From Halichondria panicea (Eukaryota > Porifera > Demospongiae > Suberitida > Halichondriidae), in assembly GCF_963675165.1 (NCBI RefSeq), contig NC_087385.1, forward strand, positions 1,984,501 through 2,048,500: 64,000 bases of DNA, read 5' to 3'. Shown in pieces: positions 1-64,000 of this stretch. Below the pieces are notes generated by a model that did not search any database, was not told the origin of the DNA, and saw nothing but the letters and a program-made list of their open reading frames with translations. A program made the translations under genes and the position numbers. Numbering within the stretch: position 1 is the stretch's first letter; every line of letters begins with the position of its first letter.

Positions 1-299
1 GAAGTCTGAGAAAATACCTGCAAATTCTCGGCCTGTTGCTGTTATAATTCATGCACTCAACTGTACTAGCCTGAATACCAATCTATGTATTATTATGCAG
101 ATAAAATCTAGGGGTGAGGGTCATTACCGTATAATCTGGTTAGTATGCGCATGCGCCTTGCGCCTATGGAAAAGAACAGGCCTCTATGCGCCTATTATCG
201 TTATAAAGATTAACCACACCCATGACATTTCAATGAAGCAAATCTCCATAGCTAGCTCGATTGTTTGTCTGCAAGAGATCTATAGTTATTATATATCTG

Positions 300-366
300 A
301 CAGCTGAAGTGACCCCGTACCATGAATAATGGAAAAGTGTCACTAAAATAGAAAACTAGAATTACC
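300..366 (+). repeat. Fragment of interspersed repeat family R1
   Basis: The segment beginning CAGCTGAAGTGACCCCGTAC matches, with few differences, the internal part of the R1 copies at 27212-27280 and 44400-44465 (GTACCAGGAA...GGAAAAG.GTCACTA). Only about 65 bp of the roughly 0.9-kb unit is present. Confidence 0.7.
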
Positions 367-1726
367 AAAACTCCAACTCAAAAGTCTACTATTCGCCGTC
401 ACGGTTACACGGCGAACAGTGGACTGGTCAATAAACTCTGTGTAGAATCTTGTGTTGCACAATCAGCATATCAGATAAGATTCTAAGTGGCTGTGGTTTT
501 TGTGACGTCAGTCTACTAGCACGTGATACTTAGACTACCAAAAAACTAGCTACACAAAAAGTATTCTAGTGCTGTGTTAGTACGTACCATATTACAGCTA
601 TATAATATAGTTTTCATTACTCAAATTGACAACTTGCACACTAATGCCTTGCGCCTATGCGTGCATGGTGGTGAGCATCACGTGACTGCATTCAACGTCA
701 CCATCAATGATATTTTTGCCACAAGTATCGTGGAAAACGTTGCATGAGTCTCTACACAGAGTGTGCAAAAAGTGTTGGCTTGCAAGTATAACGCCTCAGT
801 AGACTAGTCTATAATTCATTAAAAATTCTGCAAAAATAAATTTACCTTCTAGGCTACCTACCTACCTAGTAAGTATGTATTATAGAAGTAGAAGGCTAAT
901 CAGCAAAGTATAAGCAATAACATCAATATTCCTTCTGCATGTTTACTGCTTTAAAGAACTTCTTGAGGCCATGCATGGAAGCATGCAGTGCCATGTACGT
1001 TCTTATTAGCTATAAGCACCTCAAAAAATAATTAGATGTAGTTCTTATTTAGAACAAAAAAAAATTTAAATTCTACAGTTGGTGCTTGTATTAGTCTATA
1101 ATTAGAACAACTACTGTAGCAGCTAAGCTGGCTAATTTATAGCTAGCTAAACTGTAGCGGTACAGCGCTTTAACAGAGAGAATCTACTACACAATTGAAG
1201 TCCCAAGTTGTTTATAGCTAAAATAGTACAGCTATAGCTATAGTAAGTAGATCTTAAGTGAAGTGTTTTCTTGAGTGAAAGGGAGGTTCCATCATAGATT
1301 ATTGAAGAGTGGGATTCAAAACACATATGTAAATGCGTGACCCATCTGTGTTTATGGTTATGTTTCCTCCTTTTCTGCCTCCATGACATGAAATTGACCT
1401 TTTTCCTATGATAATTTTAGTAAATACATCTTTAACAGCCAAAAAGTCAGTCAGCAAGGTTATACTACTGACTAGCCAGAAAGAGACATGAGACAAGAAG
1501 GAAGGCTACTAGCTAGGATCAAGTTGGGCTACTAGCTTCTATTCGTATTTCAAAAGTTAGAATTAGAGGAGCTCTTTGTCATTGTATGAAAGAGTCTACA
1601 GTGGGATCAGACGGAGTATTAATAGAAGTTCAAGAACACGTCAACTCCTCTTTTCAGAAAGTATATAGATATATTATCTATAATTTATTATACAAACAAT
1701 TTAATGCATTAATACAGAAATAATGA

Positions 1727-2245
1727 AAGCACCGCGGGTGCTGGTGCCTCGGTGGATATGCCAAAGCTAGATAGCATAACACTATTATACACAGTCATGA
1801 TGAACATTGCATTGCATTATGCTGCATGCAAACTCAAAGAGTGGGTAATGATCGACCATGATTGTTGTTATGATGCCAAAAGTTGAAGTCTAACTGCCAT
1901 CAGCAGAGCCTTGCAGCTCTCTTATCACTCCTGCAGCTACCAATAGTTAGCGTTCTAGTGCAGAGCCAACTACTAAGTAGAGTAGCAACGCTCGGTAAAC
2001 AATTTTGGCTACGTGCTCTTCTGAAAAGGCTGCAATGGCATTCCAAGTAAGCAAAACTACGCATTACTCAAGAACGAAGCATTATTTTGCAAATCCACGG
2101 ATTTTAATCCAAGAAAACATGACTAGAAGCCTATGGAAACTCTTACTTGATTCATCCGTGAGCAGCTGTAGCAGTCTACACACAGACGCACATACAAACA
2201 CACTACCGTGTACCTCACTTGCGCATGCGCACCGAGGCATAATTA
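1727..2245 (-). repeat. Interspersed repeat family R3, minus-strand copy
   Basis: Reading the minus strand, this runs from a GAGGCATACGG-like end containing GCGCATGCGC to an end with ACCGAGGCACCAGCACC. It is co-linear with the plus-strand copy at 32224-32815; both share a stretch about being adjacent to TCTCGAGTTATG-like sequence and a GATCGACCATGATTG segment. No coding capacity is evident. Boundaries are approximate. Confidence 0.55.
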
Positions 2246-2710
2246 TGCAATTTCCTTGAACTGATGTCCTCTTTGGTAGTGGTTTAGTGAACGTGCTACA
2301 GTCTGCCAATGTAAATCTGAAAAAGCATCATCAGATGCACACAATCTAACATTGTTGCCCAGTGAGTGGGCATATCAAAGCAATCCAATGCTCAGTATAT
2401 AGCATGTTGCATCACTACCATAGCAACCATATAATGCACTGGGATTATATGCACTTGCATTGTGTGTAAATGCAGTAGATTTCTGCAAGAGATATCCTTT
2501 TGGGACTTATGCACCACCATCACACCCAATAACTCATTTGGTCCCTTTTATAGGCTACTACTTTTAAAACTAGAAGTGGGAAGAAAACCTGAAAATTTAC
2601 TATGGAATTCAGCAAAACTAATGAATACACTAAATTCCTTTAAAACATATGTCTTAAACAGTATCTAACGAGTTTAGTTGCTAGGTTCATTTCAAAAACT
2701 AACCGAAAGA

Positions 2711-4051
2711 ATGGACGCGGACGAAGACCTAGGCCTAGACAAGCTCTTTTCTGAAGAAGTACTCGGCATAATAATGACCGAACCCATAGACCCCGCCCTC
2801 TACAACATAAATGTGGAGGCGGAGCTGGCTACTCGTTCTACAGAACAAAGAAAGGAGGAGGAGCTGGACGAGCCAACAGAACCTGCACAATCTTCTCTAC
2901 CTAACTCAAAGCGAATGAAGCTTTCTTCAAGCAGTGCCTCTACCTACAAGCAAGTGCGTGCATTTGCACCTCAGTTAACAAAAAATGAGATGGAAAAATT
3001 GAAGAGTGCTATTCCTAATACCGTATAGCGGGTAAGTTTCGTGGGGTAAAAAATTCGTTCAACTCGAGAAACGGTGGTATTCGTGAGTAAAAATTTCATT
3101 TAGTCTCGTGGCTGCACGGCATTTCTACGTTCCGATAAGCCACGCCTACGTTAAAATTTCGTGGAGGTCAGCCTGCCCATGAAAATAACGAATATTTTAC
3201 CCCACGAAAATTACCCGCTGTACGGTAGCACAACTTCAGATACAAAGTACTGCTTCAAGCTATGGAATGACTGGTGTGAGTACCGATTAAAGTGCCATAG
3301 GGATGTTATTCCACTATTGAGTGACCTGAAATCCGAGGAACTATCCGAGAACCTGAAATGCTTCATTTTTCAGATTCGGAAGAACGATGGCTCAGAATTT
3401 CCCCCTGACACACTGCAGTGGCATACAGAAGTATTTGCGATGGAATGGAAATCCCGGGATTGACCTGTTCAAGGATGCTTGTTTTGCTGACTTTCGAATG
3501 TGCCTAGACTCCGAAATGAAGCGCTTGCAGAGAGCTGGACTAGGGTCACAAAAGAAGAAGGCTGAACTTCTAACAGAAGAAGAAGAAGAACTTCTATGGA
3601 ACAAAGGTCTTCTTGGATGCAAAACTCCACAAGCACTGGTTGATACAGTACTTTTTATGAATGGTGTCTACTTTGCTCTACGAAGTGGTAGCAAACATCG
3701 TCAATTGAGGTCAGAACCATGCCAAATTCAAGTAATTGAAGTTGCTACTAGACTCTACAACGCTGGAGTGGACGAACAAATGATAATGGAAGCAACTGGA
3801 CACCGAAGCTTGGAAGGAGTTCGCAGCTACAAGAGAACTTCTGAGTGTCAAAAGAAGTCAGTTTCAGACATCCTCAACATAAAGCCAGTTAACATACTGG
3901 CACACACTGATCACTCACAGATGGCAGTGCAACAGAACTCACAAACCAACTGCTGTCAATTTATGCCTCCAAACTTTAACTTTAGTACCTGCAACGTTAC
4001 CATCAATCTCTCTATGCCTACATCCAACAACCAACGTATTAACAGCGACTG
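2711..4051 (+). pseudogene. Crypton tyrosine recombinase, broken by MITE, frameshift and internal deletion
   Basis: The frame opens with MDADEDLGLDKLFSEEVLG at 2711, an acidic N terminus followed by a serine/lysine stretch. A 209-bp MITE (3019-3227) interrupts it; if one TA and the MITE are discounted, the frame runs on in phase into YCFKLWNDWCEYR. A frameshift falls near 3411-3425, where FPPDTLQ passes to GIQKYLRWNG in another frame. Downstream motifs typical of Crypton recombinases follow: MKRLQRAGLG, a run of glutamates before LLWNKGLLG, YFALRSGSKHRQLR (box I arginine region), and TGHRSLEGVRSYKR (late catalytic H/R and tyrosine). About 100 residues expected between PCQIQ and ATRLY, including the H-x-x-R box, are missing. 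Three independent lesions mean this copy cannot be active. The C-terminal asparagine/serine-rich tail ends at 4051. Family placement rests on recalled motifs. Confidence 0.75.
3019..3227. mobile_element. MITE, TACCGTATAGCG family, copy 1 (inside Crypton ORF)
   Basis: Inverted ends: TACCGTATAGCGGGTAA at the left and the complement of TTACCCGCTGTACGGTA at the right, continuing for about 34 bp with few mismatches (through TTTCGTGGGGTAAAA). It is 209 bp, non-coding, with further TTCGTGG motifs inside. The flanks suggest a TA duplication of Tc1/mariner type: removal of the element plus one TA rejoins the Crypton reading frame. Related copies: 6606-6819, 37787-38024, 52657-52865. Confidence 0.75.
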
Positions 4052-4391
4052 AACATGCATTATAATTTTATGTCATTACCAAAAACAGAACAGTTACTTC
4101 TCATTGTTTTTTATAATACAATCTACAAAAAACATGTTTGAAAAACACAAAATAATGAATGGTTGTTGTGAACATGAAAATTACAGGTTTATATGAGAAT
4201 TTACAGGTTAATATGGGAAATATAAACCCTGTACTGACCAATCAGATTGCTGGATTCTGGGCTACTAGTAACTAATACGATTTATATGACCAGTCAGACG
4301 AGTTTAACGTCATTGGGCAACAAGTTAGTTATTGCAGGCGCCCTCGTGCAATATATGGCATGTTGCACTCTGGCTGGGAAATAACTAATAC

Positions 4392-5214
4392 ATATCAGTT
4401 TGATATAACAGTTTACCTTGGGTCTTCCAACTGACACTTTCGTCGTTTAATCTCTCATAACTCTTCCCCAAAAAACTTGGCGACCTATTCGTATTATTAC
4501 AAATAAAGTGTACAAAAGCATGCATGTAGTAACATTAAAGGGTCACTTCTATAGCCTATATACATTTGCTACTTCAACACCTACATTTCACAAAATCCCG
4601 CAAGTGAAAGTCATGAGTGCGATAATAAATTTGACTGTAAATACTACCATGAAGAATCATTCACAAAGTTGCTACATTCAAAACACACTTAACACACCAC
4701 TGTACTTGTCTCCAATCTCGAACAGGCTGTACTTCTTTTTGGAGAGATAAAAAAATCCCACAATCCTCAGCCAGTTAAGGAAAGCTTTAGTAGACACTTT
4801 CAGACGAAGGTTACAAGTATAATATAGGTACTAAAGAGCATAGTACTCGCTGGCGTGGCCCTGTGCAATATCCCTGAGGCCAAGGCACTTCTCTGTCCTT
4901 CTAAAAGACTCCACGCTTCAGGTCGTCACAACAGTACTGCGTGGGCGTATAGGCGAAACATGGATGGGCCAGAATTTCACTGAGTCCACGCATGCGTTTC
5001 CAACCCCTCTCTTCAATAATCTATGGTTCAATGGAACCCATTGAACCTGTCTGGATTGCTGCTGCGTGGTATTCAAGGAAAAAAGCCAGCTAGGAGAGGA
5101 GTGGCTATAATTATTTCAGTATACTGAATATACTGTACATTTATTCTAATACGTAGAATACAGTGTCCCTTATTTATCTAACATTTCACTATACTCTCCC
5201 TTTCCCTGTGACAG
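4392..5214. other. Non-coding stretch before first visible RNF213-like exon
   Basis: AT-rich sequence with no recognisable exon or repeat match. It ends in a pyrimidine tract (CTCCCTTTCCCTGTGACAG) that forms the acceptor of the exon starting at 5215. Confidence 0.4.
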
Positions 5215-8200
5215 ATCCCTTCTAATACTCTGTGTAATGCTATGAGCCATCCAGACATGACCCCCTATCTAAAGGAGGAGGGATATGTTCGAATGATTCG
5301 ATGCTTTCTACTGCCAGAGCTAATGATTCAACAAAAGGAAGCACCAAACGCTCTCAGAGAAGATGAGGTCGACAGGAGACATCGACCAATCAGACGAGGG
5401 GGAAATGAGATGGATCCAGTTTATGAGCTATTCATGCCCAGTCACCCTGAACAACAAGGTATAATAGATCAAAGTGTAGCTACGAAATTGGCATCCAAAA
5501 ACAACATTTTATAGATTGTGACTTGTGATAAAACTTATTGTTGTCATAAAAGGCTCAACTCTTGGTTTTTCAGTGCATAATCCAACGATATTCATTTTCA
5601 GACCAATCAGATGTTGACTTACGTCACACTCTGGCCAATATGGTTGCCATGGTGATTGGCAGTCCAGCCCGAAGCAACCATCTATGGTTCCACATGTTTG
5701 CTCCCGAGCAGCTGGTCAATACCTACATCACGAGGTTCATGGTGAGTTAATTGTGTGTGTGTGTGTGTGTGTGTGTGTGCATGCGTGCGTGTGTGCGTGC
5801 GTGTGTGCGTGCGTGTGTGCGTGCGTGCGTGCGTGCGTTGTGGAGGGTCTTCAGACATTATTTTATATACAACGCTATATATGTATCGTCGTAGATAAGA
5901 CTATCTTTCGAAATTGTAACTGAATTTCCAGTGGCAAATCCAGAGGGAGATCCCTGCAAAGGAACCCCCCCTTTTGCTCGGAGTGTTTTTGAGTACTCTA
6001 CAGTTATGTGTCACCTATTCTACATGTACTTATTGTACTTATGTAGTAATGTCAATACCTACATGTAGTCCATGCACTTTTGAACAGAAGCTAGATAAAA
6101 ACAGTGGCAGCTTCTATACTTGTTTCTACTGATTGTGTTGCAAACTCTGCAATTATTGGTGCAGATATAAGGATTTCCCACATCTATGTAGGCATAACCC
6201 AACGGTCTGCGCAGGGAAACTACTCACCCTAGGAACCACCCTTTTCTTTTCTGGATATCCGCCGCCACTATATACCTTTCAAAGGTGCCAGACTGGCTTA
6301 ATTGATTTAGATGTTGCCATAATTTTAGTACCCACTTGGGCTCGAGAGAGTGGGGAAGAAAGAGGGCAAGAAAAAGCGGGGATAGTAAGAATTAAAGAAA
6401 GGGGAAGATCTGTATCGTAGCAACTATATAGGTAGGGTTGGTAAAAAAATTAGAATGTTCTATCATACTGAATGTGGTTTTGGTTGCCTAACAACCTAAA
6501 TTGAGATAATTCTCTCTAAAGCCACACTGTAAAAATAAAAATAAAAGGGTCCTATATGACCCAGTAAGCTCGTTGCGCATGCGTATATCGAGGTATACGT
6601 TTGTGTACCGTATAGCGAGTATATATTTCGAGGGTATAAATGTTCGTGGTTTTCGCAGATTAAGTATGTACCGCGAACATTTATAACAGCAAATTTAATA
6701 TCGCATGCATGCATGCTGCAAAAAGGCTGCTATTCCCGAAAATTAAATCCGCAAAAACCTTTTTAAAATGGCTTTTCGCAAAAATGTATACCTTCGAAGT
6801 ATACAAGCTATATGCGGTACACATAGACTGCAAGTGGCATGTCTAACGAGGGGCTTTGAGGGCTTGAGCACCCCCTGGTCTCCCATGCAGACAACCATGA
6901 GGAGACTAATCTAGCTATTACTGGTCTAGCTATCAGCACTACTAGTCTAGCTGTATATATAACAGCACTGGTAGACAGCTATATATATGGCAGCACTGCA
7001 TGGTCTAGCTATCAGCACTGGTTTAGCTATCAGCACTATTGGTCTAGCTATCAGCACTGGTCTAGCCATCATCAGCACTACTGGTCTAGCTATCAGCACT
7101 GGTATAACTATCAGCACTAGTCTAGCTAACTGAGCAGTTGTCTCAAATTCTCATGCATGTAAGCTGATGTTACTAGTCATGACCACGCCCTACTGAGCGT
7201 GCACAATCAGCATTGGCAAGCTATAGCTAATAGGGTCTCAAAAACAGTGACCTTTTTTTAGGAGATTCTGAGCACCCCCTTCTCAAGTTATGACTAGATA
7301 TGCTTACTTTGAAGGCCATTGCAGTCACTCCAGATTCATGAAGCAAAACAATATGCACACTGTAAAAAAAAAGTGTGCTGGTCTTAGTTACTCTGGTACA
7401 TGGATAAATAATGCTTGCATGCTAAATAAATCCTCTTGTTGAGACTGCTGAAGAAGATATTCCATGTGTTGTATTTGGCTGGACTCTTCATCACTTGTAT
7501 AATTATAGCGATACTCTGACTTGAACACACACACTACCGTAGAAACTGGATTAATTTACTAGCCCTTGCTCAATTATAAGCATATCTTTATTTTCAGCGC
7601 ATGCTCAACTGCAGGTTTTTGTAGTAGAATTGAAGCGCTTTTCCAAATTATGTGAAGGATATTAGTGAATTGATTTGTTTATCTGTGCAGCGAGCTGTAC
7701 ATGCAGAGTATAGATAGTGATATCCACCTGAAAGGACTCTTTGGCTTTTTCGTTTTGTTTTTTTCTTTAAAATATTTTATGCGTAAGCATACAAGGGTGT
7801 ACAACAAATAGCGCTACAATAATCAAAAACGTTGTATACCTGCATGGATATGAACAAACAATGCAGTAAAAAAAGTGTTATGAAAAATAAAAAAACGAGT
7901 GCTGCAAGCTGCTGCCTCTCGCCATGTTTTGCTTTCGCTCAAAACTATTGGATGAGGTAATTATAAGTGGCGGATCTAGGATAATTGTCAGGAGGGTTCC
8001 AGTGGCAAAGCAGGGACAAGGACTCTGCATTTCACCTAAAAAAAAGGTCGTCACTTTTATAAAACAGTAAGCATGCACAATAGGACATGACATTTCACCT
8101 AAAAAAAAGGTCAGCACTTCTCAGATACAGTCAGCATGCGCTGCAGGTTTAGAGCCTTTTAGTTACTAGATCTGCATAAACAGAGCTTCGCAGGACTTAG

Positions 8201-11200
8201 GAGAACTAAAAGTAAGTTATTAGAGCTAGTAGTAAAGGGAAAACTTGCTAGCTGCTTAAGCCTCCCTCCCACTCACTTATGTGTATGAATCAACCACTGT
8301 AAGGTCAGGAGGGTGCTTGAGCACCCTCTGCTACCTGCTAGATCCGCCCCTGATATAATGTTACGTTATGTTGTATATAATGTTGCGTTATTATTATTCC
8401 ATGAGGCGTATAGCCGCACGAGGGATATGGTAAAGCTGTCTGTGTGTCTGTGTATCTGTTCCAGCTGTAACTGCTCAACGGTTGCCATGCGACGAAACTA
8501 ACAGCTTCTATATATAGGCTTCTAGCCATGTTCTCTTGGATTTGATTCGTGAATTAGCAAACTAAAGCTTCTTTCTCGAGTTATGGCTAGTTTGACAGGC
8601 TGTTGCAGTCTCTTCAGAATCTTTCGTAACATCATCTGTTTGCACAAACTTTCTTATATGAGTTAGCCTTGCACTAAAGCGCTAGCTGTTTTTTAGCTAC
8701 AGGAGTCAAGAAATAGCTGCAAAGCTGCATGTCCAAGGACAGATACTAGAGGGGGGCTTTGGGGGCCGTAGCCCCCCTCCCCCCTCCAACTAGACGGACT
8801 GTAGCAGCTAATAGCTTGTTTCTAATTCAGAGGAGGTTCGACAGGGTCAAATGGTCATTAATGACTAATGGAGATCCAACCTGATGCTATTTGGAGTGGA
8901 GTGGACTTGGACCCTTTTTGCTCCTAGCCTGGTCAATGCACAATGAACTTTATAATAATTATAGATTTCTAGCTAACTAACGAATCATCCCTCGTTCCAA
9001 GCAGAGACATCTGGTTACTGGGTATAGGGCTCAAAATTGACTAAATTATAGGTGCATTCTCGAATATAAGCGTACAGAGCTCTGCTATTGACCCTGGAGC
9101 GCTGTTTCTATGAATCTGAGATGAACTTAGCTATTCCACTTAAGTATATAGGTAGCTTTTGCACTAGAAAACTAGCTATTAGTAGCTGCAAGAGTGCTGC
9201 AAACAGCTTCACCTATTAATTGCACTTTTGGCATCCTTCTAGCGTGGTCATGCACAGTAAAAACACATTCGTTACAGTAACATACAACATGTTAAATGAA
9301 ACGCATCTTTTGAAATTTAATATGGAAATTTCTGTCATTTTAACACTAAATACAATGATGCATCTCATATAATATAATTATGTGTTTTTGCTGTGTGTCG
9401 ATTATTTCGCATATTAACAATTATTATGCAGTGCATGCTATATTTTAGTGATTCTCATCAATATTCACTCTTTGCAGCCATCCAGAGCTTCATAATGTTT
9501 GTTGAAGACTGTTATATGGCACAGTATTATAACAAAGGAGAGCTCACTAGGGTGTTTTTCTCGAGTAAGATCAAGATTTTTGTCTACGACGAGTTTTAAT
9601 GAGTTTTGAAAAATTCCTGTAGCCCCCCCCCCCCCCCACTGCCAAATATAGTATGCAAAAATAAATTGCACAATGCAAGAACAGAGGAGGGTAGGTCTCA
9701 TAGGTCAGTCGCGCAAGGGTCTTAATATACATTTTTTGCACGTGATGATCAGTGGTTTGCTCACGTGCGACAGCCATATGGCTCTATATTCTAAGTGTGT
9801 ATTAAATGTGATCTTACCACACGTACAGGGAGAGTTTGGGAGCTCAGACTACAACAAATGTGCCACTCGTGACACGTGCACTCTCCACTCTCTCCACCTC
9901 CTTCTCTTAACCAACTTTGGAGCCTTCACCATGTCACTATTGACTCTCCCAGACGCAGATGCCAGGATACACGGACCACAGATCTCAGACTGGCAGTCTG
10001 TGCGTCACTACTGTGTGTCACAGCTGAGGACTGTATGGCAGTACTTGACGAACAATCTGGGGCTCTCTGAGGAAGAGAGGACATTCTTTGTGAATCAATG
10101 TCTCAAGACCTTCCATGAGGTGGTTAATCAGTGTGATCTTGTTTGTCTTTCGTTAGTTGCCTCTATATACCATAATTATAGCTACATGTAGTTGTTAAAT
10201 TGCACATATAGAAGAACAGAGCCATGGGGGTGAGTAAACACAGATTTAGAGTACCACTACCACCACCCATGCAGGTGGTCAACAGATCTCTTGAGCCGCT
10301 CCCTTCCCCCCAGCTGCTTGAGTCGGGTGAGCTGGTGAAAGACTCAATGAAAGGGCTCTTTGTCAGCAGAGAAGAGCTTAATGATTACGAGAGGCTCTGG
10401 CACTGTCATGTGTACCAACCAACATGGAACCAGTTGCAAGAAAAAGTGAGCCTGGACTTAATTATGGAATACAGTGATTGTTAGACTGTTTTGTAATATA
10501 TAATTATGTTCCATTGAGTGCAGATAAAAGGGTTTTTCACGATTTTTCCTCTCTACAGTTTGCCGTCTACTCCAACCTCTGCCAAAACATTATTTTTGCT
10601 AAGTTGAGGTAGGTCAAACTTGTTCTGTCTTACCTTCTCACTAACAAGGGGCGTAGCCAGTGGGGGGTGCTGGAGGGGCTTGAACAGTCTAATTTTTGGG
10701 TAACGCAGTTAAAACCCACCTTTATCGTACTCAATCTATTCATAAGAAACCTATAGTCCAGTCCTAGAGTAATAGCCACTATATTAACCACATGCACTCC
10801 TTGCAGGTGTCTAGACATCAATTACCCGTACTTCCTGTCAGAGACTGACTTTGTGAATTGTAAGTTGGAGCAGCACTCGGATGGTGAAGTCTTGAGGGGA
10901 CTGTCAGAGTTTGCCCAGGGCTGGCGGAGGTTACAAGCAGGAGGACTGCTACTCCCTGACCTGGTCGAGTTCTACCGATGGCTGCACACTGAGCTGTGTA
11001 TGTTGTTCGCTCACATAATTATTTGTAATCATAAGCCTCAGTCTCTGCAATTGAGTGCTATAATATATAAGGCCTATATAAGTGTAGTTAGTGTATAGGT
11101 GTATAGGTGACAAAGGTTCTCAACCTATATATAAACAACATGTATCACATCACTAAGGTATAAACAACAAATTTACAAGTTTGTTGATTCTGCGTCTTTC

Positions 11201-14200
11201 ATGTCATGTCACGTGACAAGATGCAGTCATTACACTGAACTTGCATGCAGTTATTTGTATAGGCTGCATGTCAGACGTCCTCTGTAGGCTATTTCAATAG
11301 CTGCTTATAACCTAAACCAAGAAAGAGTCATTATACGTGAAATAATTGACTGTTTTTACTTTGAAGCCACTGCATTGGCCTTCAAAGTAATCAAAAAACT
11401 AGTGAGTAAGCAAAACTAGTGAACAAAGCTTTAGTTTTCAAATCACTATAATAGCACTGGATCTGTGTAAAAAAAATGTCACTACGCATGGATATACTGT
11501 GTGTACCTGTGCTCAACACTGCATGTATTAGGAACATCAATTCATCATAAACATGATTATAATATGCCCACACATTCCAAAATGTGATGTATAAATATAT
11601 AGGGATTGGTCATCACCCCACCAGTAAAAATTGCGTGGATTGGCCGCGGGAAAACATGGAAAACTATCAGTACATGTTCATGACCTTGTAACGGATTGGA
11701 GTTATGCTCTCGGCTGATTTCTTGTTTCTACGCTTTTTAGTAGTTCCCCCAGCCAATCCTAGCAATTTTTCATATTGCAAATGTTTTTCTAGTCGGATAT
11801 GGTATATATATATCATTGTAGTGTGACACTCCTATGACCGCGCATGTGCATTAGATCCACAGGAATAAGGGGAGATGTCTGCAAGAGGTCAAGTTCACAA
11901 AAATGAATGCCTAATAGCTACGGTATAAGCTCTTTTTAAAACGCCACATTAAAATAATTACACTGGTAAAGGTGGCTCTATTAAGAGGTTGGAAAATTAG
12001 TTTGAGGCTGGATGGCGCGTCTTTAGAGGGGTACCTTCTAATTGGAGGTAAAAAACAACTTTGCAAATGGACTGTGCATGTGGCACCTGCAGCAGTTTTT
12101 CTTGGTCTTCCAACAGGCCTGTGCGTAGGTTGCTCACGTTGAAGAGGTATACTGTGGTTCGTTTTGGCTTGGGGTCTGTCCAGATATGGAAGGAAGAATT
12201 CTGTGATCTGTTTGCTCATTTTACCTCTATTTACCAATGCGCTGTCTAAAAATAATTTCTTACACGGATGGAGCTCCATTTGGAGTTTTAAAAATTACTT
12301 CAAAGGTTTCATGGCACATCTTTAGGGCCACCTTAAAAAGAGCTTATACAGTCCGGTAGCTGCTTTAGCAGCTCTTTTCTGACTCTTGTAGCTAATAAAA
12401 TTCTAGCGCTTTAGTGCAGGGCTAATTAGCGAAAGTTTGTGCAAACAAATGATGCTACAAAAGATTCTGAAGAAACTGCAACAGCCTTCAATGTGAGTCA
12501 AACTTGAGAAAAAATCTTTAGTTTGCTAATAAACGAATCAAAATCCATGGCTAAAAGCCTATATTGAAGCTGTTAGTTTTCGTCGCATTGCAACCGTTGA
12601 GCAGTTACAACTAGAATACACACACACAAACACAGACAGCTTTACCCTTTACCGTATCCCTCATGCGGCTACGCCTCAATGCATAACAAGACTTTAAAAG
12701 TTAACAGTACCAGAGCTATTCGACAGTACTAGCTACTATAGGGGAATGCTGGAAGCATTGTGTGGGGCGAGCCTAGCGTAGTGAAGAGAAGTAATCATTA
12801 ATTTGTTCGACTTGCTGTTTCCTAAAGGTATCTCTAACTGCTTCCTCTTCGATTCAAATCTTTTGACGTCAGATTAGCTCGTACTTGTTATCAAACTTCC
12901 CTTAGCTTTGCCAGCAGATGGTGTCTTAGATATGGGGTAGGGAACGTCATATAATTGTTGAGCAGTTTCATCCAATAGAAACATTAATGTCTTGCTCATG
13001 ATTGTAATTGCTTAATACAAATGATCGTTAGAAAATGCAGCGATCGTCACGCTAAAAAGCTTGAACTGACAGTGGACAGACTTACAGACGGATATAAAAA
13101 ACAGACAGACAGACAGACAGACAGACAGACGGACAGCTTCTCTACAGTACTCGCTAGACTACTATGGGCTCGCCCCAATAACAAATCATGCAAGCATTCA
13201 AGATGAGACTGTTTCCTCTGAACACCACCAGAACACATGGTCTACTTCCAGCTCAGACCCCTTTCTCTCTTGTGGCAGAGTGTCTTAATTCTGGGCGGTT
13301 GCACGGTTCAGTAACACATAATTATTAATCAAATATCCGTCCACCCCTTGTTTAACCTAAATGAAGCTATCAAAACAGGTGGGCGGTTCGATGGTTAACT
13401 ACGGTACTAGTCATAGTCTTTTTTTTTTTTTTTTTTTATAATAATTCTGTAAAATGCATGGATACACTAGTAGCATATTACGCTAACCTAATGTGTGCCC
13501 TGTATATATTACTTACAATAGCGAGTACAAATTAAAAATAAAGACTAATGTTATACTAATGCAAGTGACAGAGTACATTTCTCTTAAATGACAAAATTGA
13601 TGTACTTTCCTGCAGCTCCAGTGGTAATTCATTCCACACAGATATTGCTTTTGGGAAAAAAGAGTTCGCATATGCATTTGTTCTGCAAATTGGTCTTTCA
13701 AACTGTATATTTTTTGTGCTTCTTAGATTGAGAGGGCATACTCTTCTTTCCAGTGGTGGATCAGGGAATTTAAAGTTACCATTTATTACCTGGTAAAGGT
13801 ATGATAGCTTCAGGTACAATCTTCTTGTAGAAAGGGACGGTAGGTCCACAGTATCTAATAGGGAGTCGTAGTCCATATTCCAAAGTTTTGTGCAGATTTT
13901 AATTTTTTCTTTATGAAATACTTGAACCTTAAACCTATACTTTTCTTTTCTAGCCAGCAGGCCACCTTTTCATTCTAGGAACAAGAGTATTACTTAGATG
14001 ATGACATAGCTGAGCTATACATTCGCTCTACAGTATACGGTATATAGCTCCTACTTTCAGTTTGACATGACAGAACTACGACCTTTGTGTGAGGTCACCC
14101 CTTTTAGGCGCTGCACGATTCTCTGGAGGGGCACAGCTAAAAGTTAACTAACTTGCAGCAGCATTCATGCAGTAACATGAATGGGCTACTTTATCACAAG

Positions 14201-16163
14201 AATCAGGGCGTGACATAGTCTCGCGCAGCCGTCGATGGGGGAAGGACGTCTGGTCGAACCCGCCGCTTTTCCATGATACTCAGGAATGTGACATGTGTAT
14301 AAATATCATTATTACTGTTGTTATACACATCACCACTATAATTGATTAATAATGTCAAGAACACGTCATATTAGAAAAGCACATGCAGTATTTTAATAGT
14401 CTGCAAAGAGCTCTACAATTTAGAAGGACTATACAGGACGCATATACAGTTCCATCAAGAGCTGCTCCCAGACAAACACGTTTCTAGGTAGTTTCTACCA
14501 TTCCACAACATTCTTTCAAACTTTTACAGCAAGCTTTTGGTTAGGTTTGAGCTCCCTATAACTAGCTTTATGGCAGCAACACTGTCACGATTAGCAGCAG
14601 CTTAATTTTTGGTGCAGAGTAATCTAGCTTCTAGGCTTCTGATGTAGCTGCTTATCTTTATAGCGCACACTTCCTTTCTACAGGTTACGTAAAACCACAC
14701 CCAAAATATTTAAATCTGGCAATCTGATTGGTGCGACAACATTCCGAAACGGGCTCATGGAAAAGCGGCGGGTTCAACCAGACGTCCTTCCCCCTTCGAC
14801 AGCTGCTCGCGAGACTAGGCGCGACAAGCAGTCACACTTGCAAATTTATTGCACAAAACATAAGCTCATGTGACGATTCATTAGTGACCTTTTGACCAAC
14901 CTCCTCTGCTAGTCACATGCACAGACTGGATGTCTGGACTAGAGCTAAGAGAGATGCTACTGTCTATGGCTCTCATCAATTTGCATGCAGCGTCACGAAA
15001 CAAGCGGGCAGGGCCGGGCAAGCTAAATCAAACAGTTCTATATAATTATGTGACTGGGCCTAGGAAACAACCCTTATGGAGCAAACTAAGTTCAGTACGC
15101 TACAAGTAAAATATTTAGTTAGGATTTTGGTCTCAAAACGGTAGGGCAATGCTTTCCCCCTTTCACTCGAAAATATTTTGGGGTAAGAAGGTGCAAGGTG
15201 AGTGATCAGAGGAGGTACGACACGGTCACATGACCAGCCAAAAGGATTATGAATCTCATTAACTTGTGCATGAATATCATTCAAGACTGTGTACTTTGAT
15301 AGTGGATTTGGTTTGGCGTGTATCTTTCAAGAAATACACTTGATGTTTCTAAGATCAGGATGGTTGATTGCTGGGCTTATACTGATGTGAAATAGCTTTC
15401 AATCAGTTTCAACCATCACTTAGATTTTGAGATATTATTGTTTTTAGTGTAATTCTGTTTTAGAGTATTTATAAGTATTCTGTGCCTGCATTCAGGATAG
15501 GATCACGGCCAACATCTGAGCCTTGGTTCTTACAACAAATCTAATCTCTACTTGTAAAACCTACTAGCCAGCAACAAATTCACTGAGTTTTATGCTCTCA
15601 ACTTGTTTCTTTATGGCGCTTACTTGCCACCAGTTGAATGTCATCATTGGAATGCATTTTTAACGACTTCTTTGTCTTTCTTTCCTCAATCAAGACATAC
15701 CAGCCACGTGAGCTTAACCGCGTGTCGTACCTCCTCTGGTGAGTGATATTGTTGGAAGCTTAAGTACCATACTTCTTCTAAATAAGGCGCCTCTTTTTAA
15801 TAATTACGACATGAGCAAGGGCCATAATTAGAGACAGAAAAATTAGATTTGGTCCAGGGAGGCGCGTATTTAGAAGGGCGCCTTATAAATAGAGGTTATT
15901 TGAACAATCTTGGTATCCTCGATTCCAGGCCGTGTCTCATCATCCTTAAGCTTTCTGAAAAAAGATGTGATGTTAGCCTCCATTTACAACGTGCCACCAA
16001 AAAATAATCTCTCTAGCCACGTGGAGCTCTATATGGAGACTTTAAAATTAGTTTTCAGTTTGAGTGGCGCCTTATTAGAAGGGCGCCTTATTTAGAAGAA
16101 GTACGGTACTGCTTTTTTTATGCCTCGAGGCGTAGCCGCACAAGGGATACGGTATAAGCTGAC

Positions 16164-16194
<31 letters not shown>

Positions 16195-19100
16195 CTGTCT
16201 GTCTGTGTGTGTTCCAGTTGTAACTGCTCAACGGTTGCAATGCGACGAAAACTAACAGCTTCTATAGGCTTCTAGCCACGTTCTCTTGGATTTTGATTCA
16301 TGGATTAGCAAACTAAAGCTTCTTTCTCGAGTTCATATGGCTAGTTTGACTCACATTGAAGGCTCCGGTAAAGAAGGGCTATTAAACAATATTCAGACAA
16401 AATCAAGATTACTGCACTGACTTACTCTGCATAGATCAAAGAAGCTCCAGCTGCAATATGAACAGTCAAAAGCAACTAGCTAGAAAGTTATGATAGTTTT
16501 TAATAAAGGTCAAAGGTCGCAATCAATTTTGATCACCGTTTTTGACCGGAGGCCTTCAATTATTCCTGTGGATGTAATGCGCATGCGCGCTCATTCCCAC
16601 GTGTGAGAAAATAGTATCTAGAATCCAGATTCTCCTGGCAGGGCCTGGTAAGCCACAAAAATTATAACAATATAGACTAGAGCACTGAAGTGCAAACCCT
16701 CGGCTGGTGACATAATTATAAAGAAACCAGAAGAGTGATATAATGCAATGCATGTAGCGGTGTATGACTGAACTGTCTAGCACAGCAACTCAAGAGCAAT
16801 AAAACTAAACCAGACTAGAGGCATGCAGTGAGAACAGAATTTTAGTGGTAATGAGGCATGCCCAGTGGACTAGGATCACAGCAAAGATGCCTGGAGTCTC
16901 AGAGAAGTATGATATGACTCCTGGGATCCTGGATCAGCTAACAGAGCAACAAACAAGTCACAATTCTAGCTTTCTATTGTAGTGACCCTTTTCCACTGTT
17001 TTTGGTACGGGATCACTTCAGCTGTAAATACGGAGGGTACCTCGAATAAAGGCAGGGTGTAGTTAGCTAGCTAGCTGCTGTGCAAGCTCCTTCTTCTTAG
17101 TTTTTGCTCACTTTTATTCGACAACAAAGCTCTAACATCGAAATGTACTATTGTTAAAACTAATAACTTATTGTGTGAAGGCTATCCATGCTATAAACGC
17201 AGTGCATGCTGTGGCAGCCAGGTGAGCAGATCCTGAAATTACAAACAGACAAACTAGAGCACTAAAGTGCAAACCCTCGGCAGGTGACATGATTATAAAG
17301 AAACCAGAAGAGTGATATAATGCAGTGCATATAGTGATGTTGTTAGGATGACTTGCACATGCAGTAACTCAGGAGCAATAAAACTAAACCAGACGGGAGG
17401 CATGCTGAAACATTTGAGAACAGGTAGTGGTACTAAGACTTATAGATATATGCACTGTGGATTAGGGTCACAGCATAGATACACGAAAGAAAGGGATAGG
17501 CAACGCCCAGCACTTCCGTTGGATGAGGCGAGTTGCTAAAAAGGGGCGTGTAATGAGCAAAAAGGGGTGTGTGCACTCAAAATGTCAGTAAAGTAGTTTG
17601 TAGTATTATAGCAAACTGTGCTCTTGAGGAGACACCAGATACACTTAGACATAGGCTATTAATCTTTTAGAGCTACTATATGCAAAGTGATGAGAAAGTG
17701 AGCTCCAAAGGGGGTGTCAGTACACTCTACAAACCATAACATGTCTGTTCCCAAGTCCTTCAAATGCCATCTCTTCGATCACACAATACAGATAAAGATA
17801 CTTGTGTTCCACTTTCTAATACCTAAACTGTATCTTAGAGCACTTCAAACTAGAGTACCATGTACAGTAAGAGCAGGAGAGGTACGCAAACTTTCTGGAC
17901 TTTGGACAAACGTTTCATGGTGCTGCTACTACTTCACTGCATTGATAGCTGGAAAATATGCTTTGTTCCATGCAGTTATAAACACACTTTAATTCTGTGA
18001 AACGTACATGTTATAAAATTATTTCATATTGGAGATATAGGTACATAAACTGACAAATTGGTGTTTTTTCACACAAATCAAGCTGAATAAAAGAAAACTC
18101 GGCACTAATATAGCAGCTGTAGCTATCAGTAGTGCTGTGTGTATGTGTGCATGATGCCTGATTGCTTTGAATTTCTCTTTTAGGCCCCCTACGAGAAAAA
18201 TAAACAGATATAGGGATCATTGTGTACTTTCTTGAGCGCAACTCGCCTCCAACCAGAGGGTGTGACGTCACACAACTGCATTTACCTAGCATCACGTGGG
18301 GCGTTGCCTATCCCTTTCTTTCGTGTATCTATGGTCACAGCAAAGAAGCCTGGAGTCTCAGACAAGTATGGCTCCAGGTGCATGGAGTAGGATCCCAGTC
18401 AGCTAAAGCAAGCTTTCTACTTTAGTGACCCTGTTCCATTGTTCCTGGACCTGGTACAGGATCTCTTCAGTTATAAGTAACGCATGTGCAAGCTACATTT
18501 TGCTTGCCTTTATTAGACAACGAAGCTTTAACACCGAAAGCTGCCACTATTAGTAGTACTGACTTGTTGTGTGGAGGCTACCCATGCTGTAAATGCAGTG
18601 CTAGAGCATCCAGGTAAGCAGACCCAGTCACAAGCTTCTTAGCTTTTTTGCTCGTTTTTATTTGACAACAAAAACTCTAACATTGAAATCTACCATTGTT
18701 AAAACTAATAACTTACTGTGTGAAGGCTATCCATGCTATAAACGCAGTGCTGTGGCAACCAGGTGAGCAGACCCAGAAATTACAAACAGACAAACCAAAC
18801 GACTACTATACCCGTGGCCGCCCACGCGCACCTCAGGTACATATAACTAGAGCGAAAGTATAACATGGCGAGAGGCATTAGCAAGCGCACGCTTGCAACA
18901 CTCGTTAATTTAGCAATGAAATAAGTTAGTTTGCTCCATAAGGGTTGTTTTCCTACATATATCAATACTGGGAAGCTATATACACTCCTATATTGAGTAA
19001 AAAAAAGCTGTAAAGCTGCACTGTTTCATGAGAGCAGCAGCCATTAAATAACCATTAAGGACTAGAAACTTTTACCACCATGGTCAATCATTTCCCACTC

Positions 19101-22100
19101 ACATAAACAATAGTTAAATAGTATAGTTTCATGTCGTAAAGCAGCTGAGGCATTTGTATATACTCCCATCACATTGCTTCTGTTACTGTATGGTTCTTTT
19201 TTTCAGCCCACCTAATGACGTACGAACGGACTACCACTGTAACCATTCACAGAGTTGTGCAGCTGGCCGCCAGGAGGTACAGCTCACCAATGGGTGAATA
19301 CATTCTCGCCCTATACGACAGAGTCAAGACAGGGTACAACAATTATGTGGAGCTGATTGGTGGGGCCATTGAGGCGGGGGCAGGTGCGGCAGTCAAACAG
19401 GAGAACAAAAGATTCACAATTGCTGATAACGTGCCTCTCCTCCACTTCCTCACTGGTGAGTGGGTTTTGGAACTTCTATTTGTGTATAATTGGATGATCA
19501 CAAACTTTTAGGCTGTAACTATAATTGTTAGGATTTTTATGCCACTGTATGTTTTTAAAACTAGGAACTTGGGGGTTGTTGTTTACACAACAGGTATAAA
19601 TAAATCCACCACGGGTGCTGACGCCTCGGTTCATATATAACTGCTCTTTTCTGGTATACACAATGTATATTTGCCTATTCACGACCTCGTTTTATTATCC
19701 TATTTACAGTAACCCACAAAGGTCACCATACACAAGGTGAGGATTCGTATTATGAGATATATAGTGAGACTTTGTTCTCAACAGTTTTTATCTTGTATTC
19801 TAACTCCCCTCCCTCTAACCACCCCCTCTTTCAGATGCTGGGGAGCAAGGCAATGATTGGTTGTTCACAGTGATAGCGGACATTGTGAACACTCACAACC
19901 AAGCCATTGAGAACCTCTACAACATTGTCCACTCTCAGAAACAGCTACATCTTACGAGACTCCTCCCAGAGCAGCCGGCCAAGATCCTCCTAACTGAGGT
20001 CACCAAGAAGAACTGCATCATCGGCACCTTTACAAGGTGAGTGCATGTCCTACTAGCATTGGTCATGCAGTCTGTTTCATCTATATATCAAGATAATTAT
20101 CTAAATTATTGGTGGTTTGGTGAGTATATTACAATGCAGTGACACCCACATTTAACCCGTACCCATGCAGCCTACATGGAGTGAGCAACTTCCTTCAGAT
20201 CATTCGTAGTCGCTACGTGCCACCAAAATTCAAGTCTTTGCCAGATAAAATCACACAGGGTTCAAGTATGTCCTTTGCTCCCCTACAAACTAAGGACGAG
20301 CCTGAGTTCCAACTAAAGCACCTTGAAGAGGACTTAGTGAGACTGTTCAACGCAGGAAAGCCACTGATTGAGTCACCCTCCTCCATACGCACTCTGTTCA
20401 AGTTCAAGCATAGCCATCGTCTGGATGACGTGATCATTCCTGATAAGTTAGTATTATATAGTACTGTCTATGTGGACGTTCCTCTGGCAATATATTGGCT
20501 CTAATTAAGATCACAATCATGCTTGTTGGGTAGCAATATAATTATGTAATTATGTGGCTGAATATTTCAGGTTCTGGTCCCACGACAACATTCCATATTC
20601 CTTTTGCCCACAAAATTACAATGTTGTGATGTGTAACAGATTCTGCTACTGATATATATACAGCAAAAACATGCATGACAATAATTAATGGATCAACAGA
20701 ACTCTATCTGATGGCTTGATGAATGATTTTCGGATAGAAGCCAGAGGATAGACGCGTAGATCTACATATTTTGCATTTCATCAATGAGAAAGAGTTGTAT
20801 CTGCAATGAGGTCAGAGTTCACAAGGGCTGCTGGCACACACAGTTTTGCAGCTCTTTTTTGACTCTTGAGGTAACAAGCAGCTATAATAGCGCTTTAGTA
20901 TATACAAGGCTAAGTCATAAGTTGAATAGAAAGTGTCTGCAAACAATTCAGAATGCTCAGCTTCCCCTGATTCTGAAGAGAGTGCAACAGCAGCCTTAAC
21001 TGTCCATAACTCGAGAAAGCAGCTTTAGTTTGTAAATCCACGAATCAAAATCCAATATCTCATGTACCAATTCTTTCAAAAGTCCTATAGAGACTCTTGA
21101 GACTGCTCAACGGTTAATTGCAATGCGACGAAAACTAACAGCTTCTATATAGGCTTCTAGTAAGATGGCTGAACAATCCAGTGTATGATAGTGGCTGAAC
21201 AATCCAGTGTATAGGACGAAGAAGGTTGTAGTAGAATGGGGTAGGATGTATGTTAGGGTACGATAGGTAGGATGACTGAACAATCGGACCAGTGTAGGAC
21301 GTGGTAGGATCACTAGATTGTTCAGCCATTCTACCTTATCGTACAACTGAAAGGGTTGTACATGCATGCAGAAGGTTTTAAGTAAATCTATAAGGGTACT
21401 CCCCTGAGAACACAAACAAACACATACTAATGTACATTTTCTAATGAATTGAAAAGTCATGTAGCTTAGTTTTGAATAACTAATAACTTCAATGAAGTTG
21501 AGCTTACAATGTCTTCTGGAAGATTGTTCCATAAGTACGTATTAGTTATTGCCCAGCACAGTGCAACATGCCATATATTGCACTGGATGACATAATGCCC
21601 TCGCATTATGTCATCCAGTGCAATATATGCATGGCATTTTGCACAAGGGCACCTGCAATAACTAACTTGTTGCCCAATGACATCAAATTCTTCTGATTGG
21701 TCAATTTTTCCCTATTAAAAGACATGTGTTTTGGTAAATTCTTACCACAACTAATGAAAATGGTAGTAGCCTATAAAGGGACCAAATGAGTTATTGGGTG
21801 AAGGGTGGGGCATAAGTCCCGGTTTCTTTCTCAAAATCTACTGCATTTACACACATGCATGCAGTGCAAGTCCAGTGCATTATGCTATTATAATTAATGC
21901 AGTGCAATCTATGGTAGTGATGCAACATGCCATATACTGAGCACTGGATTGCTTTGATTTGCCCACTCACTGGGCAACAAGGGGCATTAATGAAGTATAC
22001 GAATGCCTGTAACAGTTTATTCTCGATTGTACAAAAAAGTGTGAGGTGGTGATGCCTTGTGTTTGTGGTATAATTAGTCTGAAATATTTCTCAAAACTGA

Positions 22101-25100
22101 TGCAGTCCAGAGAGTTTAGGATCTTGTATGTTTGGCAACATGTCAGTATAATTGCATGCCTTTGCGATAGTGTTGACCATTGGAGTTCAGTTCGGGCTTG
22201 ATCGTATGATTTTGTCCAGCTGTAATTATGTTTGTCCCACTTGGAACAGATCCAGTGGGCTGCTCTCCTCAGGTAATCCGCATGCACGCTCATCCCCACA
22301 TGCATGTTAGAGAATCCAGTGGCAGAATCATACTTACTTCTTTTTCTTGAGGTCCTGGTATACCAGTAAGCCACAAAACACGACAACGATACCAAATAGA
22401 TAACAATAGCATGTACACAAGTCTTTTCTCTGCTTGTTTAGATATACTAGATCTATTTTCTATATATACTGTCTGTGCTATACTACTACTGTGTCTGTAC
22501 TTATACTGTCTGTGCTTAAATTCTCTCTTACTCCGTGCCTTTGACTAAGGTTTGCTCCACGTAATGTTGGCTACAGGCCATTGCAGTTGCTTCAGTATCG
22601 TTGAAGATGATATTCATCAAGCCATCAGATATAGGCTTCTGTTTCCATTCAACTACTCTCCTATAACGACTATGTGGAGTTCAATTCTGTCAAAAATTGC
22701 TATCAACAATAATAACGATACCTCTTCTAATAGTTTTTGAGCAAAAGCAAAACAACGGCGAGAGGCATTAGCACATGCAGCGCAGCTTGCACCACTCATC
22801 TACTTTTAATAGAGACCGGTATGGAATCACTTCAGTTGCAAATATGTAATATACGTCGAATAAAGGTCGCGTGTAGAGCTAGCCTCTACTCTAGGCAACA
22901 TGCAAGTTCTTAGCTTCTTAGCTTTTGCTACAACAACGAAGCTTTAACATCAAAATCTAAACTAATAACTTGTTGTGTGGAGGCTATCCATCCTGTAAAC
23001 GCAGCGCCGTGGCACCTAGATGAGTAGATTCACCTGTTACAAACGAACAGACAAGACAACTACTATACCCGCTGGCCGCGGCACGGCCTCGGGTAACTAG
23101 TTGCCCTATAAAGGAGTGATGTGTACACGAAAAGGAATGCAACAAATCAGTTGTTACACAGCTTCACTCGTGCGCACACTGTTGGAGGTACTACTGAGCC
23201 AATGTTTTTCATGCGTTACGTTTCTCATATTGTGTGCTTATAATTATAAGTTCCCTAAAATTATACAGTTTAGAATAACTTGAGGATACATGTACAGTCA
23301 TGTATCCTTATAATCGAGTGTGCGCTTAATAATCTAGTTTGCATAATTATGTTAATTGCAACTTGTTATAGCTTGTTCATTTAGTCATAATTATAGTTAA
23401 GAGTTAAGCTGAAGACGTTGTTTTTCATGCGTTACGTTTCCCATATTTGGGTGCATGCTTATAATTATAAGTTTACAGTTTAGAGTTTGTAAAATAATGT
23501 TTTATAGTAAGAAAACGTGATAATCCTCTCCCCCCAAACATACTACAGTGTGATCCGAGCCACGCTGGACTTGGAGGAGATTGGTTACAAACTACCAGAC
23601 GAGTACATGGAGCCTCTCTCTGCCAACCTGAACAAGCGGTTGGAGTACGAGTTTCACTCTTGTGGTTACAACAACCTCATTGAAATCATTACTGCTCTCA
23701 GGACAGTCTGTGGACACCTGGTCAAGGTATATGGATGTGATATAACTGCATGAGCTATAAGTATATACCTGATACATAATCATAATAATTATATCTCCAC
23801 CATCGGTAATTAAGTAATTATTGTTTGTTGCCAAAATAAGTGAATGAACTGTATAATTATGTGGCATATCACGCTTGCTACTAAAACTGTGATTTTCTGA
23901 TTGCAGGTAATTATGAAGGATGCTCAGAACAAAGACCTGAACACACTCACTCTACCCCGATTCATGATGGACTACGTCTACGAGCACCTTAGCGACCCAC
24001 AGAGAGTGCTCCACGAGATCGGTGTAACTCCACACTCCCTCGAACAATCCCAACTAACATGCCTCATCGATATCCCACTACCCTCTGTGTTTGCTTGCTT
24101 CCAACGTTTTGTGCAGTGGATGGATAATGGCGTGTACGATTTCTGTAACCTCTCTCATGCTATAAAAGTGGATCTCTCTGAGGATGACGTGATGTTTTTC
24201 GAGTTGGAACTGAGAAAGAAGTGGACAGGAACGACTAAAGAGCTAGAGTCGGAGGTGAAGCAGATGATTGAGGTACTCAAACACTCTGAGAATGATATTA
24301 TCACTAGGACTGTGAACAAGCAAGCTGCAAGAGTAAGTTACTTTTCTCAAGTGTGATTCTGGATTCTGTATGCAGCAAAATTAAAAAAAATGTTCATCAT
24401 GATAATTATAATCAATGTGTGTATAAAAGCTAGCTATATTAGTAGCTTTATGTTACGTAGCTTTGGCACCTCCACCGAGGCATCAGCACCTGCGGTGCTT
24501 TCATTTTCCTAGCATAATTATGCCTGCGTGTGTGTGTGCGTGCGTGTGAGAGAAGAAAGCTGCAAAGCTCTGCTAATACAACCAAACTTAAACTTTTGGC
24601 ATCAATCGTTTTTAACAACAATTGTGGTCGATTATTACCCACTCTTGGAGTTTCCCTGTGATTCAAAGTTCAAGCTCTCTCTCTCGTATCGACAGAAGGC
24701 TCCAAGCAGCTAGCTACAATGCATGACCGTAATCTACAACTAGTAAACTATGTACAGCTCTGGTTTAGAGGTCTGACTCCAAACCGTTAGACAATGGTGG
24801 CCTCCTTTTTAGTTTTTATTGTTGTACGCAGGTATTAATCATTAAGTACTTAGTGTAGCATAATTATACACTAATTATAAGGATTATGCTACTTGTGTTT
24901 ATTGCGTATGCAGGTATCAATCATTGAGTACTTCAGTAAAGAGGACAAGCTTCCTCCCCTCATCCCAGAAACAGTGGTTCTTCAAAACTACGTCCACTTT
25001 AGACTCACTCTAAGAAGGTAGCGTTTTCTTATTGATTGGCTGACAATATTGTATTTCTAGGTTTCTAGGTTAAAATGACCACAAAGAACTATCTGCCGAA

Positions 25101-28100
25101 TAATTGTGCATTTCTAAAACGGGATATATATTATAGTGTGCAGTCAAGAGTAGAGCAAGAGAATTAAACTGCTACAGTAAAGGCAGAACCACATTTGCCA
25201 AACTCTGTCATCGCTAAAGTGTTGCAGTTGGGCGTGGCTCGACCTTCCGATTTCCTGTCCTAATGGAAGGTCAGGACGGAAGGTCGTGTTTCAAGCTAAT
25301 GTCAGGATTTGTCTTTACTGTAACTATATATAGTTGCAGCCCAATCAGATCACAGCATTTATAATCATGTGGTCAGTGTGTTTAGTGACATTTCCGGTTG
25401 TGCAACCACAAGCAAAGTAAAATTAGTTAATACCACTTCAGAATAAATAATAGTTAAGACACTGTTTTGGAGGTGTCTATGGGATTTAGAAGCCCAAAGA
25501 CACTGATTTAGTATCCCGAGCGTAGCGAGGGTACTAAAGTGGCTGAGGGATTCTAAATCACATGGACACCGACAAAACAGTGTCTAGATACTAGTGCGCA
25601 TGCGCAAACCGCTTGACTACAATATAAGTACTTGACAACAGAATACTAGGTATAATTTATACTAATAGCATGCAGGTATACTAAGTCCCATATATAGTAT
25701 ACCTGCTCTGAGGCACTTTTCCTATGTACTTCCCATGTAGATCTTATATATATCAACTAGTGTATAGTAATAATTAACCCGAGGCGCATGGGCGGCCACA
25801 GGTTATAGTAGTCGTTTGGTTTGTTTGTTAACCCGAGGTGCGTGGGCGGACATGGGTTATAGTAGTCGTTTGGTTTGTTTGTGATAGGTGAATCTACTCA
25901 CCTGGATGCCACAGCACTGCGTTTACAGCATGGATAGCCTTCATACAACAAGTTATTAGGTAGCCTCCACACAACAAGTTAGTACTTCTAATAGTGGCAG
26001 CTTTGGGTGTTAAAGCTTTGTTGTCTAATAAAAGCGAGCAAAATGTAGCTTGAACCATAGATTGAAGAGTTAGAGGGATAGGAAACGGTTGGTATCTCGA
26101 GTAACATCCGCGCTACGCTGCGGTTTAATTGAGGCCATCACAACGATATCTATTTCTACACTCAGTGCATAATAAACTACAAGTAACTGTGCTTAGTCCG
26201 TGCAACTCACTTATATTTCAAGGTCTATACCTATTGTAGTAGTCATAACCAGCACGCTTACACGTTACATGTTCCAATAGCTCTAAAACAGCCTTGGGAA
26301 CATATAACTTTATTGGAAAGTCTCTTTTTACTGGGTGTGGTCAGTCATTAGCAAGTACTACACGTGGCTCATGGACTAGGTGTGTTATAAGTTGCTGAAA
26401 GAGATGATGTCTCGAGGAAACACAGCTTTGGGAGTTACCCGGCAAAAATGTGGTTAATAGCCTCGTTCATAGGGCGTAGCGCGGATAATTTTCGAGGCTC
26501 CACTGCAGATTCAATGTAAAATCATCACGTGCACCACTCCGTTTCCTATCCCTCTAACTCTTCAATCTATGCTTGAACAGAACTTGGGCACATGCGGTTA
26601 CTTATAACTGAAGTGATTCTGTACCAGATGGAACAGGGTCACTAAAGTAGAAAGCTTGAAATATAGCTCCTGCTGCTTTAGCTGACTGGGATCCTACTCC
26701 ATGCAGAACCTGGAGCCATACTTCTTTGAGACTCCATACTTCTTTACTGTGATCCTAATCCACAGTGCATATACCTATAGTACCACTACCTATTCTCAAA
26801 TGTTTCCTCCAGTCTGGTTTAGTTTATTGCTCCTGAGTTGCTGTGCAAGTCATACATGATAACAACATCACTGCAATATATCACTCTTCTGGTTTCTTTA
26901 TAATCATGTCACCAGCCGAGGGTTTGCACTTTAGTGCTCTAGTTACCCGAGGCGCGAGTGGGCGGCCACGGGTATAGTAGTCTGTTGGTTTGTTTGTGTG
27001 TGACATGTGAGTCTACTCACCTGGATGCCATAGCACTGCGTTTACAGCATGGATAGCCTCCAAACAACAAGTTATTAGTTTTAAATGTGGCAGATTTCGA
27101 TGTTACAGCTTCGCTGTCGTATAAAAGCGAGCAAAAGCTAAGCAGCTTGAACTTGCACGTTGGCAGCTAGCTAGCTACACGCGGCCTTTATTCGAGGACC
27201 CTACGTATTTACAGCTGAAGTGATCCCGTACCAGGAATAATGGAAAAGAGTCACTACAATAGAAAGCTAGAATTATGACTGGATGCTGTCTCTGTTAGCT
27301 GACTCTGGGACGTACCTGGATCCTACTCCTTGACTCCAGGAGCCATATACGTCTCTGAGACTCCAGGCTTCTTGCTGTGATCCTAGTCCACAACTCTGTT
27401 CTCAGCATGTCTCTCTCTCTCTCTAGTCTGGTTTAGTTTTATTGTCCTGAGTTGCTGTGCTATAAGCTGGTTTCTTTATAATCATGTCACCAGCCGAGGG
27501 TTTGCACTTTAGTGCTCTAGTTTGTTTGTTTGTTTGTTTGTGACAGGTGAATCTACTCACCTGGATGCCACAGCACTGCGTTTACAGCATGGATAGCCTT
27601 CATACAACAAGTTATTAATTTTAATAGTGGCAGAATTCATGTTAAACCTTCGTTGTCAAATAAAAACGAGCAAAAGCTAAGAAGCTTGTGACTGGGGTCT
27701 GCTTACCTGGATGCTCTAGCACTGCGTTTACAGCATGGGTAGCCTCCACACAACAAGTCAGTACTTCTAATAGTGGCAGCTTTCGGTGTTAACAGCATGC
27801 CTCCAGTCTGGTTTAGTTTTATTGCTCCTGAGTTGCTGTGCAAGTCATGCATGATGATGATAACAACATCACTTTATGCACTGCATTATATCAGTCTTCT
27901 GGTTTCTTTATAATCATGTCACCAGCCGAGGGTTTGCACTTTAGTGCTCTAGTTATTCATAGCTATCCTCATGTTACATAATGCAGCACCTGACATTAGC
28001 TATAGCTACCTCCGCCCTGACGGAAGGTCGGGCCACGCCCAACTAGAAGTGGTCTGTGGTTTGTGCACTGACCTGCGCAATTAGTATGTGTGGTTTTTGG

Positions 28101-31100
28101 AAAGTGTTGCTATCCAGGTGCGGATTTAGCAGGTAGCAGAGGGTGCTCAAGCACCCCCCTGCATGACCCTTGGACAAATATATATCACTCATTGGCTGTG
28201 GAAGTCACTCTCAGACTTGATACTATAGCTAGCTGAGTAAGTGTAGACCTATCTATTACAGTAGTGTCTTTTAAAAGCTATGATAAAAGCTTGACTAGCT
28301 GCACTGCTGTGTAGACTGGACTGGACAAGTAAATATTGATAGCAAGGAACCTCTGCAATGCAAACCACACCTAATAATTAATATGACAGTGATACTGCAC
28401 CCACCGGAAATGACGTCAAAAGGGGGCGTAACCTAGATGTTCGCGCACTACCGCGCAGGATGCTCCTTGCCTCTCTTGCTCAGCACCTAACCTACCAGAT
28501 CTGCCACTGCATGCTATCATAACAAACTACTGTCAGTCAGGGTTGGGCAAATCCTGTGTTTAATACTATCAGTTCAACGCTCTTGATTACTTTTGGTACA
28601 ACTGTGAAACTAGCCCTTGCCTCCTGAACTATTGAACTTTAAGTGGCATGTGACTCACTTCACTTAGCTTGTTAAAATAAATAATAGCTCTGGCTAGCTA
28701 ACTTTATACCTAGGTATATAGAATGAGCAGAAATGAGCTCCATCACTGCCTTGTTGATGAAGAAAAGAGAAAAAGATCAGAGTTTACTGTCTTCTACGCT
28801 TTAATTAGTGGGTGTGATTTCCGGTCAATCATTTTTGCGGCACCTCGTTCTGCCTCCAGAGGAGGTCCGACATGCATGCACTAATCACTACAAGTTCAGT
28901 GTATTGATTGTCATAATTATTGCGTTAACGTGATAACGTCCAGGCCAAATGCACTGAACTTGTAGTGATTTATGCACGCATGTCGGACCTCCTCTGGTCT
29001 GCCTCCTTCCTGTAATCTCTAGTTACGCCCCTGTACAATCAAGGGCGTACAAAAGAAGAGAGGGCAAGCAACAGCAAACAGCAGAATCCACCACGTGAGC
29101 GGATCAATGTGTATGCTGCATGAAGTGCGAAAAATACTTCTAGCACTTCATGCAAATGAACATTCATCCACCCATGCATGTGGTGAATTCTGCTCGCTAC
29201 TGCGTGTACCAGATAGTGAGTTGCATGCCCTCTCTTCTTTTATACGCCCTTGGTCAATATGATTATTGCTGTGTATTTTGCTTCACTCATGCTGAGAACC
29301 TTTTGCACAGGTTGTTGATCAACTTGCAAACTGAGCTAGCGACAGGTGCAGACGCTCAGGCCCAAGGCAACCAATGGTCAGAGTTTGTGGCAGACCTTTG
29401 GAATGCATATCTGCCTCATCTCAGAGAAGAAACACGCGGAGAGGGAGAATTCGTTTTCGATCCTTCTACGAATCGCTACGGCTTCGAAAACCAATCACAC
29501 TATTCTTGTGACGATGAGCTATTCATGCAAGAACTGGAGAATGACGGATATGATGAGGTGGTGGTGGAAGGGTTTGGTAACAACGTGGCGGAAGGGGGCT
29601 CTTTTGTAGAGGTGGATATCAGTCTATCGCAGGTGACCCACACGTACGATCTGGCTCAGTCAACTGATGAAGAGGAGGAATCATATGTAAATGATGTGAC
29701 CAAGCCTTCACGATCCAACGAGGAAGACCTAGCATGTGAGTTATGCATGGGAGGAAAGTGTTGTGGTTCTTGTAAAATGCAGTCAATGATTTTTATTTAT
29801 AATTGCATAACACAAGGATACACTAGTATATACGTAGCATATAAACTACCAAAATGTGTGCCCTATTAAGGTGAGCGAAGCGAGTCCCTATAGTGATCAA
29901 CATTGTAATTACCCGAGGCCATGTTGCGGCCAGCGGGTATACGGTAGTCCGTTAGTTGGTTGGTTTGTTTGTCTGTTTGTCAGATCTGGGTCCACTCACC
30001 TGGATGCCATATAGCTAGTGATGCGTTTACAGCATGGATAGCAATCACACAACAAGTTTAGTTCTACTATTGGCTGATTTTGTGTTAAAGCTCCGTTGTT
30101 GAATACTTAAAAGCGAGCAAAAGCTAAGAAGCTTGCATGTTGGCCAGCTAGCACACGCGGCCTTTATTCAAGGTAGATTACGTATTTACAGCTGAAGTGA
30201 TCCGGTATACCAGGAACAATGGAACAGGGAGTGTAGCTTTCCAGTATTACAAAGACTGAAGCCACTTTATTGCCCCAGCCTACTGCTGTTTATCAATAAA
30301 GTGGGTGGATCAAGGCGTGGTTTATCTATTCGATTATCCGGCCTGCTTTTGGAACCAAGGTGTCCGGATAATCGAGTACAATAAATTGTTTATTATTATA
30401 GTGGGAAATCAGCATTAAATTTTAGGAAAAAACGAGGATATTCGTAAAAGAAATGTATGCAACATCAATAATATCTCTGCATGGAATATGAATCAATGAG
30501 TGAATCAGTGTGATTTGTAAAACCGCTAGATCTTCTTGAGTTACTCACCTAACCGAAATGCACCAACATCTCACCATAGGATAGACAAAACTAACATTAT
30601 GATTTTGTGACAAAATTCCAAACCTTAGCCGAAAACCATTGGTTTTCTGGTGAGCCTTTTGTTTCAAAATGGTGGTACAAAATACTATGTGTTGGTGCCC
30701 TAAACTGAAAGGATAAATCGTCTTGATATGTTTTATCAACTCGATTTTATCGACTTCTTCTGGTAAGGATCAACTCAATGTCTTTTATCGAATCGATTGA
30801 TATGGTGGTAGCCTCGATTCCAAGCCACTGGGAAGAAGACAGAGGAGGTACGACAGACAGGTGCCATGCAGCTCAAGTAATTTGCCTTTGATTGAGCAAT
30901 AATTATCCGCCCACGTCGTAAGTTTTTGCTGAGTGTAATTAGAGGCTAATTACTTGAGCTGACACACCGAGTCCATCCTTACCAGAAGAAGTCGATAAAT
31001 CGAGTCAATTCCTACCAGATGAAGTCGATGAAGTCAATTTATCCCTCCAGTTTGGGACATCAACACATGGTCTTTTGTATTGCCATTTTAAAACAAAAGG

Positions 31101-34100
31101 CTCACCAAAATGTTTGCCTGTTCTATATAACCACAAATCCACCACCTATATAATCATGTTGCCATGGACAACGTGTTTTGTAGCTTATTCATTATCTCTA
31201 TACACATGCAATGGTATCAGCACTAGCTGCTAGAAACAACAGCAACACTATACTTACAGATGTGTTAATCTACTCTCTACAGACTGTATAATAATGTTGC
31301 TTCCAAGAGGCATCAGCTTTCATTAGGGTATAATTGGCAGAAATCTTGTAGGTTTTTAGCAATGTAATTGACAATTTATTGAACCGTGTGTAGAAAAGAA
31401 GTATATAATACATACATCAGGAGTGTATGAAGAGGAGTATGCGACTCCCACGCACATTCCATTCTACATCTCGGACTGAATTCGTCACTAACACTTTTAT
31501 TATTATTATTATTATTATTAGTAGTTGTGTAAACTGTTAGCCATTAAATGTGGGCTGGAGGTACAAACCACACGTGTATATGCTGATATTATTTTTCTAA
31601 TTAACCACTACACCTACGCACCCACTTAAGATGCGGTCTGATAGTGACGTGGTATGACATACTTGTACCGAAACCTGGTTTACACTACAACTGCTACAGT
31701 TGGATACTCCTCTTCATACACTCCTGCATACATACATACATCAACCAGACCAACGTTCATGCATGACTAACTAAGGGACTCGCTTCGCTCGCCCCTTGTT
31801 ATGAATTGACGTACAGCTCTCTAGCTTTCTTGTTTCCATGGTTTTTGGTAAAGTATGTCTAGTGAATGTACACGGAGATTGATGCCACCCTGTTTGTTTG
31901 TTTTTTAGTTGAAAGACTCCAGGACCCTGACTTCCAGAAGAAGATACTGTCGATGGCACAGAGCATCATAAAGAAAGGTATACGTATACATGCGTAATAA
32001 TAATATATAGTTATTATAGCTTGTCACCAGGCCTATTTTACGGTAACATTAGTGTAAAATCATGAGGAGCACACGGCTATTTTGAAAAATCAGTATGCGT
32101 ATATATAGCGTAAGCCATCAATTATCAACCGGGGTTTGCGCCTAGCGTTATATCTCAGCTGCACTAGGCTTCTAAAAGCTTGTTTTAAGTTTCTACATAA
32201 GGTCAACTCCTCTTTTACAGGTACAAATAGGTATGCCTCGGTGCGCATGCGCAAGCGAGGTATACGGTAGTGTGTTTGTGTGTCTGTGTGTGTGTGTGTG
32301 TCTGTGTGTCTGTGTGTGTGTGTGTGTGTGTAAACCGCTACAGCTGCTCAAGGATGAATCAAGTGCAAGTAAGAGTTTCTATAGGCTTCTAGTCATGTTT
32401 ACTTGGATTTTAATTCGTGGATTTGCAAAATAATACTTCGTTCTCGAGTTATGCCTAGTTTTGCTATTGCAGCCTTTTCAGAAGAGTCCGTAGCAAAATT
32501 TGTTCACCGAGTGTTACTACTCTACTTAGTAGTTAGCTCTGCACTAGAACGCTAGCTATTGGTAGCTGCAAGAGTGAGCAGAGAGCTGCAAGGCTCTGCT
32601 GACTTGCAGCCATTAATTTTAGACTTGAACTTTGGCATCGATCGTTTTTAACAACAATCATGGTCGATCATTACCCACTATTCGGTTGATTGCATGCAGC
32701 AAAATTCATCATAATCAATGTGTGTATAATAAAAGCTAGCTATTAGTAGTTTTATGTTATGTAGCTTTGGCACCTCCACCGAGGCATCAGCACCTGCAGT
32801 GCTTTCATTCTATAAGCTTTCTCACCTTGAAAGGGAGCCATACGAGCTCCAAGAGTCCATGCAGTCGTCAATTGGTTATCATCCACAGCTATCGATTATT
32901 GGTCTCTAAACATTTTACTACTTTCTATAATCGACTATATTATAGCTACAGCAAAGTGTGCCGTTATGAGGCAATGAGGCAAAACAGTGCAATTTAACAC
33001 ACACCATCATTCTCAGCAGGTCTGACAACCCTTTACCAAATTTATCTTGAATGTTTCTTACGTTTCATTTTTATGCAACAAAGGTATATCTGACAACTGT
33101 ACATAAATTATAGGCTGAGTATAGCACACTATTATTAGTAACACCATAGTAGAAATGCATCAGTGCTGACTTTAGCGGAGAGGACAAAGTTTGTTGCTTG
33201 TAGAACTGTCCATCTCACGCAACTACATTGTAGCCATTCTCTTCCAGTGCCAATATCTTCTTCAAATGATCCATAACACACAGCAACGGTTGTCATGAAT
33301 GGTTTCATCCTTGTCAAGACTGGTTTTTTCAGAATTGATCGGTTTTCAGTTTCTGTGGCATGATTCCTCTTTTGTAGAAGTTTGCCTCTCCACTGTTTTC
33401 TTTTGCTTCTCCTCTGCTATCCATTGCCTCTCCTCTGCTTTCTTTTGCCTCTCCTCTGCTTTCTTTGCTTTGGCCTGATTTCTTTCAGCTGCTTTGAGAG
33501 CTCTTTCGTTTGTCTTGTGGATTCTTTCACTTTCTTTGCATTTCTGTTCTGTTTTTCTTTGTTTCTCTTTCCAGTTTACGTTGTTGTTTCTCCAGTGCAA
33601 ATTGTTGCTTTTGTTCTTCTTTTTCTCTAAACATTCAGTTTGTTAAAACCCGAGCTCTTCCAATCTTAGTTGCTTACCTTTGGAGTACTTGTTGACAACA
33701 GAGAACGTGGCACACTGTACAAGTCAGCAGCTTTGTTACCGGACATGTGGTCAATCTGAACACTTTTTATCGCAGCTAGCATTTGCTCATCAGTCCATTG
33801 TTTTCTCTTCAAACTCCTGTTACTTTTTTTAAGGTGGGAAACGGATGGTGGTCGTTGATTACTCGAACATTTTAAACCCCTTCTTTTTCTTATTGGGCAG
33901 CTCTTACATGCAGTCGGACAGCTTACAGCTGCATTATTTTAGTATACATAAGTTAATATAGACTAGTACAAATGCAAGCTACTGATGCCATTCACTAAGC
34001 TGGTTAATGCAAACGCTCAAACATTATACCATCAACATAGAAACACTACAATAGCTAACTTACTACTTACCTGGAAGACGATGGCTCTTGATATGCGTAT

Positions 34101-35747
34101 GCTTGTGTCGAGTAGCTTCTTTGCAAAACTGACACAAGGGCAAAAGTACGGATTACCGTTACATTTCTCCGTATACTAGCCTAGTCGATAATTGATTGAT
34201 GATTATAATAGGTATAGGTTGATAATCGATGGCTTACGCTGCACATTCTAATTACAGCACAATACAACAATAATTGGTATTTAGTGAGTGTACTAGAGCG
34301 ATGTGTAAAAATTTCCTAAAAGTTGGTATAGTAGTTTAGCAAATTTGCTAAGAGAGTCTCTGTAAACTAGTACACAGGGCCGTAGCCACCAACTTTAGAG
34401 TGGTCAGGTTGTTATGAATTGGAACAAATAGGCGCGCTATGCGCGCCGAATTTTTTTAGGCCACACCCATTTCAGGTATCGTTGGTAACGCCCCTTCTCT
34501 ACTGACTACTACTGGCTATCTGCTGGACTAGATTCTGTTCAGCTTCAAAGCTTAGCCCTAACACAAATGTTACAGAACACAACATCTTGATTCTTATCAT
34601 GATGGAGAAACAGCGAAGTTGTAATGGCAAGACCACAGAACTGGTTTGGACTTTCCAAATGATCACTTGGGGAACAAAAAATGGTTAGCTGGATGGTGAG
34701 CTTGGTCTGGAAGGCTTGGAAGGGATTCTCTCTCGCCATAGCAATGATAGCATGTAGACTAATAGTCTTGATCACTTATAGTTCTAGCATGCTTGCATGT
34801 TTTGCACTGCAGAAGAAGTTCACTGCATTTTTTGTCAATTATGTGTTTACTGTAGTGACGACCATTGCCTATTCACCTCGAAAAAGTGGTCAGGTTGAAA
34901 CCTGACTAACCGGACTGGTGGCTACGGCCCTGGTACATGCATGCTCTTGACTAGCCTCGTCCCCAGGCCCATATTATGCAGTTGTCTCTAAAATAACGCT
35001 AGGTCACCAACTAGGCCTAGTAAAGATGTGTATAAGCGTCGTTGCTTATAATACTAAAGGTGCATGGGTAGCTACTCTGTACTTGATTGGGCATGAAACG
35101 AGATATGTACACACTATAAGCATAATTATCATTGCATAGGTAATTCTTTGCTCTATCATCTAGTATATAATAGATCGCTTGCCTTTTCCCCAGAGCCGGT
35201 CACATAATATATATATCGCATAGTGTGCTTATATAAATTTTGCGACTGGCCTGAATCCATTAATAATTATTGTATATAAATGCATGTATATGTCTCTCCA
35301 GATAAGCAAGAGTTAGTCTCCAAAGCCAGGACCTATACGCCTAAAGATGTGGGAGACTTCCTTATAAGCATTAAGCTAGAGGAGTACGTACAAGCGTTTA
35401 TTGAAGCTGATGTTGGAGGAGACGTCTTGTTGGATGCCGATTGCGAATTCCTGAATGCACTTGAAGTCAACTCTCTCCTTGATTGTGTTCGTATCATGAC
35501 TCTGTTTACACGGCGACTACAAAACACTGAGCCACGCCTCCCTGTCTCCGAAGTACTGAGGTTCTTAAGAGAAAATAAATTTGAGAAATATGTCGAACTT
35601 TTTAAGCAGAATGAGATCGATGGTGACATGCTAGTGGATACTGATCCAGGGCTTATAAAGAACATGTTGAAGGATATTGGAATAGTGGTGGTGGACAGAG
35701 TGAGTATTCTTAACAAGTTTAAAACTTTTGCTAGTAGTGAACAGTGA
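5215..35747 (+). CDS. RNF213-like C-terminal region fused to tandem SAM domains (5' end missing)
   Basis: Exons read by eye: 5215-5458, 5574-5741, 9829-10119, 10275-10445, 10559-10608, 10807-10997, 19207-19455, optional 19710-19736, 19835-20036, 20171-20446, 20571-20630, 23549-23726, 23907-24332, 24914-25017, 29311-29735, 31909-31977, 35302-35747 (stop TGA). About 1180 residues lie in the window; earlier exons must lie further left. Segments such as RHTLANMVAMVIGSP, NHLWFHMFAPEQL, DLVEFYRWLHTELSHL, DNVPLLHFLT and CLIDIPLPSVF resemble the region after the RING of RNF213-type giant E3 ligases; this comes from memory, so the family call is moderate. No AAA, RING or RZ-finger segment lies in the window. 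An acidic linker (29400-29735) follows, then two SAM domains in the last exon. Phases agree at all junctions except 5458/5574. If the family call holds, a cytosolic ubiquitin ligase scaffold is expected; the SAMs would add oligomerisation. Confidence 0.6.
5752..5840. repeat. GT/GTGC microsatellite beside a splice donor
   Basis: About 25 bases of alternating TG, then GCGTGCGTGTGTGCG-type units. It begins some ten bases after the GTGAGT donor at 5742. Confidence 0.9.
6606..6819. mobile_element. MITE, TACCGTATAGCG family, copy 2 (divergent)
   Basis: Left end TACCGTATAGCGAGTATA; right end the complement, TATACAAGCTATATGCGGTA, with mismatches. Internal TTCGTGG and TTCGCA motifs resemble the other copies. 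It is non-coding and more diverged than the copies at 37787 and 52657. Confidence 0.6.
6895..7140. repeat. Degenerate minisatellite, about 18-20 bp unit
   Basis: About eleven irregular repeats of GGTCTAGCTATCAGCACT with variants (ACTAGTCTAGC, GGTTTAGC, GGTATAACT). No frame runs through it. Confidence 0.85.
7970..8352. mobile_element. Short hAT-like element or remnant
   Basis: The left edge has GTGGCGGATCTAGGA, the right edge CTAGATCCGCCCCTG, i.e. an imperfect inverted pair on the CAGGGGCGGATCTAG theme common in hAT elements. The inner end GTAGCAGAGGGTGCTCAAGC recurs on the other strand at 28124-28150. Contains two tandem copies of a CATTTCACCTAAAAAAAAGG segment (8030, 8092). No clear 8-bp duplication. 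Confidence 0.4.
8398..8720 (+). repeat. Interspersed repeat family R2
   Basis: Begins near ATGAGGCGTAGCCGCACGAG and continues through CTGCTCAACGGTTGC, GCGACGAAA, CTTCTAGCCA, TTTCTCGAGTTATGGCTAG and GCACTAAAGCGCTAG. Other copies: about 12361-12672 (-), 16122-16372 (+), 20846-21162 (-, partial), 38943-39070 (+), 40912-40985 (fragment). Non-coding. Confidence 0.75.
11926..12350. mobile_element. MITE with GTATAAGCTCTTTTTAA ends
   Basis: Inverted ends GTATAAGCTCTTTTTAA (left) and TTAAAAAGAGCTTATAC (right) are a perfect 17-bp pair. A minus-strand frame of 122 codons (11911-12279) includes a PVGRPRKTA AT-hook-like motif and may be a relic of a transposase N terminus. A GGAGCTCCATTTGGAG segment near the right end also occurs, slightly changed, in the element at 15765-16108, so the two are related. 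Confidence 0.65.
12361..12672 (-). repeat. Interspersed repeat family R2, minus-strand copy
   Basis: Reverse complement of the 8398-8720 unit, with TTTCGTCGCATTGCAACCGT, CTAGCGCTTTAGTGCA and the terminal CGGCTACGCCTCA all recognisable. Confidence 0.7.
13104..13131. repeat. (CAGA)n microsatellite
   Basis: Seven CAGA units with a final CGGA variant. Confidence 0.95.
13416..13970 (-). pseudogene. 5'-truncated LINE retrotransposon, reverse transcriptase C terminus
   Basis: On the minus strand the translation has the classic tail of a non-LTR reverse transcriptase: KYRFKVQVFHKEKI, LPSLSTRRLYLKLSYLYQVI, then CRTNAYANSFFPKAISVWNE and LPLEL, ending near 13556. About 120 bp further along the minus strand, a run of 20-plus A (plus-strand T tract from about 13416) marks the poly-A tail. 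Truncation on the 5' side and a poly-A tail are the normal signature of target-primed LINE insertion. Clade not determined. Confidence 0.8.
14216..14817. mobile_element. 602-bp TIR element with ~75-bp ends and near-perfect 9-bp duplication
   Basis: Left end TAGTCTCGCGCAGCCGTCGA, right end the complement (CGAGACTA last); the inverted pair extends about 75 bp through GGGGGAAGGACGTCTGGT and CCGCCGCTTTTCCATGA with few mismatches. Flanks are GGCGTGACA (14207-14215) and GGCGCGACA (14818-14826), eight of nine matching. Long ends with a 9-bp duplication fit Mutator-like elements. Non-coding. Confidence 0.8.
15207..15738. mobile_element. 532-bp CAGAGGAGG-family element, perfect 9-bp duplication
   Basis: Ends CAGAGGAGGTACGACACG and its complement CGTGTCGTACCTCCTCTG (18 bp, perfect). 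Flanking direct repeats GTGAGTGAT at 15198-15206 and 15739-15747 are identical. Same end family as 28857-28996 and 38093-38554. Non-coding, probably MULE-type. Confidence 0.85.
15765..16108. mobile_element. MITE with TACTTCTTCTAAATAAGGCG ends
   Basis: Left TACCATACTTCTTCTAAATA and right complement (TATTTAGAAGAAGTACGGTA) pair over about 28 bp, continuing into AGGCGCC. Internal sub-repeats GGGCGCCTTAT lie near both ends. A GTGGAGCTCTATATGGAG segment links it to the element at 11926-12350. Confidence 0.7.
16122..16372 (+). repeat. Interspersed repeat family R2 with GT microsatellite
   Basis: Starts GCCTCGAGGCGTAGCCGCAC, includes a (GT)n tract (16163-16190), then the shared GCTCAACGGTTGCAATGCGA and TTCTTTCTCGAGTTCATATG segments. 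Confidence 0.75.
16550..16674. repeat. Repeat family R5
   Basis: TATTCCTGTGGATGTAATGC followed by GCATGCGCGCTCATTCC and GGTAAGCCACAAAA. It matches 41019-41140 closely and 22265-22400 less closely. Confidence 0.55.
16675..18838 (-). repeat. R1 repeat cluster, minus orientation, interrupted
   Basis: Two successive R1 copies read on the minus strand, starting at 16675 and 17253 (each opening ACTAGAGCACT.AAGTGCAAA), plus a partial third (18641-18838) ending at CCCGTGGCCGCCCACG. The second is interrupted by an 856-bp element at 17476-18331. Each copy carries GCATCCAGGTGAG or a variant, a strong-looking splice donor in this orientation. Confidence 0.75.
17476..18331. mobile_element. 856-bp TIR element inserted in an R1 copy
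   Basis: Ends TAGATACACGAAAGAAAGGG and its complement; the inverted pair continues through ATAGGCAACGCCC (over 30 bp, near perfect). Interrupted R1 sequence shows GGTCACAGCA at 17466-17475 and again at 18333-18342, a ~10-bp duplication. It holds short frames with no recognisable domain. Confidence 0.8.
19710..19736 (+). other. Possible 27-nt cassette microexon
   Basis: TATTTACAG precedes and GTGAGG follows a 27-nt segment that enters and leaves in phase 1, exactly matching the flanking exons (19207-19455 and 19835-20036). Its inclusion would add VTHKGHHTQ between LLHFLT and DAGEQGNDW without changing frame. The flanking exons also join perfectly without it, so it would be optional. It could be chance. 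Confidence 0.4.
21539..21980 (-). mobile_element. Non-autonomous, internally deleted Crypton derivative (~440 bp)
   Basis: On the minus strand its left ~215 bp match 2352-2570 (TTGTTGCCCAGTGAGTGGGC to ACTCATTTGGTCCCTTTATA) and its right ~180 bp match 4236-4391 (GACCAATCAGA to AATAACTAATAC). All recombinase coding sequence is absent. It carries a near-terminal hairpin (21572-21629) that the longer copy lacks. It sits against a LINE remnant at about 21985. Confidence 0.8.
21572..21629. repeat. Perfect 27-bp hairpin, 4-base loop
   Basis: Arms 21572-21598 and 21603-21629 are exact reverse complements around CCTC. The arm contains TTGCACTGGATGACATAATG. It lies inside the right-end region of the Crypton derivative. 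Confidence 0.95.
21985..22270 (-). pseudogene. LINE reverse transcriptase C-terminal remnant
   Basis: Minus-strand translation reads AAHWICSKWDKHNYSWTKSY, then LQWSTLSQRHAIILTCCQTY, and later QSRINCYRHSYTSLMPL, the usual RT-tail order (AARWIC..., LGW.SL..RR, then INxYR.SF). No poly-A tail is visible because the Crypton derivative abuts it. Different in sequence from the LINE remnant at 13416-13970. Confidence 0.7.
22810..23096 (-). repeat. R1 repeat, minus orientation, partial
   Basis: Contains GGAATCACTTCAGTTGCAAA, GAATAAAGGTCGCGTG and the terminal GCCGCGGCACGGCCTCGGGT. Confidence 0.65.
25777..27954 (+). repeat. Tandem cluster of R1 repeats, plus orientation
   Basis: Successive copies start with ACCCGAGGCGC...GGGCGGCCACGG at 25777 (with a partial duplicate of the start at about 25830) and at 26945, then a partial copy from 27523; copies end GGGTTTGCACTTTAGTGCTC at about 26942, 27520 and 27954. 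Unit about 0.6-0.9 kb. The first is interrupted by the element at 26056-26570. Confidence 0.8.
26056..26570. mobile_element. 515-bp TIR element nested in R1, 8-bp duplication
   Basis: Ends CATAGATTGAAGAGTTAGAG and the complement extend about 33 bp into GGATAGGAAACGG. GCTTGAAC flanks both sides (26048-26055 and 26571-26578). The GGGATAGG.AAC core recalls the ends of the 17476-18331 element, which also sits in R1. Confidence 0.8.
28857..28996. mobile_element. 140-bp CAGAGGAGG-family element, nearly all inverted repeat
   Basis: Starts CAGAGGAGGTCCGACATGC and ends with the complement; arms of about 45 bp continue into CACTACAAGTTCAGTG. Flanks TTCTGCCTC and GTCTGCCTC (28848-28856, 28997-29005) match at eight of nine positions. 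Confidence 0.75.
29911..30236 (+). repeat. R1 repeat, partial
   Basis: Opens ACCCGAGGCCATGTTGCGGC and runs to GCTGAAGTGATCCGGTATAC; the 3' half of the unit is missing. Confidence 0.7.
30640..31115. repeat. Long inverted repeat, ~135-bp arms
   Basis: The left arm (30640-30775) reads GGTGAGCCTTTTGTTTCAAA to TTATCGACTTCTTCTGGTAA. The right arm (about 30985-31115) is its imperfect complement. Spacer of about 205 bp contains a single CAGAGGAGGTACGACA end. Probably a fold-back element. Confidence 0.65.
31418..31726. mobile_element. 309-bp TIR element, CAGGAGTGTATGAAGAGGAG ends
   Basis: The 23-bp ends are perfect inverted repeats. Flanks lie in CATA repeats, so the target duplication cannot be sized. 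Contains the (ATT)n tract. Confidence 0.7.
32224..32815 (+). repeat. Interspersed repeat family R3 with GT microsatellite
   Basis: Starts ATAGGTATGCCTCGGTGCGC, includes a GT tract (32268-32330) and ends ACCTCCACCGAGGCATCAGC. Minus-strand partner at 1727-2245; fragments near 19010-19100 and 24455-24690. Confidence 0.65.
33346..34150 (-). pseudogene. Zinc-finger/psq-HTH/coiled-coil protein, likely pogo-type transposase remnant
   Basis: Minus-strand exons: about 34150-34071, 33928-33678 and 33624-33346 (stop TGA). The first reads CQFCKEATRHKHTHIKSH, a Cys/His cluster, but CNGNPYFCP just upstream is in another frame, suggesting a one-base deletion near 34127. The second reads CPTACKSCPIRKRRGLKC, then KRKQWTDEQMLAAIKSVQ and NKAADLYSVPRSLL, a pipsqueak-type helix-turn-helix. 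The third is a charged coiled coil (KAAERNQAKAKKAEERQKKA) as found at the C terminus of pogo-type transposases. Phases match (1, then 0). The DDE catalytic domain expected between HTH and coiled coil is absent. It lies antisense in the final intron of the SAM gene. It could instead be a domesticated DNA-binding gene. Confidence 0.55.
34375..34932. mobile_element. 558-bp TIR element, CAGGGCCGTAGCCACCA ends, 5-bp duplication
   Basis: Ends CAGGGCCGTAGCCACCA and TGGTGGCTACGGCCCTG are perfect 17-bp inverted repeats. GTACA occurs immediately outside both (34370-34374 and 34933-34937). Sub-terminal GGTCAGGTT is also mirrored. Short frames inside are not recognisable. Confidence 0.8.
35302..35747 (+). 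other. Terminal exon encoding two SAM domains
   Basis: Translation begins DKQELVSKARTYTPKDVGDFL. SAM 1 spans roughly residues 12-76 of the exon product (DVGDFLISIKLEEYVQAF, then GGDVLLDADCEFLNALEV). SAM 2 spans roughly 82-143 (VSEVLRFLRENKFEKYVELF, DGDMLVDTDPGLIKNMLK). Both show the usual pattern of an early helix, KLEEY/KFEKY, a GDxLL/DGDML turn and a final helix. The exon enters in phase 1, completing a codon from the exon at 31909-31977 (SMAQSIIKK), which ties the SAMs to the upstream gene. The acceptor is TCTCTCCAG. Confidence 0.8.
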
Positions 35748-36067
35748 ACTACATGACTTGTATAAGTAAATTGTTGTAGCTATTCTGATTGTTTTATAAT
35801 TATTGTGCTTTAAAGTTATCACATGCTACTTAATTTAGTAACCTTATTCTTGTAATTGTTGGTCACATGACACTTATAGTTGTTGAAACAGATTGTATAA
35901 AGAGCTTTTTGCCCTAGTTACACACTTGTTAATTATTATTGTTCAATTTATTGCTAAATAAGTAGTTACCAACAAAATTGTACATGTACATTTAATGAGG
36001 AAAACAAGGACAATCATGAGTTCATTAATTTTATGATGTGTTAATTGAAGCGATTCTATTTGTACTT
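35748..36067. other. Convergent intergenic region
   Basis: 320 bp separate the stop of the SAM gene (35747) and the stop of the minus-strand MGM101-like gene (36068). No canonical AATAAA was seen for the plus strand in the first 200 bp; AT-rich throughout. Confidence 0.6.
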
Positions 36068-39000
36068 TTATTTCGTACGTTGCACCTCCTTCCAGGGGTA
36101 AGGAAAAGCTTCTCCATTGTCCTTCCTTCTCCAGAGTTTCTTCTTCTCCTTGCTCCGCACATTCTCACACCACACATCAGATGCATGCCCACCTCTCCAT
36201 TCCCGTACAAACTGGGCATAGGGACAAAACAAACATTGTGTATTCTTAAAATAGTTGATATACATGCGCATATATGTAAGCAGGCATCAGATACAGCTAG
36301 TCATGCAGGCATAGCAATAACTTTTTACAGTTGTTTAGTGAGCAAAAACCTTAGGAATGTCACAAAAATGATGAGTGAGACACGTGTCCAACCCACAATA
36401 TTCACATATCCGTGTAAGTACCGTATTTACTTGAATAAACACCGAATAAACACCCATCTCGTTTAAACGCCCAGGGTAAAAGCTCTGTCTTTGGCAATAA
36501 ACACCCATCTTAAATAATTGCCCATGTATGGGGCGTGGCACTGTGGGTTGAGCTGAAATAGCACATGGAACCCAGTTGCAAGCATGGCAGCATAGAATAA
36601 TAATACTTTTTATGGATGCATAGAGAGAGATACCGACACAGAGAGAGAGAGATACCGACAAGATTTAAATTTAAGCTGAGACAGCAGCCCAAGAAGAGCA
36701 CATTAACTGCTGCTGTGCAAGAGTTTTGAGTAGACATAACAATAAACGCCCTCCTCGTTTAAACACCCCCTCTAAGACTTCGATCTGAAATAAACGCCCG
36801 GGCGTTTAATCGAGTAAATACGGTACATGCACTAGAGTAGCTAAGTAAAAGTATCCTTTCCCATGTGTAAACACGACAACGTCACTGTACCTGAGGGTCC
36901 CATAGTTCGCTGGCCACACCCAGATCCTTGCAGCACCTCATGAGAGCATTTGACTTGGCTGACTCACACGCCTTCCCATAACTGAGGTTGTTCTTACTGT
37001 AGAAGGTGTGCTCACCCACAGCTTGTGCAGTGAACCGTCCTAGACAGTAGAGGGCGTACTCTCTGGTTATCAGCTGACCACCATCATTCTCTCCCTGCAG
37101 GGGGAAAGGTCGTATGTGACAATACATTTGTACAATAAACCAGGGATTACAGTAACAGTAAAAAGCAAGGCTTAATCAACAACCACGTACGTTAGTCACG
37201 ATTTAAACTGCGGCGAAACATGCTATGCAAACAGTGTTGGCCTCGAATTCACCTCAACCTTGCTTCAACCTGCTGGGTCAACACTTTTATCTCACTCTAG
37301 CATTCTTGAACATTATTTTATCTTTCTACAATTAGTATTACATCTCTTGCTACCGGAATCGTAGTAGCTAAAACCTATCATTGTTATACCTGCTACATTA
37401 CAGGAGTTAATTCACATTCTTCCGTTGATATATGACCAACCTCCTTTGATCACAACAGGATTCTCAGGGTGTCATACGGGGGGAGGGGGATATCCCTCTC
37501 TGGCTCCAATTCCCCCCCCCCTAAAATTTGCATTCAGGTACTAGTTGTATGACTGAGTGTTCATAGCCACATAATTATAGTCTTGCCGGCTCTCATTGTA
37601 GCATGGGAGGGAGAGAACCGTCTGGTTATACTCTGGGCATATTTTTCTCGGACCCTATATACGTATACTTTTCTCGGACGGAATGTTGGTAGAACATATT
37701 CATTGGAGCCTTACCCACAATTAAGAATCTAAGATAGATTTCAAGAATACAACAGTTACATGTAGGCCTGTGCCAAATATTCTGAATACCGTATAGCGCG
37801 AAATTTTCGAGGGGCTTAATTTTCGCGAATTTCGTGGGTAGCAATCTTACACAAAAATTAAGTCCACGAAAATTGTTCTTTAATTAGAATTACCTGCTAT
37901 AACGTGCAAAGATTTAAAGGCGTGGCTTCCTACGCAGTCATTCCGCGAACATTGTGCAACGAAAATGCTTTTAGAGGCCAATCCACGAAATATAAGTGCC
38001 TCGAAAATTTCACGCTATACGGTAACAGTCTTTTTACAATTTGAAGAATATAGGCACTGTGAAAATAGTTTAACAATTTCATGGAGTTGCACCGGAGGAG
38101 GGCGGACACGATTAACCTTAACTAATAATTAGCTAATTAACGATTCGTCTTTTTTTTCTTTATAACCGCTACATATTGGACACAAGATTAAGAGCTAGAG
38201 CAGTGTATATCGTAGAAGTTCTCCCACTGGAGATACTCCTACGGCCAAGTTGTCAGGACCTGAAGGTAATAGGACCCCTATAAGAAGCACCTTAAGTACT
38301 CCTATCTCCAAGATCCCTGTGAGAAGCATCCCAGGCACTCTGATCTTGTCTCTGTGAAAAACACTCCTGATCTATGAGGAGCACCCCAGGCACTCCTGTC
38401 TCCAAGATCCAATTGCCTGTTACTCATACTACAGTACTGTTCAATATGAAGAGGTTATACAGAAAGAAAAGACGAATCGTTCAAAGAATTTCATTAAAAG
38501 ATCGTAATAATTAGCTAATTATTAGCTAAGGTTAATCGTGTCCTCCCTCCTCTGGAGTTGCACATGCGCAGTAGCTCAGAACACGCCCACATTATACATG
38601 GCTAATTGTTAGTCCAATCAATGTTGAAACCACATTTTGTGTGCTAAGTTTATTTCGCTGCAGAAATTAAAAAGTAATGACTTAATCCCATTTGTTGGTG
38701 CTATAATTTATAGTTTGCTGTGTATGTTGAATGATTTGAGTGTGCCATCAATTTGAATAACAGGCTGATGAAGTTGAATAATAGGCGTATCCAGTGTGAA
38801 TAAGGCACAGGTATAACAACCGTCCGCATTAAAAACCGTATACCTTGCCGCTTTTTACAACTTTTGGCGTCAGATTAATTTTCACTGCACATCAAAACAT
38901 TCACTCAAAATGTTAGATAGTGTAAAGCCATAAATTATTATGTCTTGAGGCGTAGCCGCACGAGGGATACAGTAAAGCTGACTGTGTGTGTCTGTTCCAA

Positions 39001-42000
39001 CTGTAACTGCTCAACGGTTGCAATGCGACGAAAACTATAGGCTGTTGCAGTCTCTTTAGAATCTTTCATAGCATCATTTGTTCGCACAAACTTTGTTGGA
39101 TTCTTCTTGCTAGCCTCCTTCACAGCCTCTCCTTTTTCTGTTCTTTGTCACACGGTCAATAAGATAAAATACGGTAAGAATTGGAGGAACAAAGAAAGAA
39201 AGAACGAACCGTCTAAGAAAAAGGAGAGCCTGTCTCGCTAAGTCGCGTGACGGTGGCACAGTGGTGGCACAGTGAAAATGAGCGTGGGCTTTCAGTAGAT
39301 GGGCGGAGCCTGACAGATAACAAAGCCACAGGATGCCTACGCATTGTAGACTTCATATGCAAGTCTGGAGATAATTATTATCATAGACGATGGCTTTAAT
39401 ACCTAGCATAGTGAAGTCTGAAGACTAAAGGTCTATCTTTGAGCCTATCCTCAAGCCTCAAATTGAGGCTTGAGTTAGTTGAGCAGTCTAGTCTAGAAAC
39501 AGTGTAAAATGACATGACAATGTTGCAAGGTTGTGATCTCATGAGTACTGACAGAGTGACTAAACTATACTAATTTGTGTGCATGAGACAGTTTTCACAG
39601 GGGCACGAGCACCAATGTCGAATTTTTCCTTAGTTTAATACATGTAATAGATTGAAGATCGATAGGGTCCTGTCAATTCCATAGTCGTGTAATCCTATTG
39701 TAGTAGTATTAGAGGTTCTGCTCCTTTTGGAAACTTTCTGGCAGTAGAACCAGCTCTATAGTGGATACGGAAATAATACCTGCAGATAAGCACTCAGGTC
39801 TACATTGTCTGCTGTAATTTGAAACACTCGACTGGGTCGAACGTGACGTCTTGAGAGTGGGAGCACATTGAGTTTGATAAGGCGAGTCTTGTAGTCTGTA
39901 GTTCTGCTGTAGTTCTACTGTAATTATCCGAGGATAAAATTGGTTGCCCTTGCCCTTCTAGTTTGGATAGTGTGATTGTTCCAGGGCAATCTTCTTCTTC
40001 TTATTATTATGACTTGGACTAAAACATTCCTTCTGATGACACGAAGGGATCTGTCAATTTTGGCATGTCAGAAGTATTGCTGTGAGTTGTCCAGGATCTG
40101 GGATAGGTTCCTTCTTTGCCCAGGTCCTTTTGACAAGTGCTATTATCAGATACAGTAGTACTCTAGCCTTTCATGCTTCATCTTGTAGAGCTAACTTCTA
40201 CATACTGTGTTCTGTAGCTTCACACACTCTTTGCCTCTAGTTCCTGGTAAATACGCTCTAAGTACTGTGTCACAGTGTGTGGGAGGACAGATATTGCGGT
40301 TTACTCTTGCCCACGCTCAATAAAATTTGGCCATGTCAGTAGCAGATCACAAGACTTAGCGGGGCAGGCCTTCCTTTTTCTTAGTGGCTTCCTTTTTTCT
40401 TTCTTTGCTCCCTCCAATTATTCCCGTACGGTGTTAATAAATTATTGTGACAAACAACAGAAACAAAATTATAACTGAAAAAGGAAGGCCTGCGAAGGAG
40501 GCTATCTTCTTGCAACCATACAGACTAGACTATTACTATTGTTGAGATTGACTGCCAATAAACATTTTTATTTCATATAGACCTAGTAAATTCACAATAA
40601 GGGAATAGTACCAGCAAACTATACAAAAACAGCAACTCAAAAACCAACAACAAAAAGGTAATGGATGGACAACTATTTATAGAGTCAGGTCCCAGGGGGG
40701 TGATCGAGAATGATTCTAGAATGATCCAGAAACAAGGGTGCATGATCAATGTGAGAATAAACAACCACAAAGAAAAACTGTGAATTACACAACAGCGTAA
40801 ATGTATGGTATGACACATGATAAATAGTACATCAGGATAAAACAGGATAGAACAGGATAAACCATGAACAATCACGCCAGTACACATGCCAACAAACTTT
40901 CTATTATAACTTATGAGTTAGCCTTGCACTAAAGCGCTAGTTTTAGCTACAAGAGTCAGGAGAGCTGCTAAAGAAGTTAGCTATTTTAGTAGCCATTATT
41001 GAACTTGCGAGACACACCCCTTATTCCTGTATGTAATGCGCATGCGCGCTCAATACCACGTGTAAGAGAATCCATTTTGAAACCCAGATCCTGGCAGAAT
41101 CCTTTGTTGAGGTCCTGGTATATATATAAGCCACAAACCAACCTTTTCTTTTTAGACTGCTTGTTATAGATACTACTTTCTGTGATTATCTCACAGACTA
41201 CTGACTATGCCTTTGACAAAGGTTTGCTCCCACTGTTTGGCTACAGGCCATTTAAGACAATCAGTATGCACTATTAACTGTGGACACCCCTTTCTTAACC
41301 CTTTAACCGTCGGATTCTTAATTAACAGTGAAGTGAAATGTCTGTAAATTCTCTATCGGGTTTCCAGAGCAATAAAATGCCACGGTTATTACGCTTACCT
41401 GTTTTTATCATTTTAAATGCTCGGCCAGCGGTGAGATAAAATCCAAAAATTTTTTTTTATGGATTAGCCTATCATATGGTATAAAGGCTTGACTAAGCTT
41501 GATTTTCACATCATATGAATGTAACAGTGCTAAGATATATCAATTTGAAGTACAATACGTACATATATTTCCCACCTACTACACTTTTGCCATGTAGTCT
41601 AGTGGGGTTTAACTGTCATAAATTGGCACCTCAGGGCTACAAGGGAAAATATGGCTCATAAATTGGCACCTCAAGCATATGCAGTAAAAATTAATTAATG
41701 GTGTTTTCGGCTAAGGTATGGAACTTTGGCACAACATTCCTGAATAGTTTAGCTAACATATGCATGGTTACGTATAGCTTACATAAGTACACGTACTGAT
41801 TAATACTCAATTATAGGATATTTTAGGTCCCTTTTCGCTTAGCGATGGAACTCAAGCAAATTTGTCGGCTAAGGTGTAATTGTTTTTGCACATTAATTGT
41901 TAATAAATTTTCTATCTTTTGATACAAAAAATTTGTCCAGAAATACTTTAGTTCCGGAGATATTTCATGTTACACATATATTTTACGATCACCCCCATTT

Positions 42001-43592
42001 TTACCTAAAATGATTTCCCACTACAACAACTTTTGGGGAAATATTTTCAAATAAAGTTGTAGCTTATTTATTCACCTACACAATGGTATCAGCACAATTT
42101 TTTAGAAATGTTCCAATCTTGAGATACATTTAAGTACAACTACTCACTCTGTGGTTAAATTTACTCTCAAAGCTGAAGGCACTGTATACTACTTGCCAGA
42201 GTCACACAGTGAGCCCTCTCCTGGTCTTTCACCGTCCTGGTCCATAGCGCTAGCGTCTAGGTCCATGTCCTCAGTCCCAGACAGTTCATCAGCGTCTGGC
42301 ATAAAGCTGGTAGCCTTTGGGAGGTATCCTACTATTCCCTTTCCTTCATAGGCACTGTCATCACCAGAGGAGACATCGCCATTGCTGTCCTCAAGCTGTT
42401 CAAGCACATCGGCACAAGTAAACAACCTAGCCATAGCTATAAACTTCGTGCGGTAAGATGCTAATGAAATTTTAACATAGCAACGTGGCTTGGAAATTTC
42501 TAGACTAAATTGCACGTGATTCTACAGCTCTTCCTCTATACAGGGATGTGCGTAGTTCGAGCTACTTCCTAAGTATCGCAGAATTAGAATTTCGCAAAAA
42601 AAGTCACTATTGCGGGCCACGATCGTGGCCGGTGGCGGTTAAAGGGTTAAAACAATCAATTTGAAAGCACATTGCAAATTATTTACCTCTTCTATAACAC
42701 TCTAATACTTTTGAGCGAAAGCAAAAACATGGCGAGAGGCAACACTCGTTTATTCATTATTAAATGTGTTTTACTAAATTGAAGTGAAGATATGTCTCTA
42801 AAGCCGGGCGAGGAGATTCTAGACAAGAAGTACATTGTAGCTATGGAAGGAGCCATTTACACTAAAGAAAATAGTGGCTGTGGTCAACGAGTAACCATAT
42901 AATATTAGTCCACTATATGAGTTTTTGCTAGTTTTGCAAAATTCCAGTAGCCTTACCCACTGCTGACTATGCAATAATAAAATTGCAGTAATGCCTCAGC
43001 AACAGAATAATGTCACTCCTGAGACCAGCAGCAAGGTAAGTATTTTTAACAGATTTTACCAATAACGTAGCAGCTGTGTTTTAGAGCCTTGCAGCTTCAA
43101 AAATTAACACTTAAGCTAATTACTAATTAATGATTAGCAGACATTTTATTATTGCCTTGACCTGGAAGTGTAATGTTTCCCCTCTGGGCATGAGTGCCCA
43201 TCCTCCCGGACCAAACGCTCGATTCAGAATACGCCTGTACTTGATCTCAGGGAGGTAGATCATCCCTAAGGTGTGTGTGTGCATGTGAGGAGAATGTGGT
43301 GGTCATGTGACAATACACTGGCAAACTGATCAAAGGCACCAACAATACAAGCCATTCTTGACTCAATAAAAACGATACAGCAAATTTTTTTCATAGCACA
43401 TCTCAACTTACTTCTTAAACCGTTTCCATTGAATACAAATTTAAGCTTGTCGAGTTTAACATTGGTAAAACATGTTCACTAACCATCTGCCTTGATCTCC
43501 ACGTCCTGCTCATTGACACCTGCTAGTAGGACACTAGTACACTTGTCTGGGAAAGATTGGGCTGATATACCATGGTACGGATCTTCAGTCGA
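36068..43592 (-). CDS. MGM101: MGM101-like mitochondrial genome maintenance protein (N-terminal exons not found)
   Basis: Minus-strand exons: 43592-43484, 43265-43162, 37094-36891, 36211-36068. Donors/acceptors are canonical and phases agree (1, 0, 0); 186 residues plus stop. Motifs follow the Mgm101 core in order: [10 protein letters not shown] and [27 protein letters not shown] and [23 protein letters not shown] and [30 protein letters not shown] and KKKLWRRK, ending [12 protein letters not shown]. In yeast, Mgm101 is a Rad52-related single-strand annealing protein of mitochondrial nucleoids. The C-terminal tail (basic, tryptophan-bearing) is present. Exons for the targeting sequence and N terminus should lie at higher coordinates, in or beyond the transposon nest at 43.7-46.1 kb. 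The 6-kb intron between the second and third listed exons carries a piggyBac-like element. Identification is confident on motif content. Confidence 0.85.
36418..36828. mobile_element. MITE with GTACCGTATTTACT ends in an MGM101 intron
   Basis: Left GTACCGTATTTACTTGAATA and right complement (GAGTAAATACGGTAC) pair over about 25 bp and continue as AAACGCCC-type subrepeats (several AAACACCC/AAACGCCC units near both ends). Confidence 0.7.
37464..37545. repeat. Single end of the CAGGGTGTCATAC element family
   Basis: CAGGGTGTCATACGGGGGGA followed by GGGATATCCC and CCAATTCCCCCCCCC matches the left part of the element at 54106-54289; the right part is lost. Confidence 0.6.
37787..38024. mobile_element. 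MITE, TACCGTATAGCG family, copy 3
   Basis: Ends TACCGTATAGCGCGAAATTT and the complement (AAATTTCACGCTATACGGTA); the pair extends about 27 bp. Internal GCTATAACGTGCA and AGGCGTGGCTTCC are shared with copy 4. Confidence 0.8.
38093..38554. mobile_element. 462-bp CAGAGGAGG-family element, perfect 9-bp duplication
   Basis: Ends CGGAGGAGGGCGGACACGAT and complement of CCTCCCTCCTCTG; arms run about 60 bp through TTAACCTTA and TAATTAGCTAATTA. GAGTTGCAC flanks both sides (38084-38092, 38555-38563), identical. Interior has tandem-like AGGCACTCCT/AGCACC units. Confidence 0.85.
38943..39118 (+). repeat. Interspersed repeat family R2, partial
   Basis: Opens TTGAGGCGTAGCCGCACGAG and includes CTCAACGGTTGCAATGCGAC; it is cut short near 39118 by a small element with CTCTCCTTTTTC inverted ends (39124-39232). 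Confidence 0.65.
39250..41009. other. MGM101 intron stretch with no recognised gene
   Basis: Apart from the fold-back at 40366-40493 and an R2 fragment (40912-40985), nothing is recognised. A minus-strand frame of 104 codons (40573-40887) is hydrophobic and unlike any family I know; I consider it chance. Confidence 0.4.
40366..40493. mobile_element. 128-bp fold-back element, GCAGGCCTTCCTTTTT ends
   Basis: GCAGGCCTTCCTTTTT and AAAAAGGAAGGCCTGC form perfect 16-bp inverted ends; the interior resembles that of the 39124-39232 element (TTCTTTGCTCCCTCC against GGAGGAACAAAGAA). Confidence 0.6.
41010..41255 (+). repeat. Repeat family R5
   Basis: CTTATTCCTGTATGTAATGC, GAGGTCCTGGTAT, GCCTTTGACAAAGGTTTGCT and GGCTACAGGCC are shared with 22265-22580 in the same order. 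Confidence 0.6.
41299..42646. mobile_element. Non-autonomous piggyBac-like element, TTAA duplication
   Basis: Inverted ends CCCTTTAACCG and CGGTTAAAGGG (11 bp, perfect) are immediately flanked by TTAA at 41295-41298 and 42647-42650, the target signature of piggyBac. 1348 bp. A minus-strand frame starting near the right end encodes only a short acidic N-terminal segment, so the element lacks a transposase core. Inserted in the large intron of the MGM101-like gene. Confidence 0.85.
42189..42436 (-). pseudogene. Acidic N-terminal fragment of a piggyBac-type transposase
   Basis: Translation from [20 protein letters not shown] through [14 protein letters not shown] to a [19 protein letters not shown] stretch. 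piggyBac transposases commonly begin with a hydrophobic helix (xFTAEEVLExL) followed by such Asp/Ser/Glu-rich sequence. The DDD core is missing; the frame stops after about 81 codons from this methionine. Confidence 0.6.
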
Positions 43593-43723
43593 CTGCACAC
43601 TGTATTGATAGCAAATTCAAGTTAATTACTGTGCTTTTTTATCTGAAAATGCAGTTTTGAGTACTGGCTTTTTGGTGCCGTTTTTTCTGGTGCCGTTTGT
43701 GTCAAAAAATCTAAAAGTTATAA

Positions 43724-43910
43724 AATGGAGTCGACGTCATAAAGGTCAATGTTTTAAAAATGAGTCGACGTCATAAAGGTCGATGTTTTATAAAAGGAGT
43801 CGACGTCAAAAAGGTCGATGTTTACAAGAGTTGACATCATAAAGGTTGATGTTTTACCGTTTGTGTCAAAATTAATGTTATGAAATGGAGTCGACGTTAC
43901 AAAGGAGTTG
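43724..43910. repeat. Tandem repeat, ~37-bp unit with GTCGACGTCATAAAGG
   Basis: Four to five units: GAGTCGACGTCATAAAGGTC followed by A/GATGTTT. Each unit contains SalI-like GTCGAC overlapping GACGTC. Confidence 0.85.
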
Positions 43911-43944
43911 ATGTTTACCATAATAATCGTTACTATTCTGTGTT

Positions 43945-44810
43945 ACCCGAGGCGCGCGTGGGTGGCCACGGGTATAGTAGTCTGTTGGTTTGTTTGTCAT
44001 GAGTATCTCTACTCACCTGGATGCCATAGCGCTGCGTTTGCAGCATAGATAGCCTTCACAGAACCAGGGTGTCATACAGGATTTTGAAGTAGAGGGGGGA
44101 AATGAGAAAAGTAACCAGAAAATGTTGCTAAAAAAAGGTCAACTGTTAATTCAATACCCAGCTATGGACACTCAGTCATAATTGAAAGGGGGGGGGGGGA
44201 TATCCTCCCTTTCCCCCCCCCCTGTATGACACCCTGACAACAGTATCTTGCTTTAAATAGTGGCAGATTTGAATGTTAAAGTTTCTTTGTCGAATAAAAG
44301 CGAGCAAAAGCTAAACTTTCCCGTTGACAGCTGCTAACTACACGCGGCGTTTATTCGAGATACCCTATGTAGTTACATTGTGAACTTTGCACATGGGTTA
44401 CTTACAGCTGAAGTGATCCTGTACCAGGAACAATGGAACAGGGTCACTAAAGTAGAAAACTAGAATTATCTAGCTCCGCTGACTACGTATTTGCAGCTGA
44501 AGTGATCCTGTACCAGGAACAATAGAATAGTAAAAAGCTAAAAGTGTGACTGGTTGCTGGATCCTATATACTCCAGCCTGGCAGGAGCCATGCCTCTCTA
44601 GCTCTAAGCCTAATTAAGACTCCAGGCTTCTTTGCTGTGATCCCAGTCCACAGTGCATGTCTCATGTGACATGTACCACTCAATGTTTCAGCATGCCTCC
44701 AGTGTTCAGCTATTGAGTTGCTGTGCTGGTCATACATGCTACATGCATGCACTGCATTATCTTTATTATCATGTCACCAGCTGAGGGTTTGCACTTTAGT
44801 GCCCTAGTTT
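43945..44810 (+). repeat. R1 repeat, near full length
   Basis: From ACCCGAGGCGCGCGTGGGTG to GGGTTTGCACTTTAGTGCCC. Interrupted at 44065-44236 by a small TIR element. This copy also contains a direct duplication of the ACAGCTGAAGTGATCCTGTA segment (44405, 44496). Confidence 0.8.
44065..44236. mobile_element. 172-bp CAGGGTGTCATACAG element inside R1
   Basis: Ends CAGGGTGTCATACAGG and CCTGTATGACACCCTG. Flanks AGAAC and ACAAC (four of five match). Interior holds a GGGGATATCC-type palindrome. Nearly the reverse complement of 54106-54289. Confidence 0.8.
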
Positions 44811-45070
44811 TGTAGTAAGTCGACCTTTACTAATTTCAACTGGAGCCGGAGTCAAGTCAGTGTAGGGCTAAGAGGAGTGGTGCTGCACAGGGCAGGCTGA
44901 CCTTAGTTCATTAAGGTTACTCATTGGGTTTCTCCAGTCTGTTCCGTGCAGCACACCTCGGCTCCAGCTTCCTACACCATAGGTGCCAACTGTCCCAGAA
45001 TTAGCATCACTGTCCCTTGTCCCAAAAGTAAATTTACATCAGATATCCCGGGTTGCTGCTCCTGAGTTTG

Positions 45071-45655
45071 TACCAGGCCGCATTAAAATACGGCCTGCAT
45101 GGTACCTATTGCATGGGTGATAGTGCACATGTTCAAATTACCCAGAATATGGGTAATCGTACTGCAAACGTAAAATGTTAGTAAATTATACCGGACATTA
45201 GTCCGTTCACTAAGAATATGTTCCGTAATACTTTATCTCCATAATTGAGTTCCGTGAAGCTGTGGCTTATGCTGTCTATTACGTTGGTCTACAAGTGCTT
45301 GAACTCTAGTTTTAAGACAAAAGAGACTCTCATCTACGTCTAGGATGGTCCTATAGCCAGGTTGTCTTCGCAAGTAGCAGTTTAAGGCACCATACACTTC
45401 CCATAGCCTTTACAGATCCAAGGTAAGACATCCTGACCATACAACCGTCATAGAGGTAGATGAGAGCCTCTTCTGGCTTCAGACTAGTGTGAAAGCCTTC
45501 TGGAACAACGCAATAGAGCGCTAAGCTGAGTACATAGATACAAAATAGATGAGAGAAAGAAAAAAGTGGATTCCCCAGATTCTGGAGAATAACTAACACA
45601 TGCGCACTATCACCATGCGCACTATCACCATGCAATAGGTACCAGGCCGTATTTT
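45071..45655. mobile_element. 585-bp TIR element, CCAGGCCG ends
   Basis: Left CCAGGCCGCATTAAAATACG with GGTACCTATTGCATGG inside; right complement (GCATGG... CAATAGGTACCAGGCCG) gives arms of about 60 bp. A minus-strand frame of 94 codons (45351-45635) is unrecognised. Target duplication not resolved. Confidence 0.6.
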
Positions 45656-46584
45656 AATCGGCCTGGAATTGAGGCTACTGAGGGTTACTATAGTCCAATA
45701 AAGCCTGGAAAAGCTTGGAAACTCTGCTAGAATCTTAAAATGAACAGAAACACGAAGCCTAGCTAGCTCGATCAGCTAATAAGTGGGTGGGGATAACTTT
45801 ACTTGTGCAATTAATGATGACGTCATTATTGTTATGAGCACGCGCGCGCAGTGAGCTAGTGAAGCCACATTAGAGCTGAGCCCACAACAATTCCCATTTT
45901 TTTGCAGAACATGGAAGAATTAGGTATGAATTGTTGTCTTTGCACTGAAAAATCAGTGTTACGTGCTTTTCTCTCCTGTTTACCGTTAAAATCGTATTAG
46001 TAAAGGTCGACTTACTACAAAACACAGGCCTACTCTAATGTTAATGTTATGGTAAACTCGACTTATTTATAACATCGACTCCATTTCATAACATCGACTC
46101 TTTTTGGATTTGACACAAACGGCACCCCATACCACACACTTCTAGCTATTGCATGGATGGCACAAGATATATATACTATGCACAAACCACTTTTGTGTAT
46201 CACTGTATAACACAAGGAGATCTATACTTCATACTTGCTGATTTTTTTGTCTGTCTCCTCTTCCTCCTGACTGCTACTGGTGGCTCTCCTGACTGCTACA
46301 GTCCTACTGCAGGATCGCAAGAAGGAAGCAGACAAAGATCTGTAAGCACTTCTGACCACGTGGGTAGCCATGATTCTGAATAAGGCACATCCAATTGCTC
46401 CTTTTTTGTTACCTCTTCCAAGCAGACCAAAAGTTCACATGCAAAATCTCCTCATATTCTGTGCTTTGGTAAGGTTTTACTATCTATGGTTCGAGTTCCT
46501 ATATAAATGTGTAGCCTACACAGTCACTGTAGCCTACCATAATTTATATGTATCCATTTTCTTACTGCAGGGGATTGCTGTGAA

Positions 46585-47418
46585 ATGTCCTGTGTGGTAA
46601 GAAACTTCTCCTCAAAACTTGGTCCTCTGAACTACGTACTCGGAAAGACCCTCCGTGTATCCTCTGGAGCTGCATGGTTCCCCCTACAATCTACAAATGC
46701 TCAAGTTGATTGTTTAACGAACACTTCTAAACGAAGATTGACATCGTTGTGCTCAACCAGCCATGTGGGTGTGTTGACTGCCCATCATGGTTCAATCCTA
46801 AGGACTAACGGCTGTTGCAAACCTCCCACCTATCAGCAGATGATCTTTAGTAGTACTACATCACGTCGATATTCAACCGAGCCCAGCCAAGACAACACAA
46901 ACACCTCGCACTCAAACGACTCCACATCAATCACTTCCAAGGATGCTAAAAGTTCTGATTTCGAACTGGTCTACACGGCACCACTAAAAGGAGCAGTTCG
47001 AGCAATCAAAATCTTCTCCCTCACCACAGCAGCAGCTGCCATGATAGGTGGTCCTGTCCTGGTCTGGATGGGTAATACTTCCGTACCCCTAGTCGGGCGA
47101 GTGATGATGAGCACTCTAGTCATGCTAGTGGGTTTTTCCACCACTGCACTCCTGCATTGGTTAGTGAAGGGCTACGTTATACAGATGTACTTCAATAAAA
47201 AGACCGATAAGATACAATTATACACACTGTCTATGATTGGACAAAAGAAACTTCACGAATTCGATATTTCCGACGCTAAACCTCCGAGTGCGACTGCGTT
47301 CAGCTCATTCCAAGCCCGAGGCAAGTCGTATTTTGTTCATGCGGAAGTTCTTGAAGATGATAAACTTATGTCTAGGCTATTAGGTGTGTATGCAGATATA
47401 GAAAGAACTGATATGTGA
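46585..47418 (+). CDS. TMEM70: TMEM70-like mitochondrial inner-membrane protein, copy A
   Basis: 277 residues, apparently intronless. The N terminus is rich in Ser/Arg/Lys with few acids, ending SRRYSTEP (93-100), a typical mitochondrial presequence context. YTAPLKGAVRAIKI (130-143) begins the conserved domain; two membrane segments lie at about 142-162 and 173-195 joined by a short loop, followed by KGYVIQMYFNKKTDKI and a soluble C-terminal part (FVHAEVLEDDKL). This matches TMEM70, a hairpin inner-membrane protein that assists assembly of ATP synthase (subunit c). An acceptor-like TTACTGCAG lies 15 bp before the ATG, so a 5' untranslated exon is possible. A donor-like GTAAGAA just after the ATG is noted but the long frame argues against its use. 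It lies divergently beside the MGM101-like gene. Confidence 0.8.
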   Translation: MSCVVRNFSSKLGPLNYVLGKTLRVSSGAAWFPLQSTNAQVDCLTNTSKRRLTSLCSTSHVGVLTAHHGSILRTNGCCKPPTYQQMIFSSTTSRRYSTEPSQDNTNTSHSNDSTSITSKDAKSSDFELVYTAPLKGAVRAIKIFSLTTAAAAMIGGPVLVWMGNTSVPLVGRVMMSTLVMLVGFSTTALLHWLVKGYVIQMYFNKKTDKIQLYTLSMIGQKKLHEFDISDAKPPSATAFSSFQARGKSYFVHAEVLEDDKLMSRLLGVYADIERTDM

Positions 47419-47681
47419 TGCTTTGAATTGTTAGACATTGTATGACACTCAATATCCTGGGCGCCACTGTCTTTATTGACCCTTAATTAATTGTTCAGGG
47501 TATCCTTATTCGGAAGATCTATAAGACTGTGTGTATTCAATTTTGATATCCCCTTTATATGAGTTGTAGAGGGAAGTAACTAATTAGTGGCTTCCTTTTC
47601 AGCCATCATACATACAGGTTTCATAATGGATTATACGATTTAGCCTTTGCTATAGCTAGTTTATTTTTTACAACAAGAATA

Positions 47682-48449
47682 ATGATGGCTGTTAGAATGT
47701 CAATGCTGTCTTCTCACTACAGAAGAAACCTCTTCCCTGTAAGTCATGTTCGTCTATTGTGTAGTTTTGCTATGAGACCGAATCCACGGGAAATGCCTGA
47801 GGAAAGAATTCATCTTAAGATTGGCACTCACCCACATCACGCAACAACTAGCCTCTCAAGTTCGATGTGCTTCAAAGGTGTCAGACTAGTCACACTTGGC
47901 ACTAACATGTCAAGACACTATTCAACTGAGCCAAAAACAACTGACAGTTCACATACTCTGGTACCTAAGAACGGAGCAGGTGAATACGAGTTGGTCTACA
48001 CAGCACCGCTGAGTAGACTCTTTACTATAGGATTAGGATTGCATATGGTCGGTGGTTCTGCTGTTTTAGTTGGTGTAGTGTTCACCCCCATCTATACAAT
48101 ATGTGCAGACCTGAAGAGCTTGTCCGTACTGATTTTGTGTGGTTCGCTGTATGTGGCTACAAAGATACTGACTGAAAGGTACATAACACAGCTCCACTAC
48201 AACAAGAGCACGGAGATGGTTAAGATACTCACAACACCAATAATGCTACTTGATTCGTTCAAACTTTTCCAGTTCAAAAGTTCGCACAGAGTGTGTGAGT
48301 TTAACATTTCAGAAGCAAAGCCAGCTGCTAGTGATGTGTTTAGTTCATTCGAAGCGAAGGAACAACTGTATTTCATTCACACTGATACCTTTCAAGATAA
48401 GCAGCTACTATCGAGGCTTGGTGTATTACACAATCAAAAACACTCCTAA
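47682..48449 (+). CDS. TMEM70: TMEM70-like mitochondrial inner-membrane protein, copy B
   Basis: 255 residues, intronless, 263 bp downstream of copy A on the same strand. It repeats the plan: basic N terminus, SRHYSTEP (77-84), YELVYTAPLSRLF (102-114), two membrane segments at about 113-137 and 146-163, then RYITQLHYNKSTEMVK and FEAKEQLYFIHTDTF. It differs by a short insertion with LLDSFKLFQFKSS before the CEFNISEAKP block (copy A: HEFDISDAKP). Presequences are hardly alignable outside the cleavage motif, so the duplication is not recent. ATG choice (two Met in tandem at 47682) is the longest frame. Confidence 0.8.
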   Translation: MMAVRMSMLSSHYRRNLFPVSHVRLLCSFAMRPNPREMPEERIHLKIGTHPHHATTSLSSSMCFKGVRLVTLGTNMSRHYSTEPKTTDSSHTLVPKNGAGEYELVYTAPLSRLFTIGLGLHMVGGSAVLVGVVFTPIYTICADLKSLSVLILCGSLYVATKILTERYITQLHYNKSTEMVKILTTPIMLLDSFKLFQFKSSHRVCEFNISEAKPAASDVFSSFEAKEQLYFIHTDTFQDKQLLSRLGVLHNQKHS

Positions 48450-48724
48450 ACAATTATCATGCATCAAAGAAAATGTCGTATAACATGTGACTTGTGTGCA
48501 TGCATAATATTCAACCAATATTGTTTTCATTTTTGTACACATAATACATGCATGTACGTACATGTACATGTATGGCCAACCGACTTTAGACTGTGCAAAT
48601 CTTTTATATAAAAGTCATGGGTGTGAATAAAATAAAACCAGGCATAAAAATCATGGAAAGTGAACATAAAACCTATATTTGGAGTCAATCTTCAGATACA
48701 AAAAACACACCAGTCAGACGCAGC
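48450..48724. other. Intergenic, convergent TMEM70 copy B / PX gene
   Basis: 275 bp. A plus-strand AATAAAATAAAA near 48627 could serve polyadenylation of the TMEM70 copy B transcript. CATGTACGTACATGTACATG palindromes lie near 48550. Confidence 0.5.
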
Positions 48725-50362
48725 TCAGATGCCTAACACAATGGGTTCCTCAGAGTCTGCTCTCGATAGGCTGTCACCAGCAGCCGAGTCATTGGACCTG
48801 CACGGGATACAAAGGAGGGGGAGGGGAAGGGGGGAGTATCAAGGACTTAGGATAGACAACTTGTCATAGATATACTTAAATACAATGGATGCATGTACAT
48901 GTAGAAGACAGAGAAAACTAGGTGATAGCTTGTAGCATGATTGATGACAGTTCAGTAAAACAACAATGCTCTTGTACAAAGGGTTGTGCTACTACAAGCA
49001 AGAACTGCCTCGAGCACTTGCTAAAAACAAGGTAATATGCTGTATGGCTACATGTAAGCTGCTGCACAAAAACAATCACTTTCTATATAAAGTGAAAACT
49101 GTCAATAACACACTACCAATACATGTAAACTAACATACAGTAGTACATGTACCTTCCAAACGTACATAAAACGCAGCACTAAATTAATTGCGACTCTCTG
49201 ACATTGTACAACGACCGACTTGTAGTGAGTATTGAACTGAAACCCATAACGTTCAACAGGTTTAAACGGTAGGTATAAAAATAGACGGACATAGGCTGAC
49301 AATGACACGTGAACGCTCGTATAATTTACGCAGTGTTTTATCACAACAATTAGAGTGTTTATCTAGTAAAAACGGTACGTACAAATCACCAGTTTTCCAG
49401 AAACTAAAACACACACCCTATAATACTAAATAAGTGTGTGAATCAATCAACTCACTGCACATAATATGCTCCATGTTCCGACGAGGCCATTGCTCCCTTG
49501 ACGTATCGCACTGAATAGTTGGCTCCATCCTCACTCTCTCCTCTGTTTAGCCGATCTTCCTGCCAATTGCTTTTAAAAAATCGTAACAGTCTTTCAGATC
49601 TTGATATGTGCTCAGGGAGGGACAACAATTCTGTAACGTAGTCGTGAATTTGAGGTTGTCTCTCGACTGCAAGATCATAAGTGGTTTTCTTAAATATTTT
49701 TTTGCCGGGTAGGTATGGGATTGTTCTAGTATTTCCTTTGTTGCCTCCTTCGACAGGAAACTCTACAAGTAGGGAGCATTGGAAGTCAAAGAACTCGCTG
49801 TAGCTGCGATAAGAGGTCGATGACGTTCCATCAGACCATTTTATTTCGATTTTGTACACAAATCTGTATAATTAATTAATAATTATGTGGACGTACGTAA
49901 TAGTTATGAGGGTGTATACGTTTATAGTTGATGAATGAACACTTTCGTGTTAAAGCTTCAAGGAATAACTTTCGCTGGACACTTGTTTTGTTTGTATTAT
50001 AAAGGTACGTACTCTAAAGCTAGCTAAGTCTACACAGTATATAAAACAGAAGCAGTACATCGACTTCCTCATGGCTTTTAGAGCTGTGTATAGTATGTGA
50101 AACCTATAGAAAATGCATGATGACAAATACACGTACATAGAAATGGTAGGAGCCAGACAGATGCTTACCTCTTGGGCTCTGACATTCTAGAAAGAACTTC
50201 GGTGACCTCTCCTGCCTCGACGTGGGGCGGGTGAAGCTGGGCCATTCCCTCCAGAGAGGAGCTAGAGGAGAGCAGGTGCCCTCTGTGTTTGGGCCTTCTT
50301 CTACTGAGGCTGAGACTGAGAGTCCGTACCTTCCGTGTCAGAGAGTTAGTATTCATGATCAC
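48725..50362 (-). CDS. PX-domain protein of the Tks/p47phox/NOXO1 class, no SH3 domains
   Basis: Exons 50362-50169, 49863-49456, 48797-48725; phases 2 and 2 agree; 224 residues. The first exon gives a Ser/Arg-rich leader (LSLSLSRRRPKHRG) ending MSEPKR. The second is the PX domain: VYKIEIKWSDGT, YRSYSEFFDFQCSLL, the proline motif IPYLPGKKIF, and LLSLPEHISRSERLLRFF. The last exon encodes only a tail, SNDSAAGDSLSRADSEEPIV, then LGI and stop. PX domains of this class bind phosphoinositides and anchor NADPH-oxidase or podosome scaffolds, which normally carry SH3 domains C-terminally; none is present here. The usual RR(Y/F) motif is R-S-Y. It shares a short divergent promoter with TONSL. Confidence 0.75.
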
Positions 50363-50499
50363 AAAGTGATAAACAAGCCCTCAATTAGGTGGCAGACATC
50401 AGACACACCCCTTTCCTTCTGATTGACCACATGGACTGGAAAAAGACTGCAGCTGTGTAAACTTCTGCTAAGAGTCTGTTACCTTGAGTTTGTGCTGTG
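50363..50499. promoter_or_regulatory. Divergent promoter region between PX gene and TONSL
   Basis: Only 137 bp separate the two start codons, so the transcripts must start within it or overlap. No TATA box was recognised; it contains a polypyrimidine stretch (CACCCCTTTCCTTCTGATTG). Confidence 0.55.
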
Positions 50500-53400
50500 A
50501 TGCCTAAGCAGGCAAAGTATGGCAACAATAAAGAGGTAGAAAGTGAGTTTTAGACTGCTTTAAATATTAGCACCTGTCTTTATACATGAATCCCACCCTC
50601 CAGGACTGAAGGGACAACGCAAAAAGGCACAGGACAAGGGTGACATCACCGAGGAGGCCAAGATATGCAACACCATTGGAGAGCTCTATGCTGAAGACGG
50701 TAGTGATAGTCCAACCGACATGCACTGTCAATCTGCATTCTGATCTAAAGCTTGTGTATATACATGTACATGTATGGTGTTCAGCCTTCCCATTTTACCA
50801 ACCATTGTTTCTTGGGATATTAAATCAAAACTCAAGATATTAGTGTGGTTCATGCAGTCACTGACGCTCTACAAATGTACATGTGTTCCCCTCCCATAGG
50901 AGACCACAGTCATGCCTTGGTCTACCATCAGACGGAGCTGTCCCTGTCCGAGGGGGGTGGGGACCAACTGGGGGCGGCCATTGCCCATCGGAGGATAGGG
51001 GAGTGTCACTGTGAGATGGGCAACTATCGTGAGGCTCTCTCACATCAAAACAAACACTTGGAGATCTCAAAACAACTAGGTCAGTGGTCACTTATTGTAT
51101 GTATGTATGTACATTGCTGTTAGATTTTTTCTCAGACATTTATTACCCGAGGTGTGTGAGGCGACCACGGGTATAGTAGTCCGTTGGTTTGTTTATGACC
51201 TCATCTGAGTCTGCTTACCTAGCTGCCATAGCAGCATAGATAGTCTCCATACAACAAGTTATTAGTTAAGCAGATAAAGCTTTGTTTTCATATAAAAGTG
51301 ATAAGAAGCTTGAACTTGCACGTTGTCTAGCTCTACACGCACGCAACCTTTATTCGAGGAGGAAGATCTACATGTTTACAGCTGAAGTGATCCTTTACCA
51401 GGATCAGCGGCTCTATTAGTTGCTAGAATACTCCTCTGGTTTTTATAGATCTACTATTAAGCACTTCAGTGCTAGGTTATCAGGCATTTTTTCTTCCTGT
51501 ACTTCATTTTCACTACCAGGTGACCCTCTATATTACAGCCTGGTTTATACATGTAGGCTCCAATATCTCCGTAGCATACAACCAATTTTGGTTTGCCAAG
51601 GGGTGGCCGCTATATTATATCACATCCAGGTAATCTGGCGGAGGAACAGAGAGCATTAGCCACATTGGGACGGACTTACTTTGTCCACTCACAGTCCGAG
51701 CTCGAGAAGGGTGGAGAGAAAGTAACAAAGCTGCTCAGACAAGCATCACTAGGGTACCAACGCAGCTTGGATGTGTGCGACAAGCTGATTGGTCAGATTT
51801 CCGATCGAGAGGTGTTGGAAATGAAGTCCCGTCTCTACCTCAACCTCGGTCTCGTGTATGAGATTCAGTCTGATACGAGAGAAGCTCGCAAGTTCATGGA
51901 AAAGGCTCTCTCCATTGGCAAGTGAGTGGCTGGGCTTGGTTTAAGCGTAGTTGGCCAAATTATGAGTATTCATGCACAGTACAATGTACTTGTAGTACGT
52001 ACATATAAGTATCTTCTATATTTGCACCGTACACTGTGAAATGTTAGGTTAGGTTAGGATATGTAAAAGGCAGTGATGAATATAGAACAACATCCAATTT
52101 GAGATACTAAGTTGCACATTTACTGACTTGCCTCTAGCTTTACCTTGTACACTTACTTTGAGCCTGAACATGATTAATTGAAGAGTCAATAGATTGATAT
52201 CATGATGTATTCAACAAATCTACAGGGAGCTGGGCCACTCCAGTACCGTATTTAAGTGTCAATTTGACTTGGGGTCGCTTCATCTAAGAGAGCACCATCC
52301 CTCATTAGCCCTCGGCTGTCTCAGGGAGGCAGCAAAGGTTGCTAGAGATAAAAGGAATCAGCAGTGGGAGGCAGAGGTCCTCAGGGAAATGGGACAAGTG
52401 AGTGTGTGGATATAGAGTGGCAGTAGCTTCTGTGGGTGTACACTACATTGTATGAGTGTGTGGATATAGAGTGGCAGTAGCTTCTGTGGGGTTACATTAC
52501 ATTGTGTGAGTGTGTGGATATAGAGTGGCAGTAGCTTCTGTGGGGTTACATTACATTGTATGAGTGTGTGGATATAGAGTGGCAGTAGCTTCTGTGGGGT
52601 TACATTACATTGTAATGTAATCAGAGCTGATACCGTGTAGGTAGGACAAGGTGCATTACCGTATAGCGTGACATTTTCGAGGGGCTTACATTTTCGCTGT
52701 TTTCGTGGGTTAGCACTCCTACACAAAAATTAAGTACACCAACATTTTAAAGTTATGCGCTATAACGTGCAGAGATTAAAGGCGTGGCTTCCGGACGCAG
52801 TCAACCCACAAAATTTATTCGACGAAATGCTATTCAAATGCCTCAAAAAGTTCGCACTATATGGTGCATACAAGTACATGTGCATTGCATACTATGACTG
52901 CCCATAATCTTCGATCATTACACAAGCTGTAGGGGCAAAAATCATAATAATTATTTGGTTGAGCATTCTGACTTCTCGGGAAGTTACATCACAATTGTTG
53001 ATCTCGTACTCAGGCTTTTGCTCAGCTGGGTGACTTTGAGAACGCCAAGTCCTTGTTCAAGAAGGTGGCGTCCATGACTAAAGTGCAGCTGGAGGAGAGT
53101 GATGCAGAGCAGCTACTGGATGACCTCAGGGCAGGTGAGGGGAATGGGGTCAATTATAAAGCTCCACTGGAGGTACATACATTGCATAGTAGCCACCACT
53201 GACTGTTACTGGAAATGAATTCCTGTCCTGCTACAATTTCTATCAACCGCCCTAGGCATACACGTAGCATCACGTACATGTACATGTGTGCAATTTTTGG
53301 ATTTGCAATGTAGGCAGATCATCTCGTATCGTCTATCAGCAGACGAGTGTTTGTGTAAAGTCACTGTTCCCATCCAGTGCGCAAGATCCTCCATTATTCC

Positions 53401-56400
53401 GCTGAGGTTGAGAGGGTGGAGTGTGCGAGTGAGAGGCTGGCCCTCTACGACAAACTGGGGGACCTCTGTTGTGGAGTGAGGGCTTTCCCAACAGCTGTCA
53501 AGTTTTATGGGCGACAGGTGAACTCAGCAAGAACTCGTGTAGAAACTTGTCGTTTATGTCTTTAGCTAGTGTGGATACTACGTAACTGAGTATTGATTCC
53601 CTATGCTATTACTACCCAAACACAATGGAGTGTACTAGTCGTTTGCTGTTACGTACAGATACAGTGTACATGTATGTACCTGCTGAGTCGATTGCCAATA
53701 TCTTACAACTTGCACATGTATGTAGCATTCATAAATATTCGTTGTAGAGACTTATCATATGTGATTTCATACTTGTTTGATTGTCTCACTCTACCATATC
53801 AACATTACCCCCTCCGGCTCCTCTCTTCAGCTGAGTCTGGCTGAATCGCAGGGTCTGGAGCCCAAGCAGCTGTCCCCTATCTACGTGTCCCTGGCCCGCA
53901 CTCACACTGACTGTGGCCAATTCTCTCAGGCACTGCTCTATTACCACAAGGAACTGAACTTGTGGAAAGGCAACATTATTGAGGTGCATACCATATTGCC
54001 ATATCTGAATAAGCACCTGTCCTCGATTGGACGTCATGGTCTGATAAGACCTGGCTCTCTCATTTGTTTAAACGCCTCAATACGACAATGGATGATCAAA
54101 CAATGCAGGGTGTCATACAGGGGGGGAAAGGGGGGATATCCCCCCCCTACCTCCAATTTCCCCCCCTTTCAATTATGACTGAGTGTCCATAGCTGGGTAT
54201 TGAAATAACAGTTGACCTTTTTTTAGCAACATTTTCTGGTTACTTTTCTCACTTCCCCCCTCTACTTCAAAATCCTGTATGACACCCTGCAATGTATACG
54301 CTTTCTGGTTGACCATAGCTTCACATGATTTTGATACATACATACTTAATAGCATATTCGCATCACTTTATTTAATCCAGAAAATACACCATACACTCCT
54401 CCCCCTAGGAGTGCGACACTTGGTGCAGTATAGCAAAGGTGAACCTAGCAGCTAGTCACGACTTCAAAACAGTGTTGGATGCTTACAAGAAGGCGTACTC
54501 TCTAGCTGAGAAAGGAGGCAGTGCCAAGAGACAGGTGGGTGGGGTCAAGAGATAGTTGGGTGGTGTGCAGTTGTAGCTTGTGGCATGGGTAATCGTTTTA
54601 ATTATCATGCAGTAAACTACATGATTGTACTTGTCCCCTTTGGTTTTAACGAGCATGTTGGCTTTAATTACCTCATTAGCCACTTCTGGAACTCGAAGCA
54701 AATTGAGAGTATAAAAAGAGCTGCTGTGAACGTGATCTTTAACCCTAAATGTTTCATTCAAGCTCTTATCTCCTGCGCAAGAGCGCTCAAACACATGTTA
54801 AACACCCCAAATAGCATGCCCAATACCTACATGGGAGGGGAATACATTCCTGGTGGTTTTTTTCTTGGCAACCAGAGCAGTAACCACATAACTGACAATA
54901 AATCAAAGCTCAAGGTAAGTGCGCAAATCAGGCCATGCACAATAGAGTAAAATTTGTTCAGCTCCAGGTCAGTTACAGTAACCCTCCAGTAAGGTTTCTG
55001 GAAGAGTTAGAAAGCTCGCTTCCATTCATGAAGTAATAATACACGATCGAGACCACACAATTTGGTAAAGTCGACGAAGATGAGTTTGAAAGAGAAATTG
55101 TGTGAATCAATGAATTTAAAAAACTCCTCCCATCAGGGTTGTCGTATAGGTGCATGAACACCATCGTTTGTTACATCCTCATCATCTCAATCTGTTGGCT
55201 CCTCTGACTGTTGCTCAGGTTGCACGGCACCATCAATCTCACTATAATTTATTACACTCAACCATTTACACCCTCAAAGAAAAAATACCTGAGCTCGCCG
55301 GATCTTTGCTGAATGTACTCTACCATAATTACGGCACTGTAATAATAGTGACATTATGTTGTGTCCACAAAATTAAATTACTTCTTCACCAGCACTTTCG
55401 TGGCAGTCCTACGACATGACCTGAACTACGTGTTCACTTGTAGATTATTCTCGATCTATATAGATACACATGCAGTATAGAATACCAACTTTAATACCCA
55501 GTCCATATAAATAGGCAGGTTTATGTCATTGCAAATACGTTTGTGAGTAGCTGGCGATTGAAAAACTTGACCAGTACGTGTCACGACACTGCAAATAAAC
55601 ATAATAGGCATGAATTAAATTAATTTAACACCTTCACTCGACAGTATATGACTCCACACTTTTATATATAAAGGTATCTGTTAGTGCCGCCGTACATGTA
55701 GTATTTTATTTTACTATTGATCTGGGTGTAAAAATCGGAGAGAGAATTTCATTCAATTATCTAGTGTAATGCCTCCCTCCTGGACAATGTAGGTATCTCT
55801 GTGTAAGTCTGTCTTGAAGCACTGTAAAGGTGTGCCCGACTATCGCTCGTGGGAGAGCCGACTGGCTAGTCTGGTGACGGCCCACCCCGGTCTAGACGGG
55901 GAAACTAGCTCCGAGAGTGAGGAGGAAAGTCAGCCGGGGGATAGGTCCTCCTCTGAACCACCACCCTCACCACCTTCCTCTGGTGAGAGTCTTTTGAACT
56001 TACAATTTTTGCATGCTTTTAATATTTCCGTACTTCAGGTGAATTAAGAGCACAATATCACACTTGATTTTGGTGGATTACAATTTTTCATACACATCGT
56101 CCGGTGCATTAATTGTTTAGCAACGCCTAACTACATGACTTGTGTATCTGTAAACAATCATTGCCCGCCCCCTCATTCCACATCCAGAATCTGAGGAGGA
56201 TGACAGTCCGCTCCTCACTGCCCAGACCAGGGGGGCCACCACCGGAGTAGCTGTCAGGAAGAAATCCAGGGTAGGTATACTTTGTCTTTTGGAATGCAAA
56301 ATGTACTGTGCAGTTCAATACACAGGGTACGTGTATAAGTGTGTTTGTGCTTTGCCTAGCCTTTGTGTTACTGTGTCCGTTGATTATGTGCAATCCTCTG

Positions 56401-59400
56401 TTCTAGTGGATGCCTCTAAAGGAAGCGAGTACAGTGATGTGCATGATCCCTTGTTCTTTGTTTGCTCCAGGTGAACAAGCGGAATGAGAAGGGGGAGACT
56501 CTACTCCATATGGCTGCTATAGACGGCAATGCTGCACTAGTCAAACAGCTGGCAAAAGAGGTAAGCTACAACAATCAATGTTCTCAAGTGTAAAAACAAT
56601 CAAAATACACATGTAGGTGCAGTAGCAGGGTACTGTAGACTAGTCACAACAGTGTACCTGCAGTAGCCAGCATTGTTTACATACCGTACTACCGCCATTG
56701 TGAGACCATTTATAGCCAATGACCACCTCTCTATCTTAACAGCTCGGTACTGTCCCTATAACGCTCACACTCTAGATTTTTACCTTCCTACAAAACTGAC
56801 CAGCTCTGCAGACGTCAATACAGTCAAGTCTGTATTCTGTCTCTAAGCATTCTATTTCTATAGGGTGCAGAAGTGAATGTTCGTGATCACTGTGGTTGGA
56901 CCCCTCTGCATGAGGCGTGTAACCATGGTTACCTGGAGGTGGTTCGGACTTTGCTAGACCATGGGGCAACCATCAACGACCCTGGAGGTGCTCACTGTGG
57001 AGGGGTGACCCCTCTCATTGATGCAGTAATTAATGGTCATGTGGAGGTAGTGAGGCTACTGGTGGACAGAGGAGCCGACCTTAGCATCAGGAATTCAGAG
57101 GTACAGTAGTATACTGCGCATGCATGCCTGCCTGACTTTTTGCCAAGTGCTGTGAGTGCATTGCTACTCATGCTAAAAAAAACTAGTGTGCCAGTGGTTG
57201 CAAGGTTTGTTTCTGGGGCTTGCCGAATTAGAGGGACCTCCCGGGGAGCTAAGTCTTAAACCCATTAGAAAACGTGTACCAATGATTGTATATGGTGTAG
57301 CTAGCTATCCATGTTGTACGTACATGTCTGATAAATGTATCATACTGTATGAGATTTGATATACTGCTCTCTCTCTCTCTCTCTCTTAGGGTCACACTGC
57401 TCTCTCTGTGGTGATAGAAAAGCTTTCCTCTGACTCACAATATGACCTTCGTGATGAGCACATAACGATCAGGGACATCCTCAAAACAGTGGGCAGACCA
57501 GACAATGCCATACAGAGGGCAAAGGTCGATTTACAAAAGGGCAAGAGAGCTACTTCAAAAGCACATGTATGTAGCAGTTGAGCCTATTTTTAGCATGACT
57601 GTGCTATTCAGTTCTATTTGTAAAACCGCTTGAATGTTGTTTAAAGTGTGCAGTGTATTTGCCTGCTTTGTCATTACAGTACTTCTACAGCCACACATAC
57701 GTATACACATGTACCAAGCACTACAAATACTTTAATTTCCCCAAGGATCTCTCTTTACCTACTATATTTTATGCTGCTTAACTCTCTATAAATATTATTT
57801 CTACACAGTCTAGAAGAGAAGCTATGAGTTCCCGACTAACTGATCGCACTGGGGCTGGTGTGCTCTACAGTAGTGACGAAGAGGACGCTCCACTCTCTAA
57901 ACTGTCCAATCCCTTTGAGCCGTTCACAGTAGATAGTTCGTTACAGAGCCCAGACTCTCAGCCCGACCCCTCTAGACTGAGCGAGGAGACCAACCAGACA
58001 AGCCCTGTCTCACACAAGAAAGGAGTTTTCAACCCTATGGGTCAGGTTGAGATTCCCGCCCTTTTATCAGCTGAGGAAGACTGTGAAGAAATGAGCACTC
58101 TCAACGATCTACCGGTGATTGATGGCTGGTTGGTGGACGATATGATACATCCCCCTCCTGCTAAGAGGACGAAACAAAAGAGTGGATTCGATTCTGAGAA
58201 GGAAGGTGCCGTTCGATTGGAGTCTGCCTTAGGGAGGAGAAAAGGAAGTCAGTTGAGGTTAAATAAGACACACTCGAATCAGAGGTCTGCCACTAGTGAC
58301 AGTCACTTATCAAGTGCACACAGGGTTAAAGAAACACATGGTAAAAATCATGCTGTTCACTTTGAAGATGATATTCTGTATGACGATGTGATGTTTAATG
58401 AAGACTTTGGTGCATCTGTATCTACGCAACAACCAATCGTAAACGACCACAGCCGTCAACTTTCATCGAGTGCTACTTCTCTACATTCCTCCATTTATCA
58501 TCGAGCTGACCGCGCTCTGTACTCAGGCTCAGGCCCTCTTCGTGTGAAAGTACGCATCGACTCAAAGTCCCACCTAATACCTTGTCCCAGGTGTGTTTGT
58601 GTTTAGCTATAGTTTGTGTACTCTGTCATTTGTATTTCCTTGACAGGAGACTCCCGGATGGTAGTGAGCCGACTATTGAGTGGTTAGTGAAACAAGCTAC
58701 AGAGAGGTACTACGCACAAGAAGGGGTTCGTCCTGAACTCACTCTGACTACACTGGATGGTGCACTCCTGGGATTGTCTGATGCCATTGAACATGTGCTG
58801 GGCCCCAACGAGGAAGTGGTGGGTGTGGTCAAACAGTGGCTCCTCCCACCTCTACCAGAGAGGTATGAGGTGGCATGTAGGAGCCAACAAAAACGTGAGT
58901 AAACGTAGTGTTGCTTTGTCGTAAGATCAAAGGCTTTCGTGTGTATGTAGGTGAAGGGTTTTGTAAGATAACCCTAGAAGTTACGTGATTTGAGTGTTAC
59001 TGTTGTCTGTAAATATCCTTTTCATCCTCAATTTTTTTTGTAATTACAAGCCCCCAGTCTACTGTCTCTGTAAATATATCTCATGCCTTTGTACAGTATA
59101 CTATTACATGTTACAATTATAGCTTTATTGCTTCTAAAGTAGTTAAAGACGACCAGACACACACACACCCACACACACCCACACACATGCACATGCACAT
59201 GCACAGAGCCACACAAGTGGGTCCTCTCCCATCTCCAATCCCATCCCAACCTAGCCACCTTTGACCTCTCTGACCACACCCTATGTCTCGCCCACTATGG
59301 ACCACTGTTCCGGGCACTACAAGGGCAGACCTCCCTCACCACCCTCTCACTGTCTGGTAACAGAGTGAAGGATAAGGGAATGAAACACCTCACTTCTGCT

Positions 59401-61644
59401 CTGACTAGTCACAGTAACCTGCAGTCATTGGACCTCTCGTGTACAGCTATAACCTCTCAGGTATACAATGTAGAGCTAGCCTCCACTGCTACATAATTGT
59501 AATCGTAGTCTATTTAATGTACTGATAAATACAAGGAAAATGTATTACCGTAGTGCTAGAAGTATAATTTATAATTATGCTAGCATAAAATATTGCATTT
59601 TGGACAATTATAAGGATACGAAAACGTTATGCGATATGACAGGCACTCGCATAAATAGCTGTATCATGCTAGCACTATACGGCATATTTTTTTGTGCTCT
59701 GAAATGACTGACCCTATCCCCTCAGGGCATTGAGGAGCTTGCCATGGGTGAGTGGGCTAAGTTGAGAATTTTAAACTTGAGCTACAACAGTTTGGGAGCG
59801 GCCAGTGGGTTCAGCATCGGTCGACTGTTGGACAAGACTAGAGAGCTACAAGAGCTATTCCTGGAGCATTGTGGACTGTCCAGTCTGACACTGCAACCCA
59901 ATTCTGGCCTGTTGGAGAGTGTTAAGAGTGAGTGGGTGTGTTTAGGGGTCGCCTCTGGAGATTGTTTTGACCAAACTAGCTTGTTGACCTGGGACACCTG
60001 TACAGCTTTCACTATTATTGATGCAACCATCTCATCTACAAGCCTTAATACAATAATTTTTATGAAGTACTCATTGATTGACTGACCACTGTATTACATT
60101 CTGCACATTGTACAGAGAGTGCCTAAATGTATTTTAAGTGGTAGTAATTGCAGCATTCCGTTGAACTCTCTCGAGATTCTCTCCTTTTATTTTTATACCG
60201 TACTTAGTCTATACGTATGTACATGCACCTGTACACATGATTGTACATGTATGCAGTGAAATCAGTTTTAATTGTGGTAATTCGTGTCATCAGGTAGCCA
60301 ATATTTGGCTACCCAAGTGGTGACCAAAATAAACAAGTTATTCATACAGATTTGTCTGGTCTTCGGTCTCTATCTGCTGCTGATAATGATTTGGAAGTGT
60401 GTGGTGTGTCAGCCCTCATCTCTGCACTACCCGGAGGGCTCACCAGACTAAACCTATCTGGTACCTGTAGGCACACGTCTATCGTACAGGCCCTACAGCA
60501 ATCCACACAGGAGTTTAGTGAGGTGATCGAGTGCATGTAATGTTTGTTAATGGCAACAATAATTATATCTAGCAATACCAAATGAATGTCTAATACACAA
60601 ACTGTTTCAAGCATCAGTTGTGGTCTACACAATTTGTTTACAGCAAATCCCCTATCAATTGTTTGTATACTAAATATGTATCTATAAAATATTATAGTTT
60701 CAAGTTCACATGAAAAGCAATCACCAGTAACTACATACTCCTCCATAACAACATAATTATGCTATAACCTCACAGATCTCAAAACAACTTGAAGCTCTAG
60801 ACCTCTCCCACTGCTCAGTAAAGGATTCCTGCCTGCCTAGTCTAGTAGCCATTTTGGAGGGGTGTGTGGTCTTGAAGGAGCTCCGGTTGGCTGGTCTCTT
60901 TGGTGGCAACGTGCAGCCTCTGTGTAGGTGTGCTACATTGTTTTGTGTAATAATTATATGTTAATTATGATGCGGCCTGTCTCTGAAGTATCTCATTCGT
61001 TAGGAACTCCGTAAAAGTATGGTGACATGCGTGGCAGCAAAAAATTCCGTATTTTCAATACATGTACATATAACATTGTATGCATAGCCTTAACCTAATT
61101 GCCATATCCATGCTACAGTATTTGATCCTCGGTCCCTGTGCCTACAGTACTTACCCACCCACCTTAGTGTTTGAGGCTTAAAAAAACGAAATTGTCAGCT
61201 CTAATTTTGTGAACGCCTTCGAAGAGTGAGCTTGGATTGCAATTGTGTGTATTCAATTAGTTAACATTATATCGCTGACCGTGTGTTATATCCCCATGCA
61301 GGTATCTCTCCTTGCCGACTCTGAGCCCTCACATCCAAACATTGGACCTTGGTGCCTCGAGACTCGGTGGACATGGACTAGAGCAGCTGCTATCAGCTCT
61401 CGCTCACAGGAGAAGGTTTCTATCTGGCATCTATCAGAACTCAATTAAACTATCTCTCTGTCATTGTGGAATCGAAGCTCCCTTGCCAGTAATAGATGGC
61501 AGCAATGTTGCGGTTGCTACAAATTCGTCAATGTTTCTTAAAGCAAAGCAATCTTGTTCGGACAAATTTGTAGTGATGTTGGAATTATTTGGCAATAACA
61601 ATTTAGGTAAAACTCATCTAAAGTCATGGACTCAATTTAGTTAA
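50500..61644 (+). CDS. TONSL: TONSL (Tonsoku-like) DNA repair scaffold, complete
   Basis: Twenty-one exons: 50500-50542, 50604-50699, 50900-51079, 51630-51921, 52226-52397, 53014-53134, 53378-53517, 53831-53983, 54409-54534, 55793-55982, 56188-56270, 56471-56560, 56864-57100, 57390-57566, 57809-58590, 58647-58894, 59207-59460, 59726-59927, 60350-60522, 60776-60927, 61302-61644. They sum to 4254 nt, 1417 residues plus stop (human about 1380), with every phase consistent. Order: TPR array (about 25-480, [20 protein letters not shown]), acidic linker (about 480-530), ankyrin repeats (about 535-660, [33 protein letters not shown]), charged linker, ubiquitin-like domain (about 945-1040, [17 protein letters not shown]), LRRs (about 1050-1340). 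TONSL with MMS22L loads RAD51 at stalled forks and reads newly made H4 via its ankyrin domain. The D, W, E and N of the pocket segment are kept; the human Tyr after the Asn is His. Confidence 0.93.
51144..51405 (+). repeat. R1 repeat in TONSL intron 3, partial
   Basis: Opens ACCCGAGGTGTGTGAGGCGA and runs to GCTGAAGTGATCCTTTACCA with internal losses. Confidence 0.7.
52400..52615. repeat. 54-bp tandem repeat next to the TONSL exon 5 donor
   Basis: Four units of GAGTGTGTGGATATAGAGTG followed by GCAGTAGCTTCTGTGG, the first beginning within the donor of the exon ending 52397. Unit length is a multiple of three, so a long minus-strand frame arises by chance. Confidence 0.9.
52657..52865. mobile_element. 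MITE, TACCGTATAGCG family, copy 4 (TONSL intron 5)
   Basis: Left TACCGTATAGCGTGACATTT; right CACTATATGGTG is a decayed complement. Interior GCTATAACGTGCAGAGATTA and AGGCGTGGCTTCC match copy 3. Confidence 0.75.
54106..54289. mobile_element. 184-bp CAGGGTGTCATACAG element in a TONSL intron, 5-bp duplication
   Basis: Ends CAGGGTGTCATACAGG and CCTGTATGACACCCTG; CAATG flanks both sides (54101-54105, 54290-54294). Reverse-oriented near-copy of 44065-44236. Confidence 0.85.
54535..55792. other. TONSL intron 9 (1.26 kb), no recognised feature
   Basis: No repeat match was seen. Flanking exons join in phase 0. It ends in a weak acceptor, TGGACAATGTAG, before GTATCTCTGTG. Confidence 0.6.
57366..57388. 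repeat. (CT)n tract forming the polypyrimidine tract of a TONSL acceptor
   Basis: About ten CT units end directly in CTTAG before the exon at 57390. Confidence 0.9.
59155..59206. repeat. CA-rich microsatellite abutting a TONSL acceptor
   Basis: ACACACACACCCACACACAC followed by ATGCACATGCACATGCACAG; the final CAG is the acceptor of the exon at 59207, which therefore lacks a normal pyrimidine tract. Confidence 0.8.
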
Positions 61645-61847
61645 TTACTAAAATTTTTATGTATTCATAAAATCTAATTAATAACAGTGATACATCACGC
61701 GATGGCAATTAAAATCCAATATTAGTGCTCACCAGGCTCTAATTAAATAAATGACGGCTGCATGCAGCAAGGGCCTAGCCTATATACATTAATAATAAAA
61801 GCATGGGAATGTATAGATCGAGATCATAGACTATAGTTGTGTCCAAA
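61645..61847. promoter_or_regulatory. Short intergenic region, TONSL to PPP1R16-like gene
   Basis: 203 bp, head to tail. AT-rich, containing AATTAAATAAATGACGG and TTAATAATAAAAGC, which could provide polyadenylation signals for TONSL. No clear core promoter was recognised for the next gene. Confidence 0.5.
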
Positions 61848-63208
61848 ATGTCAGCAGAATTATCCCACGAAGAGTTAGTTCGAGAGCTACCTAACCTCGA
61901 GAAACTGAGCAATGCCGCAAGGCAGAAGCTTGCCAAGAAGCGTCGAGTCAAGCAACTCAAGAAATTCCAGGAGCTGCTCCGTATGCAGAGACAGACGAGC
62001 GCTAGTGGTGCTGGGTCTATGCTCAAGAGGCAGAGTCAACCCCTCATCAAGATGGAGAGTGGAGCTGTCTTGAATGACATGGTGGCCAGGAACGATATCA
62101 TTGGAGGTGAGAGAGTGTGTACATGTACATGTGTGTAGTTAGGGTATAAATATGGTAGCCATGCCTTGTGCAGTGATGCGTGTGTGTAGGATGGGCCATG
62201 CACACATTATATCTCAGATCTCTAGTATTGAACTATTGGCGGCCCTTATCGTGTGAATGTGGGTGTGTCACGTACGTACTATAAACAAAAAACTCATTAT
62301 TTTATGCATAGTTATATGTGATCCTGAGCTGGCGTACTGAAGTGTTGCTGCATGTGTTGTCTTGTGGGAGTATTGAACTGTGTGTGGTGCTCTCTATAGT
62401 AGTGTTGGAAATCTTTCAACCTATTAATTTGTCAATTGGAGTCGCTAATATGATCGATCATTACCAGTGGCATTGTCCTTACAGAACTTGTGATCTCTTA
62501 ATTGTCATGATTATTGTGGCAACAGAGCAACCACACGTGTGTCAGTCTGCATTTGTTGTGATTGGTCACTGTGTAATTGTTACAACTATTGTTTCTCTGT
62601 ACCCCTCTCTTCAGCTCAAAAGGCACTTCAAGCCGGGGCTGACCCCAACATCTCTAATGCTGATGGATTGTCCCTGCTCCATAAGGTCAGTCCCTCACAA
62701 TGCTTTATCTTATCACTATTTGCATGCATGGTTACATGTAGAGTAGCCCAATTTGGAAGAAGTGATTCATTGGTGGAGGAATGTATTAATATGCTTAGTT
62801 GCCTGGAACCACTATTACTGAACTACATTTGTTGTGGGCATGTGAATTACTGTTGCTGTGTCATTAGACAGTGTTTTTGTGTTAGGGATTTCCCCTAGTT
62901 AACCTCACGCCTATATACAGTGCTGCATTGATGAATCCCTTCACTCATACACGTACAGTGCTGCATCGATGATGCACTAGAACTGGCAGAGATCCTGATA
63001 GAACACGGTGCGGACATGAATGCCCGGGATGTGGAGGGCTGGACTCCCCTCCATGCTGCTGCTGCCACGGGCAACATCCAGATGATCAACACTCTCATAA
63101 AGGAGGGAGCTAGCCTGGTGGCTATCAACCACAACGACAAGATGCCTATTGACGAGAGTGCAGACACTGATATCAAGTATGTTCTACAGCAGAAGATGTT
63201 GGAGGCAG
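61848..63208 (+). CDS. PPP1R16/MYPT3-like ankyrin protein, 5' part (runs off the right edge)
   Basis: Exons 61848-62106, 62615-62685, 62959-63208 (phases 1, 0, then 1 at a GTGAGG donor); 193 residues visible. The N-terminal helix HEELVRELPNLEKLSNAARQ and KKRRVKQLKKFQELLRMQRQ match the PPP1R16A/B leader; then NDMVARNDIIG begins ankyrin repeats: GADPNISNADGLSLLHKCCI, HGADMNARDVEGWTPLHAAA and INTLIKEGASLVAINHNDKM. Family members target protein phosphatase 1 to membranes; the C-terminal prenylation motif, if present, lies outside the window. The usual RVxF docking sequence before the first ankyrin repeat (KVSF in PPP1R16B) is not seen; the aligned stretch reads PLIKMESGAVL. The start ATG at 61848 is the first in frame with a leader like that of the family. 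Confidence 0.85.
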
Positions 63209-64000
63209 GTGAGGCAGTGAGTATGCTGTACTGGAGTCCTGTAGGAGGCTAATGGTACATGTAACGTTAAGGCTATGATCCAACATTTATTGCACATTCT
63301 TGCTAAGGCCCACGACATAATTATGTACATGTAAATCAAATTCTAAAAATTCTGGAATGTTATTGTGGAGCTGTTTCATTGCAAGTAGGTGTGATTTGTT
63401 TGGGCAAGTAGTGTAATGTGCTTTAGCATTTTTAGATAGCCTTATGCTGTGGGTGTGGTGAGCGTGGAGCTGTCATTGGACACCTGGTTAAAAAAAGGAG
63501 TGATGTGTTTATCATTTTACATATCAACATTGATTTACAGGGTTAATTGTTTTTGTAGTGAAGTTTTTTCAGTGCTGTTGTCATGTGCATATAGAGTGAC
63601 AGGTGGTACATGTGATTGATAATACATGTACAATTAATGTACCTTACACCTGTACTATATGTACATGGTATTACAAGTATGAATATCTTCATCTCGGGTA
63701 TGAATGAGAGAGAGCTGAAACACTTGTAGCTCTGTCACATGGGTGTATCAACAATCAATGAATACCATATCGGCATTACGTCTGAACAAAGGCTTGACTT
63801 GTGTATATCAAGTGATTATCTGGCCCAGGCTCAACATTGACTATCCCTCACCCACCCATATTTATAAAGTGTTTATGTAAAGCGAAGCCTAATTAGTTTC
63901 GTTGGATTCCTTTTTTGGCTGTATAAGTATCTGGTGACTCTTAGGTTGTTGCAGTGCAGTGATATATATATAATTATTGCTTAGTGAAAGCCTGAAATGT
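63209..64000. other. Right edge, probably intron of the PPP1R16-like gene
   Basis: No further ankyrin exon or repeat was recognised. AT-rich, with TACATGTA palindromes near 63607-63665. Confidence 0.5.

Follow-up and report, generated by a model that had tools for sequence, protein, structure and literature searches.

A predicted RNF213-related giant gene ending in tandem SAM domains in the sponge Halichondria panicea

The stretch of DNA analysed here, called the window in what follows (64,000 nucleotides, C9:1984501-2048500), contains a chain of exons that raises the question of whether a relative of the giant protein RNF213 can end in SAM domains, and what such a protein would do. An earlier note on this DNA, made from the letters alone, had read the chain as the C-terminal region of an RNF213-like protein fused to two SAM domains and had proposed a giant E3 ligase clustered by SAM polymerisation. 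In order to assess this proposal, we need to know which gene the exons belong to, how this gene is related to RNF213, and whether anything in it resembles a ligase. Our overall reading, to which we give slightly better than an even chance when both of its parts are taken together, is that a giant gene for an RNF213-related protein has its 3' half in the window and that this protein would be a scaffold and not a ligase.

We searched the whole genome (131 Mb, 39 contigs), in which Wnt, an animal gene family, has matches at three loci (10 places). We refer to three copies: A is the window gene, and B and C are modelled on the minus strand of their contigs, at C9:1737144-1757506 and C12:365135-382702, respectively. 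Negative numbers denote window coordinates continued upstream. A joint gene model of A and B was built with shared splice sites. The resulting model of copy A consists of 29 exons on the plus strand and runs in phase from C9:1955715 (-28785) to a stop codon at 35747; 15 of these exons are within the window (Table 1) and 14 more are upstream of it. The models of A and B correspond to 3,135 and 3,185 residues, respectively, each having a single, terminal stop codon and 28 introns that are all GT-AG or GC-AG. Several splice sites of the joint model score weakly (see exon 23 in Table 1). The earlier note had drawn a plus-strand chain in phase from 5574 to 35747. The chain itself was recovered and its start was not: exon 16 is likelier to begin at 5602, because 5574 mismatches the phase of the donor at 5458, and according to the joint model 5215-5458 and the 14 upstream exons also belong to the chain. 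The three junctions on which the link to the SAM domains depends (25017/29311, 29735/31909 and 31977/35302) are all present in the joint model. Matched blocks give a gene span of at least about 92 kb. The AAA3 Walker A motif lies at -41985, outside the modelled exons, so the gene is longer than modelled.

Table 1 Exons of copy A within the window. Positions are window coordinates; percentages refer to matches in copies B or C.
Feature	Position	Strand	Evidence
Exon 15, first modelled exon in window	5215..5458	+	Joint A/B model, phase-consistent
Exon 16	5602..5741	+	Joint model; 33% match in C
Exon 17	9829..10119	+	Joint model; 36% match in C
Exon 18	10314..10445	+	Joint model; 29% match in C
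Exon 19	10559..10608	+	Joint model
Exon 20	10807..10997	+	Joint model; 37% match in C
Exon 21	19207..19455	+	Joint model
Exon 22	19835..20036	+	Joint model
Exon 23	20171..20446	+	Joint model; weak splice-site scores in A
Exon 24	23549..23726	+	Joint model; 52% match in C
Exon 25, last large exon ahead of linker	23907..24332	+	Paralogues C9:1740368-1740823 (88%), C12:366807-367106 (32%)
Exon 26, ends FRLTLRR, donor of 4,293-base intron	24914..25017	+	Phase-2 boundary common to A, B, C
Exon 27, acidic linker	29311..29735	+	dN/dS 0.42 vs B; homologous start in C
Exon 28, small second exon of the linker, shared by A and B, absent from C model	31909..31977	+	Joint model; 82% match in B
Exon 29, SAM pair and terminal stop codon	35302..35747	+	Pfam SAM_2 3.9e-18, two stretches; best AF2 mean pLDDT 93.5

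Some further features were observed in the window. The intron before exon 15 holds a DUF3504 frame (3.4e-13) with a weak phage-integrase match at 3357-4049 (+), a mobile element of the tyrosine-recombinase type, and the 3.3-kb intron before the SAM exon holds a Psq helix-turn-helix frame (7.8e-8) at 33666-33935 (-), possibly a transposase remnant. Downstream, 49455-49871 (-) corresponds to a PX domain exon (1.2e-14) of another gene. The frames of 51575-62895 (+), of weak TPR and LRR type (below cut-off) followed by one that looks like ankyrin (by eye, with no Pfam match), may presumably be parts of one gene of TONSL type.

We then compared the 3,135 residues of copy A to PDB sequences using phmmer. 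Nine distinct sequences were returned, all of them RNF213. Residues 2-688 align to positions 2525-3222 of the 5,247-residue chain 8s24_A (E 6e-55), which, judging from its length, we take to be human RNF213 with a tag. The aligned part of about 690 residues reaches from the AAA3 Walker B motif to about the end of AAA4 and is upstream of the window. Hence AAA exons were found where they had been sought, upstream of the window and with similarity to AAA3-AAA4 of RNF213, and the homology of the chain to RNF213 stands for those exons and not for the ones inside the window. The label of an RNF213-like C-terminal region for the window exons had to be given up accordingly; judged by sequence similarity, it is the upstream exons, and not the window part, that make this gene RNF213-like. 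Copy A has the motifs GETGVGKT, FLDEVN, GAPGSSKT and FMDEAG, of which GETGVGKT and GAPGSSKT are Walker A. The Walker A of AAA3 is present in all three copies, and that of AAA4 in A and B; the C model has it in the form GSPGSSKT. The dynein-like core with nucleotide motifs at AAA3 and AAA4 that marks the RNF213 E3 ligase family is therefore found here, and in mouse RNF213 these two units are the ones described as catalytically competent (PMC7311170). Exons exist on either side of AAA3-AAA4, where AAA1, AAA2, AAA5 and AAA6 would be sought, the largest one after AAA4 (421 residues) having no PDB match. Pfam scans of single exons gave no RNF213, RING or RZ match, and for the AAA4 exon gave AAA families below their cut-offs only.

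The paralogues give the exon chain its main support. Genome searches with the exon before the linker and with the SAM exon each returned three places, namely the window, C9 (88% and 79%, respectively) and C12 (32% and 28%), and the two exons are adjacent and on the same strand at all three. A, B and C all have the core first, then the linker and then the two SAM domains. Identity to A is 87% for B and 46% for C. Colinear blocks in a translated comparison between copies cover about -30.8 kb to 35.7 kb and continue further upstream to about -56.8 kb. The model of copy C has 26 exons and 2,570 residues and is phase-consistent through to the SAM stop; some stretches found in A and B are missing from it, and we make no claim that it is complete. 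Since C is at 46% identity and on another contig, its agreement with A is not due to recent copying of one stretch. At least 46 SAM_2 places occur across the 131 Mb, and the copies A, B and C account for five of those listed; with three colinear copies present, the exon chain with a SAM tail is not a chance arrangement. As a separate observation, the AAA4 exon of copy A (L002:7948-8580) has 633 bases with one difference from B, the silent divergence elsewhere in the gene being 0.19 to 0.40; such a pattern would be expected from recent gene conversion between the two copies, which are inverted and separated by about 200 kb.

The two tandem SAM domains of the earlier note were confirmed in all three copies, where SAM_1 and SAM_2 are above cut-off in two stretches when the whole exon or protein is used. 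Taken alone, the second SAM of copy C passes for SAM_1 (26.4 bits, cut-off 23) and just fails for SAM_2 (19.9, cut-off 20.5). The best of five AF2 models of the pair has a pTM of 0.85 (mean pLDDT in Table 1), the other four reaching 43-62 in mean pLDDT. Foldseek gave nothing at E 0.001 or better for this pair, the best value being 0.012. Using VIA-align 2, Z values of 12.6 for DGK-delta, 12.0 for Shank and 10.5-11.1 for polyhomeotic, tankyrase and SARM1 were obtained. These alignments span SAM1 only, and among all the rows obtained just the three liprin ones are an exception. The SAM identity thus rests on Pfam and VIA-align 2 and not on Foldseek. Among PDB sequences the best match is the SAM pair of SARM1, over SAM2 (E 0.0016). 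The mid-loops of the two domains in copy A have net charges of -6 and -5, and the end helices +2 and +1. An acidic mid-loop together with a basic end helix is the charge pattern expected of head-to-tail SAMs, and many SAM domains do not polymerise. The pattern here is weak evidence, consistent with a head-to-tail SAM assembly.

We also searched for the RZ finger (PF20173) genome-wide by profile, which gave at least 20 places at E 0.001 and at least 30 at E 10. At four loci (two on C15, one on C16 and one on C17), an AAA4-type match is accompanied on the same strand by RZ pieces at distances of up to about 9 to 29 kb. None of the SAM_2 matches listed (at least 46 places) is within 500 kb of these four loci, and none of the RZ places is in A, B or C at E 0.001 or E 10, a search in which split domains can be missed. 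All three SAM copies are thus without a detectable RZ and all four RZ loci without a listed SAM. The C16 locus is spread across many exons, its RZ finger being split by an intron. The loci that serve for this contrast are themselves of unsure condition. Their RZ matches contain stop codons in three of the four cases (both on C15 and the one on C17), only C16 being free of them; these perhaps come from intron run-through, and the genes at both C15 loci and at C17 are not claimed to be intact. Two AAA4 fragments, partly joined by hand, were compared between the loci. C16 has identities of 63% and 71% with the solved RNF213 chain and of 36% and 41% with copy A. Copies A and C share 75% and 84% of their residues with each other, compared to 36-46% with C16 and with the RNF213 chain. 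In these fragments C16 appears nearer to RNF213 than the SAM copies are, which fits an old split or a fast-evolving SAM branch alike. Two other features of the RZ places were observed. The AAA4 Walker B of C16 is VVVLDN and not LDE (L017:1188-1463), and this RZ-bearing copy may be without ATP hydrolysis at AAA4. In addition, 15 of 20 RZ places are located in C12:1155138-2215073, five of them within open frames of 1,781 to 1,904 residues; NFX1-like cysteine repeats were seen in one stretch of this group (L007) and in one on C17 (L006), and the C12 group is perhaps an expanded ZNFX1-like cluster.

The same searches were less kind to the E3 part of the proposal. No RNF213 similarity was found beyond residue 688 by phmmer against PDB sequences, and Pfam, run on the 2,447 residues of copy A that follow AAA4, returned SAM families only, with no RZ and no RING. 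A motif for the RZ tail was found in the C16 control only, and motifs for both halves of the finger do not occur together in A, B or C. The absence of RZ is thus a result of profile, Pfam (copy A only) and motif, which a strongly diverged or intron-split finger could escape. With these methods, the RZ finger that carries ubiquitylation in the RNF213 E3 ligase family was found in none of A, B and C. RING was found neither by Pfam in A nor by a full pattern in A, B and C, a pattern that also failed in C16 and so was without a positive control. The 421-residue exon after AAA4 had no match by phmmer or profile, its profile comparison to a late-core exon of C16 was not significant although the two are alike by eye, and its AF2 model was poor (mean pLDDT 47.8). 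The frame 23901-24353 alone gave weak unrelated matches only in phmmer, and when the A/B/C profile was run by hmmsearch against the C16 open frames, the matches better than E 0.01 all fell in the AAA part. An E3 identity is therefore not borne out, RZ being absent by search in three of three copies and nothing C-terminal of AAA4 resembling RNF213 by sequence. The SAM-clustered giant E3 is half right: the SAM tail is there, and the E3 probably is not.

Three other explanations have to be weighed, two of which concern the gene itself. The AAA giant may end after the exon at 25017 or after the linker and be followed by a small SAM gene, as would be suggested by the long introns between the last core exon and the SAM exon of A (4,293, 2,173 and 3,324 bases) and by an in-frame ATG at 35280, within the intron, with which the SAM open frame of A begins. 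However, the corresponding introns of B are 962, 623 and 352 bases, and in C those between core and linker and between linker and SAM are only 217 and 85 bases, which leaves little space for a separate gene. Boundary phases at these junctions agree in A, B and C, and no in-frame ATG precedes SAM1 in the open frame of its exon in B or C. The linker is conserved as well. Over 25018-35301, the two linker exons are the best alignments between A and B (85% and 86%) and the only matches of at least 70 bases above 85%; seven others have 33-342 bases at 68-94%, and most of these are repeated on one part of B or out of order, in a repeat-like manner. When A is compared with B, dN/dS comes to 0.23 for all exons together, to 0.42 in the linker, to 0.17 in the small exon (six changes) and to 0.28 in the SAM exon, by which measure the linker and SAM exons are evolving under purifying selection. 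A separate SAM gene starting between 25018 and 35302 is thus not favoured, and we consider two adjacent genes very improbable. The fusion claimed earlier, an RNF213-type AAA core joined to a tandem SAM tail, holds in the in-phase models of three paralogues, and a single gene is very likely. It is also quite unlikely that this gene is a decaying or silenced duplicate whose introns were swollen by mobile elements, only B and C being working genes. Introns are indeed longer in A than in B in 19 of 28 cases between -28704 and 35301, six of them more than tenfold, two introns of A hold transposon-type frames, and one donor site of B is altered in A, the alternative being modelled six bases on. Against decay, no stop or frameshift occurs in 3,135 codons, and the dN/dS over all exons is low, although a pairwise value is silent on which copy is constrained.

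The third alternative retains the ligase. In this case the C-terminal half would be an E3 shell too diverged in sequence to be recognised, its transfer site would be degenerate, and what the SAM tail clusters would be a divergent but working E3 of RNF213 type. The lengths are close, with about 2,300 residues from where the AAA4 match stops to the SAM exon compared to about 2,025 from the match end to the chain end in RNF213 (5,247 residues), and the E3 activity of mouse RNF213 is described as RING-independent (PMC7311170). On the other hand, the RZ finger, described as needed for ubiquitylation (PMC11549300), was not found in three copies. Furthermore, RNF213 matches were obtained with single exons of C16, both close to where the AAA core ends (E 2e-4) and within the E3 module (E 3e-6). 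By contrast, the window exons ahead of the linker, combined in an 834-column profile, had no RNF213 match up to E 10, neither to the E3 shell nor to the bilobal C-terminal domain. We therefore regard a divergent ligase as somewhat unlikely.

The best reading, which we favour by a little over an even chance, remains a ligase-less, ATP-switched scaffold that would assemble through SAM contacts. In the predicted protein of copy A type, a dynein-like AAA+ core with intact nucleotide motifs at AAA3 and AAA4 is followed by a C-terminal half that is long and diverged, then by an acidic linker and by two C-terminal SAM domains. We infer that the protein has itself given up ubiquitin transfer. Binding and hydrolysis of ATP at AAA3 and AAA4 would act as a switch by which the SAM tail is exposed or aligned, and the SAM domains would then join one molecule to the next, head to tail, so that a coat, filament or cluster forms on a target. 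Ligase activity could come from the RZ-bearing RNF213-like genes of the same genome, if these are working. Coats of mammalian RNF213 are described as cooperative and as needing AAA activity on all three pathogens studied, and the RZ finger as needed on bacteria and not on Toxoplasma vacuoles (PMC11549300). ATP binding is described as stimulating the E3 activity of RNF213, ATP-driven oligomers not being seen in vitro (PMC12075652). A ligase-free coat former is mechanistically plausible, because mammalian coats need the ATPase and, on Toxoplasma vacuoles, not RZ. By analogy, a coat or scaffold role would fit the SAM-tailed protein, and an immune role may be supposed from that of RNF213. A wider suggestion, which we make only tentatively and at well below an even chance, is that the SAM copies are an old sister family of RNF213 that was lost or is unrecognised in vertebrates, a ligase-free dynein-like AAA giant that would build coats by SAM assembly instead of ubiquitin-driven recruitment and would be used beside RZ-bearing RNF213 in the same animal. 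A relative apparently without RZ and with a dedicated assembly domain would separate the ATPase and coat function from the ubiquitin function, and would make the question of how RNF213 coats assemble directly testable.

Among the titles and abstract openings of openly licensed literature we found no description of an RNF213-SAM fusion, which may hence have been published elsewhere. Compared to mammalian RNF213 (mysterin), the sponge protein is alike in AAA3-AAA4, where about 690 residues align with Walker A and B at both sites, and unlike in that RZ was not found, the C-terminal half is unrecognisable and a tandem SAM tail is present. The parts that PMC7311170 describes for mouse RNF213 do not include SAM. 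The RZ-bearing loci on C15, C16 and C17 share the AAA4-type matches with the SAM copies, and C16 is multi-exon too; they differ in their RZ matches and in having no listed SAM_2 within 500 kb. The SAMD9 family carries a SAM domain. Compared by description only, it is alike in comprising immune NTPases (PMC5445408) and unlike in having a STAND-like NTPase and no six-unit AAA core. The SAM1 fold is common to SARM1, Shank, DGK-delta, tankyrase and polyhomeotic (Z 10.5 to 12.6). The SAM partners in known proteins of this kind are ARM-TIR, kinase or PARP parts. Unlike in these tandem or polymerising SAM proteins, the SAM domains here are attached to a dynein-like AAA giant.
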